Assembly (NCBI RefSeq): GCF_001708965.1
Contig: NZ_LVJW01000003.1
Location: 558,001 to 622,000 of the forward strand
Length of the DNA: 64,000 nucleotides
Direction of reading: 5' to 3'
Source: Candidatus Thiodiazotropha endoloripes
GTDB lineage: Bacteria > Pseudomonadota > Gammaproteobacteria > Chromatiales > Chromatiaceae
Position numbers and translations under genes: made by a program. Position 1 is the first letter of the stretch. Each line of letters starts with the position of its first letter. Positions 1 through 64,000 of this stretch are shown one piece after another. The notes under the pieces are model-generated. The model worked only from the letters and a program-made list of their open reading frames with translations. It was not told where the DNA came from and did not search any database.

Positions 1-1
1 G

Positions 2-1036
2 GTTTACGATCATGCTGGAAGTGATGGCAGAGGATTGATGCGTCAGGTGCATGAGGAGCAGGGAAACACGGCAGTCAACTATACCGGCAAGCGGAATGAA
101 AGCCCAAGTGGAGAATCCGATGATCCCTTGAGTGTGAGTGATGCAGGGGTGGACATCGGGCCGCGTCCAACTCCATTGCAATACGCGGCCATGACTTCCG
201 GCGTTGGTTATGGATTGGCGGAAAACACGGTGAAAGGTCTTGTGCAGTTAGGTGTTGCGGTTGGAAAGAAGAGCCCAGATTTAAAAAACGTCGATAACCT
301 GGAATATGCCGGTATCGATGAGTACCATCGGGAAAGCAGAGAGCCAGGATTAACTCTACCGAATTGGGAGGATGTCGGTAATGCGTTTAAAGGAGATGTA
401 CAAGCAACAAATGAGGCAGTAAAGACCGCTAAGGAACAAGGCGAATATTTCGTAGCTGGCAAAGTGCTGTCAAATAACCCAATGCTGCAGATGACCGGGC
501 TGGTAGATATGGCCGTGTTTGGTGCCCTGGCAAGCATGGGGAAAGTTGCGAAACTCGATTCTCTGGTTTCTGAAAATGCTAAGATCAATGGGGCTGGAAG
601 TGCAGGACGGAGTCAGGTAAATGCTCCAAACACAGTTAATCCATCGATGGTGAAGCAAGAGTCTGGTGGCACACTAATTTATCATGAGAATTTTGGTGGT
701 CATCCAGTCAGCAAGCATGTTGGAAAAACGGATCAAGAATTAATCGATAGAATCGTGGCTGAACCCCACATTCCAAGTTCATCTAGTTTCACCAATCTGG
801 AAATTGCTGAAAAAGCAGTAGGGGATGTGCTCGCTGGTAATAGGGCAAATATACAGACCTGGTTGGCAGGCAATGATCGTCAATTACCGTTGTCAATGAA
901 CTTAGGTTACGAGGTGGGTAGAAAGGTACTGAATGGATCGACGACAGTTCAGGCAAGTACTGACATCACTGTTTTACTTAGACGAGATCCATTAATGCCG
1001 AATGGATATCGAATCCATACGGCCTATCCAGAATAG
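2..1036 (+). CDS. C-terminal part of polymorphic/CDI toxin with RNase A-like domain (5' partial)
   Basis: The frame is open to the left edge (codons for VYDHAGSDGRG precede the first ATG at 38), so the true start lies outside the window. The last ~110 residues resemble the RNase A-like CdiA-CT toxin domain: GGHPVSKHVGKT with a candidate catalytic His, then TDQELIDRI, helices rich in Ala/Ile, the strand TVLLRRDP and the closing YRIHTAYPE. In that family the tip enters a neighbouring cell and cleaves RNA. The part before it is Gly/Ala-rich with no enzyme motif, as in pretoxin linkers. An immunity gene follows after 9 bases, the usual toxin/immunity order. The delivery part (CdiA, Rhs or other) cannot be told from this end. 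Base composition is AT-richer than downstream genes, suggesting transfer. Confidence 0.8.
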   Translation, partial: VYDHAGSDGRGLMRQVHEEQGNTAVNYTGKRNESPSGESDDPLSVSDAGVDIGPRPTPLQYAAMTSGVGYGLAENTVKGLVQLGVAVGKKSPDLKNVDNLEYAGIDEYHRESREPGLTLPNWEDVGNAFKGDVQATNEAVKTAKEQGEYFVAGKVLSNNPMLQMTGLVDMAVFGALASMGKVAKLDSLVSENAKINGAGSAGRSQVNAPNTVNPSMVKQESGGTLIYHENFGGHPVSKHVGKTDQELIDRIVAEPHIPSSSSFTNLEIAEKAVGDVLAGNRANIQTWLAGNDRQLPLSMNLGYEVGRKVLNGSTTVQASTDITVLLRRDPLMPNGYRIHTAYPE

Positions 1037-1045
1037 GGAATGCGA

Positions 1046-1321
1046 ATGAACAAAGAAGCTCTGAATTACTTTTTTAAAGGCTACTTTCACCAAGATTGGT
1101 TTGCCGAATACGGAATATTTGAAAATGCAGTTCGAGATTTTTGTGACAATGAAAGTGAATCAAGAGTTACATCAGTTAAGATTGCAATAGATGAATTGAT
1201 TGCGCATGGTGATGTTACAGAGCAGATGATTTATGAGTTTGGAGGTTATGTTAAACCGTCAGCGTTAGATTTCACTCCAGAAGAGTGGTTGACAAAGGTT
1301 GTTGAGATTATGGGTGAGTAA
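1046..1321 (+). CDS. cdiI: CdiI-type immunity protein
   Basis: This 91-residue acidic protein follows the RNase A-like toxin by 9 bases and is read as its cognate inhibitor. The N-terminal YFFKGYFHQDWFAEYG matches the YFHQDW signature of a family of contact-dependent growth inhibition immunity proteins. There is no signal peptide or membrane segment, so it acts in the cytoplasm. An ATG also lies at 1040, but the AGGGA at 1035-1039 abuts it; the second ATG at 1046 has a normal 6-base spacing, so I chose it. Codon use and base composition are AT-rich like the toxin gene, so both probably arrived together. Function follows from position and family, not from any visible catalytic motif. Confidence 0.78.
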   Translation: MNKEALNYFFKGYFHQDWFAEYGIFENAVRDFCDNESESRVTSVKIAIDELIAHGDVTEQMIYEFGGYVKPSALDFTPEEWLTKVVEIMGE

Positions 1322-1410
1322 ATAGAGTCAATCATCAGATTAAAGAGAATTACAAGGTGACTCAGGTTTTAGTGAAATCGCTCAAAAGTTTAATAGAAGT
1401 TGGGATAAAT

Positions 1411-1460
1411 TGGGGTCAGAGAACATTTTCCAATAGTAACGTGCAATGCTCTCTGACCCA
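1411..1460. repeat. Imperfect inverted repeat, TGGGGTCAGAGAACATT type
   Basis: TGGGGTCAGAGAACATT (1411-1427) and AATGCTCTCTGACCCA (1445-1460) are near-perfect inverted arms with a 17-base loop. Arms beginning GGGTCAGAG are familiar from REP-like elements mobilised by RAYT transposases in gammaproteobacteria, though no transposase is present. There is no T-run, so a terminator role is less likely. It lies in the gap between the immunity gene and the convergent pat gene. Confidence 0.55.
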
Positions 1461-1487
1461 TAAAGAACCACAAACGGTTCAGTAAAA

Positions 1488-4169
1488 CTATAAGTCAATC
1501 ACAACCTGCTTGATGCTGTTGTCTCCCGGATAAGGGGTAACCTGGAAGTAGAGGGACTTCATCAGGTCGAGCATCTTGAAGTTGTTGCTCAACACTTCCC
1601 CCTCCATTCTTTCCAGACCCCGGTCTCTGGCAATTCCCATCAGGTGGTTCATCAGCTTGTGACCGATCCCCTGACGTTGCCACTCATCGGCTACGACCAG
1701 GGCGAATTCACAACTGCGTTTATCGGGGTTGATGACGTAGCGGGCAACCCCCAGTTCCACCTCATGGTGTTCATCCTCAGTTACCGCAATCAGGGCCATT
1801 TCGTTGTGATAGTCGATCTGGGTGAAGCGGGTCAGCATCTCCGGAGTCAGTTCCTGAATGGAACTCATGAAGCGGAAATACTTGGCCTCATTGGAGAGCT
1901 GACGGGTGAAGTTCTGCTCCAGGTCTGCATCTTCGGGTCGGATCGGACGGATCACAATGTTGATACCGTTGGGCAATTGGGTACGGGCAACCAGATTGAC
2001 TGGGTAGGGATGGATCGCCAGGTGGTGGTAAGGGTCGGTGGATGGGCGTGGGTAATTGACCCGGATCCTGGCATCCACTGCCACCGCACCTGTGTCATCG
2101 AGAATCAACGGATTGATATCCATCTCCTGGATCCAAGGCAACTCACAGGCCATGCTCGATACCCGCAACAGCACATCCACCAGGGCTTCCCGATTGGCAG
2201 CAGGCATGTGTCTGAACTGGTCGAGCATCTTTGAGGCTTTGGTGCGATCGATCAGATCGCTGGCCAGACGCCGGTTGAGGGGGGGCAGGGCAATGGCCGA
2301 ATCCCCCATTACTTCAACCGTTGTGCCGCCGCTACCGAAGCTGATCACCGGGCCGAACACCGGATCCCGCACGATACCGATCAACAGCTCCCGACCATTC
2401 GGGCTCTGGTACATCTGTTCAACGGTCACCCCTTCGATAGTCGCCTCCGGTCGGGTCTCTTTGACCTGCTCGATAAGATCCCGGTAGTTGGTGCGAACCG
2501 CCTGGGCATTGTTGATGTTGAGACGGATACCACCGGCATCGGATTTATGGGAGATGTCCGGTGAGAAGATCTTCATTGCCACCGGAAAACCGATCGATTC
2601 AGCCAGGATCAAAGCCTCGTTGGCGGAGCGTGCGATACCGTTGCGTACCGCATTGATGCGGAAAGCGCCGAGCAGTGCAAAGGATTCCGGTTCGGAGAGA
2701 ACTTTGCGCTGTTCCGAGAGGGCGCTCTCGATGATCAACCGGGCACCCTCGGCGTCAGGCTGTTCATGACGCCTGGAGCTCTTGGCCGGAGTCTGCAGCA
2801 GTAAGCGCTGGCTCTCCTGATGGGATGAGAGATAGTAGAAAGCGTCAACCGCGTTTTCCAGGGTACGGAAGGAGGGCAGTTTGGCATTGTTGAACAGCTT
2901 GCGTGCATTCTCGATCTGCTTGCCGCCCATCCAACTGGTGAGGATCGGCTTCTTATGTTTATCCGCCAGATCGATCAGCTCCTGCGCCACTGAGTCGGGT
3001 TGGGTCATCGCCTGAGGGGTGAGAATGACAATGGTGCCATCGACCCCCGGATCGTTAAGGCAGATGTCCACCGCAGCCCGATAGCGTTCAGGGGGAGCTT
3101 CACCGATGATGTCCACCGGGTTGCCGTGAGACCAGACTTCAGGCAGGGCTTCATTGAGTGCCTTGATGGTATCGTCGTTGAAAGATGCCAGCTCGATGTC
3201 CAGATCCGAGGCCCGATCGGCAGCCATCACGCCAGGGCCGCCACCGTTGGTGATGATCGCCAGCTTGTTGCCGTAAACCCGGTATCTGGAAGAGAGGGCC
3301 TTGGCCGCTGAAAAGAGTTGGGAGATGGTTTCCACCCGCAACACACCGGATCGTGACAGCGCCGCAGAGAAAGTCTCGTCGCTACCCACCAGGGCGCCCG
3401 TGTGGGACATGGAGGCTTCCGCGCCAGCGGCATGGCGTCCCACCTTCAACACGATGACTGGTTTAATGCGTGCCGCGGCGCGCAGTCCACTCATGAACCG
3501 GCGGGCATTCTTGATGCCTTCCACATACAGCAGAATACTGTCGGTTTTCGGATCGGAAACCAGGTAGTCGAGGTAATCACCGAAGTCCAGGTCGGCTGAG
3601 ATACCGGTGGAGATCACCGTGGAGAATCCGATGTCGTTCACCTCCGCCCAGTCGAGGATCGCGGTGCAGATCGCTCCGGACTGGGAGACCAGGGCGAGAT
3701 TGCCCGGCTTGGCGTTGTTGTTGCCGAAGGTGATGTTGATCCCCTGGTCGGGACGGATCAGGCCGAGACAGTTCGGTCCGATAAAGCGGATACCGAACTC
3801 CTTGGCGACTTCGACAACCCGCTCTTCCAGACGCAGACCGGTTGGTCCGGACTCTCTGAAACCGGCAGACAGGATGATCATGGTTTTCACGCCATGCAGA
3901 CCGCAGGCCTCGACGATCGCTGGAATGGACTTGGCCGGTGTGGCGACGACGACCAGCTCAACCGGATTGCCGATCTCTTCGATCGACTTGTAGGCTTTGA
4001 CTCCCTGTATCTCTTCATGCTTTGGATTGATCGGATAGATAGCGCCTTTGTAACCGGAAGAGATCAGGTTTCTGAATACCACTTCGCCAACCGAGTTTTC
4101 TCTTTCACTGGCTCCGAACATGGCGACGCTTTTCGGTGAGAATAGTGGGGTTAAATAGTGTGATTGCAT
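1488..4169 (-). CDS. pat: Bifunctional NDP-forming acyl-CoA synthetase-like/GNAT protein lysine acetyltransferase (Pat/YfiQ type)
   Basis: The 893-residue protein has the layout of Pat/YfiQ protein acetyltransferases: an N-terminal CoA-binding Rossmann domain (~1-130, FGASERENSVGEVV), a succinyl-CoA-ligase-like domain (~150-300, VSQSGA and SHTGAL with His256), an ATP-grasp domain (~490-700, IGFPVAMKIFSPDISHKSD) and a C-terminal GNAT domain (~725-890, WQRQGIGHKLMNHL, the acetyl-CoA loop). Such enzymes acetylate lysines of acyl-CoA synthetases and other metabolic enzymes; the synthetase-like half usually senses acetyl-CoA. His256 lies where NDP-forming synthetases carry the phosphorylated His, so residual ligase activity cannot be excluded. 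The gene is divergent from an HDAC-like deacetylase over a 255-base gap, which suggests a reversible acetylation pair. Length is close to the 886 residues of Salmonella Pat. Confidence 0.92.
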   Translation of the reverse strand: MQSHYLTPLFSPKSVAMFGASERENSVGEVVFRNLISSGYKGAIYPINPKHEEIQGVKAYKSIEEIGNPVELVVVATPAKSIPAIVEACGLHGVKTMIILSAGFRESGPTGLRLEERVVEVAKEFGIRFIGPNCLGLIRPDQGINITFGNNNAKPGNLALVSQSGAICTAILDWAEVNDIGFSTVISTGISADLDFGDYLDYLVSDPKTDSILLYVEGIKNARRFMSGLRAAARIKPVIVLKVGRHAAGAEASMSHTGALVGSDETFSAALSRSGVLRVETISQLFSAAKALSSRYRVYGNKLAIITNGGGPGVMAADRASDLDIELASFNDDTIKALNEALPEVWSHGNPVDIIGEAPPERYRAAVDICLNDPGVDGTIVILTPQAMTQPDSVAQELIDLADKHKKPILTSWMGGKQIENARKLFNNAKLPSFRTLENAVDAFYYLSSHQESQRLLLQTPAKSSRRHEQPDAEGARLIIESALSEQRKVLSEPESFALLGAFRINAVRNGIARSANEALILAESIGFPVAMKIFSPDISHKSDAGGIRLNINNAQAVRTNYRDLIEQVKETRPEATIEGVTVEQMYQSPNGRELLIGIVRDPVFGPVISFGSGGTTVEVMGDSAIALPPLNRRLASDLIDRTKASKMLDQFRHMPAANREALVDVLLRVSSMACELPWIQEMDINPLILDDTGAVAVDARIRVNYPRPSTDPYHHLAIHPYPVNLVARTQLPNGINIVIRPIRPEDADLEQNFTRQLSNEAKYFRFMSSIQELTPEMLTRFTQIDYHNEMALIAVTEDEHHEVELGVARYVINPDKRSCEFALVVADEWQRQGIGHKLMNHLMGIARDRGLERMEGEVLSNNFKMLDLMKSLYFQVTPYPGDNSIKQVVIDL

Positions 4170-4347
4170 GAGTTCCAGCCTATTGAACTTCTGGTGAAAA
4201 AAAATGAGAGTAAGTGTCCGTTGTTACTCACGGGGGCACGGTGTGATAGTCTGATTTAAAGCATATCCAAGGTGACGTCGATGAGCACTCAGGTTATCGG
4301 CATGAATGGTTGGAAGTTTACCGATAAAAAATGACAAATTCTTTACT

Positions 4348-4376
4348 TAAGTAACGGTTTTTAAAGATCTTATAAT
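4348..4376 (+). promoter_or_regulatory. Possible promoter for the HDAC-like gene
   Basis: A consensus -10 TATAAT lies at 4371-4376, about 50 bases before the GTG start at 4425. The hexamer 17 bases upstream (TAAGTA) is a poor -35, so this is a tentative call. Confidence 0.35.
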
Positions 4377-4424
4377 GAGTATTAGGCTGCTTAATGAAGT
4401 GGCCGTATAGTTTGGGGGTATTTT

Positions 4425-5351
4425 GTGAGAACGGCCTATATTACCCACCCTGATTGTCTCAATCATGATACGGGTGTGGGGCATCCTGAAAACGCTTCAA
4501 GACTGCAGGCGATCGATGATCGTTTGATGGCGGCACAGCTTTACGATTTTCTGCGTCACTATGATGCGCCGGAGGTTACCCGGGAACAGTTGCTGCGTTG
4601 TCACGACGAAGCTTATCTGAACCAGGTTGAAAAACTGATGCCGGAATCAGGCCATGCCCACCTCGATCCGGATACGGTTGTGAGTCCACAGAGTCAGCAG
4701 GCTGCCAAACGGGCAGCGGGTGCTGTGATCAAGGGAGTGGACCTGATCATGCAGGAGGGATTGAAAAATGCCTTCTGTGCGGTACGGCCACCAGGGCACC
4801 ATGCGGAGCGCATGAAGACCATGGGATTCTGTGTCTATGGCAATGCCTCAGTGGGTGCGGCACATGCCATGGCGGAGTATGGTCTGGAGCGTGTGGCGAT
4901 ACTCGATTTCGATGTCCATCATGGTAATGGCAGTGAAGATATCTTCCGTGATGACAGACGGGTGATTGTCTGTTCGACCTTTCAGCACCCATTCTACCCC
5001 TACACGGCGATTGAAGAGAGCCCGGATCATATCATCTGTGCCCCGTTGGAGGCGACCGCGAAAAGTGCTGAATTCAAAGCGGCGGTAACGGACCACTGGT
5101 TGCCGGCGCTGAATCACTTCGAACCGCAGATGATCTTCGTCTCGGCTGGATTCGATGCCCATGTGGAAGATGACATGTCAGGCGTCAGTTTGACTGAAGC
5201 GGATTATCGCTGGGTTACTGAGCAGATCCTGCAGATTGCCGATCAGTATGCTGAGGGCAGGGTTGTCTCCGTGCTCGAAGGGGGCTACGAGCCCCATGCC
5301 CTGGCACGCAGTGTGGAAGCCCACATCAGGGTTTTGATGGATCTGCATTAG
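4425..5351 (+). CDS. Histone deacetylase family protein (class II HDAC/acetylpolyamine amidohydrolase-like)
   Basis: The 308-residue protein carries all hallmarks of the zinc-dependent arginase/HDAC fold: HPENASRL near the N-terminus, RPPGHHA (catalytic His pair), DFDVHHGNG (two zinc ligands), SAGFDAH (third zinc ligand) and LEGGY near the end. These bacterial enzymes remove acetyl groups from lysine side chains or acetylpolyamines; the substrate cannot be read from sequence. It starts with GTG at 4425 after a GGGGG ribosome-binding stretch. It is divergent from the Pat-type acetyltransferase, so deacetylation of Pat targets is a natural hypothesis. All ligands are present, so it should be active. 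No signal peptide, so cytoplasmic. Confidence 0.92.
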   Translation: MRTAYITHPDCLNHDTGVGHPENASRLQAIDDRLMAAQLYDFLRHYDAPEVTREQLLRCHDEAYLNQVEKLMPESGHAHLDPDTVVSPQSQQAAKRAAGAVIKGVDLIMQEGLKNAFCAVRPPGHHAERMKTMGFCVYGNASVGAAHAMAEYGLERVAILDFDVHHGNGSEDIFRDDRRVIVCSTFQHPFYPYTAIEESPDHIICAPLEATAKSAEFKAAVTDHWLPALNHFEPQMIFVSAGFDAHVEDDMSGVSLTEADYRWVTEQILQIADQYAEGRVVSVLEGGYEPHALARSVEAHIRVLMDLH

Positions 5352-5365
5352 CGCCGATTGGATTC

Positions 5366-5383
5366 GTGCTAACAGGCCCTAAG
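5366..5383 (+). repeat. Copy of dispersed motif GTGYTARCAGGCCCTAAG
   Basis: GTGCTAACAGGCCCTAAG lies between the convergent stops of the HDAC-like gene and the next gene. It matches copies at 6951, 22643, 32834 (inverted), 52658 and 62624. Confidence 0.7.
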
Positions 5384-5388
5384 CAAGA

Positions 5389-6153
5389 TCAGACCCGCAT
5401 CACAGCGACCCGGCTTCCCGAAGTGCCGTGGCGTCGTACTTCAAGAATCATTGCCGGGACCCCGCGCCCCGGATCGATGATCCGTTCGATCGCATACATT
5501 GAACTCAACAGTTTGGGACGGGCATGACGGGAACCGGTGGCTTCCACGACACGCATGTTACCTCCGGCCACGGACTGGTTTACATAGGAGTCGACAACCG
5601 CCACATGTCCTGGACTGCGCCTGACTGAATTGCCATCCATCCAGACCAGCAGATCCCCTTGCTGAATTGTGTTCGGATCGTTCACCGCCCGGTTTGCCTG
5701 GAAGTAGGAGGCGGCTCCGGTGTTTCGAACCGTGTTGTCTGTGTAGTTACGCTTACCACAGGCAATCAGATAGTTGGTGACAAAACCCGAACAATCGATG
5801 CCGAGATGGTCGTCACAGAAGGTCTGCAGGTTGAGTTGATTGATCGTCTGTACTCTATTGGCGCGCACCGCCCACTCCAGAGCCAGTTCATAGTCCCTGG
5901 GTGCACCTTTACCCATTGCCGCATTACGGATTCGGTTTTTGTTCTGGTTGAACCAGATATCACTGCGCGAACCCCTAGAGACAGTCCGGTAATCGCGCAG
6001 CTCTTCCGTGCCCTCATCCCAATCCATCATGAAGTAGTTTCTGAGGGTGACGCTGTGGGTTGTCTCGCGACAGGTTCTTGAGGCCGGGTCATCAACTGCA
6101 GACCTGACCCTGAGACGTCGATATCTTTGCATGAATTCTACAGGTGTCGGCAT
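5389..6153 (-). CDS. NlpC/P60- or CHAP-like putative cysteine peptidase/amidase
   Basis: The 254-residue protein has the two landmarks of the NlpC/P60/CHAP fold: a Cys at the start of a helix in GIDCSGFVTNYL (Cys121) and a His in a strand in SPGHVAVVDSY (His183), with QQGDLLVW between them as in NlpC/P60 proteins. Enzymes with this core cut peptidoglycan peptides or amide bonds. There is no signal peptide and no cell-wall binding repeat, which is odd for a wall hydrolase; it may be exported by another route or act in the cytoplasm. The first ~110 residues match nothing I recognise. It lies 53 bases downstream of a lipoprotein gene on the same strand, so the two may be cotranscribed. The exact family is not settled. 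Confidence 0.6.
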   Translation of the reverse strand: MPTPVEFMQRYRRLRVRSAVDDPASRTCRETTHSVTLRNYFMMDWDEGTEELRDYRTVSRGSRSDIWFNQNKNRIRNAAMGKGAPRDYELALEWAVRANRVQTINQLNLQTFCDDHLGIDCSGFVTNYLIACGKRNYTDNTVRNTGAASYFQANRAVNDPNTIQQGDLLVWMDGNSVRRSPGHVAVVDSYVNQSVAGGNMRVVEATGSRHARPKLLSSMYAIERIIDPGRGVPAMILEVRRHGTSGSRVAVMRV

Positions 6154-6206
6154 GGTGCTATTCCTTTATAACCAGGTTGATGGATCGATGTTTGATCGGT
6201 TCCGCA

Positions 6207-6785
6207 TCAGTGTGGCGGCGTACCGATGCAAGCTCGCTGCTGTGCTTTATCAGCCAGTTGTTGCAACTGCGCTCTGGAAACTCCCTGCTGCTCGATGACA
6301 TCGGTGACGCAGCTCTCAGTCGCGGATACTTTTGCTACGGCCAGGTAGATTGTGGTGACCTGATCCGGCTCATCGGGATTTTCATGGGCATGAATCTCTG
6401 CGATGAGCGCTACGGGTTGAGTCCCGGTGGATGAGTGTGCAATCCGCCACTCAGCCTGTTCACCAAGATGAAACATCTGCCTGGTTACCACCGCCTGATA
6501 ATTGAGGGGGAAGGATTGTTGTGAATCGCTCAGGATCTCAATCGACTTTCTACCTGCGGCAACTTTGCGCAGTATCAGCTGATAACCTGCCGTACCGGGA
6601 CAGAGCTTGTAAGGCGTGCTGTTCGGATCTGTCTGGTCGGTGAATGACTGACAGTTGTTGAGGCTTGTGAAAACAGACTTGTTACCTGAATCCTGATAGG
6701 TGGCAAAGCAGCCGGACAGGATCACTGCCAGGGTGATGGCCGGTATCAGAAATGAGGATTTGCTGTTTTGTATTTTCATCTTCAC
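6207..6785 (-). CDS. Hypothetical lipoprotein
   Basis: This 192-residue protein begins with a lipoprotein signal: basic residues, a hydrophobic run and the lipobox LSGC with the lipidated Cys at 26. The mature part has further Cys residues (NNCQSF, KLCPG, ESCV, RACIG) that could form disulfides, and ends with a helical segment (SRAQLQQLADKAQQRAC). I do not recognise the family. It is probably cotranscribed with the peptidase-like gene 53 bases downstream. Localisation to the outer or inner membrane face follows from the lipobox; function is unknown. Confidence 0.7.
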   Translation of the reverse strand: MKMKIQNSKSSFLIPAITLAVILSGCFATYQDSGNKSVFTSLNNCQSFTDQTDPNSTPYKLCPGTAGYQLILRKVAAGRKSIEILSDSQQSFPLNYQAVVTRQMFHLGEQAEWRIAHSSTGTQPVALIAEIHAHENPDEPDQVTTIYLAVAKVSATESCVTDVIEQQGVSRAQLQQLADKAQQRACIGTPPH

Positions 6786-6950
6786 GCCTCCATGGTTGTG
6801 ATTCTAGATTTCTGCAAAACAGCTTAAAGGTAATTTTTAACAGCGCAGTAGGCAATTTTTATCATTACGGCTATTTACGCACAAAAACGTGATTTGCATT
6901 GAGCAACTGAAAGTTGATCCTAAGGGCGAGCGAAGTGTATTCAATGATTG

Positions 6951-7009
6951 GTGTTAACAGGCCCTATTTCATCGGTTCGCAAATGAACGCAAATAAGAGT
7001 CAAAAAAAC
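6951..7009 (+). repeat. Dispersed motif copy plus AAATGAACGCAAA repeat
   Basis: GTGTTAACAGGCCCTA (6951-6966) is followed by CGCAAATGAACGCAAATAAG (from 6979). The same two modules occur together at 22617-22682, where the second lies in the opposite orientation (TTTGCGTTCATTT). This occupies much of the 297-base gap between the AraC-type and lipoprotein genes; I see no gene there. Confidence 0.6.
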
Positions 7010-7082
7010 ACAGATTGCGGCTATTCACGGTGGTTGGCGTCCATTCCTGGCTTGAATGATGGAGATTGTGTGAGACGGCTGT

Positions 7083-8033
7083 CTACTGTCGAACACTGCC
7101 CGGGGAGACACCAAGCTCTCGTTTGAAGGCCCGGCAGAATGCCGCTTCGGATTGATAGCCGAAGCGTTCCGCGAACACCACCAGAGGTTCCGATGATTCG
7201 AGCAGCTGTGTGCGGGCCATCAGCATACGCCAGCGGGTTACGTAACGCATCGCGGTGTAACCAACCAGATCGGTGAATCGTGCAGAGAATCCTGAGCGGG
7301 ACATTCGCGCCTCCATGGCCAGTGACGTCAGGTTCCACTCCCTTTCCGGATTACGGTGAATCGCTGCAAGGGCTCTGCCTATCTGCTTGTCCCGTAACGC
7401 ATTCAACCAGCCCGGTATGGGGCCGCTGAGTGAGTCGAGCCAGGAGCGAATCGCCTGGATGACCAGAATGTCTGCCAGTCGGGTGATCACCGTTTCACCA
7501 CCGGGACGCAGTTCCCTCGCTTCACGGGTGATCAACTCTAGGGTGTTTTGTATCCAGCTGCTCTCATCCTCTTTCCAGGTATCGATCTTCAATACCTGTG
7601 GCAGCAGGGCTACAACCTGCTGTCCGGCAACATGGTCAAAGCGCACCAGCCCACAGGTCAGCTGGGTCAGCTCACCACTGCCGCCGTGATGCATGATTTC
7701 ATATCGTTCACTCACCGACTCCACTGGTATGTCGAACAGGGGCGTGGTCTGGTGCTGGAGATCACTGCGCACTTCGTGGCCTTCACCATGGGGAACCAGG
7801 GCCAGGCTGCCCTGTTTCAGCAGGCAGGGTTTTTCTCCGGCAACCTCCAGCCAGCACTCACCCCGGGTCACCACATGGAACATCATGTGGCCCTCGAAGG
7901 GTGGCAGGGAGACCCCCCAGGGCGCTTTCAACTCGGAACGGCAGTAGTAGGTGCCGTTCAGTTTCAGCAAATGAAGTGCTTCCCCGATCGGGTCAGACAC
8001 TTCGGCAATTGTCGAATTGGTTTCGCTGGTCAT
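7083..8033 (-). CDS. AraC-family transcriptional regulator with cupin sensor domain
   Basis: The 316-residue product has an N-terminal cupin-type domain (~10-190; APWGVSLPP, FHVVTRGECWLEV, LVPHGEGHEV) and a C-terminal AraC double helix-turn-helix (WNLTSLAMEARMSRSGFSAR, then PLVVFAERFGYQSEAAFCRA with FKRELGVSPG). The cupin is of the type found in AraC regulators of small redox or catabolic genes. The frame extends upstream to 8114, but ATG at 8033 (MTSETNST) fits family lengths. It is divergent from an NmrA-type reductase gene with only 137 bases between them, the classic arrangement of such a regulator and its target. An inverted repeat in that gap (8132-8147) is a candidate operator. Confidence 0.88.
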   Translation of the reverse strand: MTSETNSTIAEVSDPIGEALHLLKLNGTYYCRSELKAPWGVSLPPFEGHMMFHVVTRGECWLEVAGEKPCLLKQGSLALVPHGEGHEVRSDLQHQTTPLFDIPVESVSERYEIMHHGGSGELTQLTCGLVRFDHVAGQQVVALLPQVLKIDTWKEDESSWIQNTLELITREARELRPGGETVITRLADILVIQAIRSWLDSLSGPIPGWLNALRDKQIGRALAAIHRNPEREWNLTSLAMEARMSRSGFSARFTDLVGYTAMRYVTRWRMLMARTQLLESSEPLVVFAERFGYQSEAAFCRAFKRELGVSPGSVRQ

Positions 8034-8131
8034 GGGGTTTTTCGATTTGGACAAGCTGCATATAAATATAGACAAACAGCCATGGTTGGTCTGTGCGTTG
8101 TTACCTAGGATCAACTCATACGCACTAACGC

Positions 8132-8147
8132 AGCGTTTTACAACGCT
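8132..8147. promoter_or_regulatory. Inverted repeat AGCGTT-TTAC-AACGCT, candidate operator
   Basis: A perfect 6-4-6 inverted repeat lies in the gap between the AraC-type regulator and the divergent reductase gene, 23 bases before the reductase ATG. Position suggests an operator; AraC proteins more often bind direct repeats, so another regulator or an mRNA hairpin is possible. Confidence 0.4.
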
Positions 8148-8170
8148 TAACCCTGTAAAGGAGATGGATT

Positions 8171-9016
8171 ATGACCAACAAACCGATACTGATCATTGGC
8201 AAGCATGGCAAAACCGGCAGTCGTGTAGTGCAGCGTTTGCAATCGATGGGCCTGCAGACCAGAGCAGTCTCAAGATCAACGGCTCTGCCATTCGATTGGC
8301 AGCAACGGGAAACCTGGGGCCCGGCTTTGCAAGGTGTTGTCGCTGTCTACGTCACTTACCAGCCGGATCTTGCAATACCTCAGGCGCGGGCAGACATTGA
8401 AGCTTTTACCGCAATGGCAAATGAGGCTGGTGTTGAACAGATCGTGCTGCTCTCGGGTCGGGGTGAAGTCGGTGCCCGGCAGGCGGAGGAGATTGTCATC
8501 AACAGCGGCATCAGCTGGAATATCGTCAGGGCGAGTTGGTTTTTTCAGAACTTCAGTGAGAGTTTCATGATCGACGGGATTCTGCAGGGCGAATTGATAC
8601 TGCCGGCAGGGGATACCCCGGAACCTTTCATCGATGCGGAAGACATTGCCGATGTGGTGGTTGCCTGTCTGACCGATGCAAAACATCGCAATCGGCTGTA
8701 TGAAGTGACCGGGCCTCGCGCCATGACCTTTGCAGATTGTATGGCAGAGCTGTCGCAACTGTTACAGAGACCGGTGAAATATACTCAGGTGCCTGTGGAG
8801 GCCTATCTGGCTGCACTTCAACAGCAGGGTGTTCCCGAGCCGATGCAGTGGTTACTCAAGGAGTTGTTCACTGAGGTTCTTGATGGCAGAAACAGCCAGG
8901 TGCAACCGGGTGTTGAAGAGGCGTTGGCAAGACCGGCGACCGATTTTCAGGTCTATCTGAAACGTATGGTCGACTCGGGGTGTTGGTCCGACGAGCGAGT
9001 GGAACAGGCGGTTTGA
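8171..9016 (+). CDS. NmrA-like NAD(P)-binding oxidoreductase (atypical SDR)
   Basis: The 281-residue protein starts with a dinucleotide-binding Rossmann motif (PILIIGKHGKTGSRVV) and continues with the NmrA/YtfG pattern: VYVTYQPD, EQIVLLSGRGEVG, SWNIVRASWFFQNFSESF, FIDAEDIADVVVACL and YEVTGPRAMTFADCMAEL. Members are NAD(P)H-dependent quinone or sugar-like reductases, or redox sensors without catalysis. The usual SDR YxxxK pair is absent, as in the atypical subfamily. A strong ribosome-binding site (AAGGAGA) precedes the ATG. It is divergent from an AraC regulator that probably controls it. The substrate is not readable. Confidence 0.85.
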   Translation: MTNKPILIIGKHGKTGSRVVQRLQSMGLQTRAVSRSTALPFDWQQRETWGPALQGVVAVYVTYQPDLAIPQARADIEAFTAMANEAGVEQIVLLSGRGEVGARQAEEIVINSGISWNIVRASWFFQNFSESFMIDGILQGELILPAGDTPEPFIDAEDIADVVVACLTDAKHRNRLYEVTGPRAMTFADCMAELSQLLQRPVKYTQVPVEAYLAALQQQGVPEPMQWLLKELFTEVLDGRNSQVQPGVEEALARPATDFQVYLKRMVDSGCWSDERVEQAV

Positions 9017-9141
9017 TGGTCCTTTGACCGCTCTTCTGTACTGCCCCTGACAAGGGGCAGGCAGACCCTGTCCAGCTTGACGAACTGGGCTTCAGGCCGG
9101 AGACTCTTGCAATCGAATGTTCTTATCCTATTGCAGGCCAG

Positions 9142-10050
9142 ATGATTCACCAAATTACCCGCCTCTTTCCTCTATGGGCCGTACTTTTATCTGCGCTTGC
9201 CTATGCCTATCCTGCTGCGTTTGTTGCCTTGAAACCTGGGATCATTCCCCTGTTGGGTCTGGTCATGTTCGGCATGGGAATGACCCTCAGTCTGGAAGAT
9301 TTCAAACGGGTTTTTCAACAACCGAAGATCATCGCTGTCGGGGTGTTGTTACAGTTCGCATTGATGCCTTTGATCGCCTGGCTGATTGCTGAACTGCTTG
9401 CCTTGCCACCCTATCTGATGGCCGGGCTGGTTTTGGTCGGGGCCTGTCCCGGCGGTACCGCCTCCAATGTGGTCTGTTATCTGGCACGGGGTGATGTGGC
9501 CCTCTCGATCACCATGACGACGGTTTCAACCCTGCTGGCGATCATTGCCACGCCGTTGCTTACTTGGCTCTATGTGGGGCAGAAGGTTCCGGTGCCGGTT
9601 GAAAGCATGCTCTGGTCGATTTTCAAGATAGTTCTGTTACCGGTGTCGTTGGGGGTTCTGGTGAATACCCTCTATGGCCGCAGACTCAGACCGATAAAAC
9701 CCCTCTTTCCGTTGATCTCCATTCTCGCCATCGTTCTGATCATCGGTATCGTGGTGGCGTTGAATCAGAGCAACATCGCCCGCATGGGGATGCTGTTGGC
9801 GCTGGCCGTTGTACTGCATAATCTGGCTGGCTTGGCCGGTGGTTACTGGATTGCCAGAGGTTTGGGTTGGGATCGGCGGATCAGCCGTACCCTGGCGATT
9901 GAGGTGGGTATGCAGAATTCCGGCTTGGGGGTTGCGCTGTCGGTTAAGTATTTCTCCGCCGCGGCTGCGCTGCCTGGAGCGATCTTCTCCATTTGGCACA
10001 ATCTGAGCGGTTCCATGCTGGCTGGTTATTGGTCACGACGTGAAAGCTGA
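9142..10050 (+). CDS. Bile acid:sodium symporter (BASS) family transporter
   Basis: This 302-residue, very hydrophobic protein has about nine membrane segments and the BASS signatures ACPGGTASNVVCYLARGDVA and EVGMQNSGLGVAL, which form the sodium and substrate sites at the two crossover helices. Bacterial members import small organic anions such as pantoate, pyruvate or 2-keto acids with sodium; the substrate here is unknown. It ends 17 bases from the convergent thioesterase gene. It stands alone in its direction after the reductase gene (125-base gap). Confidence 0.9.
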   Translation: MIHQITRLFPLWAVLLSALAYAYPAAFVALKPGIIPLLGLVMFGMGMTLSLEDFKRVFQQPKIIAVGVLLQFALMPLIAWLIAELLALPPYLMAGLVLVGACPGGTASNVVCYLARGDVALSITMTTVSTLLAIIATPLLTWLYVGQKVPVPVESMLWSIFKIVLLPVSLGVLVNTLYGRRLRPIKPLFPLISILAIVLIIGIVVALNQSNIARMGMLLALAVVLHNLAGLAGGYWIARGLGWDRRISRTLAIEVGMQNSGLGVALSVKYFSAAAALPGAIFSIWHNLSGSMLAGYWSRRES

Positions 10051-10067
10051 GCGGCCGATTGGCTTCG

Positions 10068-10418
10068 TCAGATGGAAGTTTTATTGCCTCTCTCATCTAG
10101 ACAGACAAAAGTGATGGTGGTGGTGAAGACACTCTCTTCCTCACCGGTTACCGAGTCTTCCGCAAATACCTTGACCCGATAATCCACCGATGAATCACCC
10201 TGTTTACTCTGCTGGATATCGAAGCGCAGGATCACGCCCTCTCTGACACTGCGGTGAAAGGTGACCCGGTCCAGTCCGATGGTGACAAAGTGGCGCCCCG
10301 GGTAGTCATGAACCGCAGCGATCCAGGCATACTCGTCGACCCATTTCAGCAGGTTGCCTCCGAACAGATAGCCATACTGATTGAGGTGCTGGGGCAGTAC
10401 CAGTTTATGGTTTTCCAT
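10068..10418 (-). CDS. Acyl-CoA thioesterase, hotdog fold
   Basis: The 116-residue protein has the hotdog thioesterase core: VLPQHLNQYGYLFGGNLLKWVDE, the helix and catalytic acidic residue of the YciA/BFIT class, then FVTIGLDRVTFHRSVREG. Such enzymes hydrolyse acyl-CoAs in the cytoplasm. The frame extends to 10472, but ATG at 10418 overlaps the upstream stop as TGATG, typical of translational coupling, so I chose it; the longer form would overlap the neighbour by 55 bases. It forms a two-gene operon with the NTF2-like gene. Confidence 0.85.
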   Translation of the reverse strand: MENHKLVLPQHLNQYGYLFGGNLLKWVDEYAWIAAVHDYPGRHFVTIGLDRVTFHRSVREGVILRFDIQQSKQGDSSVDYRVKVFAEDSVTGEEESVFTTTITFVCLDERGNKTSI

Positions 10419-10822
10419 CAGACCTGTAATCCGGGAGGTGGTGTGGGTGAGTTCTGATGCATCACCAGGCACCAGCCCTGATCACCCTTGCGATAGATGT
10501 TGGTGGCGTAGACCGGGTGAGGGGGCGTTTCCGGGTCCGCTTTGACCAGCTCTTCGACCAGGTGTATGGCTACGTTATCAGTCTCGATCCAACTCAGGTG
10601 TTTGATCCCGATATCAAGCTTTACATCCTCATTCAACAGGGCGCCCCAAGCGGTCTCGATGGCCGCTCTGCCCCGTTGGGCCGGCATCATCGGCAGCAGG
10701 CAGAGAATTTCGTCACTCTCTTCCCACACGGCCATCATAGCGCCCAGGTCCCCATCATCGATGGCATCGTAGTAGGCATCTTCGGCATCTTGGGGTGTGT
10801 TGTACGGAGGGGCCATGGTCAT
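10418..10822 (-). CDS. NTF2-like/SnoaL-like domain protein (YybH-type)
   Basis: The 134-residue protein shows the NTF2-like pattern of a helix-rich start (TPQDAEDAYYDAIDDGDLGAMMAVWEESDEILC) followed by strands (RGRAAIETAWGALL, VAIHLVEELV, ATNIYRKGDQGWCLVMHQNS). This fold is used by ketosteroid isomerase-like enzymes and binding proteins; the sequence does not say which. It is translationally coupled to the thioesterase gene, so a role in acyl-thioester or lipid metabolism is possible but unproven. Confidence 0.8.
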   Translation of the reverse strand: MTMAPPYNTPQDAEDAYYDAIDDGDLGAMMAVWEESDEILCLLPMMPAQRGRAAIETAWGALLNEDVKLDIGIKHLSWIETDNVAIHLVEELVKADPETPPHPVYATNIYRKGDQGWCLVMHQNSPTPPPGLQV

Positions 10823-11120
10823 TTCCTGTTGTTATCGGTTGTCTGATGGGTGGGATTCTACGGGAATAACCCATCATTAGGATAGGGGGCAGGAACAACC
10901 CGTCTGCCCGTTCATGTAAGCCAGCTTGGCCATGGCATGTTGTCTGTTATGATGCTGTTGGTGATCAGCTGAGCCAGAGGCTCACCTGGCCGGGTGGTAG
11001 CGGTTATCTGATCGGTATTTCACACCATTTCCTTTGTCAGATACTGATCACGTATTCCCTATCTCATCGGCTTTCCGTATCATCTGGCCTCTTTCAGGCC
11101 AGTAGTAACTTACAGATCAG

Positions 11121-13370
11121 ATGACTGACGATATCGATCACAGCTTAGAGGGAATCGAAAGGGTTCCCCTCAATGAGTTTACCGAGAAGGCATACCTGAA
11201 TTACTCCATGTATGTGATTCTCGACCGCGCCCTGCCGAACATCGGTGATGGATTGAAGCCGGTACAGCGGCGGATTGTCTATGCCATGTCAGAGCTGGGT
11301 TTGAGTGCGGGTGCCAAGTTCAAAAAGTCAGCCCGTACTGTTGGTGATGTGCTTGGTAAGTTCCATCCCCATGGGGACAGCGCCTGCTATGAGGCGATGG
11401 TGCTGATGGCGCAGAACTTCTCCTATCGCTATCCGCTGGTGGATGGGCAGGGTAACTGGGGCTCCCCGGATGACCCGAAGTCTTTCGCCGCGATGCGTTA
11501 CACGGAATCGAAGCTGACGGTCTATGCCCAGACCCTGCTTTCGGAGCTGGGACAGGGGACTGTGGAGTGGACGCCCAATTTTGACGGCACCCTGAAGGAG
11601 CCCAAGATACTACCCGCGAGATTGCCGAATGTGCTGCTCAATGGCTCTTCGGGTATCGCTGTGGGCATGGCCACGGATATCCCGCCGCACAACCTGCGTG
11701 AAGTTGCCAATGCCTGCATCCATCTGCTGGAGTCGCCGAAGGCCACCCTGGAAGATCTGATGACCTATATCCCCGGGCCGGACTACCCCACCGAGGCGGA
11801 GATCGTGACACCGGCGGCGGAGCTGGCCAAGGTCTATGCAACCGGGCATGGCTCGATCCGTATGCGCGCCCGTTTCGACCGGGAGAATGGGGATATCATC
11901 GTGACGGCATTGCCGCATCAGGTATCAGGGGCGAAGATTTTGGAACAGATCGCCGCTCAGATGCAGGCCAAAAAGCTGCCGATGGTGGAGGATCTGCGCG
12001 ATGAATCGGATCATGAAAATCCCACCCGTCTGGTGATCGTACCCCGCTCCAACCGGGTCGATGTGGCGCGACTGATGTCCCATCTGTTCGCCAGCACCGA
12101 TCTGGAGCGCAGCTACCGGGTCAATCTGAATCTGATCGGTATCGATGGCCGTCCGGCGGTCAAGGATCTGCGCTCGCTGCTGGTGGAGTGGCTCAGTTTT
12201 CGTACCGAAACCGTACGCCGGAGACTGCAGTATCGCCTTAATGAGGTGCTTGACCGGCTGCATATTCTTGAAGGCTACCTGGTCGCCTTTCTCAATATCG
12301 ATGAGGTTATTGCGATCATTCGCTACGAGGATGATCCGAAGGCCGAACTGATCAAACGCTTCTCCCTCTCAGATATTCAGGCAGAAGCCATCCTCAATCT
12401 TCGCTTGCGTAACCTGGCGAAGTTGGAGGAGATGAAGATCAAGGGTGAACAGGAGGAGTTGGAGAAAGAGCGTAAGACGCTGGAAAAACTGCTGGGATCC
12501 AAACAGCGTATGCGCACCCTGATCCGAAAGGAGTTACAGGCGGATGCGGATAAATATGGTGATGACCGCCGCTCACCCATCGTTGAGCGTGAGGCGGCGG
12601 AGGCCCTCGATGAGACCGACCTGACCCCCAGTGAGGCGGTCACAGTGGTGCTTTCGGAGATGGGTTGGGCACGTACTGCCAAGGGACATGAGATCGATCC
12701 AACCGGCCTGAACTATCGGGCCGGGGACGGCTTTCTGGCGGCTACCCGCCTGCGCAGCAATCAACAGGCGGTGTTTCTCGACTCCAACGGTCGCAGCTAC
12801 TCGCTGCCGGCGCATACCCTGCCATCGGCCCGCAGTCAGGGTGAGCCTCTGACAGGACGGCTCTCTCCGGCGACCGGTGCGACCTTCCGTGCGGTGATTG
12901 GTGGTGACAGTCAGCAGGAGTATCTGTTGGCCTCGGACGCTGGTTACGGATTCCGGGTCGGTCTGTCGGATATGCTGGCGAAAAACAAATCGGGCAAGGC
13001 GCTGCTGACCCTGCCGAAGGGGGCTCAGGTTCTGATGCCTGAGCTGATTGCCGAGGTGGAGACGGATCGCGTCGTGACGATCACCAATGAGGGGCGGATG
13101 TTGGTCTTTCCGGTCGGCGAGCTGCCTAAGCTCTCGAAGGGCAAGGGTAACAAGATCATCTCAATCGCACCGAAGCGAGTGGCCGCCAGGGAGGAGTTCG
13201 TGGTGGCGATCGCCGTGGTTCCGAAGGGGGGCAGTCTGACTGCCCACGCGGGCAAGCGCTATATTGTGTTGAAACCGGGCGACCTGGACGGGTATCAGGG
13301 CGAGCGGGGACGACGCGGAGGGAAACTTCCCAGAGGCTTCCAGCGTGTCGATCGGGTTGAGGTCAGCTGA
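11121..13370 (+). CDS. parC: DNA topoisomerase IV subunit A
   Basis: ParC (749 residues) with ParE decatenates daughter chromosomes by ATP-dependent double-strand passage. The N-terminal breakage-reunion domain shows [29 protein letters not shown] and the active-site Tyr127 in AAMRYTES. The C-terminal part (~500-749) is the shorter beta-pinwheel of ParC ([15 protein letters not shown]) and lacks the GyrA-box QRRGGKG, which separates it from GyrA. The quinolone-resistance positions are Ser87 and Glu91, the wild-type residues. parE is not next to it. The 298 bases upstream hold no gene. Confidence 0.96.
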
Positions 13371-13540
13371 GATCGACAATACAGAAACCGAATTAAGAGG
13401 TCATACATCGACTGGAAACTACCCTGTTGGTGTGAACTGGCTGGAAACATAACCTCTTGAATCCAAGTGTTTTGCGGGTGTTTATCCATACGGCGCATAG
13501 GGCCAGGGCTGATGAACCACCGTTTTAATCAAGATTGGAC

Positions 13541-13570
13541 TTGGAGAGTTGCTCCATTGGTCGTTATAAT
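13541..13570 (+). promoter_or_regulatory. Probable sigma-70 promoter of tRNA-Leu
   Basis: TTGGAG (13541-13546), an 18-base spacer and a consensus TATAAT (13565-13570) lie 77 bases before the tRNA. Confidence 0.5.
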
Positions 13571-13647
13571 GGTCAGTTCTCAGCTGTGGTATTTGGGCTG
13601 GATTGCTTGGTAATCCCCTTGGGCCGGTTGGGAATCATACGAAAGCA

Positions 13648-13732
<85 letters not shown>

Positions 13733-13828
13733 TTTCAACTGCGGTTGCCAATGGCGATCGACAGGAAATTTCCAGTTTTTCCTTAATTCAGATATTTAGT
13801 GACAGATAAGGCTGTCAGGAGAAAATAC

Positions 13829-15118
13829 ATGCAAGTTTCGGTGGAATCGGGAGAAGGGCTTGAGCGACGTCTTACCGTCGAGTTGCCTGCAGAGAAGATC
13901 GATGCGGAAGTGACAAAGCGCCTACAGCAGATTGGCCGAACCGCCAAACTGGATGGTTTTCGACCCGGTAAGGTGCCGATGAAACTGCTGCGTCGCAACT
14001 ACGGTGGACAGGTGTTGCAGGAAGTCTACGGCCAGATGATCGAATCCAGTTATCAGGAGGCGATTCAACAGGAGAAACTGCAGCCCGCAGGGATGCCTAA
14101 AATCGAACCTGGCGAGTCCAGTGAAGATGATGGTCTGTTCCGCTATGTGGCGACCGTTGAGGTGATGCCTGAGATTACCCTCAACCCGCTCTCCGGGGAG
14201 GTCAAGCGTCCGGTGGCCGAGATCGCCGATCAGGATGTGGATGAGATGCTGCTGAAGCTGCGCAAACAGCGCGTAACCTGGAGCAGTGTGGAGCGTGACG
14301 CGGCTGAAGGCGATCAGGTGAAGATCAGTTTCAAAGGCACGATCGATGGAGAGGCCTTTGAGGGTGGCAGCGCCGAGAACGTGGATCTGGTACTGGGTTC
14401 CGGTCGCATGATCGAAGGTTTCGAATCGGCCCTGATCGGCAAGTCGAAAGGTGATAAATCATCGATCGATCTGAAATTCCCCGAAAATTACCGGGTGGAA
14501 GAGCTGGCCGATAAACCGGTAACGTTCGAAGTAGAGATCAACGACATCTCCGAAGAGGTGCTGCCTGAGATCGATGACGAATTTGCCAAGGAGTTCGGTG
14601 CCGAAGAGGGTGTCGACAAGCTGATGAGCGATGTCCGTGAGAACATGACACGTGAACTTGCACAACGGATTGAGGCTCGTATTAAGAACCAGGCGATGGA
14701 TCTGTTGACTGAGCAGAATCCGATCGATGTTCCCTCAGCAATGGTCGATCAGGAGATCGAGGCGCTGCAGAATCAGACCCGTCAGCAGATGGCCCAGGGC
14801 GCTGGATCGTTTGAGTTGCCCCGGGAGATGTTTGAAGACCAGGCAAAAAAACGGGTTACTCTGGGCCTGCTTATTGGTGAAATCATTAAGCAAAACGACA
14901 TTCAGGTCGATAACGATCGTGTGAAGAAGAGAATTGAAGAGTTTGCCGCCAGTTACGAGAAGCCTGAAGAGGTGGTCAACTACTACTACAGCGACGAAAA
15001 GCAGCTGGCCACCGTGCAGAATGTCGTAATGGAAGATCAGGTGGTAGACTGGGTACTGGAACAGGTTACCATCACTGAAGAGCAGACAACCTTTGCCGAA
15101 CTGACGGAGCAGGGTTGA
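13829..15118 (+). CDS. tig: Trigger factor, ribosome-associated chaperone/PPIase
   Basis: The 429-residue protein has the three trigger factor domains: ribosome-binding N-domain (1-~115, LDGFRPGKVPMKLLRRNYG holds the ribosome-binding signature), FKBP-like PPIase domain (~150-245, EGDQVKISFKGTIDGEAF, GSGRMIEGFE) and a helical C-domain. It binds the ribosomal exit tunnel and shields nascent chains. The frame opens at 13799, but ATG at 13829 has AGGAG 12 bases upstream and gives the family length (432 in E. coli). It starts the tig-clpP-clpX-lon block, with clpP 22 bases downstream and probably cotranscribed. Confidence 0.96.
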   Translation: MQVSVESGEGLERRLTVELPAEKIDAEVTKRLQQIGRTAKLDGFRPGKVPMKLLRRNYGGQVLQEVYGQMIESSYQEAIQQEKLQPAGMPKIEPGESSEDDGLFRYVATVEVMPEITLNPLSGEVKRPVAEIADQDVDEMLLKLRKQRVTWSSVERDAAEGDQVKISFKGTIDGEAFEGGSAENVDLVLGSGRMIEGFESALIGKSKGDKSSIDLKFPENYRVEELADKPVTFEVEINDISEEVLPEIDDEFAKEFGAEEGVDKLMSDVRENMTRELAQRIEARIKNQAMDLLTEQNPIDVPSAMVDQEIEALQNQTRQQMAQGAGSFELPREMFEDQAKKRVTLGLLIGEIIKQNDIQVDNDRVKKRIEEFAASYEKPEEVVNYYYSDEKQLATVQNVVMEDQVVDWVLEQVTITEEQTTFAELTEQG

Positions 15119-15140
15119 AAGGAGAGGGGAAAAATAGACC

Positions 15141-15779
15141 ATGATTGATACAGTGTCAGGAATGCCGGACGCAAAAGGCCTGGGCCTTGTGCCGATCGTT
15201 ATCGAGCAGACCGCCCGGGGTGAGCGCTCCTTTGACATCTATTCCAGGTTGTTGAAGGAGAGAGTGATCTTTCTGGTCGGACCGGTTGAAGACCACATGG
15301 CGAATCTGGTCGTGGCTCAGTTGCTGTTTCTCGAGTCGGAAAACCCGGACAAGGATATCCATCTCTATATCAACTCGCCCGGTGGCTCGGTCACAGCGGG
15401 GCTGTCGATTTACGACACCATGCAGTTCGTCAAACCGGATGTCAGTACCATGTGTATCGGCCAGGCAGCGAGTATGGGAGCGCTGTTGCTCTCCGGCGGA
15501 GCCAAGGACAAACGCTACTGTCTGCCGAATTCGCGGATGATGATTCACCAGCCTTTGGGTGGTTTCCAGGGGCAGGCAACGGATATTGAAATCCATGCGA
15601 AAGAGATTCTGCTTCTGAGAGAGCGGCTGAACACCATTCTGGCCGATCATACCGGTCAGAGCCTGGAAAAAATTGCGCAAGATACCGAGCGGGATAACTT
15701 CATGGGTGGCGAGGAAGCGGTCGCCTATGGCCTGATCGACTCGGTACTGTCCGATCGTGGTGGTAGTGAGACCAGTTGA
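15141..15779 (+). CDS. clpP: ATP-dependent Clp protease proteolytic subunit
   Basis: ClpP (212 residues) is the tetradecameric serine peptidase that degrades proteins unfolded by ClpX or ClpA. The catalytic triad is Ser111 ([11 protein letters not shown]), His136 ([10 protein letters not shown]) and Asp185 (ERDNFMG). The short N-terminal propeptide precedes the mature [17 protein letters not shown] at 15141 follows a purine-rich GGAGAGGGGAAAA. The gene lies between tig and clpX, 22 bases after the former and 145 before the latter, where clpX may have its own promoter. Confidence 0.97.
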
Positions 15780-15924
15780 CATCGATTTCTGTGATGTGGC
15801 TTTTACAGGCAATGGATGGCGTGTTATCAAGTCAGTGTTTTTTAATCACTAACCTTGCCATCTAGGTGCAGTTAGATATGATTGAAATTAAAAGCAGATA
15901 GATTTTGGCTTGAAGGAGTGAAAT

Positions 15925-17199
15925 ATGAGCAGTGACAAGAGCGGTAAAGGTGACGACGGCAAGCTGTTGTATTGCTCCTTTTGCGGCAAGAGCCAGCATG
16001 AGGTGCGGAAACTGATTGCCGGCCCTTCCGTTTTTATCTGCGATGAGTGCGTCGAACTCTGCAACGACATCATCCGTGAGGAGATGCAGGAGCCGGGTGA
16101 AGACAGCATCAACAAACTGCCGAAGCCTCATGAAATAAAAAAGACCCTGGATCAATACGTTATCGGTCAGCAGAGAGCGAAAAAGGTGCTCTCTGTGGCG
16201 GTCTACAACCACTACAAACGACTCGATGCCATCGGCAAGGACAACGAAGTCGAGCTGGCCAAATCGAATATTCTGCTGATCGGCCCCACCGGTTCGGGTA
16301 AAACCCTGCTGGCTGAGACTCTGGCCAGAATGTTGAATGTGCCCTTTACCATTGCCGATGCCACCACCCTGACCGAAGCGGGTTATGTGGGTGAGGATGT
16401 GGAAAACATCATTCAGAAGTTGCTGCAGAAATGCGACTATGATGTCGAAAAGGCACAGACCGGTATTGTCTACATCGATGAAATCGATAAGATTTCCCGT
16501 AAATCGGATAATCCCTCCATCACCCGTGACGTGTCTGGTGAAGGGGTGCAGCAGGCGCTGCTGAAACTGATCGAGGGTACGGTCGCCTCGGTACCGCCTC
16601 AGGGTGGCAGAAAACATCCTCAGCAGGAGTTCCTGCAGGTCAATACCTCAAATATCCTGTTTATCGTGGGTGGCGCCTTCGCCGGGCTTGAAAAGGTCAT
16701 CAAAGACCGCTCAGAAAAGGGTGGAATCGGCTTCTCAGCCGAGGTGAAGAGTAAAGACGACTCCCGCTCGGTCGGTGACATCATTGTCGATGTGGAGCCT
16801 GAGGATCTGATCAAATATGGTCTGATACCCGAATTTGTCGGTCGCCTGCCGGTGGTGGCCACACTGCAGGAGCTGGATGAGGACTCGCTGGTCAAAATTC
16901 TCACCGAACCGAAAAATGCGCTCAGCAAACAGTATGCCCGTCTGTTCGAAATGGAGGGTTGTGAGCTGGAGCTGAGGGATGATGCCTTACGCGCAATCGC
17001 CCGCAAAGCCATGGCGCGGAAGACCGGTGCACGTGGTCTGCGTACTATTTTGGAGCAAGTGTTACTCGACACGATGTATGATTTGCCCTCAATGGATGAA
17101 GTCACCAAGGTGGTTGTGGATGAAGGTGTCATCGCCGGTGAATCTGATCCATTGATGATCTACGAAAACAACGATAAGCAGATTGCTGCATCTGATTGA
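15925..17199 (+). CDS. clpX: ATP-dependent Clp protease ATP-binding subunit ClpX
   Basis: ClpX (424 residues) is the AAA+ unfoldase partner of ClpP. An N-terminal zinc-binding domain has Cys17, Cys20, Cys39 and Cys42 (CSFCGK and [10 protein letters not shown]). The AAA+ module has Walker A GPTGSGKT, Walker [10 protein letters not shown], the pore loop GYVGEDV, and the IGF-type ClpP-docking loop ([10 protein letters not shown]). The ATG at 15925 follows GAAGGAG. Length equals E. coli ClpX. Confidence 0.97.
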
Positions 17200-17232
17200 T
17201 CTGTCAAAGCATTTTACCGGAGTCAATGGCTT

Positions 17233-17261
17233 GCCTGGGCGACGTTTCGTCGTGGCCAGGC
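17233..17261 (+). other. Nested hairpin downstream of clpX
   Basis: GCCTGG ... CCAGGC encloses CGACG-TTT-CGTCG, a strong stem-loop 33 bases after the clpX stop. No T-run follows, so it is at most a weak or processing-type terminator. The rest of the 291-base clpX-lon gap holds the lon promoter. Confidence 0.45.
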
Positions 17262-17325
17262 GATCTCTGGTAGATATGGCACGATTCCTGTTTGGTTATT
17301 TCCGTTGATTGATTCCAACAATAGA

Positions 17326-17353
17326 CTTGAAACATCCGGCTATTGGCCATATA
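17326..17353 (+). promoter_or_regulatory. Heat-shock (sigma-32) type promoter of lon
   Basis: CTTGAAA (17326-17332) and GGCCATATA (17345-17353), separated as in sigma-32 promoters (13 bases from CTTGAA), lie about 140 bases before the lon ATG. The -35 matches the consensus CTTGAA exactly; the -10 matches CCCCATtTA at six of nine positions. lon is a known sigma-32 target in E. coli. Confidence 0.6.
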
Positions 17354-17490
17354 TACATTAATCAACCGTCAGAAATATGCTGCAGGCTCGATCGACTGAG
17401 AACCTGCCAGATGCAAATCCCTGTATTGACACTGTAGTACCTGCAGTTGAAGTATTTTCAGGCAGGCCGCTGCCTAATGAGGACAAGTGA

Positions 17491-19938
17491 ATGGGTCAAG
17501 AATATAAAGACACCGGTTTGACAAGAGATACGGCCAACATCGTTCCTGTATTGCCGTTACGCGATGTGGTTGTCTATCCTCACATGGTTATTCCCTTGTT
17601 CGTCGGTCGGGACAAGTCGATCCTGGCGCTCGATTCCGCCATGCAGAGCAATAAGCAGATTCTGCTGGCGGCACAGAAAAGCGCCGATGTGGACGATCCG
17701 GATATCGATGATATGTACGCCATCGGTACCCTGGCCAACATCCTGCAGCTGCTGAAACTTCCCGATGGTACGGTCAAAGTGCTTGTCGAAGGCGGGGAAC
17801 GGGCCAGGATCACCGAATTTGTGGAGAATGATGAGTTCTTCACCGCCCGCCTTGAGACCCTCACTGACAGCATCGATCTGGCCGGTAGGGAGACCGAGGT
17901 GCTGATGCGCTCGGCCACCAATCTGTTCGACCAATACGTCAAGCTCAACAAGAAAGTACCGCCTGAGGTATTGACCTCGCTCTCCAGCATCGATGATCCC
18001 AGTCGTCTCGCCGACACCATCGCCGCTCATATGTCCCTCAAGCTTGAGGAGAAGCAGCATGTGCTGGAGATGCCCAATGTCAGAGAGCGTCTGGAACATC
18101 TGATGGGGCTGATGGAAGGTGAGAACGACATCCTGCAGATGGAGAAGCGGATCCGTGGGCGTGTCAAGCGCCAGATGGAGAAGAATCAGCGGGAGTACTA
18201 CCTGAATGAGCAGATGAAGGCGATTCAGAAAGAGCTGGGTGAAATGGATGATGCACCCAATGAAATCGAGGATCTGACCAAGAAAATCGAAAATGCGGGG
18301 ATGACCTCAGAGGCCAAGGAGAAGGCCAACAACGAACTGAACAAACTCAAGCTGATGTCGCCGATGTCAGCCGAAGCGACCGTGGTGCGCAACTACATCG
18401 ACACCCTGGTGGGCTTGCCCTGGAAGAAACGCAGCAAGATCCGCAATGACATCGGTGCCGCCAACACCGTGCTTGATGAGGATCACTATGGTTTGGATAA
18501 GGTTAAGGAACGTATCTTGGAGTACCTGGCCGTACAGCAGCGTGTACGCAAGCTGAAGGGGCCGATCCTCTGTCTGGTCGGACCTCCGGGTGTGGGTAAG
18601 ACCTCACTGGGTCAGTCGATAGCCCGGGCGACCAACCGTAAATTCACCCGTATGGCCCTGGGCGGGGTCAGGGACGAGGCTGAGATACGCGGCCATCGTC
18701 GTACCTATATCGGTGCGCTGCCTGGCAAGATCATCAATAACCTGAGCAAGGTCAAGACACGTAATCCCCTGTTTCTGCTTGATGAAATCGACAAGATGGC
18801 GATGGACTTCCGGGGCGATCCCGCGTCGGCCCTGCTGGAGGTGCTGGATCCGGAACAGAACCATACCTTCAACGACCACTACCTGGAGGTCGATTTCGAC
18901 CTGTCTGAGGTGATGTTCGTTGCCACCGCCAATACCTTGAATATTCCGGCGGCCCTGCTGGATCGTATGGAAGTGATCCGCCTCTCCGGCTACACCGAGG
19001 ATGAGAAGGTCAACATTGCCGAGCGCTATCTGGTGCGCAAGCAGATGGAGAACAATGGTCTGAAACCGGAGGAGCTGATCGTCAGAGAGTCGGCGATTCG
19101 GGATATCGTCCGTTACTACACCCGTGAGGCCGGGGTGAGAAACCTGGAGCGGGAGATCGCCAAGATCTGCCGCAAGGTGGTGAAAGAGATTCTGCTGAAG
19201 AAGACCAAGACCAAGGTCACCCTGACACCGAAGCGTCTCGAAGACTACCTGAGTGTGAAACGCTTTCGCTACGGGCGGGCTGACGAGCACGACCAGGTGG
19301 GTCAGGTCACCGGTCTGGCCTGGACCGAGGTGGGAGGCGAGTTGCTGCGCATAGAGGCGGCTCTGATGCCCGGTAAGGGGCGATTGAGTCATACCGGCCA
19401 GTTGGGCGAGGTTATGCAGGAGTCGATTCAGGCGGCCATGACAGTGGTCAGAAGCCGTGCCGAATCCCTCGGTCTGGAAGAGGAGTTCCATCAGAAATAC
19501 GACGTGCATATCCATGTACCGGAGGGGGCCACCCCGAAAGATGGTCCCAGTGCTGGTGTCGGCATGTGTACCAGCCTGGTCTCGGCTTTGACCAAGATTC
19601 CGGTTAAAGCGGATGTGGCGATGACCGGTGAGATCACCCTGCGTGGTGAAGTGCTGCCGATCGGCGGACTCAAGGAGAAGTTACTCGCTGCGCACCGGGG
19701 CGGTATCGCCACGGTTATCATCCCGGAAGAAAATGAGAGAGATCTTGTTGAAATTCCAAAGAATATCAAGCAGAACCTGGAAATCATTCCGGTCCGCTGG
19801 ATCGATGAAGTGTTACAAATCGCACTCAATGACACCCCCCAGCCTCAGAAGGAGAAGGAGTCGGGAGAGGCTGAAAAACCGAGTAGAAAGCGCAGCCAGG
19901 AGGCTGGCAAAAAGGCTGGGGCGCCCACCAAACATTAA
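17491..19938 (+). CDS. lon: ATP-dependent protease Lon
   Basis: Lon (815 residues) degrades damaged and regulatory proteins. The N-terminal substrate domain ([20 protein letters not shown]) is followed by a coiled helical region, the AAA+ domain (Walker A GPPGVGKT at 364-371, Walker [11 protein letters not shown]) and the C-terminal protease with the Ser-Lys dyad Ser687 ([11 protein letters not shown]) and Lys730 ([10 protein letters not shown]). The last ~30 residues form a Lys/Glu-rich tail ([14 protein letters not shown]) not present in E. coli Lon (784 residues). A sigma-32-like promoter precedes it. Confidence 0.97.
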
Positions 19939-20010
19939 TACACTGTAAATTTAGAACATGAAGACCTGTCACAGCTTGGCTTATTGCGGCGTTTTCGCTT
20001 AGGCCATTGC

Positions 20011-20039
20011 TTGACAGGTTATCTGGCAGCCGGTATAAA
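20011..20039 (+). promoter_or_regulatory. Consensus sigma-70 promoter of hupB
   Basis: TTGACA (20011-20016), a 17-base spacer and TATAAA (20034-20039) form a near-perfect promoter 85 bases before the HU start. The palindrome GGCCCTGCAGGGCC (20053-20066) falls in the early transcribed leader and could fold or bind a regulator. Confidence 0.85.
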
Positions 20040-20123
20040 CTCTGGCGTTTCGGGCCCTGCAGGGCCACTACATATAATTCGTAAGGCGGAATGATCCGCC
20101 CAGACCATAGGGGAAACTGATTA

Positions 20124-20396
20124 ATGAATAAGGCCGAACTAATTGAGGCAATGGCGGAATCCGCGGATATTTCCAAGGCCGCTGCAGGACGGGCGCTTGA
20201 CGGTATGGTCAACGCTGTGACTGAAGCGATGAAAGCCGGTGATACGCTCTCTCTGGTGGGATTTGGCACCTTTTCCGTGAAAGAACGCGCTGCCCGTGAT
20301 GGCCGCAATCCCCAGACCGGAGAAACGATTAAAATTAAAGCATCGAAAATCCCGTCATTTAAAGCTGGTAAAGCGTTGAAGGATGCAATAAACTAG
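20124..20396 (+). CDS. hupB: DNA-binding protein HU-beta
   Basis: This 90-residue nucleoid protein has the HU pattern: helical start [40 protein letters not shown] with the DNA-intercalating arm Pro (RNPQTGE), and the end [14 protein letters not shown]. It bends DNA as a dimer. The position directly after lon is the standard hupB site. It has its own strong promoter, and two tRNA genes and a terminator follow within 220 bases. Confidence 0.97.
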
Positions 20397-20410
20397 CGCG
20401 CCTTCTACCA

Positions 20411-20486
20411 GGGTGCTTAGCTCAGCTGGGAGAGCATCGCCCTTACAAGGCGAGGGTCGCAGGTTCGATCCCTGCAGCACCCACCA
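20411..20486 (+). tRNA. tRNA-Val (anticodon UAC)
   Basis: A 76-base cloverleaf with acceptor GGGTGCT/AGCACCC, anticodon loop CCCTTACAAGG giving UAC, T-arm AGGTTCGATCCCT and encoded CCA. It starts 14 bases after the hupB stop. Confidence 0.97.
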
Positions 20487-20490
20487 TTTA

Positions 20491-20567
20491 GGAGCGGTAG
20501 TTCAGTTGGTTAGAATACCGGCCTGTCACGCCGGGGGTCGCGGGTTCGAGTCCCGTCCGCTCCGCCA
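20491..20567 (+). tRNA. tRNA-Asp (anticodon GUC)
   Basis: A 77-base cloverleaf with acceptor GGAGCGG/CCGCTCC, anticodon loop GCCTGTCACGC giving GUC, T-arm GGGTTCGAGTCCC, G discriminator and encoded CCA. Only 4 bases separate it from tRNA-Val, so the two are cotranscribed. Confidence 0.97.
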
Positions 20568-20580
20568 ACATTAATCATCA

Positions 20581-20611
20581 ACGGGGTATCTCAACCAGAT
20601 ACCCCGTTTTT
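20581..20611 (+). terminator. Rho-independent terminator after hupB-tRNA-Val-tRNA-Asp
   Basis: Arms ACGGGGTATCT and AGATACCCCGT (11 perfect pairs, loop CAACC) are followed by TTTT-G-TTT. It ends the hupB/tRNA transcript. Confidence 0.93.
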
Positions 20612-20670
20612 GTTTAACCAGATACCCGGATATTTGATCCTGGTAATAATAATATTTCGAGTCACTGATC

Positions 20671-22575
20671 ATGCTTCAGGAAATCAGAGATAAGGCTCAG
20701 GGCTGGATCGCTTGGGCAATCGTCATTCTCATCTCAATCCCATTCGCACTATGGGGTATACAGTCTTACCTTGGAATCGGTTCAGAACCTCTGGCTGCCA
20801 CCGTCAATGGCGTGGAGATTACCGAGCGCAGTCTGGAATCCCAGTTTCAACGTTTTCGTCAGCAGCTGCGTGATCAGCTGGGTTCAGCCTATCGGCCGGA
20901 ACTGTTTGACGATGTGCGGATGAGAAAAGAGGTTCTCAACCGCATGGTTAACGATGAAGTGCTGCAACAGGCCTCCCATGAGATGGGATTGCGAGCCGGT
21001 AGCAGCATGATCCAGGCGGCTATTCTGAGCATGTCCATCTTTCACAAGGATGGTCGCTTCGATCAACAGACCTATGAGCGCTCACTGCAGCTGCAGGGAC
21101 TCTCCCCGGCCGGCTTTGAAGAGCGTGTCAGACGTGCGCTGGTGGCCGAGCAGCTGACCCAGGCCGTGGAGAACGGTACATTCATTACTGCACGCGAACT
21201 CAGTGAGAGCGATCGTTTGCAGAAGCAGACCCGGGAGATCACCTATTTCACCATTCCGGCTGCGGATTACATGGTGGACAATTCAGTCACTGACAGTGAG
21301 GTGGCGTCCTACTACGAGACCAATGAGAGCGCCTTCATCTCGCCGGAAAAGATCAAGCTTGAATACATTCTGTTGGATGCGGAAGCGATCGGCGAGACAA
21401 TCGACGTCGATGATGAGCTGCTGCGTGGCTTCTACGACGATAACCAGGATCTCTACGGTCTGCCAGAACAGCGACAGGCAAGCCATATTCTGATTCAGGC
21501 CACCGCCGACGCAGATCAGGCAGCCGTTGATCAAGCCAAACAGAAGATTGAGGATCTGGCGGAAAAGATTCGCGCCGGGGAATCATTTGCCGAACTGGCC
21601 AAGCAGCACTCACAGGATCCCGGCTCAGCGGCCTCAGGAGGTGACCTGGGGATGTTTGGCAAGGGCATCATGGATCCAGCTTTCGAGAATGCCGTATTCA
21701 GCCTCGAAGAGGGTGCTGTCAGTGATCCGGTACGCAGTAACTTCGGTTTTCATCTGATTAAACTCACCGGCATCAAGGCCGGCAGTGTGAAACCTTTTGA
21801 CGAAGCCAAAGCGGAAGTGGAGAAAGGATACCGCCTGGCTGAGGGTGAAAAACTCTACTTTGAGATGGCAGAAGAGTTGGCCAACCTGAGTTATGACGAT
21901 CCCACCTCCCTGGAATCCTCAGCGTCCGCCCTGGGGCTGACTGTGGCTGAGAGTGAATGGATGACCCGGGATCAGCAGACCGGTCCATTGGCGAAACCCA
22001 AAGTGCTGGGTGCAGCCTACAGTGACGATGTTCTGAAAGAGCGAAACAACAGTGAATTGATCGAGCTCGATTCCACCAGTTCGGTAGTGGTTCGGGTATT
22101 GGATCACCAGGAGGCTTCCGTTGAGCCACTGGACGATGTGCGAAGCCGGATCGTCGAGCTGCTCACAAGACAGAAGGCGGAAGAGCAGGCCGGAGCCGAG
22201 GCTGGCAAGCGTGTGGCTGAGATTTCCACCACCAATCCGTTGATGCAGGTGGCTGGCAATTATCCGGTAACCGGCCCCATCACCGTAACCCGCAACAGCA
22301 GAGAGCTGCCACCGGCCTTGTCGAGCGAACTGTTCCGTACGCTCAAGCCGCAGGCAGGAGAGATCAGCTCAGGCAGTATTAAACTGGCCCAGGGCGACTT
22401 TGCCGTATTCGTGCTTTCTCAAGTCACTGAAGGTGAATCCGCCTCGGATGAGAGCAGAGTACAGCAGGTTGAAAACATGCGGCGTCTGTATGGCAGAAGC
22501 TACTACGACCGGGTACTGGAAGATCTCGAATCCCGTGCAGATGTACAGATTCTGCTGAAGCAGGATAGCGAATAA
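20671..22575 (+). CDS. ppiD: SurA N-terminal domain-containing periplasmic folding factor PpiD
   Basis: PpiD (634 residues) is an inner-membrane-anchored chaperone at the Sec translocon exit. A single membrane segment (~12-32, GWIAWAIVILISIPFALWGI) precedes a SurA-like chaperone domain (LESQFQRFRQQLRDQ, RMVNDEVLQQASHEMGL) and a parvulin-type domain (~265-375: ASHILIQ, LAKQHSQDPGSAASGGDLGM, FGFHLIKL). The C-terminal third is helical and ends in a short Rossmann-free chaperone lobe. It follows lon-hupB as in many gammaproteobacteria and is 59 bases past the tRNA terminator, so it needs its own promoter. Confidence 0.93.
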   Translation: MLQEIRDKAQGWIAWAIVILISIPFALWGIQSYLGIGSEPLAATVNGVEITERSLESQFQRFRQQLRDQLGSAYRPELFDDVRMRKEVLNRMVNDEVLQQASHEMGLRAGSSMIQAAILSMSIFHKDGRFDQQTYERSLQLQGLSPAGFEERVRRALVAEQLTQAVENGTFITARELSESDRLQKQTREITYFTIPAADYMVDNSVTDSEVASYYETNESAFISPEKIKLEYILLDAEAIGETIDVDDELLRGFYDDNQDLYGLPEQRQASHILIQATADADQAAVDQAKQKIEDLAEKIRAGESFAELAKQHSQDPGSAASGGDLGMFGKGIMDPAFENAVFSLEEGAVSDPVRSNFGFHLIKLTGIKAGSVKPFDEAKAEVEKGYRLAEGEKLYFEMAEELANLSYDDPTSLESSASALGLTVAESEWMTRDQQTGPLAKPKVLGAAYSDDVLKERNNSELIELDSTSSVVVRVLDHQEASVEPLDDVRSRIVELLTRQKAEEQAGAEAGKRVAEISTTNPLMQVAGNYPVTGPITVTRNSRELPPALSSELFRTLKPQAGEISSGSIKLAQGDFAVFVLSQVTEGESASDESRVQQVENMRRLYGRSYYDRVLEDLESRADVQILLKQDSE

Positions 22576-22616
22576 GTTTTAAAAATCTCTCAGTCCGCAA
22601 ATCAGCACTATTCAAC

Positions 22617-22682
22617 GTAAATAAGAGTCACGAATTGTATTGGTGTTAGCAGGCCCTAAAACCGTTTGCGTTCATTTACGGA
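22617..22682. repeat. Dispersed motif copy with AAATGAACGCAAA module
   Basis: GTGTTAGCAGGCCCTAA (22643-22659) is flanked on the left by CGTAAATAAGAGTC and on the right by TTTGCGTTCATTTACGGAC, which is the inverted form of the AAATGAACGCAAA module seen at 6981. It fills most of the ppiD-fabI gap. Confidence 0.6.
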
Positions 22683-22691
22683 CTTACCAAA

Positions 22692-22721
22692 TAAAAAAGG
22701 TACGGTGTTAAGCCGTACCTT
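22692..22721 (-). terminator. Rho-independent terminator of fabI
   Basis: On the minus strand AAGGTACGG and CCGTACCTT pair around a 7-base loop and are followed by a run of six T residues. It lies 26 bases past the fabI stop. Confidence 0.9.
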
Positions 22722-22746
22722 ATCCCAATTCAATCTTGCTGGATGG

Positions 22747-23523
22747 TCAGGCCATGCCGAGGATGTGGTAGCCGGAGTCGACATAGAGTATGTCGCCGGT
22801 GATGCCTGAGGCCAGATCGGAACAGATAAAGGCGGTAGCATTACCTACTTCCGCGATGTTGACATTACGGCGCAATGGATTCTTCTTCTCCGCTTCATCC
22901 AGCATGCCTTTGAAATCCTTGATGCCGGATGCCGCCAGAGTTCGAATCGGGCCCGCCGATATGCCATTCACCCGAATGCCTTCCGGGCCAAGAGATTCAG
23001 CCAGATAACGGACGCTTGCCTCAAGGCTGGCTTTGGCGACCCCCATCACATTGTAGTTGGGTACTGTTCGTACCGCACCCAGATAGCTCATGGTCACCAG
23101 TGAGGCATTACGTCCCTGCATCAGCTTACGCCCCGCTTTGGCCAGTGCGGAAAAACTGTATGAACTGATGTCATGGGCGAGGGCGAAGCCATCCCGGGTC
23201 AGGTTGTCAAGGTAGCTTCCCTCCAGGTGGTCTCTGGGGGCAAAACCGACCGCATGGACAATACCGTCAAGGTATCCCCACTCTTTCTCTATGGTCTCGA
23301 ACAGATCGGCAATCTGTTGATCATCGGTGACATCAAGCGGTGCCACAATCGAAGCCGAGAATTTTTCAGCAGCGTCATCTACCCGTTTTTTCAGTTTCTC
23401 AGTCTGGTAGGTCAGGGCGAGTTCTGCGCCCTCCCTGTGCATGGCTTCGGCAACCCCCCAGGCGATGGAGCGGTTACTGGCGATGCCAATGATGAGAAAG
23501 CGTTTATCTTGTAAAAAACCCAT
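22747..23523 (-). CDS. fabI: Enoyl-[acyl-carrier-protein] reductase (NADH), FabI
   Basis: FabI (258 residues) does the last reduction of each fatty-acid elongation cycle. It shows the FabI nucleotide motif [16 protein letters not shown], the segment [18 protein letters not shown] and the active-site pair Tyr-x6-Lys in [18 protein letters not shown], followed by [20 protein letters not shown]. Length and motif spacing match E. coli FabI (262). It is monocistronic, with its own terminator. Confidence 0.96.
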
Positions 23524-23840
23524 GGAAAATTCCTTACTGGCGTCGTTGTTTAGTGAATTAACAGGAGCGGTAGGATAGCTCTCCTGTCTAATTGGGACGT
23601 CTTATTGTTAAGAGTACTTACCGGAAAACCCAACCAGCACAAATCATAGCATGCTGTGGCTATGGCCACATCTCAGCGACCCATGACCTGATCTAACAAG
23701 GGCCTGTTTTTGTTACAGGATCACTAAAAAGTGCTGTCCGGTCCCTGCCGTTCCATTGACTCCAATTGGCTAACCCGGCAACCTTACGCCATTAACATTG
23801 CAGATTGGATCCATTAAACCTGGATCACAGGAGAACATTC

Positions 23841-25709
23841 ATGCAGCGTCGTTTGAACGGCCGGGACATCCTCTATTTCGGTGGTCTCGCCGTGGTACTC
23901 ATCACCATTATTCTGGCTATGTACATGGTCGACCGGCAGTGGCAAAAGATGGCGCAGATGGAGCAGTTGATGCGGGAGCAGGCGGCAGATATCCGGAATA
24001 TCGGCATGCAGCTCAGAACATTGGGCAGACGGGTGGAGAGTGGTGTCAATCTCAGCTCCCAGCCGGAGACGGATGAAGGGTCTGTTCCAGCGGCCTTTGA
24101 GCGAGCCCACCAGGCCAGTCAAAAAGAGGATTATGCCGAAGGGGACTGGCTGGTCAGGGCATTCGGGGTCAATCTGAAATCCCTCACTCCGTTTATTTCT
24201 GAGGATGTCTACGCCTCCACCGTTCAGGGCTATATCCTGGAGAGTCTGCTGGTGCGCAATGCGGATAGCCTGGAGTGGGAAGGTCTGCTGGCCAGAGAGT
24301 GGGAGGTCAGTGAAGATGGATTGACCTTTGTCTTCAAACTGCGGGATGGTTTGCGCTTTTCAGACGGTAAACCACTCACTGCCGAGGATGTGGCGTTCAC
24401 CTTCAGTTTCATCATGAATCCAGCGATTCAAGCCCCCAGAGAGCGGGCCTACTATGCCAAGATTGAAACCGTTGAGGCGCTGGACAGGCTGACCGTCCGG
24501 TTTCAATTTGCCGAACCCTATTTCAACGCCCTCGCACTGGCGGGGGGAATCTCGGTGATGCCCAAGCACTTCTATGAGCCCTATCTGCAAGAGCCGAACA
24601 GCTATAACCAGTCGAAGGGGTTGCTACTGGGGTCCGGCCCCTACCGGCTGGAGGATCCACGCAACTGGTCACCGGATAAAGGCATCATCGAACTGCAGCG
24701 AAATCCCCGCTATTGGGGACCAGTGCAACCGGCCTACAATCGTCTGTTGTGGCGAATCATTGAGAATGACAGTGCCCGCCTGACCACTTTCCGCAATGGT
24801 GAGATCGATACCTATGTCTCCCGCCCCAGAGAGTATAAACAGCTGGTTGAGGATACGGATCTGACAAAAAAAGCGGAGCATTGGGAATACATGAGTCCGA
24901 TCGCAGGTTATAGCTATATCGGTTGGAATCAGCAGAGAAGCGACGAACCCACCCGCTTCGCCGACACAAAGGTCAGGCAGGCGATGACCTACCTTATCGA
25001 TCGAGAGCGGATCAATGAGGAGATCTATCTGGGCTATGCGGATGTGGCTATGAGCCCTTTCACTGCAACCAGTAAGCAACACAACCCAGATCTGCTGCCC
25101 AGAGCCTACGATCAGCATAGAGCGATGGCGTTGCTCAACGAGGCGGGCTATGCCGACCGTGACGGCGACGGGATACTCGAAGATGAGTCAGGCGCACCAT
25201 TTGAATTCGACCTTGTCTATTTTCAAGGTAACGAGGATACCAGTCGCATGGTGCTGTTTCTCAAGGACCTGATGGCTCGGGTGGGGATTCTGTTACAACC
25301 CAAGCCCACAGAGTGGTCGGTGATGATCGACCTGATGAAGAAACGTGATTTCGATGCCATCACCCTGGGCTGGACCAGCGGTCTCGAAACCGATCTCTAT
25401 CAGATGTTTCATAGCAGTCAGATTGCCGATGCGGGCAACAACTTCATCGGCTACCGCAACGAGAAACTGGATCAGCTGATCGATGAGGCGAGGGCGACGG
25501 TGGATGAGGAGACCCGCATGCCCCTGTGGCAGGCTGCGGAGCGGGAGCTCTACAACGATCAGCCCTATACCTTCCTGAAGCGCAGTAAAAGCCTGGTCTT
25601 CATCGACCGACGGATTGGTAATATTGTGCAGACCAAATTGGGTTTGAATCTGAACAGTCTGCCGGTTGAGACCTATGTGCCGGCGGATCAACACCGCTAC
25701 AACCAGTAA
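23841..25709 (+). CDS. Peptide/nickel-type ABC transporter substrate-binding protein, membrane-anchored
   Basis: The 622-residue protein is an SBP_bac_5-family (cluster C) binding protein: ESLLVRNADSLEWEGLLARE, WEVSEDGLTFVFKLRDGLRF, FSDGKPLTAEDVAFTFSFI, and a C-terminal WTSGLETDLYQMFHS. It delivers peptides or similar solutes to the permeases encoded downstream. Instead of a cleaved signal it has a basic start, one membrane segment (~11-31) and a coiled-coil-like stretch (RQWQKMAQMEQLMREQAADI), so it is probably tethered to the inner membrane. ATG at 23841 has CAGGAGA upstream, better than the in-frame ATG at 23805. The solute is not determinable. Confidence 0.88.
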   Translation: MQRRLNGRDILYFGGLAVVLITIILAMYMVDRQWQKMAQMEQLMREQAADIRNIGMQLRTLGRRVESGVNLSSQPETDEGSVPAAFERAHQASQKEDYAEGDWLVRAFGVNLKSLTPFISEDVYASTVQGYILESLLVRNADSLEWEGLLAREWEVSEDGLTFVFKLRDGLRFSDGKPLTAEDVAFTFSFIMNPAIQAPRERAYYAKIETVEALDRLTVRFQFAEPYFNALALAGGISVMPKHFYEPYLQEPNSYNQSKGLLLGSGPYRLEDPRNWSPDKGIIELQRNPRYWGPVQPAYNRLLWRIIENDSARLTTFRNGEIDTYVSRPREYKQLVEDTDLTKKAEHWEYMSPIAGYSYIGWNQQRSDEPTRFADTKVRQAMTYLIDRERINEEIYLGYADVAMSPFTATSKQHNPDLLPRAYDQHRAMALLNEAGYADRDGDGILEDESGAPFEFDLVYFQGNEDTSRMVLFLKDLMARVGILLQPKPTEWSVMIDLMKKRDFDAITLGWTSGLETDLYQMFHSSQIADAGNNFIGYRNEKLDQLIDEARATVDEETRMPLWQAAERELYNDQPYTFLKRSKSLVFIDRRIGNIVQTKLGLNLNSLPVETYVPADQHRYNQ

Positions 25710-25717
25710 TGCAAGTG

Positions 25718-25918
25718 TAGTGTCCTATATAAATCATACATTTAGACGAGCCTATCATGAGTTGGCGTTTAAACCGCTTAGCTTGCCCTGCGGAAAGCCA
25801 CTCAAGCCACGATTGCGGCGTTGCACACCTTGGAAAGGGAACAGCCATTCCCTGCGGGCTGCGCCTTGCACTCGTGGCTTGAGTGGCTTTCTAAATGCAC
25901 GCTTTATATAGGACACTA
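25718..25918. mobile_element. MITE-like element, 201 bp, with 16-bp perfect terminal inverted repeats
   Basis: TAGTGTCCTATATAAA (25718-25733) and its exact complement (25903-25918) bound the element; similarity continues inward to CATTTAG on both sides. The ends start and stop with TA, consistent with a TA target duplication as made by IS630/Tc1-type transposases. Inside is a second perfect 19-base inverted repeat, AAAGCCACTCAAGCCACGA (25794-25812) with its complement at 25872-25890, and a small hairpin GGGAA-CAGCCA-TTCCC. It encodes no credible protein. It lies in the gap between the binding protein and first permease gene and ends 6 bases before the permease ATG. Confidence 0.85.
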
Positions 25919-25924
25919 GACTAG

Positions 25925-27310
25925 ATGCTCACCTATCTGATCCGAAGAGTGCTGCTGATGGTTCCCACCCTGCTGGGGATCACGCTGGTGGTGTTCGTGG
26001 TGATGGCCTCATCACCTGGCGGGATCAGTGCCCAGAGCCTGGTGGAGGGGCAGAACCTGGATCCGGAGGCGAAGCAGGAGATCGAGGCCTACTACAATCG
26101 GCTGTATGGTCTGGATGATCCCCCCTATCTGCAATATCTGCGCTGGCTGAATAATGTCTCCCCGATCGGTTTTGTGTTCGATGAAGAGAATAAGATGAGC
26201 GGATTCTCCTTCAGCAAGGGGGCCGACTTCGGTCGCAGTTTCCGTTATGGTCGCCCGGTAACCGATCTGTTGGCGGAACGGGTGCCGATCACTGTTTTAC
26301 TGAATGTGCTGAGCATTCCGTTGGTCTATATGTTTGCGCTGCTGGTGGGTGTGCGAGCGGCGGTGGAGCGGGGGCGCTCCTTCGATGTCAGCAGCGGTAT
26401 CGTGATGCTTGCCCTCTGGTCGGTGCCGACCATGCTGGCCGGTGTGATGCTGATCGGCTTCTTCGCCAATCAGCAGTATTGGCACTGGTTTCCCACCGCC
26501 GGTCTGAGCGACCGCCTGGTGCTGGACCAGGTGTTCCTGCCCCACTGGTCGAGTCTCTGGGATGTGGGGCTGCTGTTTATCTGCCTGGTGCTCTCGGTGG
26601 CCCTGTTCATGAGTATTGCACGCAGTGGCTACAAGCCCCTGCGCATTGTTTTTCTTGCACTCTGTTGGACTGTGTTGGGCTATATGATGGTCGAAGCCCT
26701 GCCACAGACCCAGCAATCACTCACCCTGTTTGTCCTGATGCCGATATTGTTTGCCCTGTTGGCCGGCTGGTTGGCCAGCACCGACTATCTGCTGATGCGT
26801 CAATTGGGCTTTCTCAGCAGTGCCCTGTTGGTCGGACTGCTGCTGGCGGTGTATGGCATGCAGGGGAGTTGGCTGAGGGGGTTTCTGTTCGATCGGTTAT
26901 GGCATCTGGCTCTCCCGGTATTGTGTCTCTCTTACGGCGGATTTGCCGGTCTGGCGAAGCTGACCCGTACCTCAGTATTGGAAAATCTGCTTTCCGACTA
27001 TGCCCGAACAGCCAGGGCCAAAGGCCTGGCGGAGTCTGTGGTGCTTTGGCGACATGTGTTTCGCAACAGCCTGTTGCCACTGATCACGGTGGCCGCCAGT
27101 CTGCTGCCCAGCCTGCTGGCCGGTTCGATCATCGTGGAGAGTATCTTCAGTATCGAGGGGATGGGTAAACTGGCCGTCGAGGCGGTGCAGACCAGGGACA
27201 GGGAGCTGGTACTGTCGATTACTTTGATCGGCGGCATGCTGACCCTGCTGGGTTATCTGCTTGCCGATCTGCTCTATGCACTGGCCGACCCGAGGGTGAG
27301 CTATGACTGA
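25925..27310 (+). CDS. ABC transporter permease (DppB/YejB-like)
   Basis: The 461-residue membrane protein starts MLTYLIRRVLLMVPTLLGITLVVFVV, the standard N-terminus of oligopeptide permeases, and ends with the BPD permease signature (ARTARAKGLAESVVLWRHVF, the EAA loop that docks the ATPase) and LLAGSIIVESIFSIEGMG. It is about 100 residues longer than typical YejB because of extra hydrophobic segments in the middle. It pairs with the next permease, overlapping it by 8 bases. The MITE ends 6 bases upstream, so its Shine-Dalgarno-like AGGA (25910-25913) belongs to the element's terminal repeat. Confidence 0.92.
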   Translation: MLTYLIRRVLLMVPTLLGITLVVFVVMASSPGGISAQSLVEGQNLDPEAKQEIEAYYNRLYGLDDPPYLQYLRWLNNVSPIGFVFDEENKMSGFSFSKGADFGRSFRYGRPVTDLLAERVPITVLLNVLSIPLVYMFALLVGVRAAVERGRSFDVSSGIVMLALWSVPTMLAGVMLIGFFANQQYWHWFPTAGLSDRLVLDQVFLPHWSSLWDVGLLFICLVLSVALFMSIARSGYKPLRIVFLALCWTVLGYMMVEALPQTQQSLTLFVLMPILFALLAGWLASTDYLLMRQLGFLSSALLVGLLLAVYGMQGSWLRGFLFDRLWHLALPVLCLSYGGFAGLAKLTRTSVLENLLSDYARTARAKGLAESVVLWRHVFRNSLLPLITVAASLLPSLLAGSIIVESIFSIEGMGKLAVEAVQTRDRELVLSITLIGGMLTLLGYLLADLLYALADPRVSYD

Positions 27311-28475
27311 TCACTCATCCCATCGTCAAACCTACTGGCGCCGGATTCTCGGTCAGACCTTCGTCCGCTGGGGAGCCAGATTAGGCCTGGGCTGGGTCGC
27401 CCTGCTGGCGATGATCGGTATCTTTGCGCCGTTTCTGGCCAGCAGCTTTCCCTTGCTGCTCAGCCAGAACGGCGTCTGGAGCAGTCCGGTGCTGACCTAC
27501 CTGCAGGCCGAGGATGTGCTGTTTTTGATCGCCTTCTTCAGCCTGCTGCTGGTGCTTCCCTGGCGAATCAGCGGAGCCCGTAAACTGGGCCTGTTTGTGC
27601 TGATGGTGAGCATCGGCGGTGGTTTGGCTTACAGCTATGTCGATCCTCCCAAGCTGGTGATCTACGAGCAGTATCGGGTCGCCGAACGTGAGGGTGTCTA
27701 TGACTGGGTGATCTTTGCTCCGGTTCCCTATTCACCTAAGGATTATCAACGGGATCTGGGGGATACCGGACTTGAGGCACCCCTGTCTCAAGCTGAACGC
27801 CCACATTTTTTCGGCACCGAACAGAACGGCGCGGATGTGCTCAGCCGGATGATCCATGCCTCCAGGATCGCCCTCGGTATCGGTTTTGTCGCCACCGGTA
27901 TCGCCATGGTGATCGGTGTGATCATCGGCGGATTGATGGGCTATTTCTCCGGCATTGTGGATATTCTGGGGATGCGTCTGGTGGAGATCTTCGAAGCGGT
28001 GCCCACTCTGTTTCTGCTGCTCACTTTTGTCGCTTTTTTCGGTCGCAGTCTCTACATCATGATGGTGATCATCGGTATCACCAGCTGGCCCGGTTTTGCA
28101 CGCTATGTGCGAGCCGAGTTTCTGCGCCTGCGTAAACAGGATTTCGTACAGGCGGCCGAGGCAGCGGGTCTGCCGTTGCCCTCCATACTGTTCAGGCATA
28201 TGCTGCCCAATGGTATGGGGCCCGTGCTGGTGGCGGCAAGTTTCGGCGTCGCTTCGGCGATTCTGGCGGAAGCGACCCTGAGTTTTCTCGGACTGGGCCT
28301 GGTGGATGATCCCTCCTGGGGTGAGATGCTCAACCAGGCGGTACAGTCCTCCCGTTTCAACTGGTGGATGGCGGCCTTTCCCGGCGGTGCGATCTTCTTC
28401 ACGGTGTTTGCCTATAACCTGATCGGTGAATCCTTGAGAGATGCCATCGATCCCTACCTGAGCAAGTCGAACTGA
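27303..28475 (+). CDS. ABC transporter permease (DppC/YejE-like)
   Basis: The 390-residue second permease of the importer has an N-terminal hydrophobic pair with a periplasmic insert and a C-terminal BPD permease domain (ALGIGFVATGIAMVIGVIIG, EIFEAVPTLFLLLTFVAFF, RKQDFVQAAEAAGLPLPSIL as the EAA loop, LAEATLSFLGLGLVDDPSWG). The last motif is diagnostic of DppC/YejE. Its start overlaps the upstream permease and its stop overlaps the ATPase start by one base, so the three genes are translationally coupled. Confidence 0.93.
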   Translation: MTDHSSHRQTYWRRILGQTFVRWGARLGLGWVALLAMIGIFAPFLASSFPLLLSQNGVWSSPVLTYLQAEDVLFLIAFFSLLLVLPWRISGARKLGLFVLMVSIGGGLAYSYVDPPKLVIYEQYRVAEREGVYDWVIFAPVPYSPKDYQRDLGDTGLEAPLSQAERPHFFGTEQNGADVLSRMIHASRIALGIGFVATGIAMVIGVIIGGLMGYFSGIVDILGMRLVEIFEAVPTLFLLLTFVAFFGRSLYIMMVIIGITSWPGFARYVRAEFLRLRKQDFVQAAEAAGLPLPSILFRHMLPNGMGPVLVAASFGVASAILAEATLSFLGLGLVDDPSWGEMLNQAVQSSRFNWWMAAFPGGAIFFTVFAYNLIGESLRDAIDPYLSKSN

Positions 28476-30103
28476 TGCTGTTGTCTGTCAAAGCCCTGCA
28501 TACTTGGTTTAAACACCAACCGGAACCGATCAAGGCGGTGGACGGTATCGACTTCGAGATCGAGCGGGGGGAGACCTTCTGTCTGGTCGGCGAGTCGGGC
28601 AGCGGAAAATCGATCACCGCACTCTCCATCATGCGTTTGCTGCCTCAATCCGGTCTGCAGAAACAGAACGGTCAGGTGCTGTTCAAGAGCGGGGAGGGGG
28701 TTGCGGTTGATCTGACGACACTGAAAGAGTCGAAGATGCGTGAAATCCGGGGTGGTCGGATTGCAATGATCTTTCAGGAGCCGATGAGCTCACTGAATCC
28801 GGTATTCACCATCGGTGAGCAGATCCTGGAGGCAGTCAAACTCCACTTTCCACAACTCTCAGCCAGCGAGGCCTGGGAGAGAGTGATGATGGCGCTGAAG
28901 GATGTGCAGCTGCCCGATCCCGAAACCCGGGTCAGCAGCTATCCCCATCAGCTCTCCGGTGGTCAGCGTCAACGGGTGATGATTGCCATGGCCATGGCCT
29001 GCGAACCGGACTTGTTGATTGCGGATGAACCGACAACCGCTCTGGATGTGACGGTACAGCGTGAAATCCTGCGTCTGATGAAGGCACTGCAGCAGCGTAC
29101 CGGGATGGCGATCCTGTTCATCACTCACGACTTCGGGGTGGTTTCGGAGATCGCAGACCGGGTCGGGGTAATGCAGCAGGGCAAGCTGGTGGAGACCGGC
29201 ACCACCGATCAGATCATCCACAAACCTGAACATGTCTATACCCAGTCACTGATTGCAGCGCTACCGGAAAACCTGGCGCGCCATGAGACCCATCAGGCCG
29301 TTCAGGATCAGCCGCCACTGATCCGACTCAATAATCTGGCGATCCACTTTCCGGTGCGAAAGGGCCTGCTGCGTCGCGTGGTCGATCAGGTACGGGCGGT
29401 GGATGGTGTCGATCTGGAGATCCCTCGGGGGCAGATTCTTGCCCTGGTGGGTGAGTCTGGCAGCGGTAAGACAACCCTGGGGCGAGGTATTCTCAGGTTG
29501 ACTGAGCCGACGGCTGGCCAGATCACCTTTGACAACACCGATATCACCGGGATGAAACCGGCCCAGCTGCGGCAGTTCCGGCGCAATATGCAGATCATCT
29601 TTCAGGATCCGATCTCCTCATTGAATCCGCGTTTGAGTATTGCCGCAATCCTGACCGAACCGATGAAGGTACATGGCATCGGTGAGAACCGGGAGGAGCG
29701 AATCGAGCTCTCCAGGGATCTACTGCAGCAGGTACAGATGGAGGAGGATGCCCTTTGGCGTTATCCCCATGAGTTTTCAGGCGGCCAGCGTCAGCGTATC
29801 GGTATCGCCCGGGCGTTATCCCTCGAGCCCTCATTCATTGTGTGTGACGAGATCACCAGTGCACTGGATGTTTCTGTGCAGGCTGAGATCCTGAAAATGT
29901 TGTTGGAACTTCGCAGGCAACACAACCTTACTCTGTTGTTCATCACGCATAATATCGGTGTTGTTGAATATGTCAGTGATCGTACTGCCGTGATGTATCA
30001 GGGACAGATTGTTGAACAGGGAAGAACCGAGGATATCGTCAATAATCCTCAAAACGACTATACCCAGCAACTGATTGCAGCAGTTCCTAGAGTACCACTC
30101 TAG
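28475..30103 (+). CDS. Dual-ATPase ABC transporter ATP-binding protein (YejF-like)
   Basis: The 542-residue protein holds two nucleotide-binding domains in one chain, as in YejF/GsiA: Walker [14 protein letters not shown] and [13 protein letters not shown], signatures [17 protein letters not shown] and [16 protein letters not shown], and Walker [13 protein letters not shown] and [12 protein letters not shown]. Each half ends with an oligopeptide-type region ([18 protein letters not shown]). It energises the importer formed with the two permeases and the tethered binding protein. Both sites look complete; the second has DEITSALD where DEPTSALD is usual. A dual ATPase favours a peptide or peptide-like substrate. 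Confidence 0.94.
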
Positions 30104-30136
30104 TGTAATGTCAGAAGATAGATAGAATACTTTCCT

Positions 30137-31552
30137 ATGAGATTTACCATCCAGACCAAGCTGTTTTTAAGTCACTTTGCTGCCATTATTCTGGTTTCCG
30201 GAAGTGTCGGCAGCTACTTCTACCATAGCGCCATCGAAAACCTGATGCATGCTCTGCAGTCGCGGTTGATGAATAGTGCTTCCCTGATCAGCAGCAGTCT
30301 ACAGGATGCACAGTTGGATCAGATCAGGGAAGAGAAGGATATGACATCACCCAACTATCAGCACTACGTCAATCAACTCCGCAGTTATGTGAAAACAAAT
30401 CCCGATATCGCCTTTATCTATGTGATGAGAAAGGTGGATGACAAGGCTGCCTTTGTACTGGATTCGGACATGCAGGAACCGGCCTTCCCGGGTGAAATCT
30501 ATGAGCCTGATATCGCTACCCTGATGGAAGGATTTCTTCGTCCCTCTGTCGACAAGGAGCTGGCAGAAGATCGTTGGGGGGTGTTTCTATCTGGATACTC
30601 TCCGGTACAGGCGGGTAATGATGACTATCTGGTCGGTATCGATATGCGAGCCGATGAGGTGAAGAAGAAGTTCGAACAGATTCGACTCGCCGGCTTTTTG
30701 TCACTGGCTCTGTCTGTGATCCTGGCGATGATATTCAGCCGGCTTTTATCGCAAAATCTGACACGCCGGATCACCGATCTGACCACCCGTTTCGCCAGGA
30801 TAGCCCCCGATGAGCAGTCAAATGGTAATCAGGCCAATGGTGATGAAATCAATCAGCTGGCGCGTGCTTTTGATTTGATGTCGCAAAGACTGGAGGTCAA
30901 ACAGCAACTGATCGAGACCAACCAGATGGCACTTCGCAACGCTCACGATGACCTGGAGGAGCGGGTCGAGAGCCGTACCATGGAACTGGTGCAAACCAAT
31001 GAAAAGCTGTTGAGGGAGATTGCAGAAAGAAAGCATGTTGAACAGATGCTTGAAGAGACTTCACGCATCGATTATCTGACCAACTCTCTGAACCGCCGCG
31101 CCATGACCCGGCGTCTGGATCAGGTGGTATCACAGACCGAACGGGGTTCAGAGAGCTTCTGCATCATCCTGCTGGATGTGGATCACTTCAAGCAGATCAA
31201 TGACAGCTACGGTCATGATATCGGCGATCAGGTATTGAAATATATCGTCAAACAACTCAAAAGCCGGATTCGTGAGGCGGATGAACTGGGTCGCTGGGGT
31301 GGTGAAGAGTTTATGATTCTCTGCCCGGAAACCCAACTGGCGGAAGCCAGACTGTTGGCTCAACGTCTGTGTGATGATCTGTCCGGCAACCCTATGACAC
31401 TGATTGATAAACAGCTGGCGGTAACCGCCAGTTTCGGTGTCTCCCTGTACCAGCCCGGTGAGGTTTTGAGCAACTGTCTGAAACGTACTGACTACGCACT
31501 CTATGAGGCCAAGGCGAAAGGGCGAAACTGCGTTGTGGTAGCAGATCAGTAA
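30137..31552 (+). CDS. Diguanylate cyclase with periplasmic sensor and HAMP domain
   Basis: The 471-residue protein has a membrane segment (~10-30), a periplasmic sensor region (~35-180, with the dCache-like YVKTNPDIAFIYVMRK), a second membrane segment (~183-204), a HAMP linker (LTTRFARIAPDEQ), a coiled coil (LRNAHDDLEERVESRTMEL) and a GGDEF domain. The active site is GGEEF (388-392), and an RxxD inhibitory site (Arg379-Asp382) lies five residues before it, so it should make c-di-GMP and be feedback inhibited. The signal sensed is unknown. It starts 33 bases after the ABC operon. Confidence 0.93.
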   Translation: MRFTIQTKLFLSHFAAIILVSGSVGSYFYHSAIENLMHALQSRLMNSASLISSSLQDAQLDQIREEKDMTSPNYQHYVNQLRSYVKTNPDIAFIYVMRKVDDKAAFVLDSDMQEPAFPGEIYEPDIATLMEGFLRPSVDKELAEDRWGVFLSGYSPVQAGNDDYLVGIDMRADEVKKKFEQIRLAGFLSLALSVILAMIFSRLLSQNLTRRITDLTTRFARIAPDEQSNGNQANGDEINQLARAFDLMSQRLEVKQQLIETNQMALRNAHDDLEERVESRTMELVQTNEKLLREIAERKHVEQMLEETSRIDYLTNSLNRRAMTRRLDQVVSQTERGSESFCIILLDVDHFKQINDSYGHDIGDQVLKYIVKQLKSRIREADELGRWGGEEFMILCPETQLAEARLLAQRLCDDLSGNPMTLIDKQLAVTASFGVSLYQPGEVLSNCLKRTDYALYEAKAKGRNCVVVADQ

Positions 31553-31590
31553 GAGTTGATCTGTTTATTCTTCAGAAGTCCGCTTAAGCG

Positions 31591-31839
31591 TCATCCGGAC
31601 TGATCGTCATCCAGGTGTTTGGCAATGCGCGCCTCATGCTCCTTGATACGTTTCCGCATGGCTGGAAATCGTCTCAGCATGTGCATGATCCAGCGCCTGC
31701 CGGTCGGGGAGTGGCGCATGATGATCGGTGTGCCGACCAATAGCAGTGGTACCCCGATGGGCACCGGCAGCAGGAAGGTGATCAGACCACTCACGATGGA
31801 TAGTGAACCGATGGATAAGTAGAGCCATTTCATAATCAT
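31591..31839 (-). CDS. Small two-helix membrane protein, unknown function
   Basis: The 82-residue protein has two hydrophobic segments (MKWLYLSIGSLSIVSGLITF and PVPIGVPLLLVGTPIIM) joined by a Pro turn, then a basic amphipathic tail (RRFPAMRKRIKEHEARIAKH). The layout resembles the PGPGW-type and YbaN-like small membrane proteins, without a firm match. ATGs at 31839 and 31833 are both possible; neither has a strong ribosome-binding site. Confidence 0.6.
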   Translation of the reverse strand: MIMKWLYLSIGSLSIVSGLITFLLPVPIGVPLLLVGTPIIMRHSPTGRRWIMHMLRRFPAMRKRIKEHEARIAKHLDDDQSG

Positions 31840-32042
31840 TCAATCGGGGTGGTGAAGTCTCTCTACCGGTCACAAATCTTCGGCTAGAGTTGAATTCTAA
31901 CCTGTGGAATGTGAAGCTTTGATGAAGGCTCCGCTCAAAGGTCTGTGTCGCGGATTACCGGAGATCGTGTAACGGGTATCAGCGTTGGTTTGATAAAAGG
32001 ATCGGTTGAAACAACCCTTCCACAACATAAGGTGACTGAATC

Positions 32043-32825
32043 ATGTCGATTGACTGGCAGAAGATCAATGCCGCTGTCTGGCGACCGCGCAAAGCCTACC
32101 TGCGAGGGATCGAGCGCATCGATCCGATCATGCTCTCCCAGTTGGTTGGTATCGATGAGCAGAAACGCCAGTTGATTGATAATACAAAACGGTTTCTTAA
32201 CGGTGAAGGAGCCAACAACGCTCTGCTCTGGGGCTCTCGTGGTACCGGTAAATCCTCTTTGATCAAAGCTCTGCTGAACAACTATTGGCGCCAGGGTTTG
32301 CGATTGATTCAAGTGGACCGAAACGATTTGGTGGAACTGCCGGAGATCGTCGATGAGATCAGGGATCTGCCGCAAAAGTTCATTGTGTTTTGTGACGATA
32401 TGACATTTGAACAGGGTGAAGCCTCCTACCGGGCGTTGAAGAGCGTGCTGGATGGATCAATTGAAGCACCACCGGCTAACGTGCTGATCTATGCGACCTC
32501 GAATCGACGTCATCTGCTGCCTGAGTCGATGCAGGATAACCAGGATGCGGTGCTGGTAGGGCGGGATCTTCACCTGGGTGATACCGTTGAGGAGAAACTG
32601 GCACTCTCTGATCGGTTCGGTCTATGGCTCTCTTTCTATCCGATCAATTGGCAGGGTTACCTGGCCATCGTCGATCACTATTTCAAGGATTTTCGCGGTG
32701 ATCGAGAGCGGCTACACGAAGCCGCCAAACATTTTGCCATGGCGAGAGGAGGCTCAAAGAGCGGTCGGGCCGCGCTGCAGTTTTACAAAGCCTACATCGG
32801 CAGTGAGCAGCTGAAAGATAGCTGA
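32043..32825 (+). CDS. DUF815-family AAA-type ATPase
   Basis: The 260-residue protein matches the DUF815 P-loop family: LVGIDEQKRQLIDNTKRFL, Walker A WGSRGTGKSSLIKAL, IVFCDDMTFE as Walker B and LIYATSNRRHLLPE as sensor 1. The N-terminal 50 residues are the family's extra domain. Family members bind and hydrolyse ATP; their target is not established. ATG at 32043 follows AAGGTGACTGAATC. It is convergent with dsbB, and its stop lies 8 bases from the dsbB stop with a dispersed motif copy between and inside them. Confidence 0.88.
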   Translation: MSIDWQKINAAVWRPRKAYLRGIERIDPIMLSQLVGIDEQKRQLIDNTKRFLNGEGANNALLWGSRGTGKSSLIKALLNNYWRQGLRLIQVDRNDLVELPEIVDEIRDLPQKFIVFCDDMTFEQGEASYRALKSVLDGSIEAPPANVLIYATSNRRHLLPESMQDNQDAVLVGRDLHLGDTVEEKLALSDRFGLWLSFYPINWQGYLAIVDHYFKDFRGDRERLHEAAKHFAMARGGSKSGRAALQFYKAYIGSEQLKDS

Positions 32826-32833
32826 ATGCTCAG

Positions 32834-32856
32834 CTAGGGCCTGTTAATCTTGGCCC
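32834..32856 (-). repeat. Dispersed motif copy overlapping the dsbB stop
   Basis: On the minus strand ATTAACAGGCCCTAG supplies the last DsbB codons (Ile-Asn-Arg-Pro-stop). GGGCC and GGCCC at 32837-32856 can also pair as a hairpin between the convergent dsbB and DUF815 genes. Confidence 0.6.
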
Positions 32857-33340
32857 GAATGTCCAAAAAGATGAACAGTGAGAGTAACAGCAGATAGCCT
32901 GCCATGATAACGATCATCCACTGCGCCATACTGAGGCCGACGAATTGCCACTGGATATCATCGCAGAAACCGGAAGGCTGAAAGATGGCGGGAAACCATT
33001 CGTCGAGTTTCAGCCAGTCCGGGAACTTGGCGTTCACATCACAGCTCATGGATGGTGGAATGATACCCAGCTGAAGACCCGACTGCTTAAGTGCCAGATA
33101 GAGCCCCCAGAGCGCACCGGCAGACCAGATGAGATAGCTGAGCCAGCGTACGATTGAAAGATGGGGGGCGAAGGCTCCGAACAGAAAAGCGACAAAGAGT
33201 ATACCGACAGCGACACGCTGATAGATGCACAAGACACAGGGTTCCAGTGACATGACATGCTGAAAATAGAGTGCTGCGAGTTCCAGCGTCAGCGTGGTTG
33301 CTGCGAGGAATAACCAGCTAAGTGTGCGATGGTGTGTCAT
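32834..33340 (-). CDS. dsbB: Disulfide bond formation protein DsbB
   Basis: DsbB (168 residues) reoxidises periplasmic DsbA and passes electrons to quinone. It has four membrane helices, the first redox pair CVLC in SLEPCVLCIYQRV, and the second pair in PSMSCDVNAKF and PSGFCDDIQW, spaced as in the family. The frame runs up to 33418, but ATG at 33340 (MTHHRTLSWLF) fits the usual length (176 in E. coli). The C-terminal INRP residues are encoded by a dispersed repeat. dsbA is not adjacent. Confidence 0.93.
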   Translation of the reverse strand: MTHHRTLSWLFLAATTLTLELAALYFQHVMSLEPCVLCIYQRVAVGILFVAFLFGAFAPHLSIVRWLSYLIWSAGALWGLYLALKQSGLQLGIIPPSMSCDVNAKFPDWLKLDEWFPAIFQPSGFCDDIQWQFVGLSMAQWMIVIMAGYLLLLSLFIFLDIRAKINRP

Positions 33341-33653
33341 GACAGCTTCTGATTTATGCAGGGTTTCAGTGGTTGAGTATTCTCTATGTGGCGAATCTGA
33401 TCTGTTAATTTTTGTCATTAGTTACAGCAGTTGGTTTGGACCTGCTCACCCGGCCATGATGGCAATGGCAACTTTTTAAAGGCTTCGTTGTCATTTGTCA
33501 CACATTACTCACCATTGTTCCATAGCAATGTTTTATAGAGTGTGGCTTCGGGTTTACATGCCGACAAAGTCACTGACTATGATATAGGGATGCTTTGGTT
33601 GATTCACCAAAGGTAATTGAGTTTGCTTGCAGATAATAACAGGAGCTTTGCCA
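33341..33653. other. Gene-free interval dsbB to TIGR00266 gene
   Basis: 313 bases without a credible gene. It is AT-rich near 33480-33600 and contains the weak hairpin CATTG-TTCCATAG-CAATG, and should hold both divergent promoters; no consensus promoter stands out. Confidence 0.5.
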
Positions 33654-34442
33654 ATGCGCTGTCATGAAGTTGACTATGAGATTCTGGGTTCGGAGATGCA
33701 ACTGGTCGAGGTGGAGCTCGATCCGGGAGAGACGGTGATTGCCGAAGCGGGTGCGATGACCTATCTGGAGGAGGGTGTCGATTTCGAAACCAAAATGGGG
33801 GATGGCTCCAATCCGGATGAGGGGTTTATGGGTAAGCTGTTTTCTGCCGGCAAGCGGGTGTTTACCGGTGAATCCATATTCACTACCCACTTTACAAACC
33901 GTGGATCAGGCAAGCAGCGGGTGGCTTTTTCGGCGCCCTATCCAGGCAATATCGTCGCCCTGGATATGGCAAAGCTGGGTGAGAAGGTGACCTGTCAGAA
34001 AGATGCTTTTCTCTGCGCCGCTCTCGGCACTAAGGTGGATATCGCTTTCAATCGGCGGATTGGCACCGGTCTGTTTGGTGGTGAGGGTTTTATTCTTCAG
34101 TCCCTGGAAGGTGACGGCATGGCGTTTATCCAGGCCGGGGGAACCATCGTGGAAAAACAGCTCAACGGTGAGACCTTGCGTGTGGACACCGGGTGTCTGG
34201 TGGGATTTACCGATGGCATCGACTATGACATACAGCGTGCCGGTAATCTGAAGTCGATGGTATTCGGCGGGGAAGGGCTGTTTCTTGCCACCCTCAAGGG
34301 GCATGGCAGAGTCTGGTTACAGAGCCTGCCTTTCTCGCGCATGGCGGATCGTATCCTGGCCAACGCGCCTTCTGGCGGAGGTTCAGACAAGGGTGAAGGA
34401 TCCGTGCTTGGTGGAATCGGCCGGGTTTTTGATGGTGATTGA
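33654..34442 (+). CDS. TIGR00266/AIM24-family protein
   Basis: The 262-residue protein belongs to the TIGR00266 (AIM24) beta-rich family: [82 protein letters not shown] and [11 protein letters not shown]. The family forms pseudo-trimeric beta-prisms with unknown role; in mitochondria AIM24 helps organise the inner membrane. ATG at 33654 has CAGGAG 11 bases upstream, better than the ATG at 33627. The gene is monocistronic. Confidence 0.88.
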
Positions 34443-34596
34443 GTCACCGATTCGGCTCTAAGGTTTGATAATACGGCCGCTTCAATCATAGCTAAGCCTG
34501 TGATTTCATGAAGGCTTTTAGCGCAAGCTATTACTTCCCCTGTGGTTCAAATAGGTCCACCTTGCCTGGGTGTGGCTTAGTGTTATTAAAGTTTTA

Positions 34597-34677
34597 GGTG
34601 GGGCATGGCCCCACCGAATGCTCAACCAGCACCACCAGGTCAGAGTTATCAGAGCTCAGAATAGGAACATGCCCCAC
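34597..34677. repeat. Small inverted-repeat element between TIGR00266 gene and cobO
   Basis: GTGGGGCATG (34598-34607) and CATGCCCCAC (34668-34677) are exact 10-base terminal inverted repeats bounding ~80 bases. The left end also forms its own hairpin GGTGGGGC-ATG-GCCCCACC (34597-34615). It lies just downstream of the convergent stops and could be a miniature mobile element or a structured terminator; no T-run follows. Confidence 0.5.
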
Positions 34678-34686
34678 AAAATGCCG

Positions 34687-35223
34687 CTAAAACTCGATCC
34701 CCTGTTCCGCTTTGATTCCTTGCTCGAAGGCGTGTTTGACCAGCCCCATCTCCGTCACCGTGTCAGCAACCTCAATCACCTCATCCGGTGCTTGCCGTCC
34801 GGTCAGTACCAGATGCATCCATTTGGGTTTTGAGTGTTTGATGAAATCGGCAATCTCCTCACCGCTGAGCCAGCCATAGCTGCAGCAGTAGTTGATCTCA
34901 TCCAGGACCACCAGGTCATATGCTTCCGAGAGGATTTTCTGCTGGCAGAATGACCAGATCTCCCGGCTCGTCTGCCGATCCTGTTGCGGATTGTTGGTAT
35001 CCCAGGTAAAGCCGTCTCCCAGGGCGTGCCACTCGATATTGTCAAACCGGGAAGCGGCCTGCTGCTCCCCGGTCTTCCACTTGCCTTTGATGAACTGAAT
35101 CACCAATACCTTCATGCCCCAACCGGCAGCGCGAAACACCATACCGAAGGCACTGGAAGATTTACCTTTTCCGTCCCCGGTATGAACCAGGGTCAGGCCG
35201 TTGCGCTTTTCTCGCTGTTTCAT
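34687..35223 (-). CDS. cobO: Corrinoid (cob(I)yrinic acid a,c-diamide) adenosyltransferase
   Basis: The 178-residue enzyme of the CobA/CobO/BtuR family transfers adenosyl from ATP to cobalt(I) of corrinoids, making coenzyme B12. It has the P-loop HTGDGKGKSSSAFGM, the helix VIQFIKGKWKTGEQ, LVVLDEINYCCSYGWL as the Walker B region and VLTGRQAPDEVIEVADTV near the end. No other cobalamin gene is nearby, so a salvage role is likely. It is divergent from the iron transport operon. Confidence 0.94.
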   Translation of the reverse strand: MKQREKRNGLTLVHTGDGKGKSSSAFGMVFRAAGWGMKVLVIQFIKGKWKTGEQQAASRFDNIEWHALGDGFTWDTNNPQQDRQTSREIWSFCQQKILSEAYDLVVLDEINYCCSYGWLSGEEIADFIKHSKPKWMHLVLTGRQAPDEVIEVADTVTEMGLVKHAFEQGIKAEQGIEF

Positions 35224-35298
35224 GCTTTTCTACCGATCGTCAGCACCGTATCTGCGGTGGTTGCCATATTTGGGCATTAGGAGTGTTGCGAAATCAAA

Positions 35299-35313
35299 TG
35301 AAAATCGTTATCA
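35299..35313. promoter_or_regulatory. Fur box upstream of the ferric iron importer
   Basis: TGAAAATCGTTATCA matches the Fur 7-1-7 consensus TGATAATnATTATCA at 12 of 14 fixed positions and lies 44 bases before the GTG start of the iron-binding protein. The surrounding bases (AAA-TG and TTTGCA) extend the AT-rich dyad. Confidence 0.75.
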
Positions 35314-35356
35314 TTTGCATATATTATTCAAAACTACTCTCAAAGGAGACATTATC

Positions 35357-36379
35357 GTGTCAATTTTATCCAAATTCATACTCGCTCCGGTGGTGCTGAG
35401 TCTCTTGCTGCCTGTGGTGGCCAGTGGTGATGAGGTTAATCTCTACTCTGCACGTAAAGAGAAACTTATCAAACCACTATTGGACAGGTTTACTCAAGAG
35501 ACAGGCATCGAGGTCAACCTGGTGACGGGCAAAGCGGATGCCCTGCTTCAGCGACTGCAGAGCGAAGGACGGAATACCCCGGCCGATCTACTGATTACCA
35601 CCGATGCCGGCCGTTTGCACCGGGCCAAAGCGGCCGGTGTGACCCAAACCGTTGAGTCTGAGCTGCTGAATAAAATCGTACCCGGTAACTATCGGGATCC
35701 ACAAGGCCACTGGTTCGGTCTCTCCTTGCGCGCAAGGCCGATCCTGTATGTCAAAGGCAAGGTGGATCCGGCCACACTCTCTTCCTATGAGGCGCTGACC
35801 GATCCCCAATGGAAGGGGCGGATCTGCATCCGTTCCTCAGGGAATATCTATAACCAATCTCTGGTGGCCTCGATGATCGAAGCGAATGGTCTTGAGGCAA
35901 CTGAGGCCTGGGCCAAATCGTTCGTCAAACAGTTTGCCCGTCCTCCCAAAGGTGGTGATCGGGATCAGATCAAAGCGGCTGCCGCCGGCCTCTGTGATAT
36001 TGCGGTGGCCAACACCTACTATCTGGCTGGAATGTTGAAATCAAAGGATCAAGGTCAACGTCAGGCTGCTGAGAAGATGGGTGTGTTCTGGCCCAACCAG
36101 GCTGACCGTGGAGCCCATGTGAATATCAGTGGCGCAGCCCTGATCAAAACCGCCAAACACAAACAGGCAGCGATTAAACTGCTCGAGTTTCTGGTTGGTG
36201 AATCCGCCCAGGCATGGTATGCGGAGACCAATGGTGAGTATCCGGTTCGCAGTGATGTAGCAGCGGGAGAGACGTTGCAGGCCTGGGGTAAATTCAGCAT
36301 GGATGGCATCAACCTGAGCCGTCTGGGAGAGCTCAATCCTGAAGCGCTTAAATTGATGGATCGCGCCGGTTGGAAATAA
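35357..36379 (+). CDS. fbpA: Ferric iron ABC transporter substrate-binding protein
   Basis: The 340-residue protein has a signal peptide (SKFILAPVVLSLLLPVVASG) and the FbpA/FutA pattern: VNLYSARKEKLIKPLLDRF, LITTDAGRLHRAKAAG, WKGRICIRSSGNIYNQSLVA and AVANTYYLAGML, whose Tyr pair binds Fe(III). It carries ferric iron across the periplasm. The frame extends upstream to 35201, but the GTG at 35357 preceded by AAGGAG fits the signal peptide. A Fur box lies just upstream, so expression should rise in iron limitation. It heads an fbpA-fbpB-fbpC operon. Confidence 0.92.
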   Translation: MSILSKFILAPVVLSLLLPVVASGDEVNLYSARKEKLIKPLLDRFTQETGIEVNLVTGKADALLQRLQSEGRNTPADLLITTDAGRLHRAKAAGVTQTVESELLNKIVPGNYRDPQGHWFGLSLRARPILYVKGKVDPATLSSYEALTDPQWKGRICIRSSGNIYNQSLVASMIEANGLEATEAWAKSFVKQFARPPKGGDRDQIKAAAAGLCDIAVANTYYLAGMLKSKDQGQRQAAEKMGVFWPNQADRGAHVNISGAALIKTAKHKQAAIKLLEFLVGESAQAWYAETNGEYPVRSDVAAGETLQAWGKFSMDGINLSRLGELNPEALKLMDRAGWK

Positions 36380-36517
36380 CTGGCATGATTAGCCAATCTT
36401 TTGCTGGGTTGTTGCGGGGTATGTAGTTGGTCGTTGAGAAGGTCAACAGGGCGTCACCGGTCTGCTTATGTGGCTGCACCGGTTTTCATCCTTGGGTGGT
36501 AGTTGAGGCGGATTGTC

Positions 36518-38194
36518 ATGCAGCTGATCACTGACAAGCGGGTCCTGCCACGCCTGCCATTCCATACAAATGGCTGGAGTATGGGAGTTATCAGCATCGC
36601 CCTGCTGTTGGCAGTGCCGGTATTGGTCGTGCTCAGCTATCTGTTGGAACCGGCGGGAGAGGTGTGGGAGCATCTGGCTGACACGGTACTTCAGGATTAT
36701 GTGATCAACTCCCTGCTGTTGATGGTTGGTGTTGCGATCGGTGTGTTGTTGCTGGGCGTCAGTACCGCCTGGCTTACCAGTATGTGCCAGTTTCCCGGCC
36801 GCTGGCTGTTTGAGTGGGCACTGCTGCTGCCAATGGCCATACCGGCCTATATCATCGCCTATACCTATACCGGGCTTTTCGATTTTGCCGGCCCGGTACA
36901 GACCCTGCTCAGGGAGCTCACCGGTTGGGGCTACGGAGACTACTGGTTTCCGGAGATCCGCTCCATAGAGGGTGCCGCACTGATGCTGGCATTGGTGCTC
37001 TACCCCTATGTCTATCTGCTCTCCAGGGCCGCCTTCATGGGGCAGTCGATCTGTGTGCTGGATGTCAGCAGAACCCTTGGTAACGGTCCCTGGCGAACCT
37101 TTTTCATGGTCGCTCTGCCACTGGCGAGACCTGCCATTGTGGCGGGCCTCTCCCTGGCGCTGATGGAGACATTGGCCGATTACGGTACGGTGCAGTACTT
37201 TGGCGTCTCGACCTTTACCACCGGGATTTTCCGGACCTGGTACGGTTTGAACAATGCCGCGGCGGCAGCCCAGCTCTCTGCCATGTTACTGCTGGTGGTA
37301 TTCACGTTGATTCTGATCGAGAAGGGTTCCCGCAGGCAGGCCCGCTACCACCACACCACCCAGCGACACCAGTCATTGACACGCTTTCAATTGACTCGTC
37401 TGCAATCTTTCATGGCCTTTATGATCTGCTTCGGCGCCCTGTTTTTCGGTTTTTTACTGCCTGCAGGCCAGCTGCTCTGGTGGGCATTGACCACTGCCGA
37501 GGAGAGCCTGGATGGCCGCTTTCTGAGTCTGATCAGTCACAGTCTGTTACTGGCCGCATCCGCTTCAGGATTGGCCCTGTTGCTGGCCCTGTTTCTCAGT
37601 TATGGCAAGCGCCAATACGGCAGTTGGCCGGTTGTGCTGGCGGTGCGAACCGCCGGTATGGGCTATGCAATACCGGGGACCGTAATAGCCATCGGCGTGA
37701 TGATCCCCTTCGCCGCCTTCGATAATGCCCTGGATGATTGGATGCGCGCCCAGTTTGGCTGGTCCACGGGCCTGCTGCTCAGCGGCACCCTGGTGGCGCT
37801 GATTTTTGCCTATCTGGTGCGCTTTCTCGCTGTCTCGCTGCAGACCGTGGAGGCGGGGCTGGGCAAGATCCGACCGACCATGGATGAAGTTGCCCTCTCC
37901 ATGGGGGTGGGCTCCAGGGAGATCATTCACCGGGTGCATATGCCGATGTTGAAAGGCAGCTTGATGACCGCCCTGTTATTGGTCTTCGTCGATGTATTGA
38001 AAGAGTTGCCGGCTACCCTGATACTAAGGCCCTTCAACTACAATACCCTCGCGGTCAGGGCCTACGAGCTGGCTTCGGATGAACGGCTGGCGGATGCTTC
38101 CTACGCCTCTCTGACCATTGTGGCGGTTGGTATACTGCCCGTAATATTGTTAAGCCGATCCATTACCCGGTCCCGTCATGCCGAACCAACTTAA
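36518..38194 (+). CDS. fbpB: Ferric iron ABC transporter permease
   Basis: The 558-residue protein contains two fused permease domains with about 12 membrane segments, as in FbpB/HitB. Each half carries an EAA-type loop (LDVSRTLGNGPWRTFFMVAL and MDEVALSMGVGSREIIHRVH) that contacts the ATPase. It moves iron across the inner membrane. ATG at 36518 has GAGGCGG upstream; an in-frame TTG at 36503 is less likely. The start lies 138 bases after fbpA, and the stop overlaps fbpC by 17 bases. Confidence 0.92.
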   Translation: MQLITDKRVLPRLPFHTNGWSMGVISIALLLAVPVLVVLSYLLEPAGEVWEHLADTVLQDYVINSLLLMVGVAIGVLLLGVSTAWLTSMCQFPGRWLFEWALLLPMAIPAYIIAYTYTGLFDFAGPVQTLLRELTGWGYGDYWFPEIRSIEGAALMLALVLYPYVYLLSRAAFMGQSICVLDVSRTLGNGPWRTFFMVALPLARPAIVAGLSLALMETLADYGTVQYFGVSTFTTGIFRTWYGLNNAAAAAQLSAMLLLVVFTLILIEKGSRRQARYHHTTQRHQSLTRFQLTRLQSFMAFMICFGALFFGFLLPAGQLLWWALTTAEESLDGRFLSLISHSLLLAASASGLALLLALFLSYGKRQYGSWPVVLAVRTAGMGYAIPGTVIAIGVMIPFAAFDNALDDWMRAQFGWSTGLLLSGTLVALIFAYLVRFLAVSLQTVEAGLGKIRPTMDEVALSMGVGSREIIHRVHMPMLKGSLMTALLLVFVDVLKELPATLILRPFNYNTLAVRAYELASDERLADASYASLTIVAVGILPVILLSRSITRSRHAEPT

Positions 38195-39230
38195 CGTCAA
38201 ACATGCAAGCGTCAAATATGGTCGTCAGACTGTGGTTGATGATGTCAGCTTCGAACTGCAACGCGGGGTTATCGGCTGTCTGCTGGGGCCCAGCGGTTGT
38301 GGTAAAACCAGTCTGCTCAGGGCAATCGCAGGTTTTGAGCCGCTGGCCAAGGGAGAGATACTGCTGCATGGCCGATGTGTGTCCCGCCCTGGTGAGACCA
38401 TGGCACCGGAGAAGCGGCGGGTTGGCATGGTGTTTCAGGATTTCGCACTCTATCCCCACCTGAACATTGAGGACAATATCGCCTTTGGTCTGCGTGGGCA
38501 GAGTCAGGCGCAACGAAGAGAGCGGGTCAAATCTCTGTTGGCACTGGTGGGTCTCTCCGGGACGCAGAAGAAGTATCCCCATCAGCTGTCCGGTGGTCAG
38601 CAGCAGCGGGTGGCTCTGGTACGGGCGATGGCGCCACAACCCGATATCCTGTTGCTGGACGAACCCTTCTCAGGGCTGGATGTGGAGTTACGGGAACAGC
38701 TTGCCCGCGAGGTCCGGGATATTCTGAAGCGAGAGGAGGTCACCGCCATTCTGGTGACGCACGATCAGCTGGAGGCCTTTGCCCTGGCTGATGCCATCGG
38801 CGTGCTCGGTGAGGGGCGGTTACGCCAGTGGGATAACGGTTACTCCCTCTACCATCGTCCCAACGACCGGTTTGTTGCGGATTTTATCGGTCAGGGTGCG
38901 ATGATCCCCGGCAAGGTGACTCAGGATGGTGACATTCAGTCCGCGCTGGGCAAGATCCATGGTGAGTTTGTCAAACAACCCACCGCCGGTGAGCGGGTGG
39001 AGTTACTGATTCGCCCCGATGATGTGGTGCATGATGACGAGAGCAATTTCAAGCTGAGAATCGTCGACAAGGTATTCCAGGGGGCCGAATATCTCTACAC
39101 CCTGGCACTCGAGGATGGTACCGAGTTGCTCTGTCTGGTACAGAGCCATCATGATCACGATGTGGGAGAGATGATCGGAATACGCCTCTATGTGGATCAT
39201 GTGGTGGCCTTTCCTGCAGTGGCCGATTAG
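38178..39230 (+). CDS. fbpC: Ferric iron ABC transporter ATP-binding protein
   Basis: The 350-residue ATPase has Walker A GPSGCGKTSLLRAIAG, the signature HQLSGGQQQRVALVRAM, Walker B ILLLDEPFSGLD and the switch His in LVTHDQLEAF. A C-terminal TOBE-like regulatory domain (~240-345, LLIRPDDVVHDDESN) is present as in FbpC/PotA-type proteins. It overlaps fbpB by 17 bases and completes the iron importer. Confidence 0.93.
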   Translation: MPNQLNVKHASVKYGRQTVVDDVSFELQRGVIGCLLGPSGCGKTSLLRAIAGFEPLAKGEILLHGRCVSRPGETMAPEKRRVGMVFQDFALYPHLNIEDNIAFGLRGQSQAQRRERVKSLLALVGLSGTQKKYPHQLSGGQQQRVALVRAMAPQPDILLLDEPFSGLDVELREQLAREVRDILKREEVTAILVTHDQLEAFALADAIGVLGEGRLRQWDNGYSLYHRPNDRFVADFIGQGAMIPGKVTQDGDIQSALGKIHGEFVKQPTAGERVELLIRPDDVVHDDESNFKLRIVDKVFQGAEYLYTLALEDGTELLCLVQSHHDHDVGEMIGIRLYVDHVVAFPAVAD

Positions 39231-39440
39231 GGGTTGATTTCTGATCCTCTGGTGGCCGCTGATGAACGGTATCAATGCGAATGGAATTGTTTTGATTACT
39301 CCTCTCCCGAGGCTGATTCTTAAAAGATCTCTTGTTGCGTAATTTCGCGCTGATTCACGACCTTCTGCCCCTTTTGTCTTCTGGTTTTTTTTACCACATT
39401 TTCAAAACATTGCGGATTCAATGTATGGGGAAAATTAATC

Positions 39441-39477
39441 ATAGGTAAAAACTATAATTAAAAAAGTAATAAACGAT
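39441..39477. promoter_or_regulatory. OxyR binding site upstream of katG
   Basis: ATAGGTAAAAACTAT (39441-39455) fits the OxyR half-site ATAGntnnnanCTAT at all ten fixed positions. After exactly 7 bases a second half-site, AAAGTAATAAACGAT (39463-39477), fits at 7 of 10. This tandem spacing is the classic OxyR tetramer site. It lies 88 bases before the katG start. The rest of the 335-base gap (39231-39565) holds no gene. Confidence 0.78.
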
Positions 39478-39556
39478 TTTAACAATTAATGATTCAGGCA
39501 TAGAGTTAATACAGGTGATCCCACTACGGGTGATAACAACCTGAATAACGAATTAG

Positions 39557-41728
<2,172 letters not shown>

Positions 41729-41730
41729 AA

Positions 41731-41770
41731 AGAAAAAACACCCAGGCCTGGGTAAACCGGCCTGGGTGTT
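41731..41770 (-). terminator. Rho-independent terminator of the rhlE-type gene
   Basis: AACACCCAGGCC (41737-41748) and GGCCTGGGTGTT (41759-41770) pair perfectly over 12 bases with a 10-base loop. On the minus strand a TTTTTTCTTTTT run follows, so it ends the helicase transcript; it also lies 8 bases past the katG stop and may stop katG readthrough. Confidence 0.92.
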
Positions 41771-41783
41771 ACGCTTCAACAGT

Positions 41784-43202
41784 TCAGCCACCCAATAAGG
41801 CCGCGGTCTCTTTTTTTCGTTTTACCGCTGAATGGCGACGGGGCTTGGCGGCTTCCTCAGCCTGATTGACACGATTGTGTTTACGTGGGTTCTTGCCTTT
41901 TTGCTGATCCTTGACGGCATGCCGCTTAGCCGATTGTTGAGACTTTCCGGCTGATCCTTTTTTACCGTCTCTTGAGCGATTGTTACTGCCAGCCGCTCTT
42001 CTATCGTTATTGCGAGGATTGTTGTTTCTCTGTTTCTGAACAGGCTCCGCTTTAATGGTCGGATCCGGTTCATAGCCTTCAACGGTCACTTGTGGAATCC
42101 TGCCTTTCAGAAGACGTTCGATATCCTTCAGCAGTTTGTGCTCATCGACACAGACCAGAGAGATGGCTTCGCCTTCATTGCCGGCACGACCGGTACGACC
42201 GATACGGTGCACATAATCCTCAGGTACGTTGGGCAGCTCGTAGTTCACCACGTGGGGAAGCTGGTCGATATCCAGGCCGCGGGCCGCAATGTCGGTTGCC
42301 ACCAACACCCGGACCTTACCGTTTTTGAAACCGGCCAGCGCACGGGTTCGTGCCCCCTGGCTTTTGTTGCCATGGATTGCCGCCGCTGTAAGACCGTCTC
42401 TTTCCAACTGCTGCGCCAGACGATTTGCCCCATGCTTGGTGCGGGTGAAGACCAGTACCTGTTGCCAGTTGCCGGAGCCGATCATGTGGCTGAGCATCTC
42501 CCGTTTACGGCGTTTGTCGACGGGGTGGATAACCTGTTTGATTCGCTCAGCGGTGGTATTTCGCCGGGCGACCTCAATCAGCTCGGGATGATCCAACAGT
42601 TGTCCGGCCAGCTTTTTGATCTCATTGGAGAAGGTTGCGGAGAAGAGCAGGTTCTGTCTTGTGCCATTGGCGGGCAACAGTGATAGCACCTTACGGATGT
42701 CATGGATGAAGCCCATATCCAGCATCCGGTCCGCTTCATCCAGTACCAGTATCTCAACCCGGGAAAGATCCACTGTGCCCTGTGAGGCGTGATCCAGAAG
42801 TCTGCCTGGTGTGGCGATCAGGATATCGACACCCTGGCGCAGTTTGGCGATCTGGGGATTGATCTTGACCCCGCCGAAGATGACCGTGGAGCGCAGTGAT
42901 GTGTGCCGACCGTAGGTATCGACACTCTCCCCGACCTGGGCGGCCAGCTCCCGGGTGGGCGTCAAGACCAGAGCGCGAACCGGACGTTTGCCTTTGGTGA
43001 TCGGTTTATCCGCAAGCCTTTGCAGCAGCGGAAGCGTGAAGCCGGCCGTTTTTCCCGTACCGGTTTGTGCGCCGGCCATGACATCTTTACCTGCCAGGAT
43101 AACCGGGATTGCCTTACGCTGAATTGGGGTGGGTTCTGTATAACCCTGCTCACCAACGGCGCGCAGGAGATCGGTCGACAGACCGAGACTATCGAATGAC
43201 AT
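41784..43202 (-). CDS. rhlE: DEAD-box RNA helicase, RhlE type
   Basis: The 472-residue protein has the full DEAD-box set: Q-motif [10 protein letters not shown], motif [33 protein letters not shown], and [10 protein letters not shown] near residue 330. The first ~375 residues are the helicase core; the rest is a Lys/Arg/Asn-rich tail ([20 protein letters not shown]) typical of RhlE, which helps ribosome assembly and RNA decay. The frame runs to 43313, but ATG at 43202 (MSFDSLGLS) is the standard start. Its terminator is at 41731-41770. Confidence 0.93.
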
Positions 43203-43706
43203 ATAAATTCTACTCCGTAGCCAAACAGCGGCAGCCATAGTGCTGGCGAATTGAGTGGCCACATAAAAAATTATGGTATTCCAGAGAGGAGTTTTCCTTC
43301 CCGGCGACAGCAATGCTGGCGGGAGCCGGTCGGCTGGAAAAGTATCTGATATCTTAAGCGGGAGGCTCTGTTCCCGAAGGGGAGAAGCGAACGGCTCTAG
43401 GTAATCTGAACGATCAATTGATCGTTATATGCGCTAACCGGTCAAGCGCGATCGGAGTAGATTAACATAATTCTACTCAGAAATCATTTTCCCTGGGATG
43501 GATTGGCCTATCCATCATATTTGCAACAATCCTGCTTAAAAATCAGACCAGCATTAAATGATCCTTTTAATCTGTCACGACACCATTGATTTCATGGCTC
43601 GACCATTATTGGACGCCGCCGGGGTTGTGCTGTTACAGATTAAAAAATATCAGATGAAAAGGGAGTAATTCTCATAATCTTCAACCGTTACTAAAGGGAG
43701 AGTGTA
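43203..43706. other. Gene-free interval with an 18-base perfect palindrome
   Basis: 504 bases without a credible ORF between the divergent rhlE gene and PqaA pseudogene. The only notable element is AACGATCAATTGATCGTT (43409-43426), a perfect 18-base palindrome and candidate operator, 207 bases from the rhlE start and 281 from the pseudogene start. Confidence 0.55.
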
Positions 43707-44188
43707 ATGATTCGAATGATTGTTAGATCACTGTTGTCAGTCGTCTTGATGTTGCTATATTCCGGACTGATCCAGGCCCAACAGAGCAATCCCCTCAAGG
43801 AATATGTCTACCAGGATGACCCTGCCTACACCTACCGGGTGATCGGCCAACTGCCCGGCGCAGGATACGACGCCTATTTTCTCAATATGGATTCCCAAAA
43901 TTGGCGCAGCGAGGCGGAGGTGACGCCAACCCTGTGGAATCACTGGGTGACCCTGATCGTGCCCCATCAATTGACCGCCACCACCGCCAACCTGACCATC
44001 GTCGGCGGTAGCTTCTCCACCACGCCACCGGATGCGCATGATCTTGCTCTGTTGGTACCCCTGCAACCTATGCTGTTGGTGATCGGAATATCAAGTTCTG
44101 GCAGACCTACCAGCTGGCTGAGCGTCTCTATGCTGAAGATCGTCAACTCCTGGCGGCGGGCATCTGCCAGGCATTGACCCGGCAGTAG
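43707..44188 (+). pseudogene. Decayed PqaA-like gene (large internal deletion and frameshift)
   Basis: Residues 1-~110 (signal peptide LLSVVLMLLYSGLIQAQQ, EYVYQDDPAYTYRVIGQLPG, PTLWNHWVTLIVPHQL, TTANLTIVGG) align closely with the intact PqaA-like gene at 44922. After ~44050 homology jumps to the extreme C-terminus in another frame: NIKFWQTYQLAERLYAEDRQ, CQALTRQ-stop at 44188, matching the end of the intact copy. About 1.27 kb of the middle is missing. The original frame runs on to 44177 as a 156-residue ORF with an unrelated tail. It still has a start codon and ribosome-binding site (GGGAGAGTGTA), so a short exported peptide might be made. Confidence 0.88.
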
Positions 44189-44921
44189 CGTTGTCATCGA
44201 GGCCGTTATTTATCCGATACCACCGCTGTTCCATTAACTTCGAAGGTTATGCCGTTTGCTGATGAATTATCTATAGCTTTTCTTGCAGGTTGGGAGTTGA
44301 AACATGAAAAACATCGTGCAGCGGGGGATAAAAGCAGGAAAGAGTCAAATTTCATCTGTGTGCCAAATAGGCTGGGTGAATAGCTCCCCTCTCCCCTTGC
44401 GGGAGAGGGGCAGGGGGGAGAGGGGCTTTAAGATTTGTGCGAGTTAGACTGAAAGTTAGTGGGGCAGCAATGATCCGCTACGATAAAAACAGGTCGTAGT
44501 GAGCTCCTCTGCGCGCTCGGTTATTAAAAAGATGTTGTAGATCATTGCAGCACGATTTTTACAATCGCGTCAGACTGGCTCTCTGCCGCTGAAACAAATA
44601 TTGTTAAGACCTTGAGTTTCTGCCTGTTTCAGGTTCACAGTTTCGAATTTATATAGAGTGTCGTTCAATTAACGGCAACTGGACCTGTGCAAAAAGGTTG
44701 TTTATGCTTTTGCCCTGAGCTGTAACGCTTCAATGGAATGTTGTATTAGGCAGGGAGCGCTCGATAGATCCGCCACCTTCCCTTGAACCTTTTAATCAAC
44801 CGATGCGTCTCGGATGGACGCTTATAGGTCTGGTTTAAGGAATACCTTCCTCTGTATTATCCGCCCTGATCGAGGCAGGGCCGTGGGTATTTGTATTTGC
44901 TGTTAGTTGTTGGAGTAGTAA
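44189..44921. other. Gene-free interval between the PqaA-like copies
   Basis: 733 bases with no credible gene. It contains a C/G-block repeat at 44384-44427 and otherwise looks like unconstrained spacer plus the promoter region of the downstream gene. Confidence 0.5.
44384..44427. repeat. CCCCTCTCCC/GGGAGAGGGG palindromic repeat
   Basis: CCCCTCTCCC-CTTGC-GGGAGAGGGG (44386-44410) is a perfect 10-base stem, followed by a second GGGGGGAGAGGGGC arm. Such CTCTCCC palindromes are a common dispersed intergenic repeat of proteobacteria. Confidence 0.65.
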
Positions 44922-46667
44922 ATGAATGGACTCTTTCGTCGGGCTGTTGCTGTCGCCGGCCTGATTCTGTTGTTTGCCGGTCTGCTGCATGCTGAGCAGT
45001 CGGCCCCGCTTAAAGCTTATGTCTATCAGGATGATCCGGCTTACGCCTATCGATTGATCGAAGAGCGTCCGGGGCAGGATTATGATATCTATTTTCTGAA
45101 GATGGTCTCGCAGAGTTGGCGTACCGAGCAGGAGGTAACGCCAACACTTTGGGATCATTGGCTGACTGTCATCGTACCTCATCAATTGAGCGGCACCACA
45201 GCGAATCTGACTATTTTTGGCGGTGGGGCGACCGATTCGCCGCCTTCTATTGAAACCTTCGATCAGCTTATGCCTCTTGCGACTGCTACCGGGAGTATTC
45301 AGGTAATCATCAGTCAGGTGCTTGGACATCCTTTGAAGTTCAAGGAGCTGGATCAGCCACTCGAGGAAGATGCTCTGGTTGCCTACAGCTGGCGTAAAAG
45401 TATGCAGACCGGTGATCCCACCTGGTCGGCCTTTCTGCCGATGACCAAGGCCAGTGTTCGCGCCATGGATACGACTCAGGCGTTTGTTGCCGAGTCCCTT
45501 GGTCTGGTTGTGGATGACTTCATCGTCAACGGGTTTTCCAAGTATGGCGCCATCGCCTGGTTGACGGCTGCGATCGATTCCCGGGTGGTTGCTGTGGCGC
45601 CCGGGGTGTTCAATGTACTGCGCCTGGCCGATCAGTTTGAGCGCCACTACAACAGCTACGGTTTCTACTCCGATACCCTGTCGGTCTATGAACAGAACGG
45701 CATCATAAAAAATATCCGCTCACCGGAAGGCAAACTGCTGCAGCAGCTGGTCGATCCGATCAGCTACAAACAGGCGCTGACCATGCCCCATCTGCTGCTC
45801 AGCGCCACCGGTGATGAGTACTTTCTACCGGATGCTTCGGAAGCCTATATCCATGACATACCGGGAGAGACGCTGCAGCGTATCGTACCGAACACCAATC
45901 ACTCGGTTGAGAATAAACTGGAGGAGATGATCCAGGGGCTGGTCGCCTGGAATCAGATGCATCTCAACGGGATTGCAAGGCCGGTCATCGAGTGGCAATT
46001 GAGTAAAACCGGTGAGTTGATCGTCAGCAGTGATCAGACACCGCTGGTGGCCAAACTCTGGCAGGCGAGTAATCCAGATGGCCGGGACTTCCGCCAGGAG
46101 ACCCTGGGTGACCAGGCGTGGCGTGAAAGCAATATCGAAAACGCGGATGACGGTGATTATCATGTCAGCGTTGCCAGGCCGGACACAGGATGGACAGCCT
46201 ATCTGGTGGAGCTGACCTATCCGGGTATTGCTGGTATTCCTCAGGTCTACACCACCTCGGTGTTTGTCACACCGGATGAACACCCCTTCGAAGTGGAGGA
46301 TCCGCTGGACAGTCCGAAAACCATTGACTACTGGCAGGAGCAGGTCAACCAGGCCATGGTCGGCTCCCCTCTGAAATACGATCTACCCGCACTGCAGGCG
46401 ATGTTGCCGTTTCGGGTGTTCGGCGAATACATTCGGGATATAGAGACCCTGAGTGGCTACCTCAACACAGCTGGGCCTGAGCGTAACTGTATCGCTGCCA
46501 GGTTGAGTGTCGAAGCGGATCAGCAGGGTTGGTACACCACACTCTATGCCTACGAGGATCAAAACTTTAAATTCTGGCAGATCTATGAATTGGCAGAGCA
46601 CCTTTACGCTAAGGGTCAACAGCGCCTGGCCGGTGGAGTCTGTCAGTTATTGACTCGCCAGCAATAA
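44922..46667 (+). CDS. PhoPQ-activated pathogenicity-related (PqaA-type) exported protein
   Basis: The 581-residue protein has a cleavable signal peptide (AVAGLILLFAGLLHAEQ) and the PqaA-family pattern: KAYVYQDDPAYAYRLIEERP, PTLWDHWLTVIVPHQL, VDDFIVNGFSKYGAIAWLTA (alpha/beta-hydrolase-like nucleophile elbow GFSKYG), LLLSATGDEYFLPDAS and NTNHSVENKLEEM. The elbow Ser, an Asp and a His sit in a hydrolase-like order, but the family's substrate is unknown. In Salmonella PqaA is PhoP-regulated and linked to resistance to antimicrobial peptides; no such link can be read here. A decayed duplicate lies just upstream. Confidence 0.88.
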   Translation: MNGLFRRAVAVAGLILLFAGLLHAEQSAPLKAYVYQDDPAYAYRLIEERPGQDYDIYFLKMVSQSWRTEQEVTPTLWDHWLTVIVPHQLSGTTANLTIFGGGATDSPPSIETFDQLMPLATATGSIQVIISQVLGHPLKFKELDQPLEEDALVAYSWRKSMQTGDPTWSAFLPMTKASVRAMDTTQAFVAESLGLVVDDFIVNGFSKYGAIAWLTAAIDSRVVAVAPGVFNVLRLADQFERHYNSYGFYSDTLSVYEQNGIIKNIRSPEGKLLQQLVDPISYKQALTMPHLLLSATGDEYFLPDASEAYIHDIPGETLQRIVPNTNHSVENKLEEMIQGLVAWNQMHLNGIARPVIEWQLSKTGELIVSSDQTPLVAKLWQASNPDGRDFRQETLGDQAWRESNIENADDGDYHVSVARPDTGWTAYLVELTYPGIAGIPQVYTTSVFVTPDEHPFEVEDPLDSPKTIDYWQEQVNQAMVGSPLKYDLPALQAMLPFRVFGEYIRDIETLSGYLNTAGPERNCIAARLSVEADQQGWYTTLYAYEDQNFKFWQIYELAEHLYAKGQQRLAGGVCQLLTRQQ

Positions 46668-46723
46668 CTCAGTATTGGCAGCTGAAACAGATCTGCTTGC
46701 TTGTAGTATTGAACAAGAAATCT

Positions 46724-47575
46724 TTAAACGAGATCCTGAAGATTGTTTTGGATATGGGCTCTGGTAATCTTCTCCAGGGCATCCAGTGGGGCAGGTGTGG
46801 CTTGAGGATTACGGTAGACTGCCAGTTCCACAGATTGCAGTTTCGGGAGCCCCGCAACCGGGGGGCTGTTGTTGTGTGACAGACGGGCCGTAATCCCCAG
46901 GCCGGCCTCCACAGCGGCCAGAAGTCCAGGAAGACTCGGGCTTGTGTAGACGACTCTCCAGCTCATCGATGCCTTCTCCAAAGCGTTGATAACCCGATCT
47001 CGAAACACGCAGGGTGGTTCGAACAGAACCAGCTTCAAGGGTCGATCATCGATGTCAATGAACGGTTCCGGGACGATCCAGGAGAGTTGGAGTTTTCCCA
47101 GGGGGTCACCACGATCGCCACGCTCCTGAAAGGCAACGGCAAGATCGAGTTTGCCGTTGGCGATCTCCCTTTTCAGTTCACAGCTCGGATTGACCCGAAC
47201 GTCGAGCCGTATCCCCGGGTGGTTGTCGGCAAACCGGGCCAGCACACTGGCCAGTCCTCGATCGGCAAAATCCTGGGTCACACCGAAGCGGATCTGGCCC
47301 TGCAGGGGGTCCGGTTTCAGTGCGGCGGCGGCTTCATCGTTCAATGAAAGTATCCGTCGGGCATAGTTGAGCAGTAACTCACCGGATTCGGTGAGCAACT
47401 GTCGCCGACCGGCTTTGCGGAAAAGTTTCGAGCCACTCTGCGCTTCCAGGCGCTTCATCTGCAGGCTGATTGCTGACTGGGTTTTATGCAGTTGCCGTCC
47501 GGCTTTGGCAAACCCGCCCAGGTCCGCAATGGCGACGAAGGTTCGCAGCAGGTCGATATCGAGATTTTTAAACAT
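46724..47575 (-). CDS. LysR-family transcriptional regulator
   Basis: The 283-residue regulator has an N-terminal winged helix (LDIDLLRTFVAIADLGGFAK, QLHKTQSAISLQMKRLEAQ) and a periplasmic-binding-like effector domain (~90-280). The start resembles the LrhA/HexA branch; it lacks the redox Cys pair of OxyR, so it is not the regulator of katG. It is divergent from a tautomerase gene with a 105-base gap, and probably controls it. Confidence 0.9.
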   Translation of the reverse strand: MFKNLDIDLLRTFVAIADLGGFAKAGRQLHKTQSAISLQMKRLEAQSGSKLFRKAGRRQLLTESGELLLNYARRILSLNDEAAAALKPDPLQGQIRFGVTQDFADRGLASVLARFADNHPGIRLDVRVNPSCELKREIANGKLDLAVAFQERGDRGDPLGKLQLSWIVPEPFIDIDDRPLKLVLFEPPCVFRDRVINALEKASMSWRVVYTSPSLPGLLAAVEAGLGITARLSHNNSPPVAGLPKLQSVELAVYRNPQATPAPLDALEKITRAHIQNNLQDLV

Positions 47576-47680
47576 ATCAAATAGATTAGTAACATAAATG
47601 AATAAGATAAAAAAGATTCAATTTATTTATCATTATGGGCGGACTATCTTGACTGGCAAATGGAGAAAAGGGGAAACAAC

Positions 47681-48079
47681 ATGCCGGTTATCAAGATTCA
47701 ACACAGTGGTGAGCCACTAGCCAACGATACCTGTTCCGCGCTTCAACAGCAGGTGACAGGACTGATCCATCGGGTATTGGGAAAAGCGGTTCCGGTTACG
47801 GCGGTTCTGATCAGCTCACAGCCGAATCGGCAGTGGTCGGTGGGAGGCGATGCCATCACTCACCATCAATCGGTACTGATGGAGATCTACATCACTTCCG
47901 GCACCAACAGCGAAGATGAAAAACGCTTGATGATCAGTGAGGCCCATTCACTGTTGGAGGCCAGACTCGGTCCCCTGGTTGAGGCGAGTTATGTGGTCAT
48001 TCAAGAACTGGCGCCAACCGACTGGGGGTATGCGGGTGTGACACAGGAGGAACGCCGTCGCAGAAAGGCCCAGACATGA
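47681..48079 (+). CDS. Tautomerase (4-oxalocrotonate tautomerase superfamily)
   Basis: The 132-residue protein starts MPVIKIQHSG; after Met removal Pro1 would be the catalytic base, as in the 4-OT/MIF superfamily. Further features are LISSQPNRQWSVGGD and LMEIYITSGTNSEDEKRLMI, with the second beta-alpha-beta unit that fused-length members have. The frame opens at 47660, but ATG at 47681 restores Pro1 and has AAAGGGGAAA upstream. It is divergent from a LysR regulator. The natural substrate is unknown. Its stop overlaps a small ORF. Confidence 0.85.
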   Translation: MPVIKIQHSGEPLANDTCSALQQQVTGLIHRVLGKAVPVTAVLISSQPNRQWSVGGDAITHHQSVLMEIYITSGTNSEDEKRLMISEAHSLLEARLGPLVEASYVVIQELAPTDWGYAGVTQEERRRRKAQT

Positions 48080-48231
48080 ATGGTCATCCATATCGGTTGC
48101 CACGGCGTTTGGAAGATGGGTCGCTTGATCTGGCGTTCTACAAAGATCGGGCACTCGAGCTACGCTCGAATGATTTCGTCTGTCTGCTTGGAAGCGTGGT
48201 GAATCTGATAAGAGGGTTGGTTAGCAGTTGA
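48076..48231 (+). CDS. Possible small protein (51 aa) coupled to the tautomerase gene
   Basis: An ATGA overlap with the tautomerase stop starts a 51-codon frame: MNGHPYRLPRRLEDGSLDLA, FYKDRALELRSNDFV, CLLGSVVNLIRGLVSS. The basic start, the DGSLDLAFY segment and the hydrophobic end look protein-like, and coupling supports expression. I do not recognise a family with certainty. It overlaps the end of the opposite-strand hypothetical gene by 11 bases. Confidence 0.5.
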   Translation: MNGHPYRLPRRLEDGSLDLAFYKDRALELRSNDFVCLLGSVVNLIRGLVSS

Positions 48232-48409
48232 ACAACCGGTCGATGGCTGCCAATCCCTCTTGCACCACTTCGTCCAGCTCTTCCGGGTCATCTTCATGCT
48301 CATAGGCCAGCATCGAATAGACCGAAAGGGATTTCAGTGCCAAAGCGATTTTTTCAACATCGGGTAGATTGAGTTCAACCCCGTCTCTCAGTCTGCAATC
48401 CTCACTCAT
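48221..48409 (-). CDS. Small hypothetical protein (62 aa)
   Basis: The frame starts MSEDCRLRDGVELNLPDVEK and continues with a helical, acidic stretch (LAYEHEDDPEELDEVVQEG) ending AAIDRLFNC. AAGAGGG lies upstream as a ribosome-binding site. No family is recognised; its strong acidic-helix character and standalone promoter region favour a real gene. Confidence 0.5.
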   Translation of the reverse strand: MSEDCRLRDGVELNLPDVEKIALALKSLSVYSMLAYEHEDDPEELDEVVQEGLAAIDRLFNC

Positions 48410-48565
48410 GGTCAAAACCCTCTTACTGCCATGGATTTATAGAGTGGGATGGTCAGCCAGGATCGGCAGGCTGTCAAAAAAGAAGTGTGGTTCTTTGATC
48501 TGAATCAATATCGCCTGACCAGTGTGGCCGAGGTTTTTTCCAGTCTGTACAGGCTTCTGCTCGAC

Positions 48566-50245
48566 TTACAGGGTCTGCTCGGTGACATCCACGTAGAGCT
48601 TGATCCGTTGGCCGGGTTGTAGATATTTGCCCTTGATGGTGTTCCAGCGCTTCAGGTCCGCAACCGAGACTTTGAATCTCTGAGCGATTCTGGAGAGGGA
48701 GTCTCCCCGTCTGACCTTGTAGTGCAGTCGGCTCTGGGTACCGCTGGGTTGCAGATCCAGCAAAGAGGTGCTGGTCTGGCTGCGGGCGGTCCAGATGACC
48801 AGGGTCTGACCTGTCTTAAGTGGGTCGCCGGGAGCCATGCCGTTCCAGGCTGCAAGCTTTTTGTAACTCACGTTATGCGCTCTGGCGATGGTCCAGAGGC
48901 TGTCTCCGGATTGAACCCGGTAGTGCTTCTTGACCCCATTTCTGGAGCGGTTTTGAATGGCCGCCTTGCGCTGCTCCTGGGCATAGACATAGTGGTCGAT
49001 CTTTTTACTCGATACCGGAATCAGCAGGTGTTTGCCGGCGCGAATCTTATTGCCTCGCAGTTTGTTGACCTGTCTGATGAGCTTGGCCGTGGTGCCGTGT
49101 CGACTGGCAATCACGCTCAGTGAGTCACCGGATTTGATCTTGTAGCGTTTCCAGGTGAGCCGCTTCTCCTGGGGTAGGGCGGCGAGCTTCTGTTTGAACG
49201 GTTCAACCCGGTCGAGAGGCAGGGTCAGCTTATGTGGGCCGTCTGGATCGGTGGCCCAGCGGTTGAAGCCTGCATTCAGCAGATAGAGCTCCTGGATGGG
49301 GAGCTCCGCCATCTCGGCGGCCAGTGCCAGATCGAGCTGGGATTTGATATCCACCGTGGCGAAGTAGGCCTCGTCGGCGATCGGATCCAGTGGCATGCCG
49401 TAGGCTTCCGCATCCTTGAAGATCTTCGCCAGTGCGAGCAGGCGAGGCACATAGGCGCTGGTTTCATCGGGCAGCTTCAGAGACCAGTAGTCGGTCGGCT
49501 TAGCCTTTTTACGGTTGCGCTTGATGGCGCTGCGTACGGTGCCGGCACCGGAGTTATAGGCTGCCAGGGCCAGCTCCCAGTCGCCATCGAACTGTTTATT
49601 GAGACGCTGCAGATAGTCGAGTGCGGCACGGGTTGAGCTGACAACATCCCGGCGTCCGTCATACCACCAGTTCTGTTTCAAGCCGAAATAGCGCCCGGTG
49701 GAGGGGATGAATTGCCAGATGCCGGCAGCACGGCCAGGGGAGTAGGCAAACGGTTGAAACGCGCTCTCAACGGCTGGTAACAGGGCGATCTCCGCCGGAA
49801 TATCCCGTTTGTCGATCTCTTCTAGGATGAAAAACAGAAACGGGGCGGCCCGCTCCTGGATACGCTGCAGGTATTTCGGGTGTTTCTGATACCAGCTCAG
49901 CTCCTTGCCGATACGGCTGTTGCTGGGGATGGTAAGGGCAAAATTCTGTCGCATTCTGTCCCAGGCGTGCGCTGGAGTCGGGTCGGGCAGAGAGGCAACC
50001 ACTTCGGAGAGCTGTTCGGCCAAATCCGGCATCGACTCGGGAATTACCTTCTCACTGCCGGTCAGGGGTTGGATCTGCACGGTTTCAGTGGAGAGGTTGT
50101 CCAGTGGAACTTCGGTCAGGGCCGACTCCTCAGCAACGTTCGGCAGAGACTGACAGGCCGCCAACAGACAGGTGAATATCAGATTCATTGCGAGCAGGTA
50201 GGGCTTGCTGAGAAGTGTTGCCGAGCTGTTAAGTGACTTTGACAT
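48566..50245 (-). CDS. mltD: Membrane-bound lytic murein transglycosylase D with LysM repeats
   Basis: The 559-residue lipoprotein (lipobox LLAAC) has an SLT goose-type lysozyme domain (~100-260: ALLPAVESAFQPFAYSPGRA with the catalytic Glu, GIWQFIPSTGRYFGL, ALAAYNSGAGTV) and three C-terminal LysM repeats (YKIKSGDSLSVIA, YRVQSGDSLWTIA, YKVRRGDSLSRIA) that bind peptidoglycan. It cleaves glycan strands to 1,6-anhydro ends. The frame extends to 50491, but ATG at 50245 starts the signal peptide. In E. coli gloB lies just upstream on the same strand; it is absent here. Confidence 0.94.
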   Translation of the reverse strand: MSKSLNSSATLLSKPYLLAMNLIFTCLLAACQSLPNVAEESALTEVPLDNLSTETVQIQPLTGSEKVIPESMPDLAEQLSEVVASLPDPTPAHAWDRMRQNFALTIPSNSRIGKELSWYQKHPKYLQRIQERAAPFLFFILEEIDKRDIPAEIALLPAVESAFQPFAYSPGRAAGIWQFIPSTGRYFGLKQNWWYDGRRDVVSSTRAALDYLQRLNKQFDGDWELALAAYNSGAGTVRSAIKRNRKKAKPTDYWSLKLPDETSAYVPRLLALAKIFKDAEAYGMPLDPIADEAYFATVDIKSQLDLALAAEMAELPIQELYLLNAGFNRWATDPDGPHKLTLPLDRVEPFKQKLAALPQEKRLTWKRYKIKSGDSLSVIASRHGTTAKLIRQVNKLRGNKIRAGKHLLIPVSSKKIDHYVYAQEQRKAAIQNRSRNGVKKHYRVQSGDSLWTIARAHNVSYKKLAAWNGMAPGDPLKTGQTLVIWTARSQTSTSLLDLQPSGTQSRLHYKVRRGDSLSRIAQRFKVSVADLKRWNTIKGKYLQPGQRIKLYVDVTEQTL

Positions 50246-50677
50246 ACCGAATACTGAAAGAAAATGTAACCAAAGCCGTGTATGATTTCCATGTGGTGAA
50301 CTCCTGACAAACGGCCGCATATTGCAATCTGTGATCGTTTCGGCCTCGTTTCGCGTGGCAACACATATCACTGGGCGGGGCTGCTCGGTTGCACAGCAAA
50401 TCCTTGATTTGCTTAGTGATGGTCCGCTGGCCCACTGTCTCAATCCAGGCGCAGCCATGAACCCTCTTGTGCCTGACAACCGCCGGGACATCGGTTAGCA
50501 ATATGAGACGCTACACCTGAATCCTGCACAAACCAGGGCCGCTCATTCGCCTCTTTGTGGTGTCATACTGATAGACAATCGGGTCGGATGCCACAACAGC
50601 AGGTTTAAGAGCGGCGCTCAAAAAGAAACACAGATTACCTGACAGTAGTGTCGGTAGCAAAGCCGATAGCTTGACAG
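50246..50677. other. Gene-free interval between mltD and the methyltransferase
   Basis: 432 bases. E. coli carries gloB here, but no metallo-beta-lactamase motif (THxHxD) is visible on either strand, so no remnant of gloB is recognisable. A 90-codon minus-strand frame (50229-50501) has no protein character. Confidence 0.5.
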
Positions 50678-51439
50678 ATGAGAGAATACAGGCGGCTAAA
50701 ACTGCGATCTTGCCAACAGAATCACATTCAGGAGTGGTTCGGTACCCCTCTTGGAGCGAATCTTGTCGCCCAGGAACGGATCCCGCTTGAGCGCCATCTC
50801 TCAGCCATTTTCGGCTACCATCTGGTGCAGATCGGTCATCAGGGGGTGAGTGAGGAGCTGCTGCAAGTCAGTCCAGCCCGAAACCGGCTGGTGATGGGGA
50901 TCGGCAACTCCGGGCAGCCGGGTAAACTACAGGCTGATCCGAGTCATCTGCCGTTTGCCACCGACAGTGTGGATGGGGTGCTGTTGCCCCACACCCTCGA
51001 TTTTTCTCTCGATCCCCACCAGGTGTTACGCGAAGTAGAGCGGGTTCTGATACCCGAGGGGAAGCTGTTACTGAGTGGTTTCAATCCCTGGAGTCTGTGG
51101 GGTGGGGTGAGGTTGCTGCGCATGCGCTCTTCCACGCCTCCCTGGTGTGGCCACTTTTTCAGCAGCCGGCGGGTACTGGATTGGCTGGCACTGCTGGGCT
51201 TCGATCTGCTGGAGATCCAGTATCTGAACTACCGGCCACCGATTCAAAGCCTGGGTGTGATGCAGAAGTTGCAGTTTATGGAGCAGTTCGGTGACAAGGT
51301 CTATCCGAATTTTGGTGGTGTGTATATCATACTGGCGGTGAAGCGAGTGGTGACGATCACCCCGATCCGGCCGAAATGGTCGGTGAAGAAGCGGGTTATT
51401 CCCACCGCAGCTGAACCCACAATCAGAAACGGTACCTGA
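50678..51439 (+). CDS. SAM-dependent methyltransferase (YafS-like)
   Basis: The 253-residue protein has a degenerate methyltransferase fold: [20 protein letters not shown] as the SAM-binding region, [20 protein letters not shown], then [20 protein letters not shown]. The position before rnhA and beside mltD corresponds to yafS in E. coli. The glycine loop GIGNSGQ departs from the usual GxGxG, so SAM binding is likely but substrate is unknown. rnhA starts 32 bases downstream. Confidence 0.82.
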
Positions 51440-51471
51440 GTTACACCTACCATGGATTGCAGCAGAATTCG

Positions 51472-51906
51472 ATGACACAGCATGTAGAACTCTTTACGGA
51501 TGGCGCCTGCAAGGGCAATCCCGGGCCTGGTGGCTGGGGGGCAGTATTGCGCTATGGGGATCATGAGAAACAACTCTTTGGGGGCGAGGCCAGCACCACC
51601 AATAATCGCATGGAGTTGTTGGCGGTCATCAAGGGATTACAGCAGCTGAAAAGAGCCAGTCGTGTCGCTGTGACCACCGATTCCCAATATGTCAAAAATG
51701 GCATTACCCAATGGATTCATAACTGGAAAAAGAATGGCTGGAAGACGGCCGCCAGGAAGGCGGTGAAAAATGCCGATCTGTGGCAGAGCCTCGACTGCGA
51801 GGTTAAAAAACACCAGGTGGATTGGCACTGGGTGAAAGGGCATGCGGGGCATCCCGGTAATGAGTTGGCGGACCAGCTGGCCAACAAGGGTATCCAGGAG
51901 CTGTAG
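51472..51906 (+). CDS. rnhA: Ribonuclease HI
   Basis: RNase HI (144 residues) removes RNA from RNA-DNA hybrids. The acidic active site is visible in [10 protein letters not shown] (Asp), [15 protein letters not shown] (Glu), [11 protein letters not shown] (Asp) and [15 protein letters not shown] (His and Asp). The basic protrusion [20 protein letters not shown] is typical of the E. coli type. The TTG at 51457 is in frame, but ATG at 51472 is better. dnaQ starts 2 bases after its stop. Confidence 0.96.
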
Positions 51907-51907
51907 G

Positions 51908-52615
51908 ATGATGCGTCAGATCGTGCTCGATACTGAAACCACAGGTCTGGAGCCTGAACAGGGCCACAGGATCATTGAGATCGGCTGTGTCGAGCTGGTC
52001 GACAGGCGGCTGACCGGTAACAATTTTCATCAGTTTCTCCAGCCGGAGCGGGAGATCGATGCCGGAGCTATCGAGGTGCATGGCATCACCAATGAGTTTC
52101 TTGCCGATAAGCCCAGATTTTGTGATGTGGCCCAGGATTTCGTGGAGTATGTACGTGGTGCCGAGCTGATCATCCACAACGCCCCGTTTGACGTGGGATT
52201 CCTCGATCATGAGTTGAAACTGATGGAGAATCCCCAGCGTATCGACACGCTTAGCGCGGTTACCGATACACTGGTGATGGCAAAGAAGATGCATCCGGGG
52301 CAGAGGAACAGCCTCGATGCCCTGTGTAAACGCTACGATATCGACAACTCTCATCGTGAGCTTCATGGAGCACTACTCGATGCGGAGATTCTGGCGGATG
52401 TCTATCTGATGATGACCGGCGGCCAGGCGGCACTGGTGTTGGATGATCAGCTCGGACAGCAGGGTGGCGATGAGAATGCGGCCGACAATATCCGTCGTCT
52501 GGCTGCCGACCGTCCACCCCTGAAGGTGATCCTGGCGGATGAGTCCGAGCTGGAAGCCCATCAGCGGCAGCTTGAAGCGATGGGTGAGGCCTGTATCTGG
52601 CACAAACAGCCGTAG
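51908..52615 (+). CDS. dnaQ: DNA polymerase III epsilon subunit, proofreading exonuclease
   Basis: DnaQ (235 residues) shows Exo I VLDTETTGLEPEQGHRIIEI, Exo II HNAPFDVGFLDHEL and Exo III HGALLDAEILADVYLMM, the DEDDh active site. It proofreads for the replicative polymerase. A C-terminal segment (~185-235) would bind the alpha subunit. ATGs at 51908 and 51911 are both possible; the frame upstream inside rnhA is not used. rnhA and dnaQ are in the same direction here, whereas they are divergent in E. coli. Confidence 0.95.
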   Translation: MMRQIVLDTETTGLEPEQGHRIIEIGCVELVDRRLTGNNFHQFLQPEREIDAGAIEVHGITNEFLADKPRFCDVAQDFVEYVRGAELIIHNAPFDVGFLDHELKLMENPQRIDTLSAVTDTLVMAKKMHPGQRNSLDALCKRYDIDNSHRELHGALLDAEILADVYLMMTGGQAALVLDDQLGQQGGDENAADNIRRLAADRPPLKVILADESELEAHQRQLEAMGEACIWHKQP

Positions 52616-52636
52616 CGGTCGAATCGGAGAAAAGAC

Positions 52637-52674
52637 CCTAGGGCCTATTAGATTTAGTGTTAACAGGCCCTAAG
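52637..52674. repeat. Dispersed motif copy forming a hairpin between dnaQ and fnr
   Basis: CCTAGGGCCT (52637-52646) pairs with AGGCCCTAAG (52665-52674) around a loop containing GTGTTAAC. This is the copy where both halves of the palindromic motif are visible. It lies between the convergent dnaQ and fnr stops and may terminate both. Confidence 0.65.
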
Positions 52675-53433
52675 TCAGCCCCTTGATTGACTCGATTTGG
52701 CGCTGTCGCTGCCCTGCACGATGTCGTAGAGTCTGGGTATGTCGAGCAACTGAACATGTTTGCGTTCCACCCTCAGCAGGTTTTCATCCTGAAAACGGGT
52801 AAAAAGCCGGCTGACTGTTTCAACGGCCAGGCCAAGATAGTTACCGATTTCATGACGGGACATACTGAGAAAGAAGTCGCTGGCTGAAAACCCCCGTTGT
52901 TTGAATCGCTCCGAGAAACTGAGCAGAAAGGTGGCCAGGCGCTCTTCGGCACTCTTTTTACCCAGCAGGGTCAGCATTTCCGTATCCTGGCCGATCTCGC
53001 GGCTCAGCAGGCGGTACATCTGATGCTGCAGGCTGGGCATGATGGCGCTCAGAGACTCCAACTGGGAGAATGGGATCTCGCACACCGCAGTGGTCTCAAG
53101 GGCAATCGCCGAGCAGGTGTGGCAATCATCCTGAATGGCATCCAGGCCGATCAGCTCACCCGGAAGGTGGAAGCCCAGTACCTGTTCTCCGCCATCTTCG
53201 TTGGGACTGTAGGTTTTTACCGAGCCGCTGGTGATGACCCGCAGGCTATGGAACTTATCACCGCCACGGTATAGATGATCCCCACGATGGTAGGGTCGGC
53301 CCCGTTTGATGATGCAGTCAAGGCGCTCCACGTCATCCGGTGTCAATCCCATCGGTAGACAGAGGGTGGCCAGACTGCAGTTCTTGCAGGCTACCTTGAT
53401 ATTTTCAAATGAGACAACTTTTCTGCTAGTCAA
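52675..53433 (-). CDS. fnr: Fumarate/nitrate reduction regulator FNR (oxygen-sensing Fe-S regulator)
   Basis: The 252-residue regulator has a cNMP-fold sensor domain and a C-terminal helix-turn-helix (HEIGNYLGLAVETVSRLFTR). The [4Fe-4S] ligands are Cys16, Cys19 and Cys25 (ACKNCSLATLC) and Cys118 (TAVCEIPF), the spacing of E. coli FNR. Without oxygen it activates anaerobic genes. TTG at 53433 has GGAG 7 bases upstream and gives the family length (250); the ORF extends to 53469 with weaker starts. The recognition helix ETVSR matches the TTGAT specificity, and an exact FNR box lies 273 bases upstream. Confidence 0.95.
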   Translation of the reverse strand: MTSRKVVSFENIKVACKNCSLATLCLPMGLTPDDVERLDCIIKRGRPYHRGDHLYRGGDKFHSLRVITSGSVKTYSPNEDGGEQVLGFHLPGELIGLDAIQDDCHTCSAIALETTAVCEIPFSQLESLSAIMPSLQHQMYRLLSREIGQDTEMLTLLGKKSAEERLATFLLSFSERFKQRGFSASDFFLSMSRHEIGNYLGLAVETVSRLFTRFQDENLLRVERKHVQLLDIPRLYDIVQGSDSAKSSQSRG

Positions 53434-53705
53434 GTAATCGCTCCAGCATGCGGGGTGCTTTGATATCAACGCCTGGTAAAGACGGTTTTCGCGTCAGGGG
53501 TATCATTTCCTTTCCGAGATGACCTCAATTTCCTCAATGGCGTTACAGCTCCCAGAGGTTGATGTTTAAACCGCTGGAGCCACCTCTACCGCATTCCCGG
53601 CAAACAGCCTGTCGGAGCGGATAGCTTGTCTCCCCATCCTACAACCACATCCTTGTCTCTCTACTATTTTGTGAACCAGCACACGGCCTATTTTTCCAGA
53701 AATTC

Positions 53706-53719
53706 TTGATGTTGATCAA
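53706..53719. promoter_or_regulatory. Exact FNR/Anr box TTGATGTTGATCAA
   Basis: TTGAT-N4-ATCAA matches the FNR consensus at all ten fixed bases. It lies 273 bases from the fnr start, between fnr and the end of the sulfur globule gene; no plus-strand gene follows nearby, so autoregulation of fnr is the simplest reading. Confidence 0.75.
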
Positions 53720-53782
53720 GTCGTTTTGGTTTTTTTATTACTTTGGGTCATTGCAGGAGCCGTATCCAGGGCCGTTGGGAGC

Positions 53783-53814
53783 AAAAAAAAGCCGGCCTGA
53801 AGGCCGGCTTTTCT
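53783..53814 (-). terminator. Rho-independent terminator of the sulfur globule gene
   Basis: AGCCGGCCT (53790-53798) and AGGCCGGCT (53801-53809) pair around a 2-base loop (or shorter stem). On the minus strand a TTTTTTTT run follows; on the plus strand TTTT also follows, so it works in both directions. Confidence 0.92.
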
Positions 53815-53828
53815 GCACATGGGTAGGC

Positions 53829-54179
53829 TTATTGAGCCGGTGCAGCTGGTGCAGGTGCTGCAGCTGGAGGCGCAGGATAGCCGTATGGAGCACCGTAAGG
53901 AGCGCCATAAGGAGCACCATAACCGTATGGAGCGCCATAACCATAAGGTCCATAGCCACCATAGTCACGGTAGTAGTTGTTACCCCGGCCATAGCCAGAA
54001 CCGCGGGCATTACCACTCATGCCGAAGCTGAAATCACCGGAGCCATCACCCCAACCATCGCCCCAACCGTCATTGTTCCAGCCGCGGTTACCATAGCCAG
54101 GACCGCCCCACCAGGCAGAGGCACTGGTAGACGCAGCTACAAGAGCAGCGATGCTCAGAACTTTAGCAAATTTAGTCAT
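53829..54179 (-). CDS. Sulfur globule protein (Gly/Tyr/Trp-rich, exported)
   Basis: The 116-residue protein has a signal peptide ending at ASTSASA and a mature part of Gly, Tyr, Trp, Asn and Pro repeats: [36 protein letters not shown] and a [13 protein letters not shown] tail ending in Ala/Pro. The WGDG and DFSF-MSG segments match the sulfur globule envelope proteins of purple sulfur bacteria and sulfur-oxidising symbionts, which coat periplasmic sulfur granules. GAGAGGAAG precedes the ATG. It has its own terminator. It is monocistronic, as expected for a highly expressed structural protein. It marks the organism as a sulfur oxidiser that stores sulfur. Confidence 0.88.
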
Positions 54180-56993
<2,814 letters not shown>

Positions 56994-57043
56994 GCCTGAC
57001 CCGTCATCTTCCTGTAAAATGCAGCGGTGACAATAACGTTTAA

Positions 57044-58360
<1,317 letters not shown>

Positions 58361-58535
58361 TCTGACTCACATCCTATCCTCCCTGGTTGGGCAGGGCGTC
58401 ACTGGGTATGCTATAGGTTGTGCTCAGGGCGCCGGGAGTGATCCGGTCCAGGGAGGCATGGTTCTCCGCCACTCTGAATCGGTGAACATTCAGGGCTGCC
58501 CTGAATCCATACACATTCACATCCTTGACTGATCG

Positions 58536-58832
58536 ATGCGCATCATTATTGCCATTTTGGTTGCCTTGCTGCTGTTTCTGCAATATCGCCTCTGGGTGGG
58601 CGAGGGGAGTCTTGCCGAGGTTAATAATCTGAAGGATGAGATTGGTGCCTTACAGCAGGAGCTGATCGGATTGCGTAAACGAAATCATGCCCTGCAGGCC
58701 GAAGTGGAAGATTTGCGCAGTGGCCAGGCCGCCATCGAGGAGCGCGCCCGCAGTGAGCTTGGCATGATTAAAGAGGGGGAGACCTTCTATCAGGTAATCA
58801 CCCCCTCAGGGACTGAGACCAATGAGCGATAG
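58536..58832 (+). CDS. ftsB: Cell division protein FtsB
   Basis: FtsB (98 residues) is a single-pass membrane protein of the divisome, partner of FtsL and FtsQ. It has an N-terminal membrane segment (IIIAILVALLLFLQYRLWVG), then a coiled coil (VNNLKDEIGALQQELIGLRK, NHALQAEVEDLRSG) and the ending RSELGMIKEGETFYQVI. Position between eno and ispD is typical. It overlaps ispD by 11 bases. Confidence 0.94.
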   Translation: MRIIIAILVALLLFLQYRLWVGEGSLAEVNNLKDEIGALQQELIGLRKRNHALQAEVEDLRSGQAAIEERARSELGMIKEGETFYQVITPSGTETNER

Positions 58833-59526
58833 CTGCTGGGCGATAGTACCGGCCGCCGGTGTCGGACGACGCATGGGTGGGGCGGTACCAAAACAGTATC
58901 TGGATCTGTGTGGCCGTAAGATTATCGATCTCACCCTGGAGAGGTTGTTGAATCACCCGCGTATCTCTGGTGTCTGTGTCGCCTTGTCGGCCGAGGATGG
59001 CTACTGGGAAAGCTGTGAACACCATAATCACCCCAATGTGATTCGGGCCACCGGTGGTGCAGAGCGCTACCACTCAGTGTGCAATGCTCTGGCAAGTCTC
59101 GCCGAATTGGCCGATGAGCATGATTGGGTGCTGGTGCATGACGCCGCCCGCCCCTGTCTTTCTGCCGCCGATCTGGACCGCTTGATCGAGACGCTGCAGA
59201 GTCATCCGGTCGGTGGGCTGCTGGGTATCCCGGTCGCTGACACCCTGAAACGGGTCGATGATTTCAACCAAATCGATGCCACAGTCTCCCGGGAGCGTCT
59301 CTGGCGCGCCTTTACCCCTCAGATGTTTCGGCTTGGCCTGTTGAACCGCTGCCTGGAGCAGGCGATTGAGAGTGGCGCAGCTGTTACCGATGAGGCGAGT
59401 GCTGTGGAGCTGTCAGGCCATCGGCCTTTGCTGGTGGAGGGTGACGGCACCAACATCAAAATCACTCATCAACACGATCTGCTGCTGGCCGAGCACTATC
59501 TCAAGCTGGTCAGAGATGAGGAGTGA
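58822..59526 (+). CDS. ispD: 2-C-methyl-D-erythritol 4-phosphate cytidylyltransferase
   Basis: IspD (234 residues) makes CDP-methylerythritol in the non-mevalonate isoprenoid pathway. The CTP-binding start VPAAGVGRRMGGAVPKQYL, the strand WVLVHDAARPCLSAADL, GGLLGIPVADTLKRV and TDEASAVELSGHRPLLVEGD are family marks. It overlaps ftsB. ispF lies downstream but is separated by an opposite-strand gene, unlike E. coli where ispD and ispF overlap. Confidence 0.96.
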   Translation: MSDSCWAIVPAAGVGRRMGGAVPKQYLDLCGRKIIDLTLERLLNHPRISGVCVALSAEDGYWESCEHHNHPNVIRATGGAERYHSVCNALASLAELADEHDWVLVHDAARPCLSAADLDRLIETLQSHPVGGLLGIPVADTLKRVDDFNQIDATVSRERLWRAFTPQMFRLGLLNRCLEQAIESGAAVTDEASAVELSGHRPLLVEGDGTNIKITHQHDLLLAEHYLKLVRDEE

Positions 59527-59531
59527 TCCGT

Positions 59532-60785
59532 TTACAGCGCAAGCAGATCACGCAGTTCACGGATCTGTTCCCGGGCATTTTCAATGATGCCGATCGAATG
59601 TCTGGGGGTAAGTTTGCCCAGCGCCAGTTTATGAAACGCGGGTACCAGGTCGAGACGGGGTAGTCTGGCCATCGCCGGAGTACCGACAAAGGCGTGCAGT
59701 TGGGCGATCACCACCAGATCCACATAGTCCGGTTCGTGACTGATATCCTCCATCCAGTCCTCTGCATGCAGTGCGGACTGAACAAAGTAGTCCGGAAACT
59801 CCCATTTCCGCAATACCATCGCGCCGACTTCGCCTTTCAGATTGTTCAGCACCCGGTCAAGCAGTTCGGGGTTTTCGGCAAGTTCTGGTTTGCTGCGCGC
59901 GGCGCCGATGATGGCCAGCGCACCGATGTCGTGGAGTAGCCCGCAGAGCAGGGCCTGGTCTGTGGCGAGTCCCGGGGTGACATTGGCCAGTTCATGACAG
60001 ATCGGTGCCACATAGCTGACATGTTTCCAGAGTCTCAGCATCCGTTGCTGAAGTATCTTTGAACGGCTTTGAAACAGTTTCCCCAAGGCAAAACTGATCA
60101 CCAGGTTATGGGTCACCGAGCGTCCCAGCCGGGTGACCGCATCGGGTAGGTTGTCGATCGGTTGCTTACCCCGGTAGGCAGCACTGTTGACCACACTGAT
60201 CACCCGGGCAGCCACTGTGGGGTCCGCCTGAACTACATGGGCGATATCTTCGCTATCGGAGTTGCTGTCATTGATCACCTTGGCGATGCGCATGGTGATA
60301 TCCGGCATACTGGGCAGTTCCAGGGAGTTGTTCTGCACCGCTTCATGGAACTCCCAATAGAGTTCATCTTCCGGCCCTTCACTGTCCTGCAACTCGATGG
60401 TGTTGTTCGAGCGTTGATTGACCACCGGCGGCAGCCGTTTGATCGCATCGTAGAGCTCTCGTGGAATACTCAACAGGTCAACTGCGGTCAGACTGTCTAT
60501 GGAGACTTCACTGGGGGTTTTTTCCGCCAGTGCAACCAGGCTGCAGGGTTGATCCGCTTTACAGACGATCTGTTTGCCGTCATTGAAACTGACCCGGACT
60601 TCCCCGGCCATCAGGTAGAAGATCTGCTCGTTCGCCTCGCCGGCTACAGCGATGCGGGTATCCGCGTTGCAATGTTCAATATGAGTTTCAGATAGAACAT
60701 AGTTCTGCACCCGTTTCGGCAGGTGTCTCAGTATCTCGATCTTCTTGACCCTGTTTTGAGTCACTGCGGTTACACGTTGAATCAT
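59532..60785 (-). CDS. HDOD-domain protein with N-terminal cyclic-nucleotide-binding-like domain
   Basis: The 417-residue protein has a cNMP-binding-like beta-barrel (~20-118, EQIFYLMAGEVRVSFNDG, SLVALAEKTPSEV) and an HDOD domain (~150-345, LELPSMPDITMRIAKVI, DPTVAARVISVVNSAAYRG, LLCGLLHDIGALAI, ALHAEDWMEDI). HDOD domains are HD-type signalling modules, usually without phosphodiesterase activity, linked to c-di-GMP or motility signalling. This one is inserted between ispD and ispF. The barrel lacks a clear PRAAT-type cyclic-nucleotide cassette, so ligand binding is uncertain. Confidence 0.88.
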   Translation of the reverse strand: MIQRVTAVTQNRVKKIEILRHLPKRVQNYVLSETHIEHCNADTRIAVAGEANEQIFYLMAGEVRVSFNDGKQIVCKADQPCSLVALAEKTPSEVSIDSLTAVDLLSIPRELYDAIKRLPPVVNQRSNNTIELQDSEGPEDELYWEFHEAVQNNSLELPSMPDITMRIAKVINDSNSDSEDIAHVVQADPTVAARVISVVNSAAYRGKQPIDNLPDAVTRLGRSVTHNLVISFALGKLFQSRSKILQQRMLRLWKHVSYVAPICHELANVTPGLATDQALLCGLLHDIGALAIIGAARSKPELAENPELLDRVLNNLKGEVGAMVLRKWEFPDYFVQSALHAEDWMEDISHEPDYVDLVVIAQLHAFVGTPAMARLPRLDLVPAFHKLALGKLTPRHSIGIIENAREQIRELRDLLAL

Positions 60786-60986
60786 CTACTGGTTGCTCGA
60801 TCTATTTAAATTTAATCCCTGGCGGTTGGCATGAGGCAGAATCGAAATATACCCGATAGGCTGGCAATCCTGCCTGCTCCTGGCGGAGATCTTCAATCGC
60901 CAGGTTAAATGTTGCTACAAAGCGTACAATGCTGTTTATTTATCGACCCGATCGGATAACTCTTAAGCAGCCAGGGTGAAAAAATT

Positions 60987-61469
60987 ATGCGTATAGGACA
61001 GGGTTATGATGCTCACCGTTTCGAGTCCGGCTCCCCGTTGGTGCTCGGTGGGGTCGAGGTGCCACACGATCAGGGCCTGAAGGCCCATTCCGATGGGGAT
61101 GTGCTGATTCATGCGCTTTGTGATGCTCTACTTGGTGCGGCTTGCCTGGGTGACATCGGGCGGCACTTTCCCGATAACGACCCAGCCTATGCAGGCATTG
61201 ACAGCCGGGAACTGCTTCGTCAGGTCATGCAGCAACTGCAGGAGCTGGGCCTCAAGCTTGCCAATGCGGATATGACCATCGTTGCTCAGAAACCCAAGCT
61301 GTCACCCTATATCGATGAGATGAGGTCCCTGTTGGCCGGGGATCTGCAAACCAATCTCGATCGGGTCAACATCAAGGCCACCACCACCGAGGGTATGGGT
61401 TTTACCGGTCGGGGGGAGGGCATTGCCGCACTGGCCAGCGTACTGCTGGTGGAAAAAACCAGTGAGTGA
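60987..61469 (+). CDS. ispF: 2-C-methyl-D-erythritol 2,4-cyclodiphosphate synthase
   Basis: IspF (160 residues) closes the cyclodiphosphate in the isoprenoid pathway. The zinc ligands are in [10 protein letters not shown] (Asp and His) and [19 protein letters not shown] (His), with [18 protein letters not shown] and [20 protein letters not shown] near the end. ATG at 60987 follows a 201-base gap after the HDOD gene. It overlaps the start of truD by 8 bases. Confidence 0.96.
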
Positions 61470-62523
61470 TCAATCCTGGATAACCCTGGCGCAGATGCCC
61501 TACGCTCATGGCAGTCCCGTTGGCGGTGGTGTGATCAGATCCTGCGCTGATGATTTTCAGGTGGATGAAGAGCTCGGTTTCCTGCCGGATGATGAGGGGG
61601 AGCACCTGCTGGTTCAGATCAGAAAAAGAGAGACCAATACCCAGTGGCTTGCGGGCCAGCTGGCGCGTCTGGCCGGGATCGACAGAAAGGATGTGGGTTT
61701 CGCCGGTTTGAAAGACCGTCATGCGGTGACCACTCAGTGGTTCTCACTGGGGATGGCGGGTAAGCCTGAGCCTGACTGGCATGCCCTGGACGACGATCTG
61801 ATCGAAGTGCTGGCAGTCCATCGGCACAAAAAGAAGCTGCGCCGAGGTAACCTGTGGGGTAACCGTTTCGTACTCAGAATCCGGCAACTCAGTGGTGCTC
61901 AGGAGGCCATTGAAGCGCGTCTCCTGCAGTTGCAGGGAGCTGGAATGCCCAACTATTTCGGAGAGCAGCGTTTTGGCCATGATTACAGTAACCTGGATCA
62001 GGCGAATCGCCTGTTCTCGCCATCCAGGCCGCGACTCAATCGATCGTTACGCGGGCTGATTATTTCAGCAGCCAGATCGCAGCTGTTTAACCAGGTTCTG
62101 GCTACCCGAATCGAACAGGGAAACTGGAACAGTCCGATACCAGGTGACTATTTTCAACTGGATGGCAGTCGGGGCTGTTTTGCAGACCATGAAGAGGAGC
62201 CCGATCGGCTGGTCAGCCGCTGTGCATCACTGGATATACATCCGACCGGTCCGCTCTGGGGGCGTGGCCGGAGTCTGGTCAAACAGGCGGCAGAGAGTCT
62301 GGAAGGGCAGGTGCTGGCCCCCTTTGAGCTGTGGCGAAATGGCCTGGAACATGTAGGATTACAACAGGAGCGGAGGCCGATGAGAGTCGCTCTGAACGGC
62401 TTGGAGTGGCAGTTTCTTGAGGAGGGGGATCTGGAGCTGAGGTTCTTTCTGCCAGCCGGTTGTTATGCCACAGCCATGTTGCGTGAACTGCTTGTCTACG
62501 AACTTCCTGCAGTCCAGGAGTAA
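61462..62523 (+). CDS. truD: tRNA pseudouridine(13) synthase
   Basis: TruD (353 residues) makes pseudouridine at tRNA position 13. It has the catalytic Asp in [18 protein letters not shown], plus [20 protein letters not shown] and [23 protein letters not shown] at 61462 (SDQSW...) gives the usual length and overlaps ispF by 8 bases, coupling the two. In E. coli surE follows truD; here it does not. Confidence 0.94.
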
Positions 62524-62623
62524 CTACAGATTTAGTTTGAATAACAAATAGTTGCAGTCATTCATTAAGTCTGTATTACCCTGAATACTCGGGGGTGGTA
62601 AAAGAGGTTCTAAAATATAGGAT

Positions 62624-62640
62624 TGTTAACAGGCCCTAAG
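62624..62640 (+). repeat. Dispersed motif copy before the 347-residue gene
   Basis: TGTTAACAGGCCCTAAG abuts AAGGTG, the ribosome-binding site of the next gene. It fills part of the 128-base gap after truD. Confidence 0.65.
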
Positions 62641-62651
62641 AAGGTGATTCG

Positions 62652-63695
62652 ATGAAAGGTACACTCAGGCAACTCTGTTGCACGGTACAACGTAATTGCC
62701 ATATCTCTGATGCCCGTCATGGCACCGATTATGGTCTCTGTACCTACCTTTTAAAGATGCGGGAGTACTACCGCTGGGAGAACGGACTCGACTACGAGGC
62801 CTCTCTGACCAATGAATCCGTCGGCGATTGGCTTACAGCGCGGGAAGCGCTCTGGGAGTCCCTGGTGGATGACAACTTCGACTCCCTGCCGATCGATGGC
62901 CAGGTCTACGATCCTTTCGATGTGGAAGCCATCAACCAATCACTTGAACCCCTGGGGCTGGTCTACAGCGCGGGCTATGGTGCGAAAAACAAACCGCTCT
63001 TTTTTCTTGGGCACCTGGAACGTCGTGAGGAACCGGAGGGTATCTCGGTCTGGGTTGCCGGACGTGAGCTCGCCAGAGATTTATCCGCTCCAGCGGCGAT
63101 GAATCAGGGGGGACGCATCTATATCAGACGGGAGTCCTTTCGCCGGCTGCTGTGGGAGAAGTTTGAGAATTGGCGATGGCAGCGGGCCGATAATGCCCTG
63201 GGGCGGGCCTTCTCTCACTACGATTTTGAAAGTCAGCTTCAAAGCTCCCTTGATCTGATGGTGGAAAAAGAGCTGGCGGCCGTGTTGCTGCATGAGAAGG
63301 GAGAGTATCAGGCGGGACGGATACTGGGGGATCAGTGGAATGAGATGGTTCTGGAGCTCGGTCATTCCGTTGCCGAGCTGATGGTTCGTGCAGTCAGGGA
63401 TCATTGGGCCGATTGTCAGGTGACACTGCCTCAATTGCTGGAAGATGAGGATGTGGCCTCTCTGCATTTCTATATCGGCGGGTTGACCGGGATGCGTAAA
63501 TCCCTCTTCCCGGCGTTGATCTCAGCCTATGAAGGCTGGTATCAGGATAGAGACTGGCAACGTTTCTATCAGCTGGTATCCGAGGGACAGGCCCACTGGT
63601 CTGGATTGGCGACCCGACTGCTCGACTGTTACCGGAGTCGACCAGTCGATACCCGCTCTGCGATCAAACAGATGGTGGAAGAGAGTATTTTCTGA
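62652..63695 (+). CDS. Conserved protein of unknown function (347 aa)
   Basis: The 347-residue protein starts MKGTLRQLCCTVQRNCHISD and has LLKMREYYRWENGLDYEA, EPLGLVYSAGYGAKNKPLFF and IYIRRESFRRLLWEKFENWR. The CxxxVQRNCHIxDAxH start resembles a proteobacterial family I remember as Sfum_1244, not checked. It contains no enzyme motif I can name; it is rich in Trp and Glu and largely helical. It has no signal peptide. It stands alone after truD behind a dispersed repeat copy. Function is unknown. Confidence 0.78.
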   Translation: MKGTLRQLCCTVQRNCHISDARHGTDYGLCTYLLKMREYYRWENGLDYEASLTNESVGDWLTAREALWESLVDDNFDSLPIDGQVYDPFDVEAINQSLEPLGLVYSAGYGAKNKPLFFLGHLERREEPEGISVWVAGRELARDLSAPAAMNQGGRIYIRRESFRRLLWEKFENWRWQRADNALGRAFSHYDFESQLQSSLDLMVEKELAAVLLHEKGEYQAGRILGDQWNEMVLELGHSVAELMVRAVRDHWADCQVTLPQLLEDEDVASLHFYIGGLTGMRKSLFPALISAYEGWYQDRDWQRFYQLVSEGQAHWSGLATRLLDCYRSRPVDTRSAIKQMVEESIF

Positions 63696-63950
63696 AATAA
63701 GCAATAGCCACTTCAGCTGTGCAGAATCTGTTGTGCGTTGAGCTGGGCCGCCCTGTTTTATGAAACTTGTGAATCAGGTCATGCTGATTGAGGTGTTAAT
63801 TTCCCAAGTCAATCCGAATTTCATTGTATATGTCTTTACTACCTGGACAGCATCGATTTCAGATCGTTTTGTATTGGTTATTGATCACAGTGAGGTAGAT
63901 GCAATCCAAGGTTGATTAAAGAGAGCAGGATAGTGCTAAAAGGGAGCAGC

Positions 63951-64000
63951 ATGAGTCAGGTCAATCCAAAATTACTGATCGCTTTGGCAGTAGTCATACT
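63951..64000 (+). CDS. Start of a further gene, cut by the window edge
   Basis: AGGGAGCAGC precedes ATG at 63951, and 16 codons follow: MSQVNPKLLIALAVVI, a hydrophilic start leading into a hydrophobic run typical of a signal or membrane anchor. Identity cannot be told. The 255 bases upstream hold no gene. Confidence 0.6.
   Translation, partial: MSQVNPKLLIALAVVI

Follow-up and report, generated by a model that had tools for sequence, protein, structure and literature searches.

The short motif repeated at gene borders in this stretch of DNA is the end of a 269-bp IS5-type MITE and not a REP element. It is well supported that most copies are deletion scars of that element, in the form of 22-bp palindromes, 33-bp forms or lone ends. 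Nearly all of these scars point one way along replication, which suggests that they record an error arising mainly in the copying of one particular strand. The best explanation, to which we assign a probability of roughly three in four, is that lagging-strand synthesis slips on the folded element and so leaves the 33-bp, 22-bp and lone-end scars.

Motif copies in the window and across genomes

The window is the whole stretch of DNA analysed (64,000 nucleotides). It belongs to genome G000; other G-numbers denote compared genomes, and C-numbers denote contigs. In the window alone, the 12-mer AACAGGCCCTAA occurs nine times at ≤2 mismatches, compared with a shuffle mean of 3.97, and 1 of 100 shuffles reached nine, an excess that is only suggestive of a repeat family. 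The whole-genome count settles this: GTTAACAGGCCCTAAG is found at 137 places at ≤2 mismatches (82 plus strand, 55 minus strand) and the pattern read backwards at one, so the family is real and a chance origin is ruled out. An earlier note on this DNA held that chance-level counts, or copies scattered equally inside genes, would speak against a family; neither was found. According to a rough, purpose-written gene caller, 2 of the 64 33-bp copies lie inside called genes, which make up 83% (G000) and 78% (G016) of the searched sequence. The motif is therefore a dispersed intergenic repeat family, present genome-wide, and like REP-type elements it is short, palindromic, repetitive and extragenic. 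It was found in all 22 genomes searched of the genus Candidatus Thiodiazotropha, at 20 to 232 copies per genome, and most sites are not common to G000 and G016. The remnants described here are located on the chromosome of a clam symbiont.

The window contains the following copies:

5349..5381, plus strand: 33-bp scar (form B) that differs from TAGGGCCTATTGGATTMGTGTTAACAGGCCCTA by 3 mismatches; equals G000:C3:563349-563381
6951..6966, plus strand: lone end GTGTTAACAGGCCCTA, partner arm absent
22643..22658, plus strand: lone end GTGTTAGCAGGCCCTA, 1 mismatch
32835..32849, minus strand: doubtful copy GATTAACAGGCCCTA, 2 mismatches; the sole minus-strand copy of the six
52639..52672, plus strand: 34-bp scar (form B lengthened by one base) with both arms, lying between two convergent genes
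62624..62638, plus strand: lone end TGTTAACAGGCCCTA, with the next called gene (62652) 14 bp further on

These correspond to the six main copies of the earlier note (5366-5383, 6951-6966, 22643-22659, 52658-52674 and 62624-62640 on the plus strand, 32834-32848 on the minus strand), all of which were recovered, the minus-strand one doubtfully. Their placement in or bordering gene gaps agrees with our gene calls. The "looser relative" (23697-23720), which matches the 12-mer with 2 mismatches, was not counted. The stem proposed at 52637-52674 is real, with 1 of 200 shuffles folding as well as the two-armed form at 52639-52672; a second two-armed form, 5349-5381, was absent from that list and folds more weakly (36 of 200 shuffles as good). 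The predicted perfect palindrome also exists, as one form of the motif (TAGGGCCTGTTAACAGGCCCTA, at G000:C3:5531-5552 and G000:C3:272039-272060). The note further took the short form for half of a REP-like element; that it is part of something larger was correct, while its REP-like nature is contradicted by the IS5-family ends and TA duplication. The AAATGAACGCAAA module seen beside the 6951 and 22643 copies is present, but it is a separate repeat: only 2 of its 47 copies (15-mer, ≤2 mismatches, all sequence searched) lie within 100 bp of the motif, namely the two in the window, which rules it out as part of the element.

Comparison of the same sites in related genomes shows remnants in different states. 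At 5349..5381, the left TA together with a G supplies the TAG stop codon of a gene that ends at 5351. In G016 the site is empty (GCA-CTAAGC); the two genomes differ cleanly by 31 bp, and a TA (or CTA) is duplicated. The G016 gap orthologous to that of 6951..6966 is too different for a clean alignment, and the one corresponding to 22643..22658 holds a complete 268-bp element ~80 bp further right (G016:C7:867187-867454). Where G000 has 32835..32849, both G010 and G007 have a two-ended element of the same family; the G000 letters may be its right flank or a left-end remnant, so their status as a copy is doubtful. The gap of 52639..52672 holds only a short remnant in G016 and G010 (GCTAACAGACCC, GTGATAACAGCGCC) and a longer element in G003, G009 and G020, and has neither in the others compared. 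The stretch at 62624-62638 is almost identical in G016, G010 and G007, so this lone end is an old remnant.

A 269-bp element with IS5-type ends

The complete element has the ends TAGGGCCTGTTAACAC and a TA target duplication. It has no transposase gene of its own, and its length is taken up by hairpins. Across 16 elements, the outer stem comprises 32 paired columns with 94.7% of cells paired, and the terminal repeats are 32-34 bp long. Folded as DNA, the element reaches -99.1 kcal/mol (z -15.4) and forms a covarying three-way hairpin, with the repeat AGGGC at the junction of outer stem and inner arm. Relatives occur in nine other families sampled; nine of the 10 copies sampled from other families are 268-270 bp long and one is 287 bp.

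An autonomous partner is found in G150: an 805-bp IS5-family element that terminates in TAGGGCCTGTTAACACTAA on either side and has an open transposase frame of 251 aa (NF033580, 226.5 bits; cut-off 110). IS5-like genes with the same ends also occur in G006 and G012, and a frameshifted one in Polaromonas. The IS5 subgroup may be IS427-like. Within the genus, a single query (130 aa of a Polaromonas protein) matched an IS5-like protein in 2 of the 22 genomes.

Filled sites with a clean empty counterpart and a duplicated TA were found for elements (G016:C7:794737, G016:C7:673798) and for 33-bp forms (G016:C7:474037, G000:C3:563349, and G000:C3:113661 compared with G010); at 5531, 272039, 27217 and 396878, the empty site has TG, TC or none in place of TA. 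Terminal repeats, TA duplication, lack of a transposase and ends in common with an autonomous element together place the element, as judged from its sequence, among MITEs, with insertion deduced from the site comparisons.

Rfam searches gave no hit above the gathering score at the window motif (three tRNAs only) and two weak, chance-level matches on the full element. Searches for similar DNA returned five plasmid records with partial core matches and no match among phages. A literature search by motif letters and by topic, in sources other than ISfinder and most subscription papers, found no description of the element; the motif letters led to one paper, on an unrelated microRNA.

Scar forms and their direction along replication

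At G000:C3:1873170, G016 has the full element and G000 a 33-bp scar whose join lies inside a GCCCT direct repeat. This is the one clean pair of its kind; a second candidate (340448 / 630653) has unlike right flanks. The full element likewise stands opposite a 22-bp palindrome (G016:C7:693791 / G000:C3:399595) and a lone end (G016:C7:603863 / G000:C3:309958), which points to a direction from element to scar. A junction at direct repeats flanking a hairpin, as expected of slippage deletion, is thus seen at the GCCCT pair in combination with the predicted fold. Less in favour of slippage, only 8 of 44 inner repeats in surviving elements read AGGGCC, and 28 scars read TAGGGCC; perfect repeats may disappear fastest, or the outer copy may supply the junction base.

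The scars are strongly polar. When dnaA and GC skew were used to assign 33-bp copies with first base T to replichores, 67 of 72 in three genomes followed the leading strand (G000 46/50, G003 13/14, G015 8/8), and 16 of 17 agreed with local GC skew in G002, G007, G009 and G020. The five discordant copies are G000 27217, C6:1267104, 817150 and 866345, and G003 3618965. Lone short ends are polar as well (52:6), in contrast to ends still adjoining core sequence (19:23) and to the symmetric 22-bp forms (9:8); all three counts include copies shared by descent between relatives more than once. In G000 alone the splits are 24:2 (33-bp forms), 23:3 (lone short ends) and 6:6 (core-linked ends). A looser 33-bp set, which also counts copies shared by descent more than once, splits 53:11, with all but one discordant copy in convergent (16:5) or divergent (9:5) gaps, and 33-bp-like copies with a first base other than T, counted in the same way, split 15:6. 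Given these two splits, some of these copies may be ends of larger remnants.

Two simple sources of this orientation are ruled out. Between genes pointing in the same direction, 26 of 26 33-bp copies in the sequence searched follow the leading strand, whether both genes are lagging (12:0) or leading (14:0), which excludes a link to transcription. Two-ended elements point either way (10:11), which excludes inheritance from the element's own orientation. In these counts, too, copies shared by descent enter more than once. The end kept in a scar is the one met first by lagging-strand synthesis, and the contrast of 67/72 with the unpolar controls, a comparative result, suggests that the deletion depends on the strand.

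Probable lagging-strand slippage and its alternatives

The non-autonomous MITE inserts at TA dinucleotides, for the most part in intergenic gaps and in many cases within a stop codon. As a single strand it folds, with the long outer stem (the terminal repeats) closing two inner hairpin arms, and we propose that it does so when replication exposes the lagging-strand template. The polymerase would reach the terminus-side end first, copy its terminal repeat and stall at the start of the inner arm; its 3' end could then re-pair at the far end of the element, on the short copy AGGGC(C), so that the inside is lost. The resulting 33-bp scar would retain the whole terminus-side terminal repeat and 7-8 bp from the opposite end. 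Each end carries the self-palindromic TGTTAACA, and deletion between these two copies would give the symmetric 22-bp scar, and deletions extending beyond the origin-side end would give lone ends.

A rival reading, which we consider quite unlikely, makes the 33-bp form a mobile unit in its own right, transferred as single-stranded DNA by a Y1 (IS200/IS605 or RAYT-type) transposase that acts on the lagging-strand template. Orientation polarity of this kind is expected from single-strand transposition, which would also give one orientation per replichore. Y1 genes occur in 21 of the 22 genus genomes, and REP-type repeats are linked to such enzymes in the accessible part of PMC3116915. However, the ends match a DDE transposon of the IS5 family, and lone ends lacking a hairpin partner are equally polar. 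One site can hold the full element in one genome and the 33-bp form in another, and G021, which has no Y1 match, carries 84 motif copies. No motif (≤3 mismatches) lies within 1.3-1.6 kb of either Y1 gene in G000 or within 1.5 kb of one of the two in G016; together with the ends and TA duplication, this rules out a REP element.

Failed or one-ended excision by a transposase, tied to fork passage and leaving one end, is unlikely; it would suit the IS5-family ends and the untidiness of some excision sites, but scars occur in all 22 genomes despite IS5-like proteins in just two with the one query, and a transposase does not need the short direct repeat at the junction. That selection keeps an oriented motif as a chromosome-polarity or termination signal is very improbable. 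Strong polarity, the gene-border position and the near-constancy of 62624-62638 in four genomes would fit, but most sites differ even between G000 and G016, copy number varies widely, and orientation is independent of transcription. No conserved T-run follows the motif in 71 flanks read by eye, which also speaks against an intrinsic terminator; Rfam has no match at the motif.

Slippage on the lagging strand has precedents. Plasmid tests have led to the view that hairpin-forming DNA is deleted mostly on the lagging strand. Trinh and Sinden reportedly described such hairpin-driven deletion between direct repeats in 1991. Viguera et al. 2001, as described in PMC4134008, reported the same. The scars share with this process the direct repeats at the hairpin foot, the loss of the inside and the lagging-strand preference. 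The process is known from work on plasmids and on templates in the test tube; in the present genomes, a natural element appears to have recorded it at dozens of sites on the chromosomes of several species.

Like Correia, ERIC and QMITE2, the element is short, non-autonomous and intergenic, with inverted-repeat ends common to an autonomous element, target duplication and variable copy number (accessible text of PMC10969869, in which the words "lagging" and "deletion" are absent). It is set apart from known MITEs by a very constant length combined with a covarying three-way fold and, within this genus, by the collapse of most copies into polar scars. It has the ends of IS5 family transposons (NF033580; DUF4096 + DDE_Tnp_1), as in the 805-bp G150 element, but not their transposase gene. 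REP/REPIN repeats with RAYT transposases are also short, palindromic, extragenic and repeated, and some REP tandem arrays have opposite orientations on the two chromosome sides (PMC3116915, as far as accessible); the element differs in its DDE-type ends, TA duplication, short forms derived from a longer element and lack of copies beside the Y1 genes examined. Short "REP-like" repeats elsewhere may likewise be collapsed transposons.

On entire chromosomes of uncultured symbionts, the element supplies dozens of independent events in each genome, with intact elements and symmetric scars as built-in controls, and thus a way to test the lagging-strand deletion idea in nature and to read replication direction from repeats. 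More tentatively, and at less than even odds, a mobile element found widely among gammaproteobacteria may be kept as a folded single strand. Paired changes, through selection or template-switch correction during replication, would preserve its three-way hairpin across families, and each copy would tend to collapse during lagging-strand copying and leave a scar that shows the direction of the fork. If so, the scars are a natural genome-wide recorder of fork direction and of a more than tenfold lagging-strand bias in structure-driven deletion outside the laboratory. The conserved fold of an element present across the class poses a second question.

Forms, spread and insertion of the repeat

The motif copies that the earlier note had reported at gene borders in the window are real and were confirmed in the sequence. 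In the genome containing the window (G000), the 16-mer GTTAACAGGCCCTAAG occurs at 137 places, compared with one for the reversed pattern (≤2 mismatches). All 22 sampled genomes of the genus, Candidatus Thiodiazotropha, carry the motif (20 to 232 copies per genome), and GTGTTAACAGGCCCTA was matched in 38 of 274 genomes of a class-wide sample, own genome included (≤1 mismatch). A scan for the exact 33-mer yielded 12 stretches: 11 from Ca. T. endoloripes and one from a Sedimenticola MAG.

We defined the forms from an alignment of 71 copies of AACAGGCCCTA (≤1 mismatch), which has chance matches among its rows. Form A is a 22-bp palindrome, TAGGGCCTGTTAACAGGCCCTA; form B has 33 bp, TAGGGCCTATTGGATTMGTGTTAACAGGCCCTA; form C, of about 269 bp, has a palindromic core between two form-B-like ends; and lone ends are a further form. 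Since TGTTAACA is its own reverse complement, it is present at both element ends as a direct repeat. An element end lies 65–205 bases from the start of contigs C12, C14, C16, C18, C23, C24, C25, C26, and C27 of the genus genome G007, so it appears that draft assemblies break at full elements, and counts of these in such assemblies may be too low.

Form C is a transposable element. Between filled and empty sites of G016, another genus genome, and G000, the difference is the element plus one TA (G016:C7:794737, 673798). The same TA is found at 33-bp forms at G016:C7:474037, at window 5349–5381, and at G000:C3:113661 (compared with G010). The empty alleles of four sites (5531, 272039, 27217, 396878) have no such TA, and at G016:C7:867187 the G000 allele is TG and the G010 allele TA. 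At the best plasmid match (E = 3) there is a Polaromonas plasmid gene with an IS5-family annotation, both ends of which fit the element ends. A 130-aa stretch of this Polaromonas protein, used as query, detected IS5-like proteins in 2 of the 22 genus genomes, their genes bordered by ends of the same kind as those of the element. A genome from the class-wide sample, G150, contains an 805-bp element with TAGGGCCTGTTAACACTAA at either end and an open 251-aa IS5-family transposase inside (NF033580, 226.5 bits vs a cut-off of 110; domains DUF4096 and DDE_Tnp_1).

The border TA falls within a stop codon in 20 of 92 elements (64 B, 21 two-ended C, and 7 A, shared copies counted twice), compared with 964 of the 25,829 TAs located outside gene bodies (P = 2e-10). 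An insertion into the TA of a stop codon still yields TAG and so does not alter the protein. At window 5349–5351, the upstream gene takes its stop codon, TAG, from the 33-bp scar; in G016 this gene ends in TAA.

Fold of the full element

Ten elements from outside the genus, hand-chosen for paired ends among the GTGTTAACAGGCCCTA matches, represent nine genomes of nine other families. They are 268–270 bp long, except one of 287, and share 65–86% identity with the Thiodiazotropha copy after same-way orientation. The folding energy of the element as single-stranded DNA is −99.1 kcal/mol, whereas shuffles average −40.6 (z −15.4). Across 16 elements (six of Candidatus Thiodiazotropha plus these ten), a 92-pair structure has 95.6% of cells paired (82.3 in shuffles), 51 pairs changed on both sides (25.2 in shuffles), and a covariation score of 0.398 (0.144 in shuffles; ≤0.090 for slid structures); none of 500 shuffles matched any of the three figures, although the structure was derived from the sequences on which it was scored and the shuffles ignore relatedness. 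Support for a kept fold is therefore strong, yet not tree-aware. The paired changes can reflect either selection or template-switch correction of imperfect palindromes.

Polarity and origin of the shortened forms

At ≤3 mismatches, the 33-mer has 88 places in G000, 57 in G003, and 27 in G015. Because full-element ends begin with C, we kept only places with T as first base. In G000 this removed 33, and four more lie on C7/C9 (replichore unplaced); of the 51 left, one falls in the gap where the skew changes from positive to negative, so that 50 were scored. The filter left 14 places in G003 and eight in G015. In the examined stretches of G000, GC skew is positive up to 1.68 Mb and negative from 1.85 Mb on C3, and negative at ≤0.72 Mb and positive from 1.33 Mb on C6, where dnaA lies at 1.215 Mb. 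Replichores of G003 and G015 were drawn from dnaA with the terminus assumed half-way; skew sign agrees in 10 of 12 and 7 of 8 4-kb test stretches, respectively. Concordance with the leading strand is 46/50 in G000 (P = 4e-10), 13/14 in G003, and 8/8 in G015, or 67/72 pooled (P = 6e-15). Among 30 loci of G002, G007, G009, and G020, 13 starting with C were excluded, and 16 of 17 copies agree with the GC-skew sign of the 3 kb in which they lie.

Control counts, concordant:discordant, in the examined sequence (G000 1.25 Mb, G016 0.80, G010 0.22, G007 0.04). Orthologous copies are counted once per genome carrying them; G016 was placed by skew (positive, 16/16 windows), G010 and G007 only by reverse collinearity with G000.
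Ends near element core: 19:23; G000 alone 6:6
22-bp forms: 9:8; G000 alone 4:3
33-bp forms, T first: 37:3; G000 alone 24:2
33-bp-like forms, other first base: 15:6; G000 alone 8:4
Lone ends with intact terminal repeat: 13:3; G000 alone 7:2
Lone short ends: 52:6; G000 alone 23:3
Two-ended elements: 10 along the leading strand, 11 against

Under looser criteria (≤6 mismatches, any first base), the 33-bp copies number 64, of which 53 follow the leading strand and 11 do not. With genes called by a simple hexamer script rather than a standard program, the split is 12:0 where both flanking genes are on the lagging strand, 14:0 where both are on the leading strand, 16:5 in convergent gaps, 9:5 in divergent gaps, 2:0 within a gene, and 0:1 for a copy without a left gene. 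Orientation thus follows replication, and we reject its setting by transcription, given 12:0 and 14:0 for gene pairs on either strand.

Orthologous sites connect the forms. At G000:C3:1873170, the 33-bp form in G000 corresponds to a complete element in G016; other short remnants occur in G008, G010, and G007, and next to nothing in G012. The G000 junction lies inside GCCCT, a sequence found in the element on the inner left and again on the outer right. Complete elements in G016 also stand opposite a 22-bp palindrome (G000:C3:399595) and a lone end (G000:C3:309958). Site 1873170 gave the only clean pairing of a full element with a 33-bp form; in the pair 340448/630653 the right flanks differ, making it weak. 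Most scars read TAGGGCC, although AGGGCC is the reading of 8 of the 44 inner repeats in surviving elements.

Structure-driven mutation reportedly prefers the lagging strand (Trinh and Sinden, 1991, as cited in PMC5295012). For a fork moving right, the lagging-strand template is the + strand, and its copying enters the element at the right, terminus-side end. Synthesis may halt after the right terminal repeat, at the junction with the inner arm; the halted 3' end would bear a copy of the inner AGGGC and could pair with the AGGGC at the left end, which is unpaired once its stem partner has been copied. Such slippage would leave the right repeat whole, as in the observed majority form, while a leading-strand version would preserve the left one. 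Assuming slippage, the counts point to the lagging strand by about 13 to 1. A published model, described in PMC4134008, has synthesis pause at the foot of a hairpin, past the first repeat, and then re-anneal at the second repeat.

Neighbouring palindromic repeats

The sequence AAATGAACGCAAA (window 6975–6995, 22667–22690) is part of a separate dispersed palindromic repeat (GTCCGCAAATGAACGC ... GCGTTCATTTGCGGAC), with 47 copies in the examined sequence (15-mer, ≤2 mismatches), two of them near the motif. Nested inverted repeats at window 25714–25922 (33 nt, 88% and 24 nt, 96% complementary) are possibly another small palindromic element. The palindrome type GGTGGGGCATGGCCCCACCCTAC ... GTAGGGTGGGGCCATGCCCCACC recurs near 498400 on G016:C7, in the G010 and G007 orthologues of window 32835, and within or next to elements of the 269-bp family. 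Repeats of CCCCTCTCCC...GGGAGAGGGG border an insertion difference between G000 (C3:203358 region) and G016 (C7:467200–467560).
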